Assembly: GCA_026874595.1 (NCBI GenBank)
Contig: CM049314.1
Span: forward strand, 72,862,300-72,926,299
DNA length: 64,000 nucleotides
Direction of reading: 5' to 3'
Source of the DNA: Sipunculus nudus
Taxonomy: Eukaryota > Annelida > Sipuncula > Golfingiida > Sipunculidae
Shown: one piece after another, positions 1 to 64,000 of the stretch
Layout: every line of letters starts with the position of its first letter
How positions within the stretch are numbered: the stretch's first letter is position 1
Notes under the pieces: generated by a model
The model's database searches: none
Told to the model about the DNA's origin: nothing
Seen by the model: the letters and a program-made list of their open reading frames with translations, nothing else
Translations under genes and position numbers: made by a program

Positions 1-588
1 ATGGTTAAATTTTTCACAAGTATTTTCCAAGGCTAAGGTTCTGTCAATTGTATAAGAATAGACTGGGTTCATTGATTTCTCTTAGAAACATAGTAAGCTG
101 AAGTTGGTCATGTTGCCATTAGTAAGCCTATTTCCAACTGAGAGCTGCAATAGTCTTCTTCCGCAAAATTGTTGTTGCGGATTCTGAAACATTGCACAAA
201 ATGATTCTTAGATTGCCTTTGTTAAAGTTTACTTCAATTATTTTGGCAGAATAATTGGACCTTTAAAAATAAAAGGACTTTGAGATACTTTGGTAAACGA
301 AGCTAGTAGATTTACTGTATCAACAAACTGCTCTTTTTTAGGTATACAAGCATAGTTGTAGAGGCAACATAAATGAATAGTGTCCATATCCAGCTTTTGA
401 TCCACAGTGACACCTCAAACAATAAATAAATGTCATATGGTTTAACAGGTATGTGTACGATAAATCTATGAATAAATTTATCTGTATGCTGATTAAGCTT
501 TTAATTGGCATATGTTTTAATTGTATTATTCTAAACATCTTTTGAATATGCTGCTTGAAGAAAGCCACTGTAGCCTAAGTCTTTCAGA
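1..588. other. Left flank, no gene seen
   Basis: Low-complexity, AT-rich single-copy-looking DNA. I see no convincing coding frame, RNA gene or repeat here. The reading frames present are short and lack any recognisable domain. It does not match the duplicated units that begin near 3,765. Confidence 0.5.
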
Positions 589-790
589 ATGTATCATCAG
601 ATTTGGCAACATGACAAAATTTTGTCTCTGACTATAAATGGCTTGGCAGGCTGCGAACTATTTCAGATTTGGCAACAAGCCAAGTTTCAGTCTGGATCTA
701 TTTATAACTTTGGCAGACTGCCAACTGTATCAGAGTTTGCAACAGGTCATGATTTCACTCAGTACATCCAGGGACAGGTCAAGAGTTCAC
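589..790 (+). repeat. Imperfect 66-bp tandem repeat, about 2.5 copies
   Basis: The phrase 'cagatttggcaaca' and its flanks recur at about 600 and 666, with a weaker third copy near 732 (cagagtttgcaaca). This gives a period of about 66 bp, or 22 codons. One frame stays open across the repeat (589-819) and would encode a 22-residue repeat of the kind FQIWQQAKFQSG. A period that is a multiple of three could merely let the frame stay open by chance. I see no splice or promoter context that would make it a gene. Confidence 0.55.
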
Positions 791-869
791 TAAGTGCAGT
801 AGCCGCAGCTAGCAATTAGCTAAGCTTAAATTGGAGTAACTGCCTGCCTCATCTGAGCTTGGTCAGCCA

Positions 870-1360
870 GGTGCAGTTTAATGTATCGGCCTGAAATTTT
901 GGCCTGCCCATGCATCTTTGGTGGCTTTCTCATACACAAGACTGGTATCGTCTTCTACAATGATTATTGCACACTGTATATCCCTGCTAATAACTCAGGA
1001 GGGATTTGATATATCAGCCTGGAATATTGCATATCTATACATATCTGACAGCTTTATCGTATAAAAGACTTGTGGCGCCACCTACATTTTTTTTGCGCAT
1101 TGTATGTCCATGCTTTTTTCTCAGGAGGGATTTATCATATCAACCTGGAATTAGGCATATGTATACATATCGAAAAGTTTCTTCGTATACAAGACTTGTG
1201 GTGCCACCTATAATTATCTTTGGGTTTCATGCATCTGTGCACATATCTCAAGAATGGTTTGAAGTATCTGCTTGAAACTTTGCATGTCCATACATCTTTG
1301 ATTGCTCTCTGTTACACAAGACTGGTGGTGTCATCTACAATAATTTTGTTTCAGGAGTGA
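870..1360. repeat. Diverged tandem repeat array, period about 115-130 bp
   Basis: Four degenerate copies share the order: 'tcaggagggattt', then 'atcarcctggaatt', then 'catatgtatacatat', then 'acaagacttgtggtgccacct'. The copies begin near 870, 990, 1,115 and 1,240. An isolated extra fragment with 'ttagcctggaattttggcct' lies at about 1,795-1,845. Frames inside the array (for example 1,006-1,275) are read through the repeat and are not supported as genes. Confidence 0.65.
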
Positions 1361-2956
1361 TGTCACAGATTAACTTGAAAAGTAATGATCCAACATGGAA
1401 ACATTATCCCTGATGTGTATCCCATCCCACAGGTTCACATTCGGCCTGTTATCGCTGTAGGTCTTGTTTTATGATATCCATTTTTTTTTCACTTTTTAAA
1501 TTTTTAAATTGCATCATAATTTATTCCTTATTTTGCATCACATTATGCATTCCAATGAAATTTTTTTATTACAAAATATATTTATATTTTATAAAAATAT
1601 CTAAAATGCATCGTTATTCATCCATAATTTGGCTCATATATTATCAAATTATGCATAATGATGGGTTAAATTATTTTCCAATTTTTTTAATAATTAAAAA
1701 GGGAATTGATTTTTTTAAACATGCTAAATTACCTATGGATTACTCCGTGAAATACCATTTCAGGTAAAGTTTTGTACAGTGCAACTGACTCCAGAGGAGT
1801 TTAATGTATTAGCCTGGAATTTTGGCCTGTCCATGCATTTTCAAAAAGCTCAAAAAAATCCTTATAAACAAATTCAGCTTACCCACGGGTGACCCGGTCC
1901 CTAGCATCATATCAACCTCTGGCATTATTACCAGATTACTGGCGCCAGAGTGTCTTTACATCTAAGTCTGAGGAACGCATTATAAGGCCTTATGTAGATG
2001 CAATTTTTTTCGTCATTTCTGACAACGCTTCATGGCCTACATTCACTGTCAATCAACATAAACCAGACCAATCGTTAGCATTGTTTTGTGTACTTTCTTA
2101 TAATACCAAACATGAGCGAGAAAAGTTCCGTTTTAACTAAGCACATTGGTAAACCCCTCGGCATGTTTGTTGAATTTATGACCGCATGAACACAAGCATG
2201 GCTCGCACGGGTTACAGGATGCAGGCAGCTTGCAGGCGATACAGGAAATGACCCATGTCCAGTTTGGGTTGTGAGCTCACATGTTTACCATTGTGTAAAT
2301 TCATCATTCTTAGCATAATATTGAGATTATGGGCTGTTTACCACAATATGAATGCAACCTGATGCAAGACCACTGTGATACATTCCTCAATATTACTTGT
2401 ATCATGACTCGAATAGGCTTACCAGCCCAATTATCCGATTGCCTACTGAGTCTGGTTGTCACGGCTACCCGGTCCCTAGTAACATTCTGAACATAAAGAT
2501 TGTTCTTTACTCTGTAGTTCTGTAGCTAAACTTAAATTTTTTCCAGTCTAGGTGATTTTATAAAGGTTGTAATATTTTATAAATTTATCTTTTTACGATT
2601 TAGATTTACACGAAAATTTCTTAGCCAATAAATGTTCAAAACATTCCGTTTTTAATATTGCTTAAATTTGCTGACTACATTGAATAGAAATCTTTACTGA
2701 TATAAACTGAACATGTACTTTAGTCTTGTAAACTGAACGATGATCAAAATATAAATTGTAAAATAAATCACAATGTCAAAACTGAACATTGTTATAAAAA
2801 GTACTAATATGTGTAATGAAAAGGTATTCTGTATCTTAAGAGATATGCTGGAATATATTTACACACACTGAGACAGTCCTGGGGCCCTTAATTAGGTCCT
2901 ATGTTGATGCAGCTTGATTTGTTCTTTAAGTTGGGTTTCATTTCGCCTTATTTTGC

Positions 2957-2958
<2 letters not shown>
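1361..2958. other. Spacer, no gene seen
   Basis: Very AT-rich, with homopolymer T runs at 1,470-1,760. A fragment of the preceding repeat lies near 1,800. A phrase 'cccggtccctag' occurs at about 1,891 and again near 2,469, but I could not extend it into a clear element. No coding frame carries a recognisable domain. Confidence 0.45.

Positions 2959-3014
<56 letters not shown>
2959..3014. repeat. (AT)n microsatellite
   Basis: Uninterrupted alternating A and T, about 28 dinucleotides. Such tracts are replication-slippage products and often differ in length between individuals. A small frame that spans it (poly-Ile-Tyr) is an artefact. Confidence 0.97.
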
Positions 3015-3020
<6 letters not shown>

Positions 3021-3764
3021 CCTGGTAAAAGTTGGCTGCATGGTAGTTTTTTTTTTTTTGCATTACATGATTTTATGAGGGACTTTTTTTTATTTTTAGA
3101 TCTAAGAAGTCATTAAAATTTGATCAGGTTGTGTACAGGCATTGTCAATACCATAAAAGAAGTAAAAGTTTATTTCTCATGCATGCACTATAATATCTCT
3201 GTGATCATGCAAAGTTTTTTCTTTACTGGAGTTTTTTTACTGACATACACATCTCAAATTAGCAAACTGTTCAATATTATAGAAGATTTATCCCTGAACT
3301 ACTTATATTCTATAAACATTTTCCGAGGATTTTTCCAGTGGTAATTAACTATTAGATATAAAAAAAATCCTGCATGAATTAAATAATTCTTGCTTTTACA
3401 GTTTTATCCTATGGAAACAATTCAGAAGTGAGCTATGGGTCCTTGAGCCCTTGTTTTATTTTTCCATTTTGAATATAAAGTGTTAATAAATTACAACATT
3501 CATGGTCACATTAGTATGATAGTTAAATGCTGGGATGAGAGGGAACAGATATGATCGCCCACAAGGTACATAAACATAAACTGTTCGTATCAGTAATATG
3601 GCGAGAAAGACACTAGTTCAGTTTGTGACAGCCAGCTCACTGCTTCAGGCAAGTGCTACTGACATAGGGCATTAATCAAGTCTGGGAGGACTGACTAAGC
3701 AACAGGGGGTGAAATCAGATCCCCTGCTCAAGTTGAGCCAAAATTCTGGGGTTATTTACCAGAC
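3015..3764. other. Unique spacer up to the duplication breakpoint
   Basis: No gene seen. It ends where similarity to the later units starts: the phrase 'tatcaaaggaatgcagtct' near 3,770 has close matches near 30,525 and 54,380. The DNA just upstream of 3,765 does not match the DNA upstream of the other two. This marks the outer left edge of the duplicated block. Confidence 0.55.
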
Positions 3765-6700
3765 TGCAATATCAAAGGAATGCAGTCTTTCATAAATTAA
3801 TGAAACACCGAACTGAAGCATACTCAACTGGCCTCAGCTGGGGAATTCGATACAATATTGCATGATGTTGTGACGGCACTATGTTTATTTTATTCGATGC
3901 CAGTTTCATTATACGCCCGATTCATCTCAAGGCATGTCTCCCCGCAATAGCTATACACGATTCCATTTCCCCTGTCCACCTATTTTCTCGTGAAAATGTT
4001 TATATAATGTACTAAAGCTTACCTTGATTTACCCCATAATTAAGTCGAATTAATGTGGCGATTACCTAACAGCAAAATAATGCTTTCCAATATAAAGATT
4101 CATATGATTAATTCAGATAGAGTTATTAATTAACAGATTATGATTTTGCGACATATCAGTGACCACCTAAGCTGATGACCTTAAATTACATACATTAGGC
4201 GATTTGTAGTGATGACGCTGCTGTGGTATTTGTACGTCACATGTTTGTTACATCACACATATGTCCCCTACAAAAAACCGATAAAGATATAAGGTAACTT
4301 GAACTGACGCAATCATTCCTGTAGCTCTTTCTAGAAAGGTCAACACCGTCATGGCGCCACAAAGTAAATATATTTTATTTCCTGCTTATTAATATGATCA
4401 TCATAGATCGCCAAAATACCTTCTGTGAAGAAAAACGTTAATTTTTAGTCCCCAAAAAATAGTTTGAAAGAAATAACGCGAAAAGAAGTTGAAATGGGGT
4501 TTGGAACAGAGTACAGTAAAACTGGCAGCTGGTAGAGCTATCTTACAAGCGCCGACTCTTTTTATAACAAAAAGAATCGGTACACGTATCGCTGATAGCA
4601 CTGTCTGATAAATGTAGGTAAAAGGAACCGAACAATAAAAAATGACTTTGTTATACTGCCGTCTGTATATTCCAGATATTAAATGCACTAACGTTCCCTA
4701 CCCGTTCGTTACCAGTTACGTTGTACCCCTAATACGTCATACTACAAAGAAGACTGGCTATATTTTTCAGTTATTGATCAATAACATAAACACACACCCG
4801 TGACAAGTGAACCTTGTGTGCCACTGGCCATAGGAATAACAAGTCTGAGGAAAATTTGTAAATTAATAAAAAACAGATCAGGAAAAACTTTGAATATTTC
4901 AAACCTTACTTACCACAAGTTGTATTGTAAGAATCAAATCGTGTTTGCTGATCTAGGAACAATTTGTAATGTCTGACTCTGTATCAACAGTGTAAAGTGA
5001 AAGAGAGCCTTTTGCCTTGATTGAGAGTAACAATCTACTATTTTACTTGATACACAATTGTATTTGCCGTCAGGTTCCGCTCCGATAGCCACTTCAAAAA
5101 CATTTTTTAAATATGTCTAAGATTACGGAAATATAAGAAATTAGACCCCCTTAAGGACACAACCTGCATCATTCACGTAAATTCAAGAAAATTTTTCCCA
5201 TATCAAAGGCGTGACCACAGGGGTGTTCCGTTACTAAAGTCAAGTGAGACCACCGTCAATTATCCTTTAGGCGATGCACGCGACTAGAAAAAAAATGCAG
5301 AACTATAACCGTGTTTTTTAAGACATTGTGCCATTAGCCTATGTATTTTTTTAATGCTCCGACCATTTGATACCTCCCAATGAAAACAAAATTATACGTG
5401 AATCAGTTCCTACGAAGTTCGTGCAAACAAACCGGGGAAGAGTCTGGCATATCAGGCATACGCCCGAAATTTTTATGGTCCGATGAGCCGAATTTCGTGT
5501 AGTCTGGTGTATTCGTCGGTATTAAAAAGTGTCGTATGAAAAATTTATCGAGATTCCTTAGATCTGCTTCCGACCAGCAGAATGCTGCGGATTTCCAAAA
5601 TATAAGGTATTTGGACCATTACGTTTGCGCTGAATCGTTGAGGTTTCATCTAGATTCCACTAATTTACTTTTCGGTCATTAACCAGATCGTAATGTATGA
5701 CTTTTACCACTGGAATAAACGCTTCCTCTTTTGTCTTATATTAATGAGACTATGAATCAATGAATAGCTTTACTGAACGCGGTATCTCTAGACACAACTT
5801 TTCCATTTCCATTTCCATGTCATGTACCATCATATAAATCATAGCACCATGCAGTGGCAAAATAATCAATGCAATCGCCTCATTCTGTGTGCAGGATATT
5901 AACAGAAAATATGTAGTGGTAGATACTTTCAAGCTGCTTTCAACTTTTTATCCTGGGACATATCTGGAAAAAATAACAAAGAATAGATGAATAGAAAAAT
6001 GTGTCCATTTATCTAAAAATAATGGAATGAAACCTTGTCCGCCTCTTTCCTAACACCCAGAAAGTGAAACATTACGGACAGTAATAATAATAAAACGCGA
6101 AAACCCATCGTGTATTGTTTACAGGACAAATCGTAACCGCAATACTCAGTATACGCTCCCGAGGCAGCGGAAATCTTGCGCTTCTAAAGAAGCAACTGAT
6201 TTTCACGCTGCCAGCTTTGACCGTTTATGATATATTTAGACACCAGATGGCGGTTCGTTGTCCGCTGAAAAATACGTGCGTATGATGTGACAAGCAGCCA
6301 ACCAGATGCCAATAAACAAAAACTCGACAGGCATCATGGCTCCGCCCGTAGCTGCGCTTCAAGCGCCGCTTGATAAGTTTACGGACGAATTTTAATTGCT
6401 CCCTCTGCATTATGGCATCATCGACCGATTCGATTATGACATTATGACTGTGTTAGCGTAGCCATGTATCTGTTGTCTGCAGAACTGAAACCAGCCAGCG
6501 AGGTGTGCAAGTAGCCTTTGTTGTCAAGTTTCGTTTGAATTACAGCTCACCGGCCGGGCATCCTATGTGCCCACGTCTGGGGCAATTCTCTCTGAGCCTG
6601 TGGCCTGTTACCGGGGCGATGAGCTGTCAATCAAAATGAAATGATTATGATTGGCCCCGTGTATTCCTCGCTTGGCAGTGTCTTCCAGCACAAAGTCTTA

Positions 6701-8622
6701 CCTGATTGGACAAAAATACAGTGCTCCCCTCTGGTGTAGCAATTCAGGATACGAGATCATAACAAACAGCGCTTGGGATATAGGTACTAGGCCTATAGTT
6801 AAAGCGCTGTGTAAAGAGCGTATACTCAGTAAGGTAAAATGTCCTGATAGGTTCACAGTGAGAACCAAGAAATAGGTCATTGTGACCTATATTCTTCTTG
6901 TTATGGATAGACATCCTGCGACGCACCGTCTGTCCATTAGCAGTAAACAAATCGTAATTATAAGATCCAGACCGTTCAAATTCACAAACTGGCAGGCCCT
7001 TGAGGAAACAAAAAAATACATCATCATGACTTAAATCTCTAAGTTATTTAGCTTAAACATAAGTAGCCATCCGTCCGTGAGTTAACAGTCAAACAATCGT
7101 AACCATGAGACCCAGGAAGATTGTTCTGCACTTTCTGAATCGTCTTGATGCGTCCCAAGTATCATTTTCTACGAGTTCGCGAGGAAAAACTTCAGAATTT
7201 GTCCATTTGTTATCAGGGCACAATTCATAACCGTAAGATTCAGACTTCATATTGTGACAGATCCAGATATGTCCTTGTGGAAAGAGAAAAGTAGGTCACT
7301 GTGAGCCATAGTCTCACTTGTACTAAGCAAAGGCTCCTGTCAGTAAACATAGAAAAAGGCAGATTGCTCAAAGGAAAGTCTCGTTAGATTGTCATGATAT
7401 TCTGAATATAAACAGAACTTGCAGTAGTGCTGCAGGACACTGGTGGTGCCATCTGCAAACTCACTTGTATATCTGAGTAGCCTGTGGTCTAAACATCAAC
7501 AGCGCAGAAGTTGAACCACGTACAATCGCTTTAAATTCAGGTTTTAGTATTTACATTTCAGAATGATGGTGGTTTTCGATAAGCAAGGCACAAAATGTAG
7601 CTGTTAGTCATCAATGTTATGTATATGTACATCAAGACATAATGAGATATCTAAAGAGGCCGGAAGAGACATCGTACAAAGACACAAGCTTTTGTTTTGC
7701 AGAAGCTCAGATGTCTGCTCAGGGCATAACAGGGTAGAAATGCTAACATTAGAAATGTGAAGTTAAGATTCTACATGTAAACTGGCTGATGTAACAGTTT
7801 CTTGGTAACTCTAGTTTAAGTTACTCTGGTGTATATGTATACAGTTCAATGGTATCTGGCAATTTTGCGTCACCTTAGCGTTAAGGTCCATGAGCCACTG
7901 GTTTTATTTGGGCACAAAGGCAGAATTTCCAATCAATTCCATTTCAAGAAACGTTTACTGCACATTCATGATTCTCCGATTATATGAGACAAAAAGCTTT
8001 GTTTGAAAACCGTAAATACCTCCGCATGGCGAAATAATCAGCTATATTATAATAATAAATAACATAGTTTAAAGTATAATAATGTATTTTTATTTTAAAT
8101 TTTTACTCTTTTATCAAATGTGAAAACCCTGTTTGCCCATTTGCAAAACTCTTCTTTGATACTTAAAATAAGAAAGAGCCAAATTTAAGATTAATGTATT
8201 GCTGAAAACTTTTTTTAATTTGTTCATTTTTTTTCTGAATTGTTTCAAAAGAAGGTGTTTGGCAAATGCCCAATTCCCAATTTTCAAAATGGATAAAAAG
8301 CCATGCCCTGTGACTATAGTGACCTCAACCATACTATCTTAATCTTTACCGGAAATAAATCGATGATCCTCTCATCTTAAACGCATGCTTCAACAGGCCT
8401 TGTGTCCTCAAGGTCTGTCAAAGTGGTACACAGATATCAATTAATGGTATTGTTATCATCGTTTCATGGTGTTCATTATCAATGGCGTTCAGTCGGCCGA
8501 AAGAGCGTCAGTATATAGTCAGAATGGAGGTACCGGTTTATGAGTTTCAGCGATTTGTTTGTTTCCGATTTCACGACATGAAAATCCCCAAAAAGGAGGT
8601 CTTAAAATTTTAAATCAATAAA
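3765..8622. other. Gene-free start of unit 1
   Basis: No gene seen. Conserved in order with 30,521-34,900, and partly with 54,370-57,000. Short frames here (for example minus strand 4,401-4,688 and 6,225-6,410) are not kept open in the matching units, which argues against coding. Parts of the 6,480-6,890 stretch are GC-richer but carry no recognisable element. Confidence 0.55.
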
Positions 8623-10851
8623 TAGGGACCACCACGACCGCTGGGGGCCCTTGCGACCAACTTCTCCGCACAGCGACAATTTTTTGGTTCTATATTACGT
8701 CTATATTACGTTTTTTGCCGTTTGGCTCTGACGAGAGTGAAAGAAACACTTTCGGAGTACGCTGTCAACTTTAAACGGTTTGTTTCTTATTCATACTAAA
8801 TCATTATATCATTCTGACTTGTAAAATAGTTGAATTACAATGAAATAAAGCCGTGGCGGTCGTTTAAATGTTTTCCACGATTGTAGCGCCCCCTTGTAGC
8901 AGGAGACAAGATGGTTGATATTGAAAGACCTTGCGCGATAATAAGGGTTTTTATCACAATGTATATGACGTATCTGAACAATTTTTTTTTTAATTGCCTT
9001 TTACTGGTTATATTTCACGTAACTGGATAAAACCGATGAATAGGTGATATTTGAATATGTAATCGGGATGATCTGTACCTATAAAACATGACCTGTATTA
9101 TTTGTTGTTACTGAAATAATTTTTTATTTTTATGTCAATGTACTCTTTTTTTTACTTTTACTTCTTCAGGTCAAGGAATTGTATATTAGTGTACAAGTAC
9201 TGTACAGTCAGTAAACATTGAAATATTTTAATGTTTTAGTTATTTCATGAATAAGAAAATAATAAAATTCAGTTATAACCTAGAAATAAATAATATATTT
9301 TTTTTTATTTGAAAAGATATTACTGTAACTTGAAAAAAGGAGGAACTAAGAATTCTGTAGGTCTTTAGAGGTAACTAGTTTTATTGTTATTTACTTCCAT
9401 TTACTGTTAATAAAGTTGTTTTATCAGGTAAGATTTCGTTATATTGGAAATCATTTTATGTAACCCCAATTACCAGTGACTGGTGAGTGATATTTTTGCA
9501 TTGACATTTTCTGTCATAATTCTTATATTTTTAATTTAAAAAATCATGTGTTCAGTAAGGGTTATACCTGCTTTAGACCTGTTATATTATTAATGCTTAC
9601 TGCATCAATTTATCATCAAGGGGAATGACTCTCAGTTGGGACTTTATAATTTTCTTTTATGAACACATACACACAGACACACACAGTCACATATATAAAT
9701 ATATATACCCCTTATAGTGTGTGTATGACACATGACACGTATATTACAATTAATTATAAGGGTTTAATGAAAAAAAATTAGCTATTATGATCCCATTACA
9801 GATTTGTTCTAAACCATCTGAAAAAATATTTCATAGTATACTCATAAATATAACCAAAATCTATAATTCTATAATTTAAATGATTATGTCAAAATTTTAA
9901 TTGCAGTAATCCTGTACAACATTTCATGCCTCAATATTAAAGTTAATTCATTTCTGTAAATTTACTTTTTTAATGTATATTGGAATTTCTTAAGTCCTTC
10001 CCTATTCATGTATATGCTGCACTCCCATGTTCGTGTTGTATTTGTCAACATGTATGTTGTTAGGTTGCCTATCAAGTGAAACATATCTTCACTTCCTCTT
10101 TTTGTTCTTATCACATATCATATTTAAATTTTGTTCGTGCTTGAGTTTTCTTATTGCATGTGAAACTAACCTTTATTTGCATGGCCTGTTTTAAAAGTAA
10201 GCAGTAGCAATAATTAAATAGTTCACAGTTTATGAAAAATACCATTGTAAATGTAATTATATAAAAATTATATAAGCAACACATATTTATTTTTACTGAT
10301 TTGAGTTTTATTCACCATACTTCAGGTTCTTGTAGCAGCTCAGCAGTGACATCCAAGAACTTTACCCTGCTAGTGGACATCCTGAATATCCCAAGAGAGA
10401 TGATTCATGTACTGGTCAAGGCTTTTGCCTCTCAGATATGACTATATCAAGCAGCAACACAGTGATTAAGTAATATTTTTCTGCTGCGGACTGTAAAAAA
10501 TTGCAAATATGGCAAACTTTATGCTAAGATTTATGACAGTTTGCATCACATCTGACCAGTTTCCCTTATTTGTGGCAATGAGACAATGTCTGGAGAACAA
10601 AAGAAAACACCTGTCAAGCTGTCTGAATAAATGTTTTTTAATGTGTTGCAGACTGAACCAGTTTTTTTCCATAAATTCAATAAAAGCTCAATTTCCGAAT
10701 GTGAATGCGTTTGTTTTCATGATGTATAATACCTAGGTGATTGTCAGTAATGATCAATGAATAATATTTTCTGATTACTGGCATCATTAGCTCTTTTGAT
10801 ACCCAACATGTGATATTTAACCCATTTTGAAAAAATGGTTGGCGGTCCCTA
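8623..10851. mobile_element. 2.2 kb non-autonomous DNA transposon with TAGGGACC termini
   Basis: Present only in unit 1. Unit 2 (near 34,880-34,920) and unit 3 (near 56,985-57,010) run continuously through this point. The left end reads tagggaccaccacgacc, and the right end, reverse-complemented, reads tagggaccgccaacc. This gives a terminal inverted repeat of about 12 bp with one mismatch. A direct repeat CAATAAA flanks both sides (8,616-8,622 and 10,852-10,858) and is the likely 7-bp target duplication. The interior is AT-rich, with an (AC)n/(AT)n patch near 9,665-9,710, and has no transposase frame. The superfamily is uncertain; termini and duplication length recall hAT- or P-type elements. 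Confidence 0.7.
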
Positions 10852-12256
10852 CAATAAACCATGGATACGGCAGATTGCCGGAGCAGTTATAAATGTACCA
10901 TTGCTATACTTTAGGCTTCTTTCTTGAGAATTAGAAAAAAAATTCCCTTAATTCATTTCATCTATGTCAATCATTCGAATAGCACATATTAAAAGTATTA
11001 TGCTGGATTCCTGTATGATATACCAGCTGCCATCCTATATTTTAGCCTCTTTTTTGAGAATCAGAGACATTTCCCTAAATTACGTTTCATATATGGCAAT
11101 CCTTCAAAACGTACACGTGCTGATAGTCTGCTGTAATGTGGTAATATAAACCAAGTTTCCCGATTTCGTTAAATAAAATTGAAGAAATAAAAAAAAAATC
11201 GCTATGATCACAAGAGAATTAGGAAAATATAACCTTAAAATCAAACATACCACCTAAATTCATATCAATCATTTGAGTAATACGGAACCAGGTTTCAGTG
11301 TTTTCAGTTTTTGCATATTTTTCATTCTGTATTTTTATAACTTTATGTTGCATTCATAACATAAGCCGGGAGTTTTATGTTTGGTCTCTATATTAAAATC
11401 ATTTCACATAAGTACATTCTTGAGTCACCCGATACATGGAGAATGTAGCTGATTGATTAATTTATCATAATCTGGAAATGTTATGCTCGCTTGTCAGTTT
11501 TCCCAGCAGTTATGTATAACTTCCACAAAAGGAGATTATTTTTTTACCGGCGGTGATTCTTAGCTACATTAGTGAAATAGTTATTTACTGACTTGATGAA
11601 CTTTCAGGATAGCTTCTCAATGATACAAGGGACAATTGATCAAATTTTAGGAGTGACTCGGAACACTTATTGGATCCAGGCATTTTTAAGGGAAAGATGA
11701 CATTTGGATAATGAGCTGCCTTGGTGGATTTCTGAGCTCTCTGAGTGCTTTTCTTAGTTTGTTTAACAAACCACTAAAGCAACGTTTACTCAGTACAATT
11801 AGTAAGTGATGTTCTTGTTCATAATACCATATCAAGTAGACAATTTTCTTAACGAATAAATATGAGAAAAATGGAACCTTATTTGGACACAAAATAAAAT
11901 AACATGAAAATTGTGTAAATACTTCTCACGGCTGATGAATGTTTTAACGGTGTCGAGGTTGACAGACACCCGTGGAAGAGTCCAGGAAAGTACATTAGCG
12001 GCATTGATACATTGTTGAGAAATCGATTTATCTTAACCCGGAAATGCACAAGCTATGGCCAGAAACTTAAGAAAGATTTGAATGTTTCACAATACTCTGT
12101 GGCTAGTCCACATTTCTTAAAACAAAATCAAGTTTAGCGGATTACTCAAATTGTCACTGTTCAGGTTATAAGGTAATTTTCAGCTAATTGAGTAGTAATT
12201 TTCAGGGATTGATTAGTTAATGAAACACGAATGACAGTTCTCCCGCTGAACAAGCG
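10852..12256. other. Conserved spacer upstream of the broken gene copy
   Basis: No gene seen. Positions 10,860-11,930 match 34,910-36,010 and 57,000-57,930. The match makes this a useful backbone for comparing the units but gives no coding signal. Confidence 0.5.
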
Positions 12257-12346
12257 GTGCAGCATTAGTAACGGACTAATCAATTGAATCCTTTATTGTA
12301 TCCGCCTCTGGTCATACGTGGCGCTCTATTGACCGATTAGCCGTGA
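12257..12346 (+). promoter_or_regulatory. Conserved upstream block of the A-type gene (unit 1 copy)
   Basis: A block of about 90 bp containing 'actaatcaattgaatcc' and 'tgtatccgcctctggtcata', retained about 400-480 bp upstream of the A-type start codon in all three units (also 36,457-36,545 and 61,744-61,830). A second shared block, 'caactcggttaatgttt...gggactgctcttgt', lies at about 12,451-12,495. Conserved position and sequence suggest a promoter or 5' untranslated region, but they may reflect only the recent duplication. Confidence 0.35.
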
Positions 12347-12740
12347 TAAATAATGTAATGATCTGAACTATATCACCGAGTATTTAATCCAACCAATCTT
12401 CTTCTGTTGTCCTGTTTTATGCTCTGTAGCCCGTGAACATGTAACTTGGGCAACTCGGTTAATGTTTCCGTGAGTGGGGGACTGCTCTTGTGTGCATCAC
12501 TTTTTTAAGTTTCATTAGTTCCCAAAAATGGTATCTGGAAACCAAAAGATCTATTTAAAAATATAGAGCACATAGATATGCTAAAAAAAATTGGTCCAGA
12601 AATTATTTCATTCACAAGGGAAGACTTTCTTCACTGAAGATATTCTTTGTTAACTAATAACCAGGAAAGAAAAAGCATTGTCTCCTGGTCGTAAACCAGC
12701 AAATTCCGTGAAGAAGAGCTCGGAAAATGGTTTGTTAATC

Positions 12741-13283
12741 ATGTACTACATCAACTTCTTGACTGCAATCCTTTTGTTGATTGGAAGATCACTGTTAACC
12801 AAAAAATGTAAGCATTTTTCGGATTCAGGATTATTAGCTGCTTCTCCCGTATGTACAACATATTCTTCTTTGACTAATTGATTTTCTTCTAGCGCTAAAA
12901 ATCCAAAATGTAATTCCTTGGAGTGGCTTTCTGAAGAAAGCAAATACCGCCTCTATAACGAGGGTGAGGATGACGGTTCCTCCGTGAGTTCCGCAGACAC
13001 CAACTTGTACATAGCTATAACCCACCTTGTTGATGGTATTTTATTTTTCACGCCACCGCTGATAGTGTCGACAATTAATGGACATCACAAGGAGGTACTT
13101 ATCTGGCGTCTTGCAACGGGCAACCGTCAAATCCTGCCATCCAAGCAACAAGTCATTACAAAAATGGACCTCATGATGTTTGCCAATAATGCAATTTTAA
13201 AATACAATACTTGCTTATTGCCATTTGCTAATTCAACTGCTATGGGAACGGCCAACACTTTGGCGGTGTTTCTTACTTTTTAA
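12741..13283 (+). pseudogene. A-type secreted PAN-like protein, broken copy
   Basis: Decayed relative of the intact gene at 62,241. It starts with the same ATG and signal-peptide-like head (MYYINFLTAILLLIG) and then keeps frame to the first PAN cysteine, where a Cys codon has become TGA (12,879-12,881). The frame reopens and covers the rest of the PAN-like domain (KCNSLEWLSEESKYRLYNEG), with the fourth motif cysteine also lost. Around 13,166-13,172 the sequence jumps from the equivalent of 62,683 to about 63,005 of the intact gene, deleting about 320 bp that encodes most of the C-terminal domain. A second deletion of roughly 30 bp follows. The final residues (FANSTAMGTANTLAVFL) still match. 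It is very unlikely to make a working protein. Confidence 0.85.
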
Positions 13284-16200
13284 ATCTTTAACATGAATAT
13301 CGCAGGTGTAAATTTTATATTAGGTTCCTTTAATTGTATACGTAAAGCTTCATGTGTAATCCAGTCAATAGTGTGGCAATGTATACATCTAAGTGCGTAT
13401 CTTAATTATTATTACGATCAAAAAAGGTACAGTCAGACGGCTGACATTACGAAATGAGTTTTAATATTTTCGAAACATTGTTTTCACATCTCATTAAACA
13501 TTTTAAGGTAGGATATAATTGTCTGCACCTGCCAAACCTCTCTATAACGTAAAGACACCACTATGCATCATTTTATACAATGTCTTGCTATACTCTGTTT
13601 CACAAACCATTGCCCATATATTTTAGAAGCAATAAACATACCTTATAATGATCAATAAACGTTAGGTTTAAATATAAATAGGATTCATGATCCTTATTCA
13701 AACCCAAAAATACTAATGTCACAGTATATTTAAAAACAGTTACTTGAATACATAAGGTTATTATATAAAAAAAAGTTTTCTTCCCTATCAATGACAGTCA
13801 TGAGCAAGAACAGCTCGTGGTTGTCCAAAACAGAAAACGTACGGTTAAGGTATGAATTATTTATGCCGAATATTGATGCAGCTCTTTGTTAAATTTTACC
13901 AACATGTGGGCACTTAGTGAGAGTATTTCTTATACATTGTTGATAGTGTAGATAATATAGCAGTGTATGTTTGGCAGGTAGCATAAAGACATTAATACTG
14001 TTTGTACATGCGTCAGCGATTTGATGTGAATTAATGAATGGAAACAGTTAATAGTTTGTTAACATTTAAACAGAATATAAAAAGACATGTCTGGTACCCC
14101 AAATATGTATGTTGCACGCTTTATGTAGCAGTTTATGAAATATATTTTTCTTATGTTCTTTTATTTGTTATCTAATGGATAATATCATCTCACAAGGCCT
14201 CGAGATTCCAATCTAGCATCAAATCTAAACTCTGGTCCCATCTCATGTTAATAATAACTAATATCATGCTCAAGGTTATTTGTAACTCAGAGAACAATTT
14301 GTCATGACATTTTAGTCGTTGTGTATCGAATCCCGAACTGCACTCACAAAGGCGCAAAATATCATGGAGCTTGAGCGCAACGGACGTGTATCTGTCTACA
14401 GAACCACGCACGTAAATGTTAGCATTAACAGCATACATTATAAATGGCTGTGACACAAGTTTAATAGATATATAGCCATTGTGCAAGGACGGAGTGTGGA
14501 TATGGTCGGTCAATGCGTCGGGCAAAATAATGTGGAGTCGCTCCATTTATGTTCTTGTTAAACTGAATCTTTTCAACTGCAGATACCTGAAATTAAAATT
14601 TACTATTTAATGATTATAAAATGCAAGTGGTCAATCTGGATAGGCGATTCCCATGAACCGGGTCATATCATATATATGGACGATGATATTAATGAACAGC
14701 TAACAGAGGCATTGACTTCCCATATCTTTTGCATCTTGTCTTTATAAAGTTAACTAGTAATATCGGACACTTTTGAGTACCTCGGCTTGCAGTTCCTTGA
14801 CCAATAAAAACAACGCCGATTCGCGGTTATAATTTTAAACCACACGAACCAGGGATTTTATTAAAAATAAAACACGCATACGTCATGTAAAAAACAATTG
14901 CAATAGAGGCAGTGGAGGTCCATCTGGGTAATATAGAACACCACCCGCTTATTATCGGGCAACCCGCTTTACGGGGACACCAAGGGCCAACAAGATTAAC
15001 AGTGATGTCATGGAAAACTGACGTTGACGGCTGGTTTAGATGCTCTGAAAAGCGCAAAACATGTTCATTTATGGGAAACTTTGTAAAAGCTTCCATGTTA
15101 TCAGTTTATCTACCACTGTTAACTCGTGGCTGCGTCAAGTCTTTCATTGACCTTATTCCTTGATAGTGACTGAGAACATGCCAGAAGGGTTGTCACAGAA
15201 AGACCGTTTATATTGACAGCGCAAATTAGAAAACAAAATGTATTTTTTATAAAATACCAATAAACACCAATTCTAGATGAACTGTCGACATAATGTGTGT
15301 ATTGTCCATGTTTATATAATGAGTCAAACATTATTTTTATTTCTGAAATACATCGAAGTCCAGGCCTATTGGTCTCTATATTAGGCCTATTGTGTAGTTA
15401 CTTCTGTTGTAATTCTGATTCATGGGAAATGCCGGAACTTATATATACCCTATAAGAATAAAAAATAAGTACTTTAATACAAAACTGCAATTTCATATCA
15501 GTATAAATAGTTAAACAATAATATGTGTTAAATTTTATTTTTTTGTATACGTTTTTATTAAATGCTTAATTATATACAGTCACATCAAAGCAAGTCAAAA
15601 ATCCCTATCTATATAGCAAATTTGTTACATTATTAGTGTAATATGAACCTATGTGGAGCTGATTTACTCTATATATAACTCATATCATTACAAAAATTAT
15701 CAGCGCTTTAGAGTCAATAACCCGTTGTCTATCCTTCAAAGAGCCACTTTGAGCGATTGAAAATTTCCATGGTGCCGACTGTCAAAACAATTGTGCTCAA
15801 ATTTATAAAGCAAATATATAATGAAATGTGGACCTCACAAATTTCTTTACAATCCACGAAACGCTTACTTAACCTTGTTATTACCTATCTAGACCTCAAG
15901 AAATATTTTATCATTGGTGGTGGTCATAAGGGTGGTAGTTAGGCTGATAACATGGGACGAGATAGTATCATCCAGACAAAGTCATCTTTTAGAGTTAAGC
16001 AACCTTACATTAGAGATTGATGCACTGAACTAGACCTCCAGGGAAAACAATAGATCAGGTTAAAGTTGTCGAGTTGAAGGATATCAGTTCTGGTCTTCTG
16101 AACTATCTACGTAAAGGACGATTCAAAACAATACAATAGAGTAGACAGTGCTCTGTTGCACAGAAGTAAAGGCACACGCATTCGTCCAAGACATCTTTTC

Positions 16201-17380
16201 GTGAAACCGCTGCTTGGTATGACAATATTCTCTGGACAGGAAGCCCAGGGTGTGCACAGATCACAGAACTGTAACCAGACCACTGAAAGCGTGGTATTGC
16301 ATTTTGCATCTAGCCCAAATTGTAAACATGCGACACCGGCTCTCGTCGGTTTGATTACACCGGGACACGACCTTTCATTGGTCTTTTTCTTGGTCCTTTG
16401 CCAGAACGGATGTGACTAAACAATAATTAGGGATAATGCTCTGGGAATTGTTTCGTAATAGGCTGGTCAATATCTTTCTAAACCTATGTACATGTATTAT
16501 ACTTTATATATTGGATTTACGCTCAAGAAACGTAGTAGTCATAACAAATACCGTGAAACTGTATTCCAATATCTGTTTCCTTTCTATCTAAGTGTATTTA
16601 GTAAATCATACAAGTAGAGACGAATGAATACCAACAAATATTCTTAGGAACATTCAGTTTCATTTACGCATGCATTATATAATTTGTTATGGGTAGGAGT
16701 AATATAGTTTGTGAACAATAGCTTGATTGATATATCAATGTTGGGAAAAAAATTTCTCTTGTTGTTAAGTGTATCAATTTTATATAGATGGGGATAAGCT
16801 TATGTACTTACAATCTTGAACAATTTATGTCTGCCGTTTTTAGACTTTTTTCAAAAGAAAAGATAATGCAGATTTAATAAGAAGAAAACAATACCAAATA
16901 ACCATCTAAGAAACAGAATATTTTTCTGAAATATCTTCCAAAAAGATATTGTAACTGTAACCATTCAACGTTTTTATACAGCGCGGCGAACCAGGTTGCG
17001 CGACATTTTGAAAATATAATTTTTATTGGAGTTTTATAGGGTTAAAAGGTTTCACTCTATAGAAAATGTCACTGTTCAAAGACGTTTCTTTTGACTCATT
17101 AAATGGGAATATGTTTGTCGATTACTCATAGTAATGACCTTTAGATTAATAAATGTTACCTTAGAACACCGACATCTGCTACTGGATTTGACAAGTTGCA
17201 ACAGGTTCAGGAAAAACAATCCTTTTATTTTGCTAATATATGCCGTGCCTTCCGGCCATCTGGAGTAACCATTTGATACCCCGAGATCAAGGCTTCGCTT
17301 GTACTTTATCCCTGTAAAAGTTTCAACTGCTGATTGTGATCCAGTCTGCAATATCATCGGGAGAGACGAAAAAAAAAGAC
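13284..17380. other. Spacer between the A- and B-type copies, unit 1 only
   Basis: About 4 kb with no counterpart in unit 2, where the A-type head and B-type tail are nearly joined. I find no recognisable gene. The longest frame is 118 codons on the minus strand (14,190-14,546, five cysteines, no signal peptide or domain I know). An exon of an unrelated gene cannot be excluded, but nothing supports it. Confidence 0.45.
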
Positions 17381-17392
17381 AATATAAGAGAG
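17381..17392 (+). promoter_or_regulatory. TATA-like site upstream of the B-type gene
   Basis: A 'caatataagag' sequence lies about 155 bp before the ATG at 17,540. It is the best TATA-like match in the immediate upstream region. The AT-rich background makes such matches common, so this is weak. The upstream region shows no clear similarity to that of the A-type genes, so the two types may be regulated differently. Confidence 0.2.
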
Positions 17393-17539
17393 AAAAAGAA
17401 GAAAGGGGGTTTTACGCGATAATATGTATCATGATTTTATCCTAGTTTTCCCTTTTGAATTAATAAGGGATGCAGGATATTGTCTGTTGTTCTTAGTCAA
17501 CCAGGGACCTCCTTGGACCAAAGAAAAAAGCTGTTAGTC

Positions 17540-18433
17540 ATGCAGCGGGTAATGTGCTCAACTGTAATTCTGTTGCTGATTGAAAGTTCCGTCATGGCTA
17601 AGAAATTCAAACATTTTCAATATTCAGGATTGTCTAGAGCTTCTGCTTTATTTACAACAAACAGTCCTTTGATCTATTGCTTTTCCTTTTGCACCAATGA
17701 TAAAAATTGTAATTCCTTCGAGTGGCTTGCTGAAGAAAAAATATGCCGCCTTTACAAGGAAGGTGAGAATGACGGGTCCTTCCTGAGTTTCGCACACACT
17801 GACTTGTACATAGTTATGAACCCGCCCTGTGGATGGTATCTTGTGTTTCACGCCACAGCTGGTATCTCTCAACATATAACTGAGTTATGGACGACGCCAG
17901 GTGCTACCAACCTACCTTCTTGGGATGGCGACCCGCATAACCCTGCAGCCCCCGCGTCAAGTCACTACAAGAGCGGACTTATAGACATTTGGAAATCTCT
18001 AAACCCTTCGGGGGTCAAATTGGCGTTGTACAAGGATGGCAGGGAGGTTGTTCATCTGAACTTTATAGGAACAGGAAGTGACAAAAACAACTGGTTTACG
18101 ATGGAGAGGTATGAATCGGGGTCTTTTGGGAAAATTTCTACACATTTTGAAAGTACGATGATGAAAACATGTAGTGTAGTTAAGTGTTTCAATAACCTTG
18201 TCTTGCACGGAGATTTTGATCGGAGATTTAATATCTACTTGCAATATGACGGCTGCCCGGGAGACATGGGATGGATGGTTGTTGTCGATGGTACTGATGA
18301 CTGTCCTTACGGAAATCCACGCGCTGGTGCCTGGCCCGCCTTCCTTTACTCAAAGGCAGGAAAACCGGTGATCTTCAGTGATTCTACCCTGACAGACAGC
18401 GCTGATACTATGGCCGCGTTTGTTAAATATTAG
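17540..18433 (+). CDS. B-type secreted PAN-like domain protein, intact (297 aa)
   Basis: Single-exon gene of unknown function. The frame is open upstream to 17,480 but without an earlier ATG; the ATG at 17,540 gives a hydrophobic signal peptide (about residues 1-20, STVILLLIESSVMA). Residues 47-69 carry a PAN/apple-like cysteine pattern C-x3-C-x5-C-x11-C with a CFSFC start, followed by EWLAEEKICRLYKEGEND. From Cys-97 (PPCGWYLVFHATAG) to the C-terminus runs a domain of about 200 residues with conserved Trp, NW-F, RRF, GCPGDMGW and WPAFLYSK motifs, resembling uncharacterised mollusc/lophotrochozoan proteins. PAN domains bind proteins or carbohydrates; the ligand here is unknown. There is no transmembrane segment after the signal peptide, so secretion is likely. 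The same tail type occurs in the unit 2 pseudogene, and an A-type pseudogene lies 4.3 kb upstream. Confidence 0.88.
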   Translation: MQRVMCSTVILLLIESSVMAKKFKHFQYSGLSRASALFTTNSPLIYCFSFCTNDKNCNSFEWLAEEKICRLYKEGENDGSFLSFAHTDLYIVMNPPCGWYLVFHATAGISQHITELWTTPGATNLPSWDGDPHNPAAPASSHYKSGLIDIWKSLNPSGVKLALYKDGREVVHLNFIGTGSDKNNWFTMERYESGSFGKISTHFESTMMKTCSVVKCFNNLVLHGDFDRRFNIYLQYDGCPGDMGWMVVVDGTDDCPYGNPRAGAWPAFLYSKAGKPVIFSDSTLTDSADTMAAFVKY

Positions 18434-18895
18434 GTATTTTATTCTTAATTATTATTGGGGTTTCCTCTGCAGCGAAATTTATAAATTTTTCAAGTTATTC
18501 TCCAGACATCTGATCATATAGGTGTATGTGCAATGACTTAATACTAAATCAAGTACCAGGTTCATTGTGATTAATGTCCGTTCCACGGTAAGGTTTCCAT
18601 TGAAATTTTGCAACTTCTCTTAAACTTAAATATTATGGCACAATTTGACACTAAGCTGATGAAGGAGCAAAGGCCTTAGACGAGATGTAAAACTACATAA
18701 CAAAAACCAACATTTATATTTTGCAACCTTCTGTGTCCTCCAATTCTACAGGAAACATCTTGCCTAGTGACATGGCCTCTACCATGGGTCAACAACCTGG
18801 AGCTGACGATTACATTTTATTAGAATATTAATGACACACAACAACAAGTCAGCAGTTTTTATATGTTGCTGTTTGAGCATGTCAGCAGTTTAGAA
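18434..18895. other. 3' flank of the B-type gene
   Basis: No further gene. It matches 39,212-39,672 in unit 2, so the B-type tail and its 3' flank were duplicated together. No AATAAA is seen close to the stop; the phrase 'tattaggtattttatt' directly at the stop is shared by both copies. Confidence 0.45.
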
Positions 18896-19210
18896 ACCGG
18901 CTTCTCTGGCTGATGGGTAGAGCACATTACTCAAAGCCGGGAGGTCGTGAGTTCAAATCTCAGTCGAGGCAATGAGAATTTCACGGTCGGTCTTCATTCA
19001 TGGTGAGAGCTGTGCAGGCTAAATGGGAAGGCTGTGCCCAACCGCCGTTTATCACTCACATATGAGTGCGTCTTTGGGGGGTTATGACATAGCAATGGGG
19101 ATGAGTACACACTGAAGACCCACAGGGGCAGTAGACACCGCGCCTTGGTGATACTAGGATACAAAAATAATATGATATGAAGCAAGTGCTATCGCCCTGT
19201 ACGTTGTCCC
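18896..19210 (+). mobile_element. tRNA-derived SINE, complete (family S1)
   Basis: The tRNA-like head has an A-box-like stretch (tggctgatgggtagagca, from about 18,908) and a B-box-like stretch (gagttcaaatctc, about 18,949). It is followed by a core with 'ggctgtgccca', 'tatgagtgcgtctttgggg' and 'gggatgagtacaca', and a tail ending 'gtgctatcgccctgt'. The same order recurs at 39,673-44,040 (interrupted), 48,621-48,929 (reverse), 51,984-52,307 (reverse) and in fragments. SINEs are non-autonomous and depend on a LINE for mobility. This copy is the uninterrupted counterpart of the one hit by the 4 kb transposon in unit 2. Confidence 0.8.
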
Positions 19211-20984
19211 CACCCGAAATGAAACTCTTCGTTTAAGATTTAGATAATGAAGCATAACAAATGGAGGCGTTTCCTCCACACAAAAAAATAAAATGAAATG
19301 TGACCAGTGACCTTGGTCTTCATCAGTTCGGCAGAGGTATTGTAAAATATTATTTTCTCATATATTGATATTAATGAATTGCTAAAATATTTACAAGGTA
19401 CGGTTTTGGTTTAATTCTAGTTAATTTAACCTATGTCTCCATCTATCTTACTTCCTGGATCTGTGGGTTTAAGAAAAGAATTCAATGGGCGCCCAACTGT
19501 GCAACGATCTATAGCCCTGAAAATAATATTCCAATTTTATTGATTGTTTACATACTAGAGACAGTGGAATAAAATGCAAATTTGTTTAAAAATTGCTTAT
19601 GGAATCACTCAAATGAGGTTCATAACACTTTTATGTGGTTAGTGTAATTATAGATTGAGAACACAAACCGGTTTCTATTAAACATTGTACGCTTCAGGAG
19701 AGCATCAACATTAATATTATATACTAATATTACTCAAGTTAAAAGTTAAAGACATAATAAAGCCCCCTCCGGTTTGAAGGAATGCTTATAGGGTTGATGA
19801 ATTTATTTGTTAATATTTGGCACACGTTTTATGTAGGTGGACTAACTTCGGACCTTCTAGTGCAAACCATCGATTTCAATTTCTTTTTCATTTTTCTTTA
19901 TCTTTATTTGTATTTCTTTCTGGTGTTTTGCTAGATCCCCAATATGGCGAATTTACATAAAAGAACCTTTTGGCAATATCTTAGTGTTTGATGATGAATT
20001 GCACCTTAGTTTTAATTTTTTATCTTGACCTAAATCCAAAGGTTGCACTCCTAAAGTCGATCACTAGACTCCCCTTAAGATCGCTCGGCGATTGCTGATA
20101 TCTTATTGTATTTCTTTCTTAATAAACAAAAAATAACAAAAACGTAATCAGATATTTATATTTATATATATATATATATCACTTTAAATACAAAAACCTG
20201 TACAAAAAATAGAAAATGCAAAATTACAAAAATAATTGACAGCTGAATTGACAATTTTTTTCGTTTTGAGGTCATTTGTAGTGTTTCTAAGACCCATTTA
20301 TTTGTCGTTTTTAAGTTATGTAACTTTTATCAGTATTTCAAAATTATGCATATCTAGATTGATTGACCAATGTTTAAGCAGACTCATCAGGGATGATATT
20401 TCGTTCACTGTGGTTGGAGATGTGTACATTATAGAATTTTGCAAATCAAGACGTCACAAACCAATGACCAAATACACTCCTGTAAATATCCCAGATCTTT
20501 TTTACTTTAACCACTGCTTTTTATAGCAAGATTCTCTGGGTTCCACCAAGCACGGCTGGCAAGGTGCAAAGTCTTGTAATCAGACCTATGAGGGAGTGGT
20601 ACCGCATTGTGTATCCATTTTAAGAGTGTGGGTACCGTAGGTTTAAAATTTGGAGACGGATGCTCTTTTGATCAAATAAATAACAATATATTTAATTTGT
20701 AAATATTGAAGATATTTTTAATGCAAATCTGCATGTTTATTCAGAACATCTATATCATTGAGACTCTCATGAACTTATTTTTATGTAAAAATGTTGAAAA
20801 TAGTGATAAAAAAATGGCGAAAAGTGCACATTGTGTCTTATGCACGAAACAAAATGTAGATAAAAATACCCAAAAAAATGAACCGTTGGCACAAAAGAGA
20901 CAATACTTTATCGCTGTTTAAGACTGCAGATTGATCAATGAAAACACTTTGGCACACTTCCTTTGGTTTATAATGGTCGTTATT
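19211..20984. other. Conserved spacer downstream of the B-type gene
   Basis: No gene seen. It matches 44,041-45,465 in unit 2 until about 20,742, where the units diverge. It includes a short (TA)n tract at about 20,162-20,179. Open frames (for example 20,236-20,526) are not maintained in the matching stretch of unit 2. Confidence 0.5.
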
Positions 20985-21034
20985 TTGAGGTGGTCCCTAA
21001 ATAAAGGTGGCCGTTAAAGGAGGTTTTACTGCAT
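20985..21034 (-). repeat. Solo terminus of a Tc1/pogo-type element
   Basis: Reverse-complemented, the sequence ending at about 21,033 reads CAGTAAAACCTCCTTTAACG and then 'gccacctttatttagggacc'. This is the same style as the termini at 22,676, 23,925, 37,976 and 38,907 (CAGTxxAACCTC). A 'ta' follows, as expected for a TA target. I could not find the opposite end, so the element is truncated or degraded. Confidence 0.45.
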
Positions 21035-21776
21035 ATATTTGTGTAATGTTTATAAGTATTTGTCATATTATAAAATCTTTCATTAATATGTCATATATGC
21101 ATTTCTCATTATTTGAATAATGTATATATTGCACTAAAAGTATGAAAACTAGAACACAAATTACTCAATGCAACAAATACCAAAGAAGGACTAATTTCTA
21201 TTTTTTGTGAACATTTGTTATGTTATCAGTAACTTCTTCTTTGTCGTTTTCAGTTTTTTTCATGCTTTTATCAATGTTGCAAATTTTTTCAATTTTAAAG
21301 AATGTTTTATTCCCTAAATTTGCCGTCACTAATTATCGCCATATTTTTGGATTTTTCTATTTAAGAATTTTTCATTTCTAGACTTAAATCGCTCAAACAA
21401 ATACCGATACACATTTTTTGAAAATAAATTGAAATATTCATACATTCTTATGTATAGAATAAATAAAGAGAAGATTGCTTTTGTTTTTTTCGGCTGTTAT
21501 AACGTTTCTTGCACGCTTTACAAAGAATGGGTTCAGTTAAACACTAAACACGACGACAGCCACCCCTCTCGGATGGTTACCTAGGTGGTAATGCACTCTG
21601 TCTCACCGGCAATACGTGTATTTATGATACATGTTTATGTTTTTTTTTAATTTAAGCGTTTATGCCATAACGATAAATTTCATTTTTCCGAGGTTGTATG
21701 GAAAATATGTCAAATAACAATGAATATCATTGTAAAAAAGATATAAAACATGATATTACAAATAAATACTTTTACA

Positions 21777-22675
21777 GCTACTTGATATATATTTAATTTT
21801 GTTTTCATTTGTTATATTGACTGGGTCATTTTTACAAAGGTTTAATTCAATTTGTACACAATGAACAATATATGAAGATTATATGAATGAAGAATAAATG
21901 AGAGATAGCAATGCAGATTTCTGCCAAAAAAAATTTAAAACATTATAAAAAAAACTTTGACAGCTACTTGATATATATTTCATTTTGTTGTAATTTGTTA
22001 TGTTAACAGGACCATTTTTACAAAAGTTTAATTCAATCGGTGCTTTTTGAAGAATATATGAAGAATATGTGTACGAAGAATAAATGAGAAATAGCACTGC
22101 ATAATTCTGCAAAAAAAAAATAAAAATAGAAAAAAGTTTATAGCTTCTTAATATATATTTCGTTTTGTTGAAATTTGTAATGTTAATCTGATCATTTTTA
22201 CAAAAGTTTGATTCAATCTGTACATACTGAAGAATATATGAAGAATATATGTATGAAGAATAAATGAAAAATAACAATGTGTATTTCTGCAAAAAAAATG
22301 AAAAATGAAAAAAAAATTAACATCTTTTTAATAGATATTTCAATTAGTTGTAATTTGTAATGTTTACTTGTTTGATTAACTCTGTACATATTTGAGAATA
22401 TATGTAGAATATATGTATGAAGAATAAATGAGAACTAAACATGCATATTTCTGAAAAAAATACAAAAAAATGGAACAGCTACTTGATAAATATTTCATTT
22501 ATTGTAATTTGTAATGTTAACTGGATCAGTTTAACAAAGGCTTGATTAAATCTGTTCATGTTGAATATTAAATGAACAATATATGTAGGAAGAATATATC
22601 AGAAATAACAATGTATATCTCTGCAAAAAAAAATTAAATATAATAAAGTAAAAAATTTAACAGCTACTTGATAAA
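21777..22675. repeat. Satellite-like tandem array, about 180-bp units
   Basis: Units start at 'agctacttgatatatattt' and contain 'tgttaacwgg', 'tttacaaaagtttgattcaat' and 'gaagaatatatg...gaagaataaatga'. Starts fall near 21,777, 21,959, 22,140, 22,321, 22,475 and 22,660. The last unit is interrupted by the pogo-like element and resumes at 23,926. The array is absent from unit 2. A 137-codon minus-strand frame (21,879-22,292) is simply read through this repeat. Confidence 0.8.
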
Positions 22676-22908
22676 CCGTGGAACCTCCCTAATGTGGTCA
22701 CCCTTGGGACGTGGCCAAACTGCCCACTTTATAGAGGTGCCCACAATATGGAGGTAATAGCTGCACATTCAGTGCTGCCACCTACTTGACATATTCCCAG
22801 AAATGCTCCTGGTTTAAGAGGACTTCAGGACTTTGATGCATGTACTTTCACCCTGTTTTCCAACATAAGGATTAACAAGAAATAAATATAATTGTTAATA
22901 TATAAATC

Positions 22909-22943
<35 letters not shown>

Positions 22944-23925
22944 TATAACATAAATCGATGGGCATAAGCTACAAGCATTGATCCTGTCATTTAAATCTTT
23001 CTAATATTCAAATATGTTTCACAATGCATCCATAGTTATACCATGCTATTCTACAAACTTCCTCTAGGACAAGCCACTATCAGAATCTTTGAACAGGTAC
23101 ACTTTAAGGGCTATTGCCAAACTTTTATAATTCATTTTGTGGAGGACATTTAATAGGTGAACAGTAACATTGAATAATGACAGATAATGCATGCAAATGA
23201 TCAGTGTTTGGTATCGATATTTAGTGCGCCTGGTAATTAAGTAAACATTGCACTTGGCCCAGAGGACCTTACACGATTATCTTATCTCAGATTAACAAGT
23301 AATTGGATGCATGAGCAGGATGGCCACTCATGGTATTAAATACAGCATATTATTTGTTTCCTCAACATAAGAAAGCCCAGTGACGGTCAGATCAATTTAA
23401 GCTTGTCAATCCAATAAGAATAGCTACTGGGTGGTGCATTCACTGCTGGCTATACACCATCACAAGAACAGCCAGTCTCAGATTACGTCTGAGTTGGGCA
23501 TGTGCAGTAACATCAAAGTAATCTTATTAGTATGCATGTATCCCATGCCTATAGCCTTGAGTCAAGAAGGCTATTATTATGATTATGCAATCAGACAGTA
23601 AAACACCTCTAAACTTTCTTGGTCTGTTTGATCATTATCATTTATAGTTGAAATATAAATATTTAATAATTAAAGTTTACTCTGATTGTTAATAATTACA
23701 AATTCACAATAAAAGAAGCCCCTAAGGTTTAAATAGGAAGATACTTCAACTGGGAAAATCGATGAAGTGCCCCAATAGCGTGGGCAAGTGCCCACTTTAC
23801 ATAATATAGAGGTGCCCACTTTAGCAAAACATAATAAAGAGAAGAAACAAATGGGAATGCCAAAAAGTGCCCACTTTCTAGAGGTGCCCACCTAATGGAG
23901 GTGCCCACTAAGAGAGGTTCGACTG
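22676..23925. mobile_element. Non-autonomous Tc1/pogo-type transposon, 1.25 kb
   Basis: The left end reads ccgtggaacctccctaatg and the right end, reverse-complemented, reads CAGTCGAACCTCTCTTAGTG, both followed by a 'ggtcacc/gggcacc' phrase. Subterminal copies of 'agaggtgccca' and 'gtgcccact' repeat near both ends. 'TA' follows the right end; the matching left dinucleotide has become AA. The element splits a unit of the 180-bp satellite. The interior has an (AT)n/(GT)n patch (about 22,910-22,942) and no transposase frame, so movement would need a transposase from elsewhere. Confidence 0.72.
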
Positions 23926-24125
23926 TATAATATATATTTCATTTTGTTGTAATTTGTAATGTTAACATGGTCATTTTTACCAGTGTTTGATTTACTCTGT
24001 ATGTATTGAAGCATATTCATGAGGAATGTTATATTGTAATTGTGTAGTGTGTAACTGAATGTTCAACATATTAGTCATTTGTATATGACACTGGAACAAT
24101 TTCACATATTAAAGTTAACACAGGT
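23926..24125. repeat. Right-hand continuation of the 180-bp satellite
   Basis: Begins 'tataatatatatttcatttt', exactly where the unit broken at 22,675 should continue, then 'gtaatttgtaatgttaac' and 'ttgatttactctgta'. It decays after about 24,030. Together with 21,777-22,675 it gives about six to seven units. Confidence 0.7.
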
Positions 24126-24184
24126 AGGTGATAAAAACTTTAAAAAGTACAATAGGTTATATTTATCAGAATTTTAAAAAAATG

Positions 24185-24515
24185 ATCATGAAAATGTGTC
24201 TTCTGTTTCTTCATAGAATTGTCATGGATTTCCATCATAAAAACAGATGAATTGTTCTCTGATAAAAAAAAAGATATTATACAGACAGCTTTCTATACAT
24301 TTCTCCGTATGGGTGTTTTTTTTTCATGAGTTCCAATGTTAAAATATCACAAAATGATCATGAAAGTTTGTCTTCTGTTTCTTTATAGAACCTTCGTGAG
24401 AAAAAGTTTTGGATATGAATTAGATTTACCAATGTAAAAATAAACAAATAATTCCCTGATGAAAATAGGTATAATCTAGAGAGTTTTTCTGTTTAAAAAA
24501 ATAATACATCTCTGT
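24185..24515. repeat. Two-copy tandem repeat, period about 165-170 bp
   Basis: The phrase 'aaatgatcatgaaa' followed by 'gtcttctgtttctt' and 'tagaa' occurs near 24,180 and again near 24,352, with similar 'attgttctctgat/aattccctgat' about 75-100 bp further on in each. No coding meaning is seen. Confidence 0.6.
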
Positions 24516-26133
24516 TTGGGTGTAATGTTTTCTTCTTGAGTTCAAACGTGAACAGATCACAACCCATATACGTGTATGTAACATTGTCTCAATTTTGAGA
24601 GAATTAAAATTAAACAATTTTTTTACAAGGCGATGTGACCATATTAATATATGGTGGTGTTTTTGGTTTCTAAAAATCGTCTAGCATTTAAACATAAAAA
24701 AATTTAAAATTGTTAACATTTCATCAGAAAATTAATGTAATTACAAATAGAAGTAACACTAGACCAGGTTTAAAATCAAATCATATCGACACCACGGAAC
24801 TTCTACATCATGCTTACCATGCTGACAAACAAACAAACAAAAAGAGCAGCAAACAGACAAGTGTGAGAACATACCCTTTTGTATGAGGAACTGCATTACT
24901 ATGATCTCTTAATGGTAAGGCCAGTTTAATGGATGAGAAAAAGTAATGATTAAATATTTTTCCATTGATTCCAAAAATGTTTGCACTTTGTGTGTGTGTA
25001 ACATTACGGTTTGTATTTAGTGTGAGCACTTGTTGTATAAATCTTTAACGAATAAAAGTTTTTGTGTAAATCGGTTGTCATTGAATTGATATTTCATGCA
25101 TGAGCAGTTGATCATGAAATTTACACATGATAAAAAAAACGACGAAGAAAAGTTACTAAGCAAAACTCACCACTAATAGCATATTAGGTGTATCCTCATC
25201 ACGTGACCATAATGGAATACATAGGTTCACGAAATGAGCCGACATCTCTTTAGGGCGAAGTATACTGGGTTAGGGTTTACTGATGTTTTGATCCTTTCTG
25301 TTGTTTTTATATCTGAATATCAGTACATTTTACAATGAGTTGTGTTAAGCGAGAGCCGCTTTTCAGCAGGCTCATATTGTATAAGCATGATTCATAGATT
25401 ATTTTAACCATGTAGACTCATCAGGACATATCATTTGATTTTACGCCCTGCTAGGTTATTCCCTTATTGTGTCGATAATTCATTTCCACCACGTTTAAAC
25501 TAATTTTTAATCGTGTTTTACATGACATGCTAATTTTATGGAAATGTTACCCGAGGAAGGAATACCATAGAACGACGAAGAGGACTGTTAATCAATCAGT
25601 GGCTGATATAATGCAATGGAATCCTGGTCTCCAATATTTCAAATATCTTGATTTTATACGCATGAATATTACTAATTTTCTGTTGAAAAGATGATGAAGA
25701 AGACAGAGAAATAATACGTCTTACCATATAAATACTTTTTAATATATAAAGGACTTCTAAATTGACATTGCTATTCACATGATAGCTGAATTAACTGTGA
25801 ATATTACTATCAAGATGCCTACCGCAGGATGACAAAATAAGATCAATAAAATACCGCATGGGAGCCGAAGTGTTAAAACTCGGTATGGTTCGCTTTATTA
25901 AAACTACATGGCTATTCATAAAACCCAGTAGACTTGTCACAACTCATTTTCCATCTCACCAGCGCCTTCTGTGACAAACACTCGTATGACTGGAATACGC
26001 CCGATGCACATGTTCGACTTTTTCTTTTCTTCTTTTTATTTTGCTTTTATTTTGTTTATAAAGGAAGCAGATTCCATTTTTATTGTCTAATAATAAACAT
26101 AAGCATGCGCATTTCCATTACGGATTTTGCCTT
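24516..26133. other. Spacer, matches unit 2 from about 24,815
   Basis: No gene seen. The stretch from 24,815 matches 46,740-48,520 in unit 2, without the SINE pair and long (AT)n tract that unit 2 gained. The empty point lies near 25,735-25,750, where unit 1 keeps a short 'ttaatatataaagg'. Confidence 0.5.
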
Positions 26134-26345
26134 CGTGGCAGGGTGGCAGCGATCTTTTCCTGTCATTTTATATTATATAACGGTGTCATCAAGGCCCGGT
26201 GTCTTCCCTACCTACAGGTCCTAAGTGTGTAATCATCCCTATTGATTTGTCATAACACCCAGGAACCCCCCCGAAGACGCACTCGTTTTGGAGTGATCCA
26301 CGTTCATCCTTCACTTGGAGCCTGCATGGCGTTCACAATGGGTCT
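26134..26345 (-). mobile_element. SINE S1 fragment (tail and core)
   Basis: On the minus strand this carries the S1 tail and core ('aaggcccggtgtc' and 'gacgcactcgtttt' on the plus strand) but lacks the tRNA-like head. The full-length counterpart is at 48,621-48,929 in unit 2, so the head and about 200 bp of flank were lost in unit 1 after the duplication. Confidence 0.6.
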
Positions 26346-29300
26346 GCATATTACTACAATTCCAGTGATTCACTTGTGAAGGTGTGACCTTTTCCTCGAA
26401 GTGAACAAACACACGTTTTGTAAGACGTCTTGTAAGGATCGGGAGGGTTGATGAATTTATTTCTATATTAATGTGAAGACATTTTTAAATAGGGGGTTGA
26501 CCCCAACTTTACCCCCCCCCCCCTCGCCACCTCCGCCTAGTGCAAAACCATTGATTTCATTTTTTTTTTTTTTATTCTCCCATTTATATCTACTCTAGAT
26601 ATCTAATACGGCTGAATGTCAAAGCTGAAAATTGGGCGCAATATTAGTCCACGCTTCACAAATTTGCAAAGGGTATTCATTTTATTTTTACATAAAACTT
26701 ATTCTCAAGGTCCTACAACCCGATTATCGCTCAGTTGTGAACAAGGGGCTTCCATTGGTTTCATACATTATATTAAATATTTTTTACTGTGTTAAAAGGC
26801 CCTTTTACACAGCTAACCAACGCTAACATATGGCCCTAAAATCTTCATTTATATTTAGATATTAGATTGAGGATTCAGAGGTGCGAGAGCCGACCTTTTT
26901 CGACTTAAATAAAAGGAAAAGCGAATAACATATACTTAATTCCAAAAAGTAGCGTCGGATTTTGCGTCTCACCCCGCTTTTACCCCATACTTCTGCATGC
27001 AAACATCTACTAGCACGCCGGTCTTACTTTTTTTTGCAATGTAAGGGTGCTGAGCCCCAACAGCCCCCCCCCCCCCCACTTCGAAGTCCCTCCTGTATCC
27101 GCCATTTTGGTGGTACAATGTGCGGTATGGTCGATATGCCGCCACTTGACTAAGTCTATATGGTAATGATTAACTGTACGGAAACCGCATTGCATCATGG
27201 TAAGACATACGTGGGAGTGGTCGCCACCTTCTTGTGTGATGTTGAGATACTCAAACTCGCAAACCGTGTCTTACAACAGAACGTATGTCGTACAGAGCAG
27301 GATTAAAGCCTGTGGCGAAAAAGGTTTCTATTAGAATTCCATGCTGAAATTTTCTTTCCTACGTCATTTGTTGCCGGATTATCTAAAGTGATACCTTTCT
27401 GGGCTGATGTTTAGGTTGCAGAAATTTTAAGGTTAAACTGGTTAACGGCGTCAATAGATATTTTGTGTAGTAATTTGACAGGACTACGCGGAATGCAATA
27501 CCGTAATTCCAGGCTCTCGTAAATATTACATAACCATTAAGGTATATAATAAGGGATTTTTTTCTAATTTTACATCTGCTTTGTCAAATCAGAGCGAGCA
27601 AGAGAGAAAGATGAAAAAGACAGGATATGATATCCAATATCTATGAATTGTGTAGCCCTGTGGTGTTGTTTAGGGCTTCCATTGGAAACAAGTTAATAAT
27701 GGGGAAACTGATCACATATGCTATGATTTTCTGGGGTGGATTATGTTATAAAATATTGTAGGAGCTACAGAAATATGAGAAATGTGTCTGAATTAGGGTA
27801 GATATACCAGAGTGTAAACATAACAAAGAGGCTGCAAAACAGGGCGGTCCAGCCTGAACAAATAAGTGCTGACATCTGGTGAGTAAGGAATAGACTATAC
27901 TGTGCCTCACATCTCAACTATCATTAGGGAGGATTAAGCCGTTGTGGAAACCGTGTTAAATTTCCAAGTAGAAACACGCTTTAGTTATTGAATAACAGGT
28001 GCAGACAGACTAGTCCGGAGCTGAATCCTGGATTAACCCCCCTCCAGCCCCCACGCCCGGTCATCCGGCGTCTAGCACCACTGTGACATATCCTGTTCTA
28101 CTGGAAGTCAGACCCCACTATACACTCAAATACCAACCCCAGTGACGGTACATTTTACGTCGGTATCATGATATGTATTATGTTTTATCTTCCGGGAGCG
28201 ATATCATGCCTGTCCTTCAAAATTTTCCAATATTCCCGAACATTGTATAAGGACAGGGTTCGCTGGTACATTTACAATACAAGGTGAGCGTGATTTATGC
28301 ATTGCTGCCATGTATAATTATGGGGAATATTTTGAGAGAGAGAGTTGTTTTACAGGGACAAGCATGATATCACTCACAAAGGAAAAAGCATGCTACATTT
28401 CATATTTCTGAGTTAAATATACTATTGGCGCCGATACGATATAAGATTATAGCAGGACAAGCGTTCCGGTACGATATGACGGCCGGTAAAACAGGATGGG
28501 CCCGGGGGGGCAGATTCCAGTTAGGACCCAGTGTGTCTGGTATGGGACATCATTGTCCAGGCAGACATAAATACAGGCTTGCATGGGCTACACACAAACA
28601 CACACAGACAGGAACAAGGAAAGACATAATATCGCTAGTATTCTTCTTAGGATTTCTCACGCATCATGAAATCCCTTTAAACTCAGTCTCAATTAATATA
28701 TGCTGTTGATATGAACCGTTATTTCTGTTGGTTCGCTAAGGTTCCAGCAAAAGTTTTAGGAAAATTAATGTACCCTAAAATGGCAAAACATTACCAGGTA
28801 CATTTAAATTAAATAACGAAAGGTACCAGTTTGTCAAACTATAACGATGAACTATGGGATGAATTAACCGATAAAACTAATAAACGTAAAATAATTCAAT
28901 GAGCCAGTCTTTTCTTCTGATGTCATCACTCTTTTATAACATGAAATCTGCATTATAAGGAATGCAAGCCTCCTCTATGTAGGAGTCCCGATTGCCGGAT
29001 GTTCCCAAACCATATTTGCATTCAATTATTATGCTCATATACCCAGGTTTATGAAGTAACATTTGTGAAAATTGCTTGATTACGTTATTTCACCCGGATC
29101 ACGAGTCGGATCCACACCAAAATCTAATCGGTCCGTCATTGGCCAATCCCAGAAATTTCATTGGGTTCTGAACGAACACACAAACACACACACACACACA
29201 CACTCGAACAGGGATGAAAGCATACCCTCGTAGAGAATGTAACTACGGCTTCTGCTACGGGGCTGATCGTGAAAAATCCCACGATCTCCCTGTGCTCAAT

Positions 29301-30520
29301 CACTATATCACAGAAGCGGGTCAGGTCCCCACATATACCTGTCTTTTTTGTATAAAGTTGGCAAAGGCGTGGTATTGAAGCTGAGAATATATTTAAATGA
29401 TACAAAAACATAAGGCGATCGATCAATTCGTTGGTAGACTGAACACGACATGTTTATGTAGAGACGCCATTCAACAAGTTTCGTGTTTAAATATGTGTAA
29501 ATATTTCATGAATCAGACCATACAGTTCCATCAACTGGTTCTGTTTGCGTGTTGCATAGCAACTGAAAAGCAAACTAAATGTCGTCCTTGATAGGTAAAA
29601 CCTGACTCCTGACTGCTCTCTACTAGTTACATTTTTTTATATCTATATCTTTTTGAATAGCACTCTCACAGAAACTCCATAACATGGTTATCTGTTGAAG
29701 TCCACCCACAGTTTCTTTTTCTTCGTCGTCGTATTATTATTATTATAATTATTATTATTATTATTATTACATTTATAGGACGCAACATATCTAAGCATGA
29801 ATGCTTAATAGACTGTATATAGTACCACATTTTAATGAACAAAATTGATAACAATTATAAAACAAATTATTTTTAGCGTCACCCAAAACATCAAAAGCCA
29901 CTATAAATACACTTTCCTAAATAGATGGGTCTTTAACCAACACGAACATTTGACTGTGGCTTGTTTTATATTTCCGTGTCAGTATTGTCTCTCTGTACGC
30001 TTTTTGCGCTAGTCGGGTTCCCACGGGAGATCAGGAGGACGCCATTTTGAACATTTCAAAAAACGCTATGTGACACATTGCGCAGACTCGAACTCACAAG
30101 AGTTTATAGGCGTCACAATCTGACCCACAGAATATACTGTTGCTTCTGCAATCACCAGAGGCGTAGGTTATGATAAAGTGAACAGGGTAGTGTAGTCCAC
30201 TGAAACCTGAGAATGAGCACGAGTGCTTTATTCCATTATACAAACGTACACGAGTACATGAGTACCTTAATTATGTTTTTCTACTTTTGATGGGACACAA
30301 GAGGAACATGCCGCCCGTCCCCCATCAAGGGTGACAGACCATAATATATTAACCCCCCCCCCCCCCCAAAAAAATAATAATAATAATACAAAGACGCGTA
30401 CATATTTTGCTAAATAATCAAATATCATTTTATCATTAAAATATACTCTTAATTCAGTCCCTTAAAGAATTTAATAAATCCACAAACATTAACAAAATAT
30501 GTCACATGACGTGGTGCAAA
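26346..30520. other. Gene-free end of unit 1, with simple repeats
   Basis: No gene seen. It holds poly-C tracts (about 26,512-26,523, 27,065-27,078 and 30,353-30,367), an (AC)n tract at about 29,178-29,203 and an (ATT/ATA)n tract at about 29,730-29,769. The stretch 27,840-28,870 has no counterpart in unit 2. The right arm of a hairpin repeat (see 52,719-52,908) is at about 28,925-28,998. Confidence 0.5.
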
Positions 30521-33500
30521 GTTTCTCCAATATCAATGGATTGCAGCCTTCCATAAATTAATAAAACACCAAACTGAAGCTTACTCAACTGGCCTCAGCT
30601 GGGGAATTCGATACCATATTGCATGATGTTCTGACGGCACTATGTAAAATGTTTATTTATTCGCTGCCAGTTTCATTATACGCCCGATGCATCTCACTGC
30701 ATGGTGTCAAACTAAATAGTCATACACGGTTCCATTTCCCCTGTCCACCTATTTTTCTTGAAAATGTTTATATCATGTACTAAAGCTTACCTTGATTTAC
30801 CCCAGAATTAAGTCAATCAAATGTTGCGATTTCCTAACAGCAAAATAATGCTCTCCAATATATGGATCCATATGATCGATTCAGATAGAGTTATTAATGA
30901 ACAGATGTATGCTTTTCCGACATATTTGTGACCACCTTAGCTGACGAACTTAAACTGCATACATTAGACGATTTGTAGAGATGACGGTACCGTGGTATTT
31001 ATACGTCACACATTTGTTACATCACACATATGTCCCCCTACATTAAACCTAAAACCATATAAGGTAACTTGAACCGACGCAGTTATTTCTGCAGCTCTTT
31101 CCAGAAAGGTCAACACCGTCATGGCGTCACAAAGTAAATATATTTATTTCCTGCTTATTTATATAAATGATCATAAATTGCCACATTACCTCCCGTGATT
31201 AAAGGTAACTTGTAGTCCCAAACAAAACAGTTTGAAAGAAATAACGCGAAAAAGCAGGTGAACAGGGGTTTTGAACAGAGTATAGTAAAACTGGTATCTG
31301 ATAGAACTGTCTTACAAGCCCTGAATTTTTATAACAAAAAATAGGTACACGGATCTGTCTGATGGCACTGTCTGATAAATGTGGATAAAAGTAACCGCAC
31401 GATAAATGACTTTGTTATACTGCCGTCTGTATTCAGGATATTATATGCACTACCCGTTCCTTATCCGTTCGTAGCTAGTTAAGTTTCATTCCAAATACGT
31501 CATACTAAAATAAAGACAACATGTGTTGTTAATAGATAAAAAAAAACACACCCGTAACAAGTGAACCTTGTGCTCCATAGGCCATAGGTATATCAAGCGG
31601 GAGGATAATTTGTAAATAAATAAACAACAGATCAAGAAAATTATTATTTTAAACCCCTATGCCCAACATATATATAACAGAATTATATCGTGTTTGTTGA
31701 AGCCCTAGGAACATTTTGTAATGTCTTACTCTGTCAGTAAGAGAGCTTTGCCCTGAGTAACAAGCAGCTTTTTGACTTGATACACATTTGCCGTCAGGTA
31801 CCGCTGCGATAGCCACATAAACTTTGAGAAATGTATTAGATTATGGAGGAACCACCTTAAAGACACACTTTGCATCATTCACGAGATTTCAAGAATATAA
31901 TTCACATATCCAAAGGGTGATCACAGGGGAGTTCCGTGACAAATGTCAAGTGAGACCACCGTTAGTTATATTATAGGCGATGGACGCGACTAGAAAAAAT
32001 GCAGAATTTTTACCGTGATTTTAAGATATTGAGCCATGATCCTATATATCTTTTTAAATGTGCCGACCAATTGAATTCCTCCCAATGAAAACACAAAATT
32101 AGGTGAATAAGTTCCTATGAAATTCGTGCAAACAAACCGGGGAAGAGTCTGGCATTTCAAGGATCCCCCAGAATTTTTGAGGGTCCTATTGGCCGAATTT
32201 CATATGGTTGGTGTATTCGTCGGTCGTAAAAAAAGTGTCGTATGACAAATTAATTGAGATTCCTCAGTTCTGGTTCCGACCCGTAGAAGCTTTGGAAATG
32301 CTGCCGATTTTCCATAAATAGGGCATTTGGACCATTTCGTTAGAGATTATTCGCTGAGGTTTTTATCAATATTTCACTAATTTACTTTTCAGTCATTAAC
32401 CAGATTGAAATGGATTACTTTTACCTTTGGAAAGAAACGGTCTCTCTTTTTTCTTGTATTAATGAGACTCTATCAAACAATGATATGCTTTATTGAACGC
32501 AGTACCTCGACACACAACTGTAAATTTTCCATTTCCATGTCTAGTACATTCATATTAATTATAGCCCCATGCAGTGGCAAAATAATGAATGTAACGCCTC
32601 TATATGCATGATATTAACGGAACATAAATGTTTTGCTAGATATGTTAATACAGACTGTATATACAGCTCACGATTTTGGTGAATCTTCTGCTACTTTCAA
32701 CTGTTATCCTGTGGCATATATGGACAGAAATAACAGAGAATATATATAAAAAAATGTCATTTTATTTAAAAGAAATAATAGAATAAAACCTTGCCCACTA
32801 CTGTCCTAATACACAGAACGTGATGCATTACGGACAAAATTGATAATAAAATGCAAAAACCATCGTCTATTGTTCACAGGTGAATACGTAACCGCAATAC
32901 TCAGGAAGTTCAATCTTCATATGGTAAAATGTCCTGATTGGTTCCCAGTGAGAACCAAAAAGTAGGTCAATGTGACCTATATTCTTCGTGTTATGGCTAG
33001 ACATCCTAAAACACACCGTCTGTCCTTTAACAGCAAACAAATCGTAGTTATAAGATCAAGAGAGTTCAAATTCACAAGCTGGAAGGCCCTGCCATGTCTT
33101 TTGCTGAAACAAAAAAAATAGCTCATCGACTTTGATTCACTTCGTTAATTAGCATAAACTTAGGAAGCCAACCGTCCGTATGTTAACTGCCAACAAATAG
33201 AAATTATTAGAACAAGGAAGGTCATTCTGCACTTTCTTAATCGTCCTGATGGGTCCTCTGGGGAAACCAAAGTGTAGGCCACGATATCCCATATTCTACG
33301 AGTTCGCAAGTAAATACTTCAGAATTGGTCCATATGTTACCAGGGCACAATTCATAACCGTAAGGCCCGGAAAGTTCAAACTCCATACAAACTGCTGACA
33401 GGTCTAGATATGTCCCTGTGGAAAGAGAAAAGTAGGTCACTGTGAACCATAATTTCACCTGTACTAAGAAAAGCTACTTTCAGTAAAATAGTTAAGGCCA

Positions 33501-36456
33501 GATTGCTCAAGAAATGTCTTTTTGGATTGTCATGACATTCCGAATGTTAATAGACCTTACAGTACTGCTGCAGGACACTGGTGGCGCCATCTGCAAACTC
33601 ACTTGTATATCTGAGTAGCCTTCCATCTAAACTTCAGTAGGGCAGAAACTGCACCTTGTAAAATTTCTTAAATTTTATGTATTTATATGTGTTTCAGAAT
33701 GCTAGTGTTTTTTTATCATAAGCAAGGCAAACATTGTAGCTGTTAGTTACCGATGTATATACATCAAGGCATTATGTAATAACTCAAGAGAACAAAATAG
33801 ACATAGTTCAAAGATACAAGTGCTGTTTTTTCAGAAGCTCAGAAGTCTGCACAGGACATAGTAGGGTATAAATGCTTAACATTAGAAATCGGAAGTTTAG
33901 ATTCTACAAGTAAACTGGCTGATGTAAAAGTTAATTTGAAACCCTAAATTAAGTCACTCTGTTGTATATGTATAGAGTGTGTCATTTTTGGGTCAGCTGA
34001 GCGTTAAGGCACAGGGGCCATTTGTTTTATTTAGGTACAAAGACAGAAATTCCAATCAACAATTCAATTTCAAGAAACATTTACTGCACATTCAGGATTC
34101 TCCGATTATAAGAGTCAAAAGGCAGTTTTCTTTATCCTGCTCCAAGTAATCCGTAAATTTCCTTCGCATGGCGATGTAGTCAGCTCCATCATAACAATAA
34201 ATAATAAAATGTATTATTATTCTAAATTTTAACTCTTGTCAAACATGAAAACCCTGTTTGCCAATTTCCAAGTCTCGTGTTTGATACTTAAAATAAAAAG
34301 AGGGCAACATTTCAGAAAATAAACTTATTAATGCATTGTTGAATACTTTTGTGTATTGTGTATTTCTTTTGTTATTTTTATATAATTTGTAACCATTTGA
34401 GCTAGGATAGACTTTACAGGAAATGAATCGATGATCCTCTCATCCAAACTGCTAGCTTCGTCCCAGAACAGAGTCTTTCTACCTCAAAAGGCCTTGTGTC
34501 CTTAAAGTCTGTCAAACCTGTCAAAGTTATACATCAACTAATGGTATTGTGATCATCTTTTCATGGTATTCATTACTGATGGTGTTCAGTCGGCCGAAAG
34601 AGCGTCAGTCTATGGTTAGAATAGAAGTAAATGAGTTTCAGCGATTCTTTTGTTCCTTGCAGCTTTCTGATTACACGACATGGAACCCCATTTAGCAGTG
34701 GAAAATTTACATCAATAATTCCTGAATACGGCAGATAACAGGAGCAGTTATAAACATTGTACTATCGTATTACTATCGCAATAATATGGTTAGAATGTAA
34801 GTAAATGGGTTTCAGTGATTTTTCTTCTGTTCGCTGCAGCATTCCGATTTCACGACATGATAATCCCCATTGAGCAGGTCATTATTAAGTGGAAACTTAA
34901 ATCAATAAACCCGGAATACCGGCGATTTCCGGAGCAGTTGTAAACGTACCATTATCATACTTGAGGCTTTTTTCTTGAGAATCAGAAACAATTCCCTTAA
35001 TCACATTTCGTCTTTGTCAATATATCGAAATTGCACATAATAAAAGTCTCCTGTATTCTTGTATGATAAACCAGCTGGCATCCTCATAATTTTTGCTTCT
35101 TTTTTTGAAACCAAAAAAATACATTTCTCAAATTTTGTTTCATTTATGTCAATCCTTCGAAACTTATACGTGCTGATAGTCTGCTATGATCTAGTAATAT
35201 AAACCAAATTTGCAGATTTCCTTAGGAAAAATTGGTGATATAAGAAAATTCACATTTCAAGAACATTTTTGAGTCATCGTCTACATGTCTAATGAAACTG
35301 ACTGGTGAATTTATCATATTTCATAAACCAGTGTACAATACAGGGTGTCGTTATACCAGCAGCTGTTATTCTAAATATTTGACGTGTTTATAATATAAAC
35401 CAATTTAGTATAATAGACTGAAGAGAACGGGGAAACCGATGAACCTGGAGAAAACCACGGCCTTGTACTGGCAACTACAATCCACTCTTATGGCCACGCC
35501 GGGGATCGAACCCTGGTCGCCAGCGGAGAAAGCCGAGCATTTTACCAATTCGAATGCTTGGTGAAGTGTTTCATGAATCTGCATCTGGCTAACTCACAAA
35601 ACGCTATATAAACAAATGTTATGCTCTCTTGTCAGTTTTTCCAGCAGTTATTTATTACCTCCTTCAACAGGTTTGTGTTTTTGCCGGCGTTGGTTTGTTT
35701 GTTTGTCTGTTTTTTGTCAAACATGGTCGGATAACCATCTGGATCCAGGAATTTATTAGGGAAAAATGCTACATTCCTGACAATGCCATATGGGGGTACT
35801 GAGCTGCCTTGGTTGATATTTACGCTCTCTGAGTGCTTTTCTAGGTTTGCACTCTGCGTTGTTAAAATCTACCGTTAAAGTAACGTTTCATCAACAAAAT
35901 TAGTAAGTTCGGTGTTCTTGCTAATTGTACCATGGTAAGTAGACACAACATTGAACGAACAAAAAAGTACCAGAAAAAAAACTACAACCTAATCCGAACA
36001 CAATATATAATAAATTGAAAAAGGTTTGTAAATATAGTCCAAAACAGGTGATTTTTTTAACGGAAGGAAGCCACGTTAGTGTTAAAGACTAAGCCAAAAA
36101 TGAGTTAATTTCACGGATTAAGTGGTGTACTCTTTTTTTTAATAATAGTTCTCAAGATTTTTACAAACAATCTCTTACTAGATGGACCGCAATATTATTA
36201 CAATGATATGTTATTTCTTTAAAATTATAATTATTATTTGTATGTCAGCTTTTCCATTTAAGGGTCTAGTAATATCCTATGGTCAGAAACTAGAACTTTT
36301 CATAATATAAGATGACATTTCCACAGATTTTAAAACAAAATAAAACTATGGTCGATTGCTAAAACTGTAACTGTACCGGTAATGAGGTATTAAGTAGCAA
36401 ACTTCAGTGAGTAATGGGCCCACGGAACGATTTTCCCGCCGAAACAAAAAAGTGCA
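30521..36456. other. Gene-free start of unit 2
   Basis: No gene seen. It is continuous through the point where unit 1 carries the 2.2 kb transposon, and so gives the empty site at about 34,885-34,905. Near 34,720-34,960 a short stretch is locally doubled: 'cagataacaggagcagtt' at 34,732 and 'cgatttccggagcagttg' at 34,923. A phrase with 'ggatcgaaccctggtcgcc' at 35,504 resembles a tRNA-type B box inside a small dispersed repeat (about 35,430-35,560). Confidence 0.5.
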
Positions 36457-36545
36457 GCATTAGTAACAGACTAATCGATTGAATCCTGTATTGTATCCGC
36501 CTCTGGTTATATAAGGGGCTCTCTTGAGCGACGAGCCTTAGTAAA
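36457..36545 (+). promoter_or_regulatory. Conserved upstream block of the A-type gene (unit 2 copy)
   Basis: Same block as 12,257-12,346 and 61,744-61,830. Here it contains a good TATA-like sequence, tatataagg (36,508-36,516), where both other copies read catacgtgg or catacatcg. The downstream gene is dead, so the TATA-like match is not evidence of present activity. Confidence 0.35.
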
Positions 36546-37452
36546 TAGTGCAAAAGATGTTAACAATAACACCGATTATTAAATCAATCAGTCTTCAAAA
36601 GTTTGAAAGAATCTTTTTTTTGTCCCCTGTTATACCATTCGTGTCCGTTAGCATGTGACGTGGACAACTCGGTTAATGTTCCCTTAAGTGCGGGACTGCT
36701 CTTGTCTCCACGTTTCAGCCCGGTAAAATATCAGCACGATAAAATGGGAACTGGATACCAAGAGAACATTTTGCAGTTTATAGAGCACATTGATATTTTT
36801 AAATAACTGGTCTATAAATTGTTTCATTAACAATAGGGGGCTTTCTCCATTGAAGATGTTCTTCGTTAACTAAGAATCAGGAAAGAAAAACATGGTAAAT
36901 TTTTCTTTATCAAGCAAAGTTCCTGAAGAAGAGCTCGAGAAAAATGGTTTGGTAATCATGTACCGCATCAACTTCTCAGCTGCTGCTGATTGAAAGATCC
37001 CTATTGGCCAAGAAATGAAAGCATTTTCCGGATTCATGATTATCATCTGCTTCTTGGGTACTTACAACAAAGTCTTCCTTAACTAATTGCTTCCTGCTTA
37101 CGCTAACAATCCAGAGTGTAATTCTTTCGAATGGTTTTCTGAAGAAAAAAAACATTGCCGACTCTTAAAGGAGGGTTAAAATGAAGCGTCGTAAGTGAGT
37201 TCTGCACACACTGACTTGTACAAAGCTATAAACCAGCCCTGTAGATGGTATCCTATGTTTCACGCCACGGCTGGTATCTCTCAACGTATGACTGAGTTGC
37301 TAGGTACAGCTATACCATAAAATATATAAGAGGAGTAACGAAGTATTATGTTTTGTTTTTCCTCAATTATCTTTTGAGATGATTGTTCCAATAACGTTCT
37401 ACATATTGATCGTAAACTTGGGTCTCCGTGAAAATGATTTGGCTCTTTCTAA

Positions 37453-37725
37453 ATTATTCAATACTCCCTGGTACGTCTTACTGATAAAATAGTTGGATTC
37501 AAGTCTTGTCGCCCAGACCATTGCCTTGGCCTCTGCCAGGAAAGACCAAAATGCAACACAGTGGAATGGACTGCAGCTGAGATTATGTGCCGGTTTTACA
37601 ACAACAATGTAAATGATACTACTTTCTTCAGCTCTGATCAGACCGACCTGTACATTGCAATGGAACAGGTCTGTGAATGGACTCTTGTGTTTCATGAAAC
37701 GGCTGTTTTTTCAGCGTATAACTGA
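37453..37725 (+). pseudogene. Divergent PAN-like fragment inside the chimera
   Basis: An open stretch of 90 codons bounded by stops. It contains HCLGLCQERPKCNTVEW, then MCRFYNNNVNDTTFFSS and DQTDLYIAMEQVCEWTLVF. The four cysteines keep the C-x3-C-x5-C-x11-C spacing of the intact genes, and the TDLYIAM and W-LVFH anchors are kept, but most other residues differ. It lacks a start codon and signal peptide. It could be a relic of a third paralogue or an exon of an intron-containing relative. It goes out of frame into the B-type sequence that follows. Confidence 0.6.
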
Positions 37726-37975
37726 GTTATGGACAACGCCAGGTGCTACCGACCTAACTTCTTGGGATGGCGACCTGTCAAATCCTGCAGCCACTGCGTC
37801 AGGTCTTAACAAATGCGGACTTATAGAAATCTGGGAATCTCTAAACCCATGGGTGATCAAGTTTGCGTTGTACGAGGGTGGTAGGGAAATTGTTCCTCTG
37901 AACTTTAACGGAACAAAAAGTGATAAAATCAGCTGGTTTACGTTGAGAGGTTTGAATCTGGTACATTTGGAAATA

Positions 37976-38907
37976 CAGGGAAACCTCGTTGTGTCGAACT
38001 CTGTTAAGTCGAATTCCCGCATGTGTCGAAGTCGAACGTTGGGTCCCTGCAAAAAATAGCTAAACCCTTACTAATTTAACTCCGCTTGTGTCGAAGTCGG
38101 ATGTGTCGAAAAACCGGATGTGTCGAGGTGTTTTTGTTGGTCCCCAGCTTGTATTTCTATCGCTTAACTCGAAGTCATGATTGGATAACAGTTGTGCAGG
38201 GCCCGTCAATCATGATTGGGCCGTGATGACCGGTCATAATTAATTAATACCGACCAGGCTCTCACTCATTAAGCGCGATGGCTCTGTCGACTTAAGGTCA
38301 TGCCGCTTGAATGTTTGGACAACAGTTGTTCACGGTCCAACAATCATACCTACGGCCGCGATGATTAGTGACACAATTAATACCGGCAAGGATCTTACTC
38401 ATCAAGCGCGATGGCTGACATAGACCTAGTCCGTTGTTTACTTGTTTGGCCTATTAGTCACTCATGAACATGTATTTCTTCTCTGGCTGACAAAGCATTA
38501 ATGAGAAGTTATTGATAAACCAAACATTATCCAATCCTTACCTTTGATGTGTCTAGGATAAAGTTGAACTGAAAATGATCTGAGGCAATCATTTATTGAA
38601 TTTGGTGTTTTTATACACGTATACATGTATGTGCTCTTATTTCACTTTTTTTTTATCAACCTTATCCTAATTTTGTGGTACTTGTGTGTTTTTATCATTA
38701 ATAATAATGTATATAAAATTTGTGTTGTTCTTTCATGAAAACATTTGTGAGACCTAAATGACATAGGCCCTATACATGTGCAGTATTTATTGATAATAAT
38801 CGAGGCTGAAGAAGGTTGAATATAATGAACAGCGGTTGTTTTGAACTCCGGTTGTATCGAAGTAAATACACCAGTCCATTCGACTTCCACACAACGAGGT
38901 TTCACTG
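37976..38907. mobile_element. Non-autonomous Tc1/pogo-type transposon in the pseudogene, 932 bp
   Basis: The left end is CAGGGAAACCTCGTTGTGTC, and the right end, reverse-complemented, is CAGTGAAACCTCGTTGTGTG. Both sides are flanked by TA (37,974-37,975 and 38,908-38,909), as for the Tc1/mariner/pogo superfamily. The B-type gene at 17,540 supplies the uninterrupted sequence. Inside, a segment of about 100 bp ending 'aagcgcgatggct' occurs twice (about 38,175-38,285 and 38,325-38,415), and 'tgtcgaag' recurs near the left end. There is no transposase frame. Confidence 0.85.
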
Positions 38908-39211
38908 TATTTTGACACATTTTGAAAGTACAATGTAGTGATGAAACGTGTAGTGTAGTTCAGTGTTTCAAAAACCTTGTCTTGCTCGGAGATTTTGATC
39001 GGAGATTTAATATCGATTTGCATTATAACTACTGACCGGGAGACATTGGATGGATGGTTGTTGCCAATGGTCCTGATGTATGATCTTACGGAAATCCACG
39101 CGCTGGTGCTTGGCCGGTTTCGTTTACCCAAAGACAGGAAAGCTAGTGATCTTCAGTGATTCTACCCTGGCAGACAGCGCTGATACTATGGTTGTGTTTG
39201 TTAAATATTAG

Positions 39212-39672
39212 GTATTTTATTTTTAATATTTATTGAGTATTTCTTCAACAGCGATTTTTATAATTTACTCTTTAATTTTCATTTTTTATTTTATTATATC
39301 ATTCCCCAGGCATCTGATAATTTGTTTTGTACAATTACGTAATATCAAATCAAATACCATGTGCATTGTGGTTATGGTCTGTTTAACGGTAAGGTTTAAC
39401 TGAAATTTAGCGATTATTCACTCTAACTGAAATATTATCACACATTTTGACATAAAAGCTAATGAAGGAGCAATAACAAAAACCAACATTTATATTTTGC
39501 AACCTTATGTTTCTTCTGATTCTATGGGTTACGTTCCGGCACGTGACATGGCGTCTTTCATGGGTCAGCAGCCTTCAGCTGACATTAACATTTTTTTTTA
39601 AATATTTATAACACACAACAACCAGTCAGCAGCGTTAAAATGTATCTGTTTGAGCATGTGACCAGTTCAGAA
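39212..39672. other. 3' flank of the chimeric pseudogene
   Basis: Matches the 3' flank of the intact B-type gene (18,434-18,895). No gene seen. Confidence 0.5.
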
Positions 39673-39837
39673 ACCGGCTTCTTTTGCTAAGGGGAAGAGC
39701 ACATGACTCAAAACCCGGAGCGCGTGAGTTCAAATCTCGGCCTAGGCCGTAAGGATTTCACTTTCGGCCCCATTTAGGGTGAGCACTCTGCAGACTTAAT
39801 GGGAAGGCTGTGCCCCCCAGCCGTGTATTACTCACAC
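39673..39837 (+). mobile_element. SINE S1, left part (interrupted)
   Basis: tRNA-like head and first part of the core ('accggcttcttttgctaagg', 'ggctgtgcccccca'), matching 18,896-19,060. It stops at CTCACAC (39,831-39,837), the target duplication of the inserted transposon. The rest resumes at 43,867. Confidence 0.75.
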
Positions 39838-42800
39838 TAGGGCTGGGCCAATCTTGACATTTTTCTGAATACTTATTCAAAACTAGTGGTTTCTATGACC
39901 AAATATTATGTAGAATTCAAAAATGACCATTATTTTTACATAAAATGATGTCTGATGTCTCTAAATTACAAAAATTCAAATGGCCGCCAAATTTTCAAAT
40001 AATTGCTTATGAACCGAACATTTCCATGGATGTATTGCTTCCAATATAATTATTCAAGAAATTGGGGGGGTCAAAAATCCCACATCTGACCATTCCAACG
40101 TGATCAAACTGATCCAGTATGTCTTATATGCCTTATTTGGTGACTTTAATACTTTTAAAATATCTTTAAATAACTTTTAACACATGTTTAGTAGTTTACC
40201 ACTTTGCCCCCCAATTGCCGACATATTTACAGAAACACATTTCTTAACCACAAACCACAACCAGAAAGAGCTATAGTAGCCTCCATAATCATTTGGCACT
40301 GTCAGTCTATTCTCAGTGCGTACTGTGGTCCATACTTAGTGTCATCACTGCAGTTGTCCCATGAAAAGATGATAATTATATAAACATCAATAAATCGACC
40401 AGTTTTGCTTCCCTCTTCATTTCAGATCAGTTATGTGAAGTGTTTATTGTACCTAGCCTCTTTAAAACATTGAAGGAATAGACTAGTAGTAGTATCAATA
40501 ACCTAGTATCATATTAATTATTATTTTTCAATTACACTTTGACATATGCTGCAGTTTTGTTTAATCTCTCTTGTTTCATGGAAATTCCGCAGACATTCTG
40601 GAATGATGTTGATGAGCTGTTGATAGATGTGTCAATCTAATTCACGATTTAACTTTTTCTTATTATTGGCAATATTGCTTGTAGACCTACCACATAAAGT
40701 GCACATAAGGCTTCCGATAAAGTTGAACCGAAGCCTACCACTACACGTAAAGGCACATTTACACGAATATTGGTTGACACGAGTTACAAAGAGCAAGTTA
40801 AATTTTTCAGCAGTGCTATGCTGCCAGATGGCAAATCTGTAATTTAACGTACGATGAACTTGACTAAGAAGGTAAAGAAAGGAGAAAAACAAATATCTAT
40901 CTATCTAATAAATCTATGACAAGAAATGCTTATGATATTAGGACAAAAAGCCAAGAGTATCAGAAAATGTTGGAAGACCAGTATGGTATTAAGATGTCAG
41001 AGGAAGGTGACTTGCATTACAGAGACAATTGTCATGGTGGTGATCAGCAACGAGCCAATCTTCAGTCTCCAGCAGCTGGGTGAAAAAGAAAAAACGTGAA
41101 GATCAAAGGCATCAGTCGGCTGAAAGAAAGAAAGGTAATTTAAAGCAGGCGCGTAAGAAAAAAGGTATTCAGAAATAGCTTGAATAAACTATAGCACTAT
41201 CAACCCTGTCAGAAGATGAGAGCCAGAGCCAAGAAGACTCCACATTTGAAAATCCGTCAAGTTGTAGCTCTTACTCAGACACAGACTTTAACATCAAAAC
41301 AAGAAGTAGTGCATCTTCATCGATCCTAGAGACTTAAGTTAACAGTTCCAAACAAGACACCACCCACTTTCTAAAAGTGAAAGTTCGCAGTAGCAGAAAA
41401 AACATAAGTGATCAAATTATCAGATGCACAATCCAATATTAAGCTGACTACAAGATCAGTCCAAGTGATTTATCTGGAATAATTGTTCACAGAGCAAATA
41501 TCATTTTCAGGCAACAGTGGAAACTTCCTGAAGATAAGTCATCTGATGAATACCTTATTATTATGAAATATTACTGTTCTGAAAGTCATAGTGAAGATGA
41601 CGAATCTTCAGAACGAATTGCAGAATCATTACAGCGTAGAAAAGGAAAGAGGAACCTTGACTTTGTTTTTTTCCATGTCGCCGTACTATAAACAGAAGAT
41701 GCATCCTACATAAACTTTTTGATGGTAGCGAAAGAACTATTCAACAAAGGGGAAAATGTTGTAGCTGTTGGTCTAGATGATACAACAAAAGCCGCGGGTC
41801 ATAAGTTATATGATGTAAAGGCTTACTACATCACGATCGCAGGTCCTCATCCAGCTCGCAAACAATGACAAATGGATACACGGAGAATGGACTTATGCAG
41901 GACCTGATGATGCGGCAAGTTGAAATGCCTGGCAGTATTAGCCGATTGTGAGGTAGAGGACATTAAAAGTTCTATCGACTTCTTGATAACTGACCCTGCT
42001 GGCGATTGTGCTTCACTCATAGAGAATCTAGGTGTTAGTGAAGATAAGGTTTGAAATGCATTGCTCATGTCATTCTTGGGGCTGATAATGCAGCGAACAA
42101 AGTATTCAGAAATGCTGAAGAAAAAATAGGAATGTAGAAATTGCTGAATGTAACTGCTTGAGAGAAAGTATTTACATCACTAGGATCGAGCATTCATACA
42201 TTGGCCCTTATTACAGTTTTTAAGTTACTCACTCTACCCACTCTGTTTCACTCTACAATGAGTAAACATCATGGATGGAATCTCAAGGTGTTGACCATAT
42301 TGGATTTAACGGCTTCACGGCCAACAGATTTGGCAGGATTGCTGAGATTGCTAAAGAATTCTTCTGCTGTCAGCAGTCTATACACAATGTCTTTGATGCA
42401 GTGGTTAACATCAACTCAAACAAGCTGGTTCTAGCAGTTTCTACACACATTCAAAATGATTGGTTTTTGTGCTGTGCAAGGATTTATTTTCATCTTGGTG
42501 ACTTTTTTATTTTCCCATTGATGCATCTCCTTGGAATTAATGACAGAGGCAATGATACAGACAAGAATAATCGGAACTGGGAAGGGATACGTTCCTTTTC
42601 TTTAACAAAGGCTACCTGACCTAAAGCAAACAAGAGACAATGCATCTAGTGCTGATGATGGTCAGAGTAAACGCTTTGCATCTGTACTTGATGAAGTGAT
42701 TGACACACTCGAGAGGCAGCTTTCTGAAATGTCCTTTCACGTCAGCGACGAAGTAGGTCCTAGTACCATTGATGAATTCAAATTGAAATATGCTCCTCTG

Positions 42801-43866
42801 ACCAATTTAGGTTGTGAGTCAGAATTTGCTAAGCTGGATGTCCGCATTACAGCTAGTGGTGGATCAACGTCGGTTCAAATTCATTCACGCAAAAACATCA
42901 TCTCAACAAATCGCCTGCTTGAAGATCCTTCATTCACAAAGCTTAGTAACATGGAGAAGAACAAACATTGGAAAATGTGCACGGATATCTGAGAATGTGA
43001 TAGCTGTGAAAACAATAGAAACCAACTACATACACAGAGTTAAGATGTCCAAAAGACTAACTCTTATCAAGAAGGAAGAATTGAAAAATAAGAAAATAGC
43101 CAGGACAATGAAACTTCTAAACCTATGCAAGGAACACCAGGGACCCGTTACACCCGACTCAGCCAATCTGTTAGAAAATCGGACAGAGAAGGAACTAATG
43201 AATGAAATATGTTATCTCAGAGCTACAGTGGCTCCTGACATCAGACAAATGCGTCGTGAAAAAAGGTTGATGGCAAGTTTAAAATGATTCGATTTACGTG
43301 CAGTGAACTCAGTCTATACGAAATGCCGTTAAGCCAGAGTCAAACTTGACAAAAGACATAGACTCATTTTTTAAGCAATCTATGCACAAACTAAGTAAGA
43401 TATTCCCTAAGCTTTCCCAGTTTAAGGTAGGCCTACATATGATAATTTATATTGTAGGTGTTTGATTTATGGGTTTATCACTAAAAAAAATGGTTGAAAG
43501 GATAACGAAATGCTCATAGTTGAGCAAAATAAGGTGATAATTGTTTGAAAACAATTTTATAAATTACCAAAATACACACCAAACTCATTTTAAGTAGGGT
43601 TTATCATGCTAGATAGGTCAGATTTGAGTTTCTTGACCCTCAAAAGCCATATATACACATATAGAAAGTGGTATCTCCCTAAAAAAAGTGTGTAATAAGT
43701 GGGCAAAATACGTCATTATGGCGGCCATTTTGATTTACTTTTTTGTAATTTAGAGACGTCATATATCATTATATGTAAAAACAATTGTCATTTTTGAATT
43801 CTACATAAGATTTCGCCGTAGAAGCAACTAGTTTTTAAAATATTTTTGGTGACTTGCCCAGGTCTA
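39838..43866 (+). mobile_element. 4.0 kb DNA transposon with about 150-bp inverted termini
   Basis: The left terminus starts tagggctgggccaatctt, and the right terminus, reverse-complemented, starts tagacctgggcaagtcacc. The two stay similar for about 150 bp, sharing 'cttatgtagaattcaaaaat' (left: 'attatgtagaattc'), 'gtctctaaattacaaaaa' and 'aaatggccgcc'. Direct repeats CTCACAC flank it (39,831-39,837 and 43,867-43,873). It lies in the middle of a SINE whose unit 1 counterpart has the empty site near 19,055. The interior carries a decayed transposase-like gene. Termini resemble hAT-type ends, but a 7-bp rather than 8-bp duplication leaves the superfamily open. Confidence 0.85.
40918..43287 (+). 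pseudogene. Transposase-like gene relic in the 4 kb transposon
   Basis: Broken by several stops and frameshifts but readable in pieces. An acidic, Ser/Lys-rich N-terminal part (about 40,918-41,700) is followed by VAVGLDDTTKAAGHKLYDVK (from 41,761), which looks like the first catalytic Asp region of an RNase H-like transposase. Next come a TDPAGDCASL stretch (about 41,990) and HVILGADNAANKVFRNAEE (from 42,066), which may hold a second Asp. Two overlapping frames at 42,275-42,619 and 42,696-42,992 continue the domain. The C-terminal part (to 43,287) is Lys/Arg-rich with LRATVAPDIRQMRREKR. I have seen similar uncharacterised proteins in invertebrates but cannot name the family. It is inactive as it stands. 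Confidence 0.6.
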
Positions 43867-44040
43867 CTCACACATCTGTACATTTGTGAGTATATGGGAG
43901 TTCCTCGGTGTTATGACATAGCAATGGGGATGATTACACACCAAGGACTCACAAGGGCGGTAGACACCGGGCCTGGGTGAGACCAAGATACAAAAATAAT
44001 GTAAAAGGAAGCGAGTGCTACCGCCCTGTCAAGTAGTCCA
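43867..44040 (+). mobile_element. SINE S1, right part (interrupted)
   Basis: Begins with the second copy of CTCACAC and continues the core and tail ('ttatgacatagcaatgggga', 'ggtagacaccgggcctggg', 'gagtgctaccgccctgtcaa'). With 39,673-39,837 it makes one complete S1 copy orthologous by position to 18,896-19,210. Confidence 0.75.
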
Positions 44041-45465
44041 CATGTAGCTTCGATTAAGATTTAATAAGGGAGCATAATAAATTGCGTTTTCACCATAAAC
44101 AAAAGGAAAATGAAATGTGACCAGTAACCTTGGCCCTCATCAGTTTGGCAGAGGTATTGTAAAGAATAGACAGTTTCCTCATATATTTATGTTAATAAAT
44201 TACTGCAATATTTACAAGGTAGGGTGTTGGTTTCATTCTGGCTAATTAAACCTGTGTCTCCATCTATTTTACTTTTTGGATCTAATCTGTGAGTTAAAGA
44301 AAAGATTAACAAATTTTAATGAGCGCTCAGCTGTGCAATAACATGTAGCCCTGAAAATAAACAGGTTCCCATCTTATTAATTTTTTACATACTAGAGATA
44401 GTGGGAGAAAATGCATTGCATTTTCATTGGTTATGAAATCACTCTTACGAGTTTCATTTCACGTTGTTGTGGTTATTATATTTTTAGATTAAGAACACAA
44501 TTTGGGTTTCTATTAAACATTTGTATGCTTCATGAGAGCATAAATTTTAATGATATTCTAGCATGACTCAAGACAAAAGTTAAAGACATAATCAAGCCTC
44601 CGGATTGAAGGATGGCATAGAGAAGTTGATTAATTTATTGATGTAAATATATGGCAGACATTTTTATGCGATTGGAATTACTTCGGGCCTTCTAGTGCAA
44701 ACCATCGATTTTCATTTTTTTTTGGTCTTGATTTGTTTTTGTTTTCGATGTTTTGTTAGTTCCCAAGTGATGGATTTGCACCTATGGATTTATCGTTTTG
44801 TGGTCATTTGTATTGTTAATACCCATCTGTTTACCGTTTTTAAGTTTTGAAATTTTTATCCTTTTTTTCAAAATGATCCATATTTCGTAAGTTATCGATT
44901 GGCAAATGTTTCAGCATACTCTTTGGAAATAAAGGTTCGTCCACTGTGGTTGGAGATGTGTATTTTCTAATTTTACAAATCAAGACGTCAAAAACCATTG
45001 ACCTAACACGCCCCTTACTTATTTACTGCAATTATCCAAAATCTCCTTTGTTTTTACCGCTGCTTTGTATAGAGCAAAGACTGAAAACAGACAAATGAGA
45101 GCGTGGTACAATTTAGAATTGTATCAATCAAGACGTCACAAACAATTGATCAAATGAGCTCCTCGCGTATAAACTGCTGTCATCCTAGGTCTCCTTTGTT
45201 TTAACCGCTGCTTTTAATAGCAAGATTCTCTGGCTTCCACCAAGCACAGCTAGCACAGAGCATTCTACATCGATTTAAAAGCTGCGAAATCACCTCTCGT
45301 TTATCTGATTACACCGGGTCAAATATCAGGAAAATGAGAGCAGGTGCAGTAGGTTTAAAATTTGGAGACGGACGATCTTTTAATCAAATAAATAAAAATA
45401 TATGTATATTGTAAATTTGTAAATATAGGAGATATTTTTAATGGAAATCTCCATGTTTAATGACA
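44041..45465. other. Conserved spacer, matches unit 1
   Basis: Matches 19,211-20,742 in order. No gene seen. A fragment near 45,060-45,200 repeats the phrase 'tttaaccgctgctttta', a small local duplication. Confidence 0.5.
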
Positions 45466-46739
45466 GTTGATATAATGTAAATGATATAATTTTAATGACT
45501 GCTGTTTATTATTTAAGGGGATTTTAGCAAGGATGCTACAGTTAATGGTTTCTCAGTGAGTAATGTTCCTTCCCTCCAAGCAGTTTCACGGAAATCGGGT
45601 CAGTATGTTTATTTTCTAACCCTGATGACAAAGAAACTAGATGACCAATGTCACGCGCTTGCCGGAAATGACTTAAGTTAATCAGATGAGCATGCCAAAG
45701 TTGAAGAAAATAAGCTATAGTTTGCAAAGAAAGGACCAGTTTTGACAAAGTAATGAAGAAAATAAGAATTTGATATGTTTTGATCACCTTCACCTTTGAC
45801 TTAATTGAACATGACACAAAGGACTTCCAGATATCATTGCGATATATGACAAGTGTAAGTTACGAATCAATTCCTGCAAAACTCTGGTCTTAGAATCCTA
45901 TATGTAAGACGCAAGAACCAGCAAGTAGACGAAATCGAAGATAACTGACAAATAGACATACTGACAAAGTGACACAAGATTGAGACCAGATGTCTTACAC
46001 AGGTAATGGAGAAGACCCAGAGGAAGAAAATAAGCTATAGTTTCTGTAATTTGAGGTTTATATTTTTGAGATATGGCCCAAAAATGATATGTTGGGTAGG
46101 CTCGAGTGCAGCGCCCCCTAGCGGCCATTTCCGGATGAATGAAAAATCCGTTTTGGGATATTAGTATAAGACATAACATATATCAGTTTTAAAATGATTC
46201 CTGCATACTTGTAGACTGTTGGCTATCACTAACGATATCTTGAAATGACCCGTTTGACGAGATATTGTACGAGATTTTGCGAGACTTGTAAATAGCACTA
46301 CTTGTATGCTACCTGATGCAAAAACAACCAGACCTCAGTAGCTTTAAAACTGACAGAGTTAGAAAAGTAAGACCCCTTATTTTTGAATATCATGAGTTTT
46401 TCCCAAATGCGTAACCATGGTAACAGTGAATTTGAGGCACCTACATACCAGAAGAAAGGTCTTAGAATGATAATTAAAATGAGCTACAGCTGAAGTAGAT
46501 CCGTCAAAGGTGACTAAGAATACCGATTTGTATACTTTTGATAACCTTGACCTTGCCCTTCGACCTATATTGACCAAAAACAATAGGCTTCCTGGAAATA
46601 TTATTTTCTACCATCTTTGATAATTTGAAAGCAATTTTTTGCAAAATTGTTGCCTGTAGAGAGTCAACAGACAAACAAACAGACAGATATACATGCGGAA
46701 CTGACCAACCAACTTGCCGATATAAAAAATTTTCGGCAA
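45466..46739. repeat. Dispersed-repeat region with steroid-like 'tgacctt' phrases
   Basis: Absent from unit 1 at the matching place. It contains two similar stretches on the minus strand: 'aaggtgatcaaaacatatca' near 45,780 and 'aaggttatcaaaagtataca' near 46,540. Each is followed on the minus strand by an 'attctta' phrase, and a third stretch with 'ataagctatagttt' occurs at 45,710 and 46,028. The pattern looks like diverged copies of one interspersed repeat. Minus-strand frames here (45,542-45,817 and 45,898-46,179) have no recognisable domain. Confidence 0.45.
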
Positions 46740-47653
46740 GCAACAGAAAGAGCAACAAACAGACACGTATGAGAACATACCCCCTAGGCTGAGGTACTGC
46801 ATTACTATTTTCTCTTTAAGGTAAGGCCAGTTTATTGGATGAGAAAAAAAATAATTTAACTTTTTTCCATCGATTCCAAAAACAAACGTTTGCACTTTGT
46901 GTTTGAGTACCATTACGATTTGAATGTAGTGTGAGCATTTGTTGTATAAATCTTTAACGAATGAAAGTTCTTGTGTAAATCGGTTGTCATTGTATTGATA
47001 TTTCATGCTTGAGCATTTGATCAGGAAATTTTTACAGAATAAAAAAAAGAGAGACGACGAATGAAGGTTACAAAGCGAAACTCGTCATTAATGGCAAATT
47101 AGGTATATTCCTCTTCATGTGAACATAATGAAATACTAAGATTCACAACGTGAGCATCTCTTTAGGGCGTAGCATACTTGGTTAGCGTTTAGTGTGTTTT
47201 TATACTCGAATTTCAGTACATTTTAAAAAAGGGTTGTTTTCTGAGCTCATGTTAAGCGAGGTTTCAGCAGCTTTTCAGCAGGCTCATGTGATATAAAACA
47301 TGATTCATAGATTATTTTAATCATGTAGACTCATTAGGACATATCATTTGATTTTACACCCTGCTAGGGTTCCAAAGGTAGGAGTACCATACACGGTAAT
47401 TGTCATGAGTAATATAAACCAATGACTGGTCGATGGATGCTTCTACCACCGCAAAAAGACGGACATAAGAGTAACAATATAAGTCTCAGGTCCCGACGGA
47501 AGGAATGTAAATCGATCACTGGCAGTTATAATGCAATGGAATCGTGGTTTCATATATTTCAAATTTCTTAATTTAATAAGCATGGATATTACCAATTCCC
47601 TGTTCAAAAGATGATGAAGAAGACAGAGGAATAATATGTCTTACCATACCAAC

Positions 47654-47658
<5 letters not shown>
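46740..47658. other. Conserved spacer, matches 24,815-25,735
   Basis: No gene seen. Clear block match to unit 1 (for example 'gagcaacaaacagacac' against 'gagcagcaaacagacaa'). Confidence 0.5.
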
Positions 47659-47708
<50 letters not shown>

Positions 47709-47712
47709 TATA
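47659..47712. repeat. (AT)n microsatellite, left
   Basis: Alternating A and T with one slip at 47,700-47,702. It abuts the first copy of the inverted SINE pair. Confidence 0.95.
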
Positions 47713-47905
47713 GATGTATGAGTAGCCATGCTGGTTCATTGTTTCATAGATGGAAAGGGTATACACAGAAAAGTGGTTCACTGCCAGTGGGATTCGAACC
47801 CACGATCTTCCGATTTCCGGTGCGGCTGCCTTAGTCCACTTGGCCATGACAGATTCCCAACCTCACTGTGTATTTGTACACTTTTATCCAGCGAAGTGAC
47901 GTCAT
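47713..47905 (-). mobile_element. tRNA-derived SINE, family S2, complete copy
   Basis: On the minus strand: 'gtcatggccaagtggac' (A-box-like), then a 26-bp stretch with 'ggcagccgcaccgg', then 'gatcgtgggttcgaatccca' (B-box-like), then 'gtgaaccacttttctg' and 'taccctttccatctat'. The head resembles a class II tRNA, but its acceptor stem does not pair well. It is therefore a SINE head and not a tRNA gene. The 3' end runs into (AT)n. Frames through it (for example 47,641-47,847) are artefacts. Confidence 0.7.
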
Positions 47906-48014
47906 GGTAGTGACGTCATAGTCTCACCCACTACACGTGTCGGCACGGCGACTTTTGCATGCAGCAGGGAGAACTGATGGCTTTATTTGGTGTACGGCAT
48001 ACATTATATATATA
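47906..48014. other. Spacer between the inverted SINE copies
   Basis: About 110 bp containing 'gtgacgtcatggtagtgacg' and 'cacgtgtcggcacggcgact'. No gene seen. It forms the loop of a potential large hairpin. Confidence 0.4.
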
Positions 48015-48188
48015 TATAGATGTATGGGTAGCCATGCTGGTTCATTGTTTCATAGATGGTTCACTTCGCTGGTTCCTATAAAAGTGTACAAATACACAGT
48101 GAGGTTGGGAATCTGTCATGGCCAAGTGGAAGATCGTGGGTTCGAATCCCACTGGCAGTGAACCACTTTTCTGTGGATACCCTTTCCA

Positions 48189-48190
<2 letters not shown>
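48015..48190 (+). mobile_element. tRNA-derived SINE, family S2, inverted partner with a 26-bp deletion
   Basis: Opens with a direct copy of the 'gtagccatgctggttcattg' segment found at 47,724. It then carries the S2 element in the opposite orientation to the first copy: 'aaaagtgtacaaatacacag', 'gtcatggccaagtgg', 'aagatcgtgggttcgaatcc'. Relative to the first copy, exactly 26 bp between the A-box-like and B-box-like parts are missing. It ends at 'taccctttccatc' and runs into (AT)n. Confidence 0.7.

Positions 48191-48251
<61 letters not shown>
48191..48251. repeat. (AT)n microsatellite, right
   Basis: About 30 dinucleotides, directly after the 3' end of the second S2 copy. The unit 1 counterpart (near 25,737) has only a short AT stretch, so the SINE pair and this expansion arrived together in unit 2 or were lost from unit 1. 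Confidence 0.95.
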
Positions 48252-48253
<2 letters not shown>

Positions 48254-48620
48254 CGACATTGGTATTCACAAGATAGCTGTATTCAATGGGAATATATTAC
48301 CATAAAGTTTATTAATGAAGGATGACAAGATAAGATCAATAGAATACCGCATGGGACGAGAGGTGTTAAAACCCGGTATGGTTTGCATTATTAAATCTGC
48401 ATGATTACTCATAAAATCCTGTAGACCAGACCCAACTCATTTCTCATCTAACCAGCGCTTTCTGCGACAAACACTCAAATGACCGGAATACTACACAAAA
48501 GTATCGAAACGCCTGTTCGAGTTTTTTTTTTTCTTTAATTTGTTAACAGAGGAAACAGCCTCCATTTTAATGTCTAATTCTTAACCTACACACGTGTAGC
48601 TTCATTTTTATTTGGGCCGA
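48252..48620. other. Conserved spacer, matches 25,755-26,130
   Basis: No gene seen. Clear block match including 'gataagatcaata' and 'ataccgcatggga'. Confidence 0.5.
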
Positions 48621-48929
48621 CGTGACAGGGTGGCAACACTCGCTTCCTATCATTTATATTATATACTGGCCACACCAAAGCCCTACATCTACCTCGCCTG
48701 CAGGTGTGTAAGCACTCCAATTGATTTTGCATGACAGTGAGCAATCTCTCAAAGACGCACTCGTTTTAGCCTGTTACACATACATCCTTCACCATAAAAA
48801 AACTACAGGGCGTTCAAAATGAGTGGGGCTCGACCCTGAAATCTCACTACACTTTGGCTGAAATTTGATCTCATATTCGCCCAGCTTGAGAAGTCTTGTG
48901 CTCTAGCCACTCTAGACCACAGAAACCTG
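48621..48929 (-). mobile_element. SINE S1, near full length, reverse
   Basis: On the minus strand this carries a diverged tRNA-like head ('gtggtctagagtggctagag', from about 48,920 downward), core and tail. The unit 1 counterpart at 26,134-26,345 lacks the head. More diverged from the consensus than the copy at 51,984. Confidence 0.6.
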
Positions 48930-50890
48930 CTCGAATTTAGATTAGAGTAGTTTATGAGTTTTGGGTGCCATGCCTATGCCGTCAAGTTCTACTTTCGAAT
49001 AGGAAAGTGACTGACTTCTGTTGATATTCATGAAATAAATAAATGATACTAGTCTGCATATTACAACAATTCCATTGATTCACTGTGAAAGCATGAGTTT
49101 TAATTCAGAAGTAAACGAAAACATGTTCATTTATCCCCCCCCCCCATCCCGACCATCTTGAGGGTCATAGGGGTTGATCACTTTATTTCTATATTCATGT
49201 GTAGGCATTGTATTTTTGGGGTCGTCCTACTTTGGTTCTCCCTAACCCCCCAACTCAGTCCAGTACAAAACCATCGGTTTCAATTTTTTTTTCTTCTCCC
49301 ATTTTTGTCTCCTCTAGACATCTTATTTACAAAGCTGAAATTTGGCTTCAGTATTAGTCCTGGGTCACATTTTGCAAATGATATTTATAATTTTACCTTC
49401 ACATTATTCTCAAGGTCGTATACTCCATAGCTGATCCCCGATTATAGCTCGATTGGGTAAAAGGGGCTTCCATTGGTTTCATACATCAAATTACATTTTT
49501 TCTAAATGTAGATAAGACGCCCTTTTACACACATTGCATAAAGAACAATATTGACTGCTACCCAAAGCTATTATATGACCCTCCAATCTTCTTTTACTTT
49601 TAGATATGCTATATTTAGATATATTTAAGGGAAGATGAATATGGCCAAAGTATTTATAACAATGAAGTCACAACTCCGAGTTTGGCCGTGTCGAATGTAG
49701 CTGACGGGGGTCATAAAACTCGCTCAAAGGCACGGAGAAATGCCGCTGGTAAGCCCGGTGCTAATTAATTCAGCGCGAGAGTCCCCCCTTTGTCATGACT
49801 TCGGAACGGCCCGTTAGTTTGGGGAGACTCCACGCGTGAGCTAACGCGTAAGTTTCTCCTCAAATCAATCTTGTGTATTTAACGTAAATATTTGAACAAT
49901 CGTGGGTGTACACAAGATATTTTCATATAAACATCGTACCCTTCTTATGATTTCATAACTGAAATGAGAAAAAAAAACGAAAAGCGTAGGAAGGGTAATT
50001 TAGGATTTTTGCCAAATAAAAGGATAAAACGGAGTAAAATATACACGAACCTTATCGATAACAAATGAAATTCTTATCTATACCAAATATATTTTTTATA
50101 CACTTAGCATTAATAAGAAGGCCAGATCAAAGGTCAGATCCCTGGTGACAAGAGTTTATGCCTGGGCAATATGGCTCCGACCATGACGGTCTTCTAACTT
50201 TACAACAATAAAATGGTGTTATGTCAGATAATAAATGCCCAGGACATCCCACAACTAAGACAACTGCTAAATAAAGAATATTTAAGCCGAGTGCATATAG
50301 TTAAGGCAGCATCTTAGCTATATTGATTCATTATTTGTTATTTCCGGTCTACCAAAAGGGTTTGTTGCCTGGTTTCCAATTATCATATTGAATGCCTAGT
50401 ATGAAGCCTGGAACCAAGATTATATGAAATGCTTGGTAATTCATAGCCTTGTACCACGAGGGGGCCCCTTAACGTACCTTACATAAATAACTTATTAATT
50501 CTTAGTTTTTACTTAATATCTTTATATGAAATTGTAAACCGTGTTTTTGTTAATAATGAAAGTCAGTTATATTACAGACGCGGGGAGGTTTGGCGTGAAC
50601 AGTACTACACTGCATTGGTCGATATAACGTTTCTGTTTTCAAATGTATGTTTCCCCTCTCCCTTGGTTTCGCTAAATCATGAATCTAATAAAGAATTTAT
50701 TATGCAACCATGACGTCATATATCATTTTAGGTTTCCATCGCAGTAAGTTGTCTGGCCTAAACGGTTCATGATTCATCATGATATTTATCTTTTTTTTCA
50801 TTAAATGCGACACTGGGGGGCATCCCTCCAGCTGGACGATACTGGCTACGCTCCTTTTTTTAATAAAGGAAAAATTAAAATTAATTTCTG
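48930..50890. other. Spacer, part conserved, part unique to unit 2
   Basis: Positions 49,050-49,610 match 26,350-26,880. From about 49,630 to 50,890 I find no counterpart in unit 1 and no recognisable element. It has a poly-C tract at 49,136-49,145. No gene seen. Confidence 0.5.
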
Positions 50891-51083
50891 ACAGGCGTCT
50901 GTGGCTGAGGGGTAGATCATAGGTCTCAAAGCTAAGAGATCAAAATGAGATCGAATCGAAGCCGAGTCAGAGACATTTTTTCACGGTCAGCCCCCACCCA
51001 GGGTGAGTACTCTGCGGGCTTGATGGAAAAGCAATGCCCATGCCCGTGTTTCATTCATAAACGAGTGTGCTTTCCGGGGATAC
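50891..51083 (+). mobile_element. SINE S1 fragment (head and part of core)
   Basis: 'gtctgtggctgaggggtaga' and the following 'atcgaatcgaagccgagtca' correspond to the S1 tRNA-like head. It continues with 'cagggtgagtactctgcggg' and 'atgcccgtgtttcattcat'. It breaks off before the S1 tail, where the block shared with unit 1 (27,130) begins. Confidence 0.6.
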
Positions 51084-51983
51084 CTTTTTGGTAATTTAGT
51101 GTCCTTATGGTAATGATTAACTGTACGGTAACACAATTTCATCAAGGGTCGACATTCCTGAGTGGTCGCCATTTTGTTGAGTGGTGCAGGATAATCAAAA
51201 CTCGCAAACCATGTCTTGCAACAGAAAGAAATCCATATCTACTGTACAGTGCAGAATCGAACCCTGTGGCGAAAAATCTGTTAAAAAATTGGCTAAGTTT
51301 CTATTGAATTCCATGCTTATTCCTTGCTTTCTTTTCTATATCATTGTCGCTGGATTATCCAAAATATCTTTCCTTAGCTCTTCCTTCATATGTTGCTAAG
51401 GTTTTAAGGTTCACTGGTAAAAGGCGTCCATAGATATTTGGTGTAGGAATTCGACAGGATAGCGCGGAATGCAATACCACACCTCGGGTTCTTGTAAATA
51501 TTATTAAAGAAATAAGACGGTTAACCATTAAGGTAAATAATAATGGATACATTTTCTCAATTTTAATCTGCTTTGTCAAATAAGAGCAGGCAAGAGAGAA
51601 ACGGTGAAACCGACAGGAAAATTATATCAAAATTCTATGAGTTGTTAAGGCCAGTGGTGCTGTTTGGAGCTTCCATTGGAAACAAATTAATAATGGGAAA
51701 TCAGGTCACACATGCTTTGATTTTCTCGGGTGAATTTTGTAATAAAAAGTTCAAGAAGCTACAACAATATGAGAAATTTGTCTGAAACAGGGTAGATATG
51801 CGAGAGTGTAAACATGCCAAAGGGGGCTGCATACGGAGCCTAACATCTGGTGAATGATTGATTGATTATATGTAGGCAGTCAGATACATTTTTTTTTGGT
51901 AGAGGTTACCGCCTCCATTTTTTTAATGCTGACTTAACTAAGTCTTAACTAAGTATGTACATCTGCAGAGTTTCCATTCCGAT
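51084..51983. other. Conserved spacer, matches 27,130-27,900
   Basis: No gene seen. The match to unit 1 includes 'tatggtaatgattaactgta' and 'catctggtga'. Confidence 0.5.
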
Positions 51984-52307
51984 TCTGGACTACTTGACAG
52001 GGCGGTAGCACTCGCTTCCTATCATTTTTATATCCTGGTGTTACCCAGGCCCGGTGTCTACCGCACCTGCGGGTCCAGGGTGTGAAATCATCCTCATTGC
52101 TGGGTCATACAATCCAGGAACCCCCCAAAGACGCACTCGTATGTGAGTGATACACGGCTGTAGGGCACAGCCTCCCTATTAAGCCTGCAGAGCGCTTACT
52201 CTGGGTGGGGGCCGACCTTGAAAAACCCTCACCGCCTCGGCTGAGATTCGAACCCACGATCTGCCGGCTGTGAGTCCTGCGCTCTACCCCTGAGCCACAG
52301 AAGCCGG
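51984..52307 (-). mobile_element. SINE S1, best-preserved full-length copy
   Basis: On the minus strand it starts 'tccggcttctgtggctcagg', with A-box-like 'tggctcaggggtagagcgca' and B-box-like 'gtgggttcgaatctcag'. The core follows with 'ggctgtgccctacagccgt' and 'gagtgcgtctttggggggtt', and the tail ends 'gagtgctaccgccctgtcaa'. Its near-consensus B box and clear length (about 324 bp) make it the reference copy for the family in this window. Confidence 0.8.
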
Positions 52308-52718
52308 ATACATGTCAGATACATATAAAAGAACATTATCTTGACATAACCAATGATAACACTAATCAATTTTTTTAATATATAAACTTATTTCCATAGT
52401 CGTACTTTGATCAATATTAGTACAACAGATAAAGAAATAATTATATAAGAATTAAATTATATGTAGTGATTTAGAATAAATCGTATTAAAAACAGATGTG
52501 AACGATAATTAAGGACTACAAAAACATAAAAGTATTGCTATATTTTTTAGAAATAGTGTGTGTATAGGACTGATAATAGCAAGCATATCTAAAAATACAG
52601 AACAACATTGAATTTATAAAAGACTAAGTCATGACCAGACACAGTATCCATCGTAAAGAAAAGAAAAGAAAAAAAAATCATCAATTAAAATAAATATAAA
52701 TAGAAGTATGGACCTGCA
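52308..52718. other. AT-rich spacer
   Basis: No gene or named repeat seen. Very AT-rich, with a purine run at about 52,661-52,678. Confidence 0.45.
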
Positions 52719-52908
52719 ATCGGGACGTCAATATGGATGAGTCTTGCATTCCCTATAATGCAAATTTCGAATAATAAAATGAGTGATGGGTTATGAAATA
52801 AACGTAAAATAATGCAAGTGACCAGTCGTTTCTTCTAATGTCATCACTCATTTTATTATTAGAAATCTACATTAAAAGGAATGCAAGCCTCATCAGTGTG
52901 GAGGTCCC
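52719..52908. repeat. Hairpin repeat with about 70-bp inverted arms
   Basis: The left arm (about 52,719-52,790: 'cgggacgtca', 'tcttgcattccctataatgc', 'taataaaatgagtgatg') is the reverse complement of the right arm (about 52,838-52,908: 'catcactcattttattatta', 'aggaatgcaagcctcat', 'gaggtccc'), with a loop of about 50 bp. In unit 1 only the right arm is present (about 28,925-28,998). It looks like a short MITE or an inverted duplication that arose after the units separated. Confidence 0.65.
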
Positions 52909-54369
52909 CCAAAATCGTATTTGCATTCACTTACTCTGCCTTTTTTCCTTGCTGCATGACCGTACATTTATGAAAATTCTTTCATGACATTCCTGGATCC
53001 GTCTCAAGTGTTGGATACATACCAAAATCTAATCGTTCCTTCATTGGCCAATACCCATAATTTGTAATTGTAAACGAACACACAAACAAACACACTAACG
53101 ATGATGAAAGCATGTCCTCCTAGAGAAAGCAATCACCGCTCCTTGGTTGGGCCCGATCATGAAAAATCTTACGATCACCCTGTACTCAACCAATATATCA
53201 CAGAAGCGGATCAGGTCCCCACATGTACTATACCGGTACAATTATTTTTGTTTTGTATAAATTGGGCTGAGGTGTCGTATTGTGGCTCAGAATATGTTTA
53301 AATGATACATAAACAAAGGACGATCGATCAATTTGTTGGAAGACTGAACACGACATATTCTTGTGGAGACGCCATTCAACAAGTTTCGTGTTTAAATATG
53401 TGTACATATTTCATGAATCAGACCATAAGTTCCATAGCCTGCGTCTGAATGCGTGTTGCATGGCAACTGAAATCACCCAAAACCCGACTGCTCTCCACTA
53501 GTTACATTTTTTTCATCTCTTTATCTTTGTGAATAGCACTTTTAGGAACTCCATAACATGTTAATCTGTTGAGGTCCACCCGCATTTTTTTTCTGTCTTC
53601 TTCGTCGTTTTATTATTATTATTTTTATTGTTCGTATTATTATTATTATTATCATATACATTTATAAGACGCAACATAACTAAGCAAGAATGCTGAATAG
53701 ATTGTGTATACTAACAACTTCAAATGAATAAAACTTATAAAACAAATTATTTTAGCATTACTCAAAATATTAGAGTCCATAAAAAATACACATTCCTAAT
53801 AAGATGGGTCTTTAACCGACTCAAACATTTAATTGGGGCTTGTTTAAAATTTCTGTGTCAACATTATCTCTCTGTTCGCTTGGTGCACTAGTGGGGATTA
53901 TTTCGAAAAACGCTATGTGACATATTGCGCGGACTCGGACTCACAAGAGTTTAGGGGTAATTGGCGTCACAATTTGGCCCCACAATACACCGCTGTTCAT
54001 GCGTACACCAGCGGCGTAATTTATAATATAGTGAAGAGGGTAGTGTAGTCCATAGAAACCTGAGAATGACCACGAGTGCTTTCGTTTACTTTACAAACTT
54101 ACACGAGTACATTATTACATTAATTAGTAATTCTACTTTTGACGGGGCACAACAGGGACATGCCGCCCAGTCCCCTTTAGGCAGGGTGACAGACCATAAC
54201 CTATTAACCCTCCCCCCCCCAAGAAAAAAATAATATGATGCAAAGACGCGTTCTTATTTTGCTAAATAAACAAATATCATTTTATCATTAAAATATACTC
54301 TTAATTCAATCCATAAAAGAATTTAAAAAATCCACCAACATTAAAAATATGTCATATAACGTATTGCAA
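52909..54369. other. Gene-free end of unit 2
   Basis: Matches 28,990-30,520 throughout. Includes an (ATT)n-type tract at about 53,610-53,652 and a short poly-C at about 54,212-54,220. No gene seen. Confidence 0.5.
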
Positions 54370-57300
54370 CGTTTCTCAAATATCAAAGGAATGCAGTCTC
54401 TCATAAATTAATAAAATACCGAAATGAAGCTTACTCAAATGGCCTTAACTGGGGGTTAGGTATCATGTTGCATGATGTTAGGACGGCACTTTGTAAAATG
54501 TTTATTTTATTCGCTGCCTATTTCATTATACGCCCGATGCATCTCACAGCATGTCCACCGCAATCTGGTGTCAAACTCAATAGCTGTACATGATTCCACT
54601 TCTCCTATCCACCAATTTTTTCGTGAAAGGTTTTATACAATTTACTAAATTCACCTTGATTTACACGAGAATTAAGTCAATCAACTGTAGCGATTACCTA
54701 ACAGCAATATAATGCTCTATATTGTATGAATTAATATTAATCATTAATTCAGATAGAGTTATGACTCAACAGATGTATGATTTTGCGACATATTTGTGAC
54801 GACCTACGCTGTCTATCTTAAACTACATACATAAGACGATTTGAAGTGATGAAGCCACTGTGGCATTTGTACGTAACACGTTTGTTACATCACACATAGC
54901 TCCCTACCGCACTAAACAGATAAACATATAAGGTAACTAGAACTGACGCAATTATTTCTGCAGTTCTTTCTAGAAAAGGACAACACCGTCGTTGCGTCGC
55001 AAACTTATTTAATTCCTGCTTATTTATATAAATCATCATTAATCGCCACATAACCTCCTGTGATAAAAGCAAATTTGAAGTACCAAACTAAATAGCTTTG
55101 GATGAAATAACACAAAAAGTAGGTGAACAGGGGTTTGGAACAGAGTATAGTAAAACTGACGACTAATAGAGCTGTCTTTCAAGCGCTGCCTTTTTTTTAT
55201 AACAAAAAAAGGTACACGGATCGTTGATGACACTGTCAGTTAAATGAGGATAAAAGTAGCCACACCATAAATGACTTGGTTTTACTGCCGTCTGTTTATT
55301 CCAGAAATTATAGGAACTAACGTTCCCTACCCGAACGTTACCAGTTAACTACCAGAAACAAAAAAATAGCTCATCGTGGATAAGATTATCTGAGTTATAT
55401 AGTTTAAACCTTGGTAACCATCCGTTCGTCAGTTAACAGTCAACAAATCGTTATCATAAGACCCAGGAAGGTCGTTCGTCAATTTTTGATACATCTTGAT
55501 TGGTCCTCTGGGGAAACCAAAGCGTACGTCACAATATGCAATATTCTACGAGTTCGCGAGTAAATATTCCAGAATTTGTCCATTTGTTATTTGTTATCAG
55601 TTCAAACTTCACATGCTGATAGATCCAGATGTGGAAAGAGAAAAGTAGGTCACTATGAGCCATAGTCTCACCTATACTAAGCAAAGGCTCATGTCAGTAA
55701 AAATTTATAGATAAAGCCAGAATGCTCAGGAAATATCTAGTTGAATTGTCATGACATGCAGTGCTGCTGTCGGACACTTGGTGTGCCATCTGCAAACTAA
55801 CATGTATAATTGAGTAACCTTTGAACAAAACTTCAGGAGGACAGAAGTTGCACCATGTAAAATCTCTTATATTCTATGTATTTATATTTGTATTTCAGAA
55901 CAATAGTGGTTTACCCATAAGCAAGGTACAAATTGTAGCTGTTAGTCATCAATGTTATGTGTATACATCAAGGGATGATGAGATATCTCAGGAGACCGGA
56001 ATAGACATGGTTCAAAGACACAGGTTTCAATTTTCAGAAGCTCAGAAGTCTGCACATATTTAGCGAGCTAAATATTAGAAATGGGAAGTTCAGATTCTAC
56101 ATGTAAACTGGCTGTTGTAAAGGTGTCTTGGAATCCCTAGATTAAGTCACTCTAGTATATGTAAATGAGCGTTAAGGCCACGGGCCACTGGTTTTATTTA
56201 AGTACAAAGGCAGATTTTCTCAATCAACAGTTCCATTCCAAGAAACGCTTACTACACATTCAGGATTCTCCGATTCTATGAGACAAAAGGCTTTGTTTTC
56301 CCATCGTTCCTCAAATAATCCGTGGATCACCTTCGCATGGCATTATAATCAGCTATAATATAAAAATAAATAACAACACATATTTTTATTCTATAATTGT
56401 TTACTTCTTTTATCGGATAAGGAACCCTGTTTGCCATTTGTATAACTTTGAAATTTAAAAAAAAAGTGCAAAATTTCCGAAAAGCAACTACTTAATGCAT
56501 TGCAGAAAACTTTATAATTTTTTATTTCTTTTGATGTTTTAACAAAATAATATGTTCCATTTTTTTCTGACATTGTCGTTCCAACAGATAGTGTTGAGCA
56601 AATGCCCAATTTCCAATTTTCCATACGGATATAAAGAACCTGCCTAGTAACCATTTTGACCTAAACCGCACTTGCTTAACCTTTAGCGGAAATGAAAAAA
56701 AGAGCCTTTCATCTAAACTGTATGCTTTGTCCCTGTACAGGAATTATTTCTAACTCAACAGACCTTGTGTCCTCATAGTCTGTCAAACCTGTCAAGGGTT
56801 GCACAGACATCAACTAATGGTATTGTTATCATCTTTTCATGGTATTCATTATTGATGATGTTCAGTCGACCGAAAGAGCTTCAGTCTATGGTGTAATGGG
56901 AGTAAATGAGTTTCATCGATTTATTTGTTCACTGCAGCCCTCTGATTTAACGACATGAGAACCCCCATAAAGCAGTGGAAATTTACATCAATAATTCCTG
57001 AATACGGCAGATCATCAGTTATAAACATTGTACTATCGTTATACTTTAAGCTTCTTTCTTTAGAACCTAAAACAATTCCCTAATTTACATTTCATCCATG
57101 TCAAACTTTCAAAATACACACAATACAAGTCTGTTGTATTCTTGTATGATAAACCAGCTGCCATCCTCATACCTTTTACTTCTTTTATTGAGAACCAGAA
57201 ACACTAAGCAACATTTTGTTTCATTTATGTCAATCCTTCGAAACGTATACGTGCTGATAGTCTGCTATGATCTGGCAATATTAACCAACTTTGCTGATTT

Positions 57301-57980
57301 CGTTAAGTAAAATTGGAGATATAAGAACATTTCCCTTTAATTTCAATTTTACTGTTTTGCTAAATTTGTAAAGTGTATGATGAATCTGTGTCTGGCTAAC
57401 TCATAAAAAACGCTATGCAAGCAAATGTTATGCTTTCATGTCAGTTTTCAGAGCAGTTATGTATTACATTCGTCAAGGAAGTTCAGTTTTGCCGACGTTT
57501 GCTTATTTGTCTGTTTGTTTTTTATGTTAGCAGCATTACTCAAAAAGTTCTTCAAATATTTTGAGGAAATTATCAGGAGAGTTTAACAATGATACAAGAA
57601 ACAATTGATTAAATTATAGGCGGTGATCCGGATTACCATCTTGATCCAGAATTTTTTAAAGGAAAAATGCTACATTTCTTACAATGCTATATCGGGGTAC
57701 TGAGCTGTGTTTTCTGAAGGCTTTTCTAGGTTAGCACTCTGCCTTGTTCAAACAAACCTTAAAAGCAACGTTTATTCAATACACTTAGTATGTTCGGTGT
57801 TCTTCCTTATTTTACCATATTAAGTAGACACAACATTGAACGAAGAAAAACAGTATGAGAACAAAAGCAACCTAATCTGCACACAAAATACAATAACTTG
57901 AAACAAGTGTGTAAATATTGCTCGAGGCTGATGATTGTTTGCCCGCTGTCAAGCTTGACATACATCCGTTCCAAGTCATC
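54370..57980. other. Gene-free start of unit 3, with a deletion
   Basis: No gene seen. It follows units 1 and 2 up to 'cgttaccagttaac' (55,335) and then jumps to the equivalent of 7,005 or 33,108. It continues to about 57,930, matching the flank of the 2.2 kb element's empty site near 57,000. Confidence 0.5.
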
Positions 57981-58399
57981 CGTGCTGATTATAACTAATA
58001 ATATGTTTACATTCGAAGGAAAAGAGAATGGAAATTTATAAAACGAAAAGAAATAATAATATTACCCTGATGTGATGCTTCCACATTATCATAATATGGA
58101 GTAAAGTATTAAGAAGCCTATAGCAATTGACAAATTCTTTGATAAAAAAAATGATAATTATAATTACAGAAATTATATAATAAATTCAGTGAGTCCTCAC
58201 ACGTAACAGTTGGGTATCTGACATCCAGTTTGATTTTTTTTAAAATATTGTTTGTTTATATAAGTTGAGAAACCTTGGAGGCTATGAGTGTATACCTCTT
58301 CAATAATCAGTACATTGGTATCGTTTACGTTTTAAGTCATATTTGCTTCGTTTATTATACGGCACACTTCATTTCTTGGTGTTATTTTCAAATTGTAGA
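57981..58399. other. Left part of the unit 3 insertion
   Basis: No counterpart in the other units and no recognisable gene. It may include the 3' untranslated part of the LINE whose coding relic begins near 58,400 on the minus strand. Confidence 0.35.
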
Positions 58400-61000
58400 A
58401 AAATAAAGGTTACTATGGATTTACGTATCTAATGTGGAACTTTTAGACATTAAGAGTAAAATTGTCTTCCACTCGCAAAGTTTCCAGTGCCTTAAAAAGT
58501 GGTTCTGAGTGAGAATTATATTTAATGCTTGTCACCGTAAGTACAATCCTTTATTGCAGCTTAAAATATTATTGCTTTTAAGCCCCCATGCTAATATACC
58601 GTAATTCACGTGTGGTAAAATCAAACTATTGTATAAAGTCGTGAGTATGCGTACGGGTAAGTAATGTTTTAGCTTAGTATTAACACCAATACATTTAGAC
58701 TTTTTTGTTTAAATTTCGAACCAAAATGTTCATCGAGAGTGATCCCAAGAAAATTTAATTCGTCCACTCTTTCTAACTTCAAAGCCATTAATTCTAATTT
58801 TATGTACTTTTACATTATTTTTCTTTTTCTTTTGCTGTGAAATATAATATAATTAGTTTTCTTGATATTCAGAGATAGCTTATTTACACATACCCACTGA
58901 TATATGTTATCTTATTCCTGATTAATTTTATGCGTGTCTTCTTGTGAATTAAAACTTGTGACGGGACACACAAGAGTCGTATCATCAGCATACATTTTGA
59001 ATCGAAAGAAGGAAGATGACCTCCAGATATCTTTAATGTATATGGTAAATAATAGGGGACCTAGGACTGAACCGTGAGGCACACCTGTTGATAGAGAGCG
59101 TGTGTTTTATCGAAACAATTTCAATATAATATTTACGGTGCTCAGAAATTTACGAACCATGTCAGCGAAGTGTAACTTAGCCATCTTATTATAAGTTTTT
59201 GAATAAAATATTATGATCTAGTGTGTCAAAGCTTTTGACAAATGAAAAAATAAGGCGAGAGGCGAAAAAGCATGATCTATGCTGCTAGTAATAATACTAT
59301 GACCCCAAGTACTGCATAGTCTGTAGAATAAATTTTTATTCCAAAGCCATATTGACAAGAATACATCAAGTGATGTTCAACAGAAAATGGAATAGCTGAT
59401 CATAGACGATTTTCTCAAGTACTGTTGACATTAAAGGTAAGATTGAAATCGGACGATAATTTTCTGGAAAATATGTATCTTGTTTCTTCAGTAGAGGGGC
59501 AATTTTTGCAAATTTCAATTTGTCAGGGACTATGCCAGTGCGTATGGACCTATTAATGATAATTTTTATGGTTCATTGATGACAGGTTCCAGCCTTCTCA
59601 ACAACTTGGTGGACAATCCGTCATATCCACAACTTGATCTTGTAGGAAGACATGTATTGTATTATTAATCGCCGTGTTTGTAAGAGCCTTTAACACAAAA
59701 TCCGTTGTTCCACGCTGTTCAAGATAATATGTAAAATGTACGTTTCCTGTTCAAACTATACTATCCGCAAACTTACAACCTATTTCACCAAAATATTTGT
59801 TTAGTGATTTGTAATTGAGTATTTATTATCAGCCGCTTTTGATTAACATTGAAATAGTCTGGAAAATGTTCACCATTCGATCTGTGCATGATGTCATGTT
59901 TGCCAAGTTTGTCTCAAGTGGGGATTTATCATACATGGTTTAAGCATTGCGTATTAATCTTTTGAGTATCACATTGTATGCTCTAAGGTTATTTTTGTGG
60001 CATTTTCATAACTACATGGTTTTGTTATTTTAATAGACTTGTACAACTTATCCCTAAACTTGATAGATCTCATAATGCCAAATGTGATCCAATTAGATAT
60101 TTTTTGTTTATATTTACAATGTGGTCATTTTTCTAATGGCATATGTTTATCTATTGCTGTACATATTATATTTTCGAGAACATCATATGTTGTATTCAAA
60201 TCGGCTGGATCATCCACATTAAGATTGCGTACAATATCCATTGTGCTTAATTCATTTTATAGGGACATTATCGAGGCTTCATTAATTTTATGATACTGAA
60301 GGAATTCCTCTGTCATGTCATGCTCGGTATTTATTTCAATCGTAAGAAAATAAGGCAAATGGTCAGTTATCTGGCTGATAAGAATGCCAGCAGAGCACAA
60401 AGACATATCAGATATGTTGGCAAATGTGTTGTCAATATGAGTAGCACCAAAAGTGCTAAAGCGGGTTGGAAATTTGACAGTAGGCATTTAATTTTATGCA
60501 AGTTTCCAGAAACTGACCGTGACTCTTCTTGTCTTTAATTTTTTAATAAATCAATATTAAAATCGCCAGTTGAAATAATGTCAGACTTGCAACGATTAAG
60601 TTCCTGAAGTAACGGATCAAGGGATCTATAAAAGCACACACGGTTGTATTGCTGATGTTTTCTTTCGGAAGGCGATAGATATTAACCAATGAAATACGTT
60701 TCTTGCTATTGCTTTTATTTTCAACGATAATTATCAACCCTTCCCAAAGTTCAAATTTATTTAAACAACTCCGAATATTAAACGAATGTTAATAATGCAA
60801 ATAAATTTAAAATTATATATAATGTAATTTTCTAGGTGCAACAAAGATATATCAGAGCTATCGTCAAGCCAAGTTTCTGGGAGGCATATTGCATCAAATT
60901 CATAGCCACATTGTTTCCATAATTCGACAAAAATATGAAGCTTATCAAACTTAGCATTTATACTTTGGCAATATAATGATAGAACCGAAAATATAAATTC
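58400..61000 (-). mobile_element. LINE (non-LTR retrotransposon) relic with endonuclease and reverse transcriptase
   Basis: Read on the minus strand from about 60,990 downward. An endonuclease start (SLYCQSINAKFDKL, then AICLPETWLDDSSD) comes first, then VNIYRLPKENIS (about 60,670), STGDFNIDLLKN (GDFN at 60,556-60,567) and an ISQITDHLPYF end (about 60,360). Further on are reverse transcriptase motifs: GVPHGSVLGPLLFTIYIKDI (about 59,040-59,095) and the YADD catalytic box (58,981-58,992). Near 58,590-58,650 is LYNSLILPHVNYGILAWG, typical of the RT-proximal C-terminal region. Frames are broken by several stops and shifts, so it is inactive. The order EN then RT places it among Jockey/CR1/I-like LINEs; I cannot choose between them. 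Confidence 0.82.
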
Positions 61001-61743
61001 AGATTTCTAGATAAAATATCATTTAAGGTCATTACGTGGTCCGACAAAGAACAAGTAAATATATGAAGATAATAAAAACTGAGATGTTTCTATACGTCAC
61101 AATAACCAAACTAGAACATATTGCATTGTTTAGAAAAAATATACAATTTTTAATACAAAATGTGCAATTGAAACGTTAAAAGAAGCTATAATAATAAGTG
61201 AGTTTTTATCCAAGATAATCAATTGTACAAGAAACATAATACGAGTCTGATTCGTAACATGTGCTTCATTATTAAGAATAATTTCTAGAATTTTTGGAAT
61301 TAAATAATTCTTTCCAGTTAAAGGTATGCTTAAATAAAAAATGACATAAGAAATATAACATGAGCTACAAGCACAATAATCAAAGTCTTGGCATGTTCCA
61401 AGTCATTTCCGATATGTGACAAATGCACATGTGGGCCAACGTTTTAGTCGTCAGATTTCGGGAACATGATATAAAAGTGCTGGTACCTGTGTCGATGGCT
61501 GAATATAAAGTCAATAAGTTAATCACGGAGGGTGAAACGCTAAGCCAGGTACGGCACTGTTACAGGTGTTTGGACCAGTGTTTCCTTTCAAAAATCAAGA
61601 TACTTTTACATAATGGTGCCTCTGTCGACAGCTGAATGCCTTGACTCCTGGCCTTTCATGGCGAGTGAAACGTATGGCCAGCAAGGGTAATATTTCACTT
61701 GCGATTTTTGTTTTAGTACCTTTGGGAGTTCCTTTCTTTGTCA
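61001..61743. other. Right part of the unit 3 insertion
   Basis: No counterpart in units 1 or 2. It could be the upstream part (5' region or first ORF) of the LINE, but I recognise no motif. A plus-strand frame of 70 codons (61,423-61,635) has no domain. Confidence 0.35.
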
Positions 61744-61830
61744 TTAATAACAGACTAATCGATTTAGTCCTGTATTGTATCCGCCTCTGGTCATACATCG
61801 GGCTCTCTTGAGCGACGAGCCATAATAAAT
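61744..61830 (+). promoter_or_regulatory. Conserved upstream block of the intact A-type gene
   Basis: Contains 'aacagactaatcgattt' and 'tgtatccgcctctggtcata', then 'cttgagcgacgagcc'. It lies about 410-500 bp before the ATG at 62,241. The second shared block 'caactcggttaatgttcccg...gggactgctcttgtctcc' is at about 61,949-61,992. A third, directly before the start codon, contains 'cgaagaagagctcgagaaaa' and is shared with the dead A-type copies. Functional promoter status is inferred only from position and retention. Confidence 0.4.
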
Positions 61831-62240
61831 AATGTAAAGATTTTAACAATAACATCGGGCATTAAACCCATTAATCTTCAAAAGGTTTGTTATAATCTTT
61901 TGTTGTCCCCTGATATGCCATGTGGTTCCATTACCATGTGACGTGGACAACTCGGTTAATGTTCCCGTTAATGCGGGACTGCTCTTGTCTCCATCCGTTA
62001 TAAAGTTTCAGCCCGGTCAATCATCAGCACGTCAGAATGGGAACTGCATACCAAGAGTACATTTTGAGGAATATAGAGTTACTGGTTATCTTAAAATGAC
62101 TGGTCTATAAATTGTTTCATTAATAATATGAGACTTTCGCCATTGAAGATGTTCTTCGTTAACTAAGGACAAGGAAAAAAACATTTTATGTTTTTCTCTA
62201 TCGTTAACCAGCAAAATCCGCGAAGAAGAGCTCGAGAAAA

Positions 62241-63149
62241 ATGATGTACCACATCAACTTCTCAACTGCAATTGTATTGCTGATTGGAAGATCCCTGTTA
62301 GCCAAGAAATTGAAACATTTTCCGGATTCAAGAGTATCAGCTACTTCTCCCGTATTTACAACAAAATCTTCATTGAATAACTGTTTCTCTTTTTGCGCTA
62401 GCGATCCAAGGTGTTATTCCTTCGAGTGGCTTTCTGAAGAAAACATATGCCGCCTTTACAAGGAGGGTGAGAATGACGGGTCCTTCGTGAGTTCCGCACA
62501 CACTGACTTGTACATAGCTATGAACCCGCCCTGTGGATGGTATCTTGTGTTTCACGCCACCGCTGGTATTTCACAGAGTGTCGCTAATTTGTGGACGTCA
62601 CAAGGTGGTACCAATCTCACGTCATGGGACGGAAACCCGCCAAACCTCGCCACAAAAGCGACAAGTCATTACAAAAGTGGACTTGTGGACATTTGGGAAA
62701 CTCTGAATCCATCAGAGGCTAAGTTTGTGTTATATAAGAATGGCGATGAAGTTGTTCATTTCTTATTCAATGCTATCGGGAGTGACAAGATGAACTGGTT
62801 TTCACTTGATAGATTTCGCTCTGGTACCTATTCAGATATCAAAGTAAAAATGTTGTCACCATCCTGCACTGGTCTGGGATGTAAGTTTTCCATAATGGGC
62901 CACCCTGAGAACCCAGGAGGTGCACATCGAAGATTTCTTGTAAGCTGGTATTACAGCGGCTGTCCTAATGACATAGGCTGGATGATGGTGATAGAAAAAG
63001 ATACGCCTCATGATGTTTGTGATTTTGCAACTTCCAAATATAATACTTGGCCTGCGTTCATGTATTCTAAAACAGGACAAGCAGGGCGATTTGCTGATTC
63101 AACTGCAATGGAAACAGCCGACACTCTGGCTGTGTTTCTCAAGTTCTGA
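62241..63149 (+). CDS. A-type secreted PAN-like domain protein, intact (302 aa)
   Basis: Single-exon gene, function unknown. The start is ATGATG; the leading residues (FSTAIVLLIGRSLLA) form a signal peptide ending near residue 21. The PAN/apple-like core uses Cys-48, 52, 58 and 70 (NNCFSFCASDPRCYSFEW, then ENICRLYKEG). A conserved domain runs from Cys-98 (PPCGWYLVFHATAG) to the end, with W118, W129, SHYKSGLVDIWETLNP (142-157), SDKMNWF (181-187), Cys-209/214, RRF (230-232), GCPNDIGWM (240-248) and WPAFMYSK (270-277). Cysteine count and lack of another hydrophobic segment fit a secreted disulphide-bonded protein. It differs from the B-type gene at 17,540 mainly between residues 192 and 230 and near the C-terminus. 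The two broken relatives upstream, at 12,741 and 36,958, share its 5' flank. Confidence 0.9.
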   Translation: MMYHINFSTAIVLLIGRSLLAKKLKHFPDSRVSATSPVFTTKSSLNNCFSFCASDPRCYSFEWLSEENICRLYKEGENDGSFVSSAHTDLYIAMNPPCGWYLVFHATAGISQSVANLWTSQGGTNLTSWDGNPPNLATKATSHYKSGLVDIWETLNPSEAKFVLYKNGDEVVHFLFNAIGSDKMNWFSLDRFRSGTYSDIKVKMLSPSCTGLGCKFSIMGHPENPGGAHRRFLVSWYYSGCPNDIGWMMVIEKDTPHDVCDFATSKYNTWPAFMYSKTGQAGRFADSTAMETADTLAVFLKF

Positions 63150-63160
63150 ATTTCTTAGTA

Positions 63161-63166
63161 AATAAA
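63161..63166 (+). terminator. Possible polyadenylation signal
   Basis: AATAAA starts 12 bases after the stop codon of the A-type gene. That is close for a functional signal, and AATAAA is common by chance in this AT-rich DNA. It is the only canonical hexamer directly downstream that I noted. Confidence 0.3.
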
Positions 63167-64000
63167 ATTCACTATATATATTTATATGAAATATTTTTTA
63201 GTGTATATCTATTATACTTAAGATATTCCAGTAGTTATATATATAAGATATATTTGTTTATATTATAATAATATCAAAATATTTTTTTAAAAATGTATTG
63301 TTTGTTCATTAATTTCCTGTGTAAGCTTCTCCACAAAGCACATGTACAGTTATTGATTTTTGAGTATACTGTTACTGCCAAGCATAACAAAATGTGATAT
63401 GTTTGGACGTACGAGCGAAGCCTCAACTAGTGAGGTCTCATCTCATATATATATTATATTTCCGATGATTAACCGAACAGCTAATGAGGTTTAAAAATAA
63501 TTGGTTATCATTCTGAGAGGCCTAGCTGTTTTATTTTACATCGTAAAGAATTATCCAGACTTTAAGACTATTATCACATAATCCATCGTAATATTTGACC
63601 TTTTTAGAGGTTGATACAGAATCATCATCAATCATTCAATCTTTCAGCTTGACCTGACTGATAGATTGTGGAGGAGAACTAGATTTTATCTTCACTTTTA
63701 CTCATTCTTGATACTACAGGTACGCAGAATAGTAATTAAGTTATAGTTTTGTATTAGTTGTATTGTTCACTGGTTGCATGTAAAATTCTAACGTATAATT
63801 TAATCAAAAAAGCAACACTGTGTATCACATGCTACAGATTTTTACACTAGTTGTGTCTTTTGGCAATTATCGAATTTACATCCAAGTATATATATATAAC
63901 CAGGGATGTAGTAAATGAAAATTTTTTGAAAGAAATATCATTTGTTTCTTAAATCCATCTTCCTTTAGGTCTTTATGTGGCGTGAAATTTCCACTGTTAT
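63167..64000. other. 3' flank of the A-type gene
   Basis: No gene seen. AT-rich, with '(ta)n'-like patches near 63,170-63,260, 63,445 and 63,887. I could not see a clear match to 13,284 onward in unit 1. Confidence 0.45.

Follow-up and report, generated by a model that had tools for sequence, protein, structure and literature searches.

Layout of the array

The window, a stretch of 64,000 nucleotides of Sipunculus nudus chromosome C9 (assembly GCA_026874595.1, contig CM049314.1, positions 72,862,300 to 72,926,299), holds three copies of a half-unit X and two copies of a half-unit Z, whose edges fall inside the genes of a PAN-domain family. These genes are of type A or type B, which are old paralogues, or hybrids of the two (C). 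Coordinates are those of the window, and features lie on the plus strand unless stated.

X copy 1 (3764-13169), the 5' flank of a B-type gene, matched 30525-37283 and 54379-62682 by self-BLAST and ends in a relic B-type gene (12738-13273), which has a stop inside, matches the intact gene B_62 and carries an internal deletion of ~324 bp (12263-13169 matched up to 62682, and 13169-13273 then matched 63006-63139). Spacer Y (13220-17279) matched 73.1-78.7 kb and 82.5-88.0 kb in window coordinates, and elsewhere sits between adjacent B-type genes to the right of the window. It is followed by C_17 (17540-18433), an intact single-exon hybrid assigned by site pattern and trees, with a B-type N-terminus and PAN domain and an A-type C-terminal part, and by Z copy 1 (18434-30525), the 3' flank of an A-type gene, recognised by its identity to the other Z copies. 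X copy 2 (30525-36957) leads to a truncated second hybrid (36958-37297), which keeps the B 5' half, stops inside and is fused to a relic A-type gene (37298-37975) that starts upstream of its ATG and is 77% identical to A_m24 and 82% to A_m13. Z copy 2 (38909-54379, with insertions of its own) and X copy 3 (54379-62240), delimited like X copy 2 by self-matches, precede B_62 (62241-63149), an intact single-exon B-type gene of 302 aa recognised by its ORF and the PAN_1 profile. C_17 and B_62 are the two intact family ORFs of the window; relics lie at 12.7, 37.0 and 37.3 kb.

Self-BLAST of the window (HSPs ≥150 nt, >5 kb apart) gave 32 direct and 2 inverted HSPs; together the direct HSPs span 30,539 of the 64,000 bases. 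In a control stretch of 60 kb (C9:40.00-40.06 Mb, 5,000 bases N) there were 2 direct HSPs, over 729 bases, and first-order Markov simulations (n = 5) gave none; the ordered repeats are therefore not due to chance. Direct collinear blocks were found where an earlier sequence-only reading had placed them, at 3764-6149 / 30525-32904 (X1/X2, 78%), 3768-4718 / 54379-55347 (X1/X3, 79%), 6830-8234 / 32920-34370, 7005-8621 / 55355-56994, 12257-13064 / 36452-37276 and 12263-13169 / 61742-62682, with one three-way block at 10852-11195 / 34903-35248 / 56989-57327. That reading had described three direct units of 24-27 kb; the tandem arrangement and the three X copies held, but Z is present only twice in the window, and self-BLAST offsets put 21.8-26.8 kb between X copies and 20.8-24.8 kb between Z1 and Z2.

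The array passes both ends of the window. A further Z copy lies to the left, the array continues to the right with a period of ~10 kb, and a second cluster, an inverted offshoot of the array, lies 0.7 Mb away (cluster 2). The gene order from left to right is A, A, (B relic), C, (C|A relic), B, B relics, B, with type A at the left and type B at the right of the array. Birth and death of copies, as proposed earlier, can be read from 124 kb including the window, which holds four ORFs that are intact, one gene with a frameshift and seven or more relics or fragments. In a search with an X block, the long matches among the best 40 of 1041 candidates were only other X copies, and the remainder reflected a dispersed repeat within X. 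Z-block matches longer than ~500 bp were confined to the two C9 clusters (48 matches listed; best 40 of 1762 candidates scored).

Identity between copies was uneven. X2 and X1 were identical at 82.5% of aligned bases, and for Z1 the identity was 91.6% with the Z copy beyond the left end of the window, 81.9% with Z2 and 82.0% with the Z of cluster 2. Within Z1, a tract at 22700-28200 was 94.5-98.6% identical, in 500-bp bins, to the left Z copy, against 77.5-89.2% to the left of the tract and 90.6-93.5% to its right. That Z1 is closer to the left Z copy (91.6%) than to the Z of cluster 2 (82.0%) is the reverse of a single simple history, so a later event is needed; on identity profile, the tract would be the product of later gene conversion or of a nested recent duplication.

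Protein family and other content

The family proteins have a hydrophobic N-terminus (by eye), a PAN_1 domain and a further part of ~200 residues; in B_62, the PAN_1 domain spans residues 26-91. Two window ORFs matched PAN_1 (PF00024) at 31.0 and 26.9 bits against a curated cut-off of 21.4, and four cysteines are common to A, B and hybrids (by eye). The proteins are probably secreted, and would most likely use the PAN domain for extracellular binding or recognition. The C-terminal part had no Pfam match up to E 5 in any of six members and no PDB match up to E 5 with a six-sequence profile. Single-sequence PDB matches of ~43 residues to ribonuclease MC1 (E 0.23-0.65) were taken as chance. An AlphaFold2 model of two window proteins, from an input of two sequences, had a mean pLDDT of 33.9.

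Bootstraps of dN/dS were run on 8 comparisons and point estimates obtained for 10 pairs. Four B pairs gave 0.26-0.40 with bootstrap intervals below 1, showing amino-acid constraint in the family; the two intact hybrids gave 0.63 (bootstrap 0.42-0.98; 96 of 5000 replicates ≥1), so that constraint in these genes is weak. For the pair B_736a/B_736b, the PAN part alone gave 0.78, on 20 changes.

Stop-to-stop ORFs ≥85 aa number 48 in the window and 20-36 in 10 simulations, a small excess. The longest simulated ORFs were 123-159 aa, so window frames of 158 residues are not unusual. Ten of the 48 ORFs, besides the two PAN ORFs, were searched against Pfam and gave a single match, far below its cut-off (14.6 bits against 30). 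A scan of the unit alignments for common open frames, which was crude, of little power and uninformative for the near-identical Z tract, showed, among the six lowest rows of each comparison, no run >100 codons outside the PAN gene. The one Rfam match was to a tRNA (47779-47853, minus strand); ARAGORN reported no tRNA in the window.

Hybrid genes and their switch point

The genes at both internal unit joins of the window, one intact at 17.5 kb and one truncated at 37.0 kb, are hybrids whose 5' half is of type B and whose 3' half is of type A. Another hybrid, C_7366, heads the inverted offshoot cluster, bringing the total in the assembly to three, two of them intact (C_17 and C_7366). Trees were built on 291 codons after omission of columns gapped in other genes; A_m24, frameshifted near its end, was omitted from the 3' tests including the outgroup tree and cut at column 296 for dN/dS.

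The break in C_17 falls between alignment columns 152 and 156. Of the sites discordant between A_m13 and B_88, 6/136 were A-like before the break and 190/204 after it; in C_7366 the counts were 7/136 and 161/193, with some B-like sites persisting just past the switch. In neither gene did any of 2000 shuffles reach the observed chi-square. The 5' data rejected the 3' tree (AU p 0.0008) and the 3' data rejected the 5' tree (AU p 5e-40). The truncated hybrid has a B-like pattern as far as the FHAT codon, with 1 A-like site, and then shows 9 A-like sites, 1 of neither type and 1 B-like, before being cut off ~11 codons past the switch, which is at the same place as in C_17. The controls loc12 and loc72 were mostly B-like throughout in the same site pattern, and the relic at 12.7 kb was mostly B-like both before and after the switch point. 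The common switch sits in a short, well-matched A/B stretch coding W-x-LVFHATAGISQ, just past the PAN domain.

The flanks of C_17 switch with the gene. Upstream, 17002-18100 corresponds to 87776-88874 at B_88, and downstream, 17735-18834 corresponds to -13462 to -12335 at A_m13. For the hybrid at 37 kb, a deletion or other join interrupts the downstream side, and 37297/37298 connects the two genes at places that do not correspond. In the 3' half tree, C_17 grouped with A_m13 and not with C_7366 (support 95). A single hybrid origin had AU p 0.057 in the 3' half, just short of rejection, and 0.17 in the 5' half.

Introns

The intact C9 family ORFs read through with no introns. Five distant relatives on two other chromosomes (C1 and C7) are split into exons, with two internal introns in 5/5, a separate PAN exon in 3/5 and a separate last exon in 4/5; the PAN exon was not found in two of the five and the last exon was not found in one. 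Because the C9 ORFs are intronless and the relatives exon-split, the C9 family probably descends from a retrocopy. Synonymous divergence between A and B is saturated, and poly-A or target-site duplication traces are therefore not expected.

Proposed history and alternatives

We consider it very probable that the array was founded by a retrocopy, split into A and B, grew by unequal crossing-over within the gene and was later modified by exchange and conversion. The spliced mRNA of a multi-exon PAN-domain gene would have been reverse-transcribed and inserted on C9, and the retrocopy would then have duplicated and diverged into A (left) and B (right), with Z and X DNA between them. A and B would have mispaired and crossed over within the gene at the W-x-LVFHATAGISQ stretch, giving A-Z-X-(B/A hybrid)-Z-X-B, in which Z+X is tandemly duplicated and a hybrid lies at the join. 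The long repeats would then have undergone more unequal exchange, which added units and placed a hybrid at both internal joins; the inverted cluster 0.7 Mb away also carries one. Later, parts of several copies would have been deleted and at least one tract of 5-6 kb homogenised. Hybrids at both joins, A at the left and B at the right, and flanks switching with the gene are together the signature of unequal crossing-over, and the earlier suggestion of growth by this process is upheld.

In heterozygous animal genomes, what looks like a tandem duplicate is often a pair of unmerged haplotypes, and the units might on that ground be an assembly artefact, with alternative haplotypes laid in tandem. 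This we consider extremely unlikely: most copies differ at ~18% of aligned bases (~82% identity), which is not the near-identity of alleles, their insertions and deletions differ (seen as gaps between blocks), A, B and hybrid genes stand in a fixed order, and the 124 kb around the window contain no N. The 8% of one Z pair (91.6% identity) is less decisive. The haplotype arrangement that the sequence-only reading named as its refuting case thus does not fit. For the founding step, C9 genes might have lost their introns singly, or the C1 and C7 relatives might have gained theirs, with no retroposition; this is improbable, since not one intron remains in any intact C9 ORF and the internal intron positions are common to relatives on two chromosomes.

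The hybrid type could instead be the ancestor, with two subsequent replacements supplying the 5' half of A and the 3' half of B. In favour of this, there are three hybrid copies, the 5' half and its flank are distinct in A and alike in B and C, and the 3' half is distinct in B and alike in A and C. It would need two replacements at one place with matching flank changes, however, whereas crossing-over needs one event, and a protein tree of the 3' part, rooted with three of the five multi-exon relatives as outgroups, recovers A/C and B as two sister lineages; we regard this ancestry as highly doubtful. There is similarly little probability that the hybrids arose by conversion of half a gene in units already duplicated by other means. 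Conversion-like tracts are present, in that alignment columns 222-280 of C_17 follow A_m13 (AU p 0.0066 against grouping the two hybrids) and the 22.7-28.2 kb tract is 94.5-98.6% identical to the left Z copy, but an in-gene tract would not make the flanks of C_17 switch with the gene over kilobases on both sides. Replication-based template switching between A and B would yield the same first duplication as crossing-over, and the 37297/37298 join, away from corresponding gene places, is in its favour; the short, well-matched stretch at the switch could serve either process, and the data do not separate them. We infer meiotic crossing-over and judge template switching the less likely, though a tenable, route.

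Meaning of the locus

Cluster growth by unequal crossing-over is a well-understood, textbook mechanism, and it is the detail here that is unusual: growth can be read from one assembly down to a crossover point within the gene that is common to three hybrids, two with open frames. The break inside the gene, the lack of introns and the extent of the array past the window go beyond the sequence-only reading. On the evidence of this locus, a tandem array may start from a retrocopy, and whole domains may be swapped as such an array grows. A bolder reading, which we hold only tentatively and think unlikely, is that the locus acts as a domain-swapping machine: an array founded by a retrocopy would recombine repeatedly at a single hot spot, between the PAN module and an undescribed C-terminal domain, and so yield new pairings in a secreted recognition protein, some of which selection would retain. 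The C-terminal part merits separate description. No paper on the C9 PAN family or on a PAN-domain retrogene array was recognised among the literature matches listed.

Comparison with known systems

The C9 proteins share PAN_1 with PAN/apple proteins (PF00024) and differ in the ~200-residue part beyond it, which has no Pfam or PDB match. In the Anti-Lepore globin arrangement, both parent genes are kept with the hybrid between them. Both parents are likewise kept on C9, where the hybrid is present in three copies in one assembly, two of them intact.

The amphioxus SYCP1 gene is a single-exon retrogene that arose at a new place and replaced its multi-exon parent (PMC5803294). By contrast, intron-bearing relatives of the C9 family persist, and the retrocopy would have founded a tandem array.

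A comparable layout is that of the human FCGR2A-FCGR2C-FCGR2B cluster, which has the order A-module-hybrid-module-B, with the intervening module duplicated by non-allelic recombination and FCGR2C combining the extracellular part of FCGR2B with the intracellular part of FCGR2A (PMC6563257). Its modules are ~80 kb, ~94% alike and contain other genes, with one stretch of higher identity (PMC6563257). The C9 array has the same order, a hybrid at the join and a tract of raised identity, and differs in that its modules are ~21-27 kb, mostly ~82% alike, at least three in number and with no other gene found in them, and its genes are intronless.

Structure of the array

The window (C9:72862300-72926299; position w of the window corresponds to 72862299 + w on C9) was taken from a genome of 1.43 Gb in 153 contigs and extended by 30 kb per side, and the resulting 124 kb (without N) were examined; negative positions lie to the left of the window. 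Self-BLAST of the window recovered, at the same coordinates, the tandem blocks described in the sequence-only reading, with 32 direct and 2 inverted HSPs (≥150 nt, >5 kb apart), against 2 direct HSPs in a control of 60 kb, 5,000 of them N, taken elsewhere on C9, and 0 in simulated sequences (n = 5). The repeated blocks were of two kinds: X, the DNA leading up to a gene (X1, 3.76-13.2 kb; X2, 30.5-37.3 kb; X3, 54.4-62.7 kb), and Z, the DNA following a gene (Z1, 17.7-30.5 kb; Z2, 37.3-54.4 kb; left Z, -13.5 to -2.1 kb). A further block, Y, was found between adjacent B-type genes at 13.2-17.3 kb and, right of the window, at about 73-79 and 82.5-88 kb. Self-BLAST offsets were 21.8-26.8 kb between X copies and 20.8-24.8 kb from Z1 to Z2. 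Identity over aligned bases, gaps excluded, was 82.5% for X2/X1, 82.8% for X2/X3, 81.4% for X3/X1, 81.9% for Z1/Z2 and 91.6% for Z1/left Z.

The array exceeds the window and has an inverted offshoot: on the opposite strand, at C9:73.628-73.670 Mb, a second cluster (62 kb examined, without N) carries 3 intact ORFs in the order hybrid-Z-X-B-X-B-Y. When X (3764-6149) was searched against the genome, the only long matches among the best 40 of 1041 candidates were its two other copies; the remaining 37, on many contigs, covered an internal dispersed repeat of ~560 bp (about 3950-4520). This repeat predates the duplications, since the alignments of X1 to X2 and X3 cross it uninterrupted. For Z (24836-28256), matches longer than about 500 bp lay in the two C9 clusters only and shorter ones elsewhere (best 40 of 1762). 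A ~180 bp unit, repeated in tandem about five times at 21771-22673, recurred in the Z copies to the left of the window. At 18897-19288 lay a dispersed element of ~0.4 kb, with an inverted copy at 51891-52307 (4505 candidate places, best 40 scored); of all 4 inverted matches in the window self-BLAST, 3 involved this element.

Gene content and protein domains

C9 family members were single-exon ORFs of about 300 residues, comprising a hydrophobic N-terminus, a PAN_1 domain (scores of 31.0 and 26.9 bits against a cut-off of 21.4) and about 200 further residues, for which searches of Pfam and PDB gave no match. This cysteine-containing C-terminal region (window 62535-63146 and 17822-18430) was conserved between the C9 genes and their multi-exon relatives on C1 and C7 (L010-L014) and is probably an undescribed domain family. 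In the window and its surroundings, intact ORFs were located at about -13.7, 17.5, 62.2 and 88.3 kb and a frameshifted gene at -23.9 kb. Relics or fragments numbered at least seven, at 12.7, 37.0, 37.3, 72.0, 72.3, 82.1 and 89.6 kb.

dN/dS was 0.26-0.40 in B gene pairs (n = 4) and 0.63 between two intact hybrids (bootstrap 0.42-0.98), from which both B genes and hybrids appear to be maintained as proteins, with weaker constraint on the hybrids. PAN domains bind proteins or sugars. For the C9 proteins, a putative role in recognition or adhesion outside the cell is the likeliest, with perhaps an even chance.

Intron loss

Five distant multi-exon relatives (C1:44.596, 44.620 and 9.29 Mb; C7:2.905 and 2.946 Mb) had the same C-terminal region distributed over separate exons. 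With splice sites assigned by eye, two internal introns were seen in all five; a PAN exon of its own was found in three, and a distinct last exon, bearing the motif ADTMAI, in four. The last intron had a GC donor in four (L010, L011, L012 and L014). Both C7 copies contained a stop or frameshift within an exon and may be pseudogenes. Intact C9 ORFs ran continuously across the relatives' intron positions, and such complete intron loss suggests a retrocopy as the probable origin of the C9 family. Three outgroups attached between the A/C (A-type and hybrid) and B lineages in the 3' protein tree, so a single retroposition before the A/B split would be enough.

Hybrid genes

Synonymous divergence is saturated between types A and B, two old paralogues. 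In C_17, the gene at 17.5 kb, B-like sequence extended through the LVFHATAGISQ motif as far as its T codon and gave way there to A-like sequence. At sites discordant between the intact genes A_m13 and B_88, C_17 was A-like at 6/136 before the break and 190/204 after it, and the chi-square was reached by 0/2000 shuffles. C_7366, which heads the second cluster, showed the same pattern (7/136, then 161/193), with a few B-like sites immediately past the switch. The fragment at 36958-37297 showed the same B-to-A switch, ended about 11 codons past it, and was fused to an A-type relic starting upstream of its ATG. As controls, B_88 gave a much weaker break (chi-square 11.4, reached by 85/2000 shuffles, vs a chi-square of 158-263 in the hybrids), and two relics (12.7 and 72.3 kb) were mostly B-like on both sides of the switch point. 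The 5' half rejected the 3' tree (AU p 0.0008), and the 3' half the 5' tree (5e-40). Common origin of the intact hybrids was rejected in neither half (AU p 0.17 for the 5' half; 0.057, close to rejection, for the 3' half).

Columns 222-280 of the C_17 alignment sided with A_m13 and not with the other hybrid (AU p 0.0066). Z1 and left Z were 94.5-98.6% identical per 500-bp bin at about 22.7-28.2 kb, against 77.5-89.2% leftward and 90.6-93.5% rightward of this tract. Each of these has the look of subsequent conversion or of a younger, nested duplication.

Other features of the window and assembly

An inverted arm pair with flanking TA runs (47659-48253) enclosed an Rfam tRNA match at 47779-47853 (-), which was not called by ARAGORN; the whole is perhaps a tRNA-derived element. 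An open frame of 158 residues at 42811-43284 (+) matched no Pfam family, and its sole relative found in the genome, at C4:75.268 Mb, was decayed; simulated sequences contained open frames just as long. Nine oxidase genes with near-equal scores lay on small contigs (C60-C62, C66, C72, C74, C75 and C89). The one examined, on C60, was bacterial-looking, with ≤58% identity to the genome_contigs loci among the matches listed; C123 carried a different oxidase. These genes are put down to a symbiont or contaminant, possibly of several strains.

Mechanism and comparison with known clusters

Unequal crossing-over, proposed earlier from sequence alone, was borne out by hybrids at the internal joins and by flanks that switch with the gene. 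C_17 was flanked by B-type DNA upstream and A-type DNA downstream, A genes lay to the left and B genes to the right, and a hybrid stood at both internal joins in the window; crossing-over is read from these three observations together. Exchange between the B gene of one chromatid and the A gene of the other would give A-ZX-[B/A]-ZX-B, and the switch point fell in a short stretch where A and B are well matched. Template switching in replication would leave an identical product and is a possible alternative. To the crossing-over reading are added a unit break inside the gene, hybrids at the joins, a bigger array with an inverted offshoot and, probably, a retrocopy origin of the family. The process itself is already known, and the C9 array is a good new instance of it. 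In topology it matches the FCGR2A-FCGR2C-FCGR2B cluster as documented in PMC6563257.
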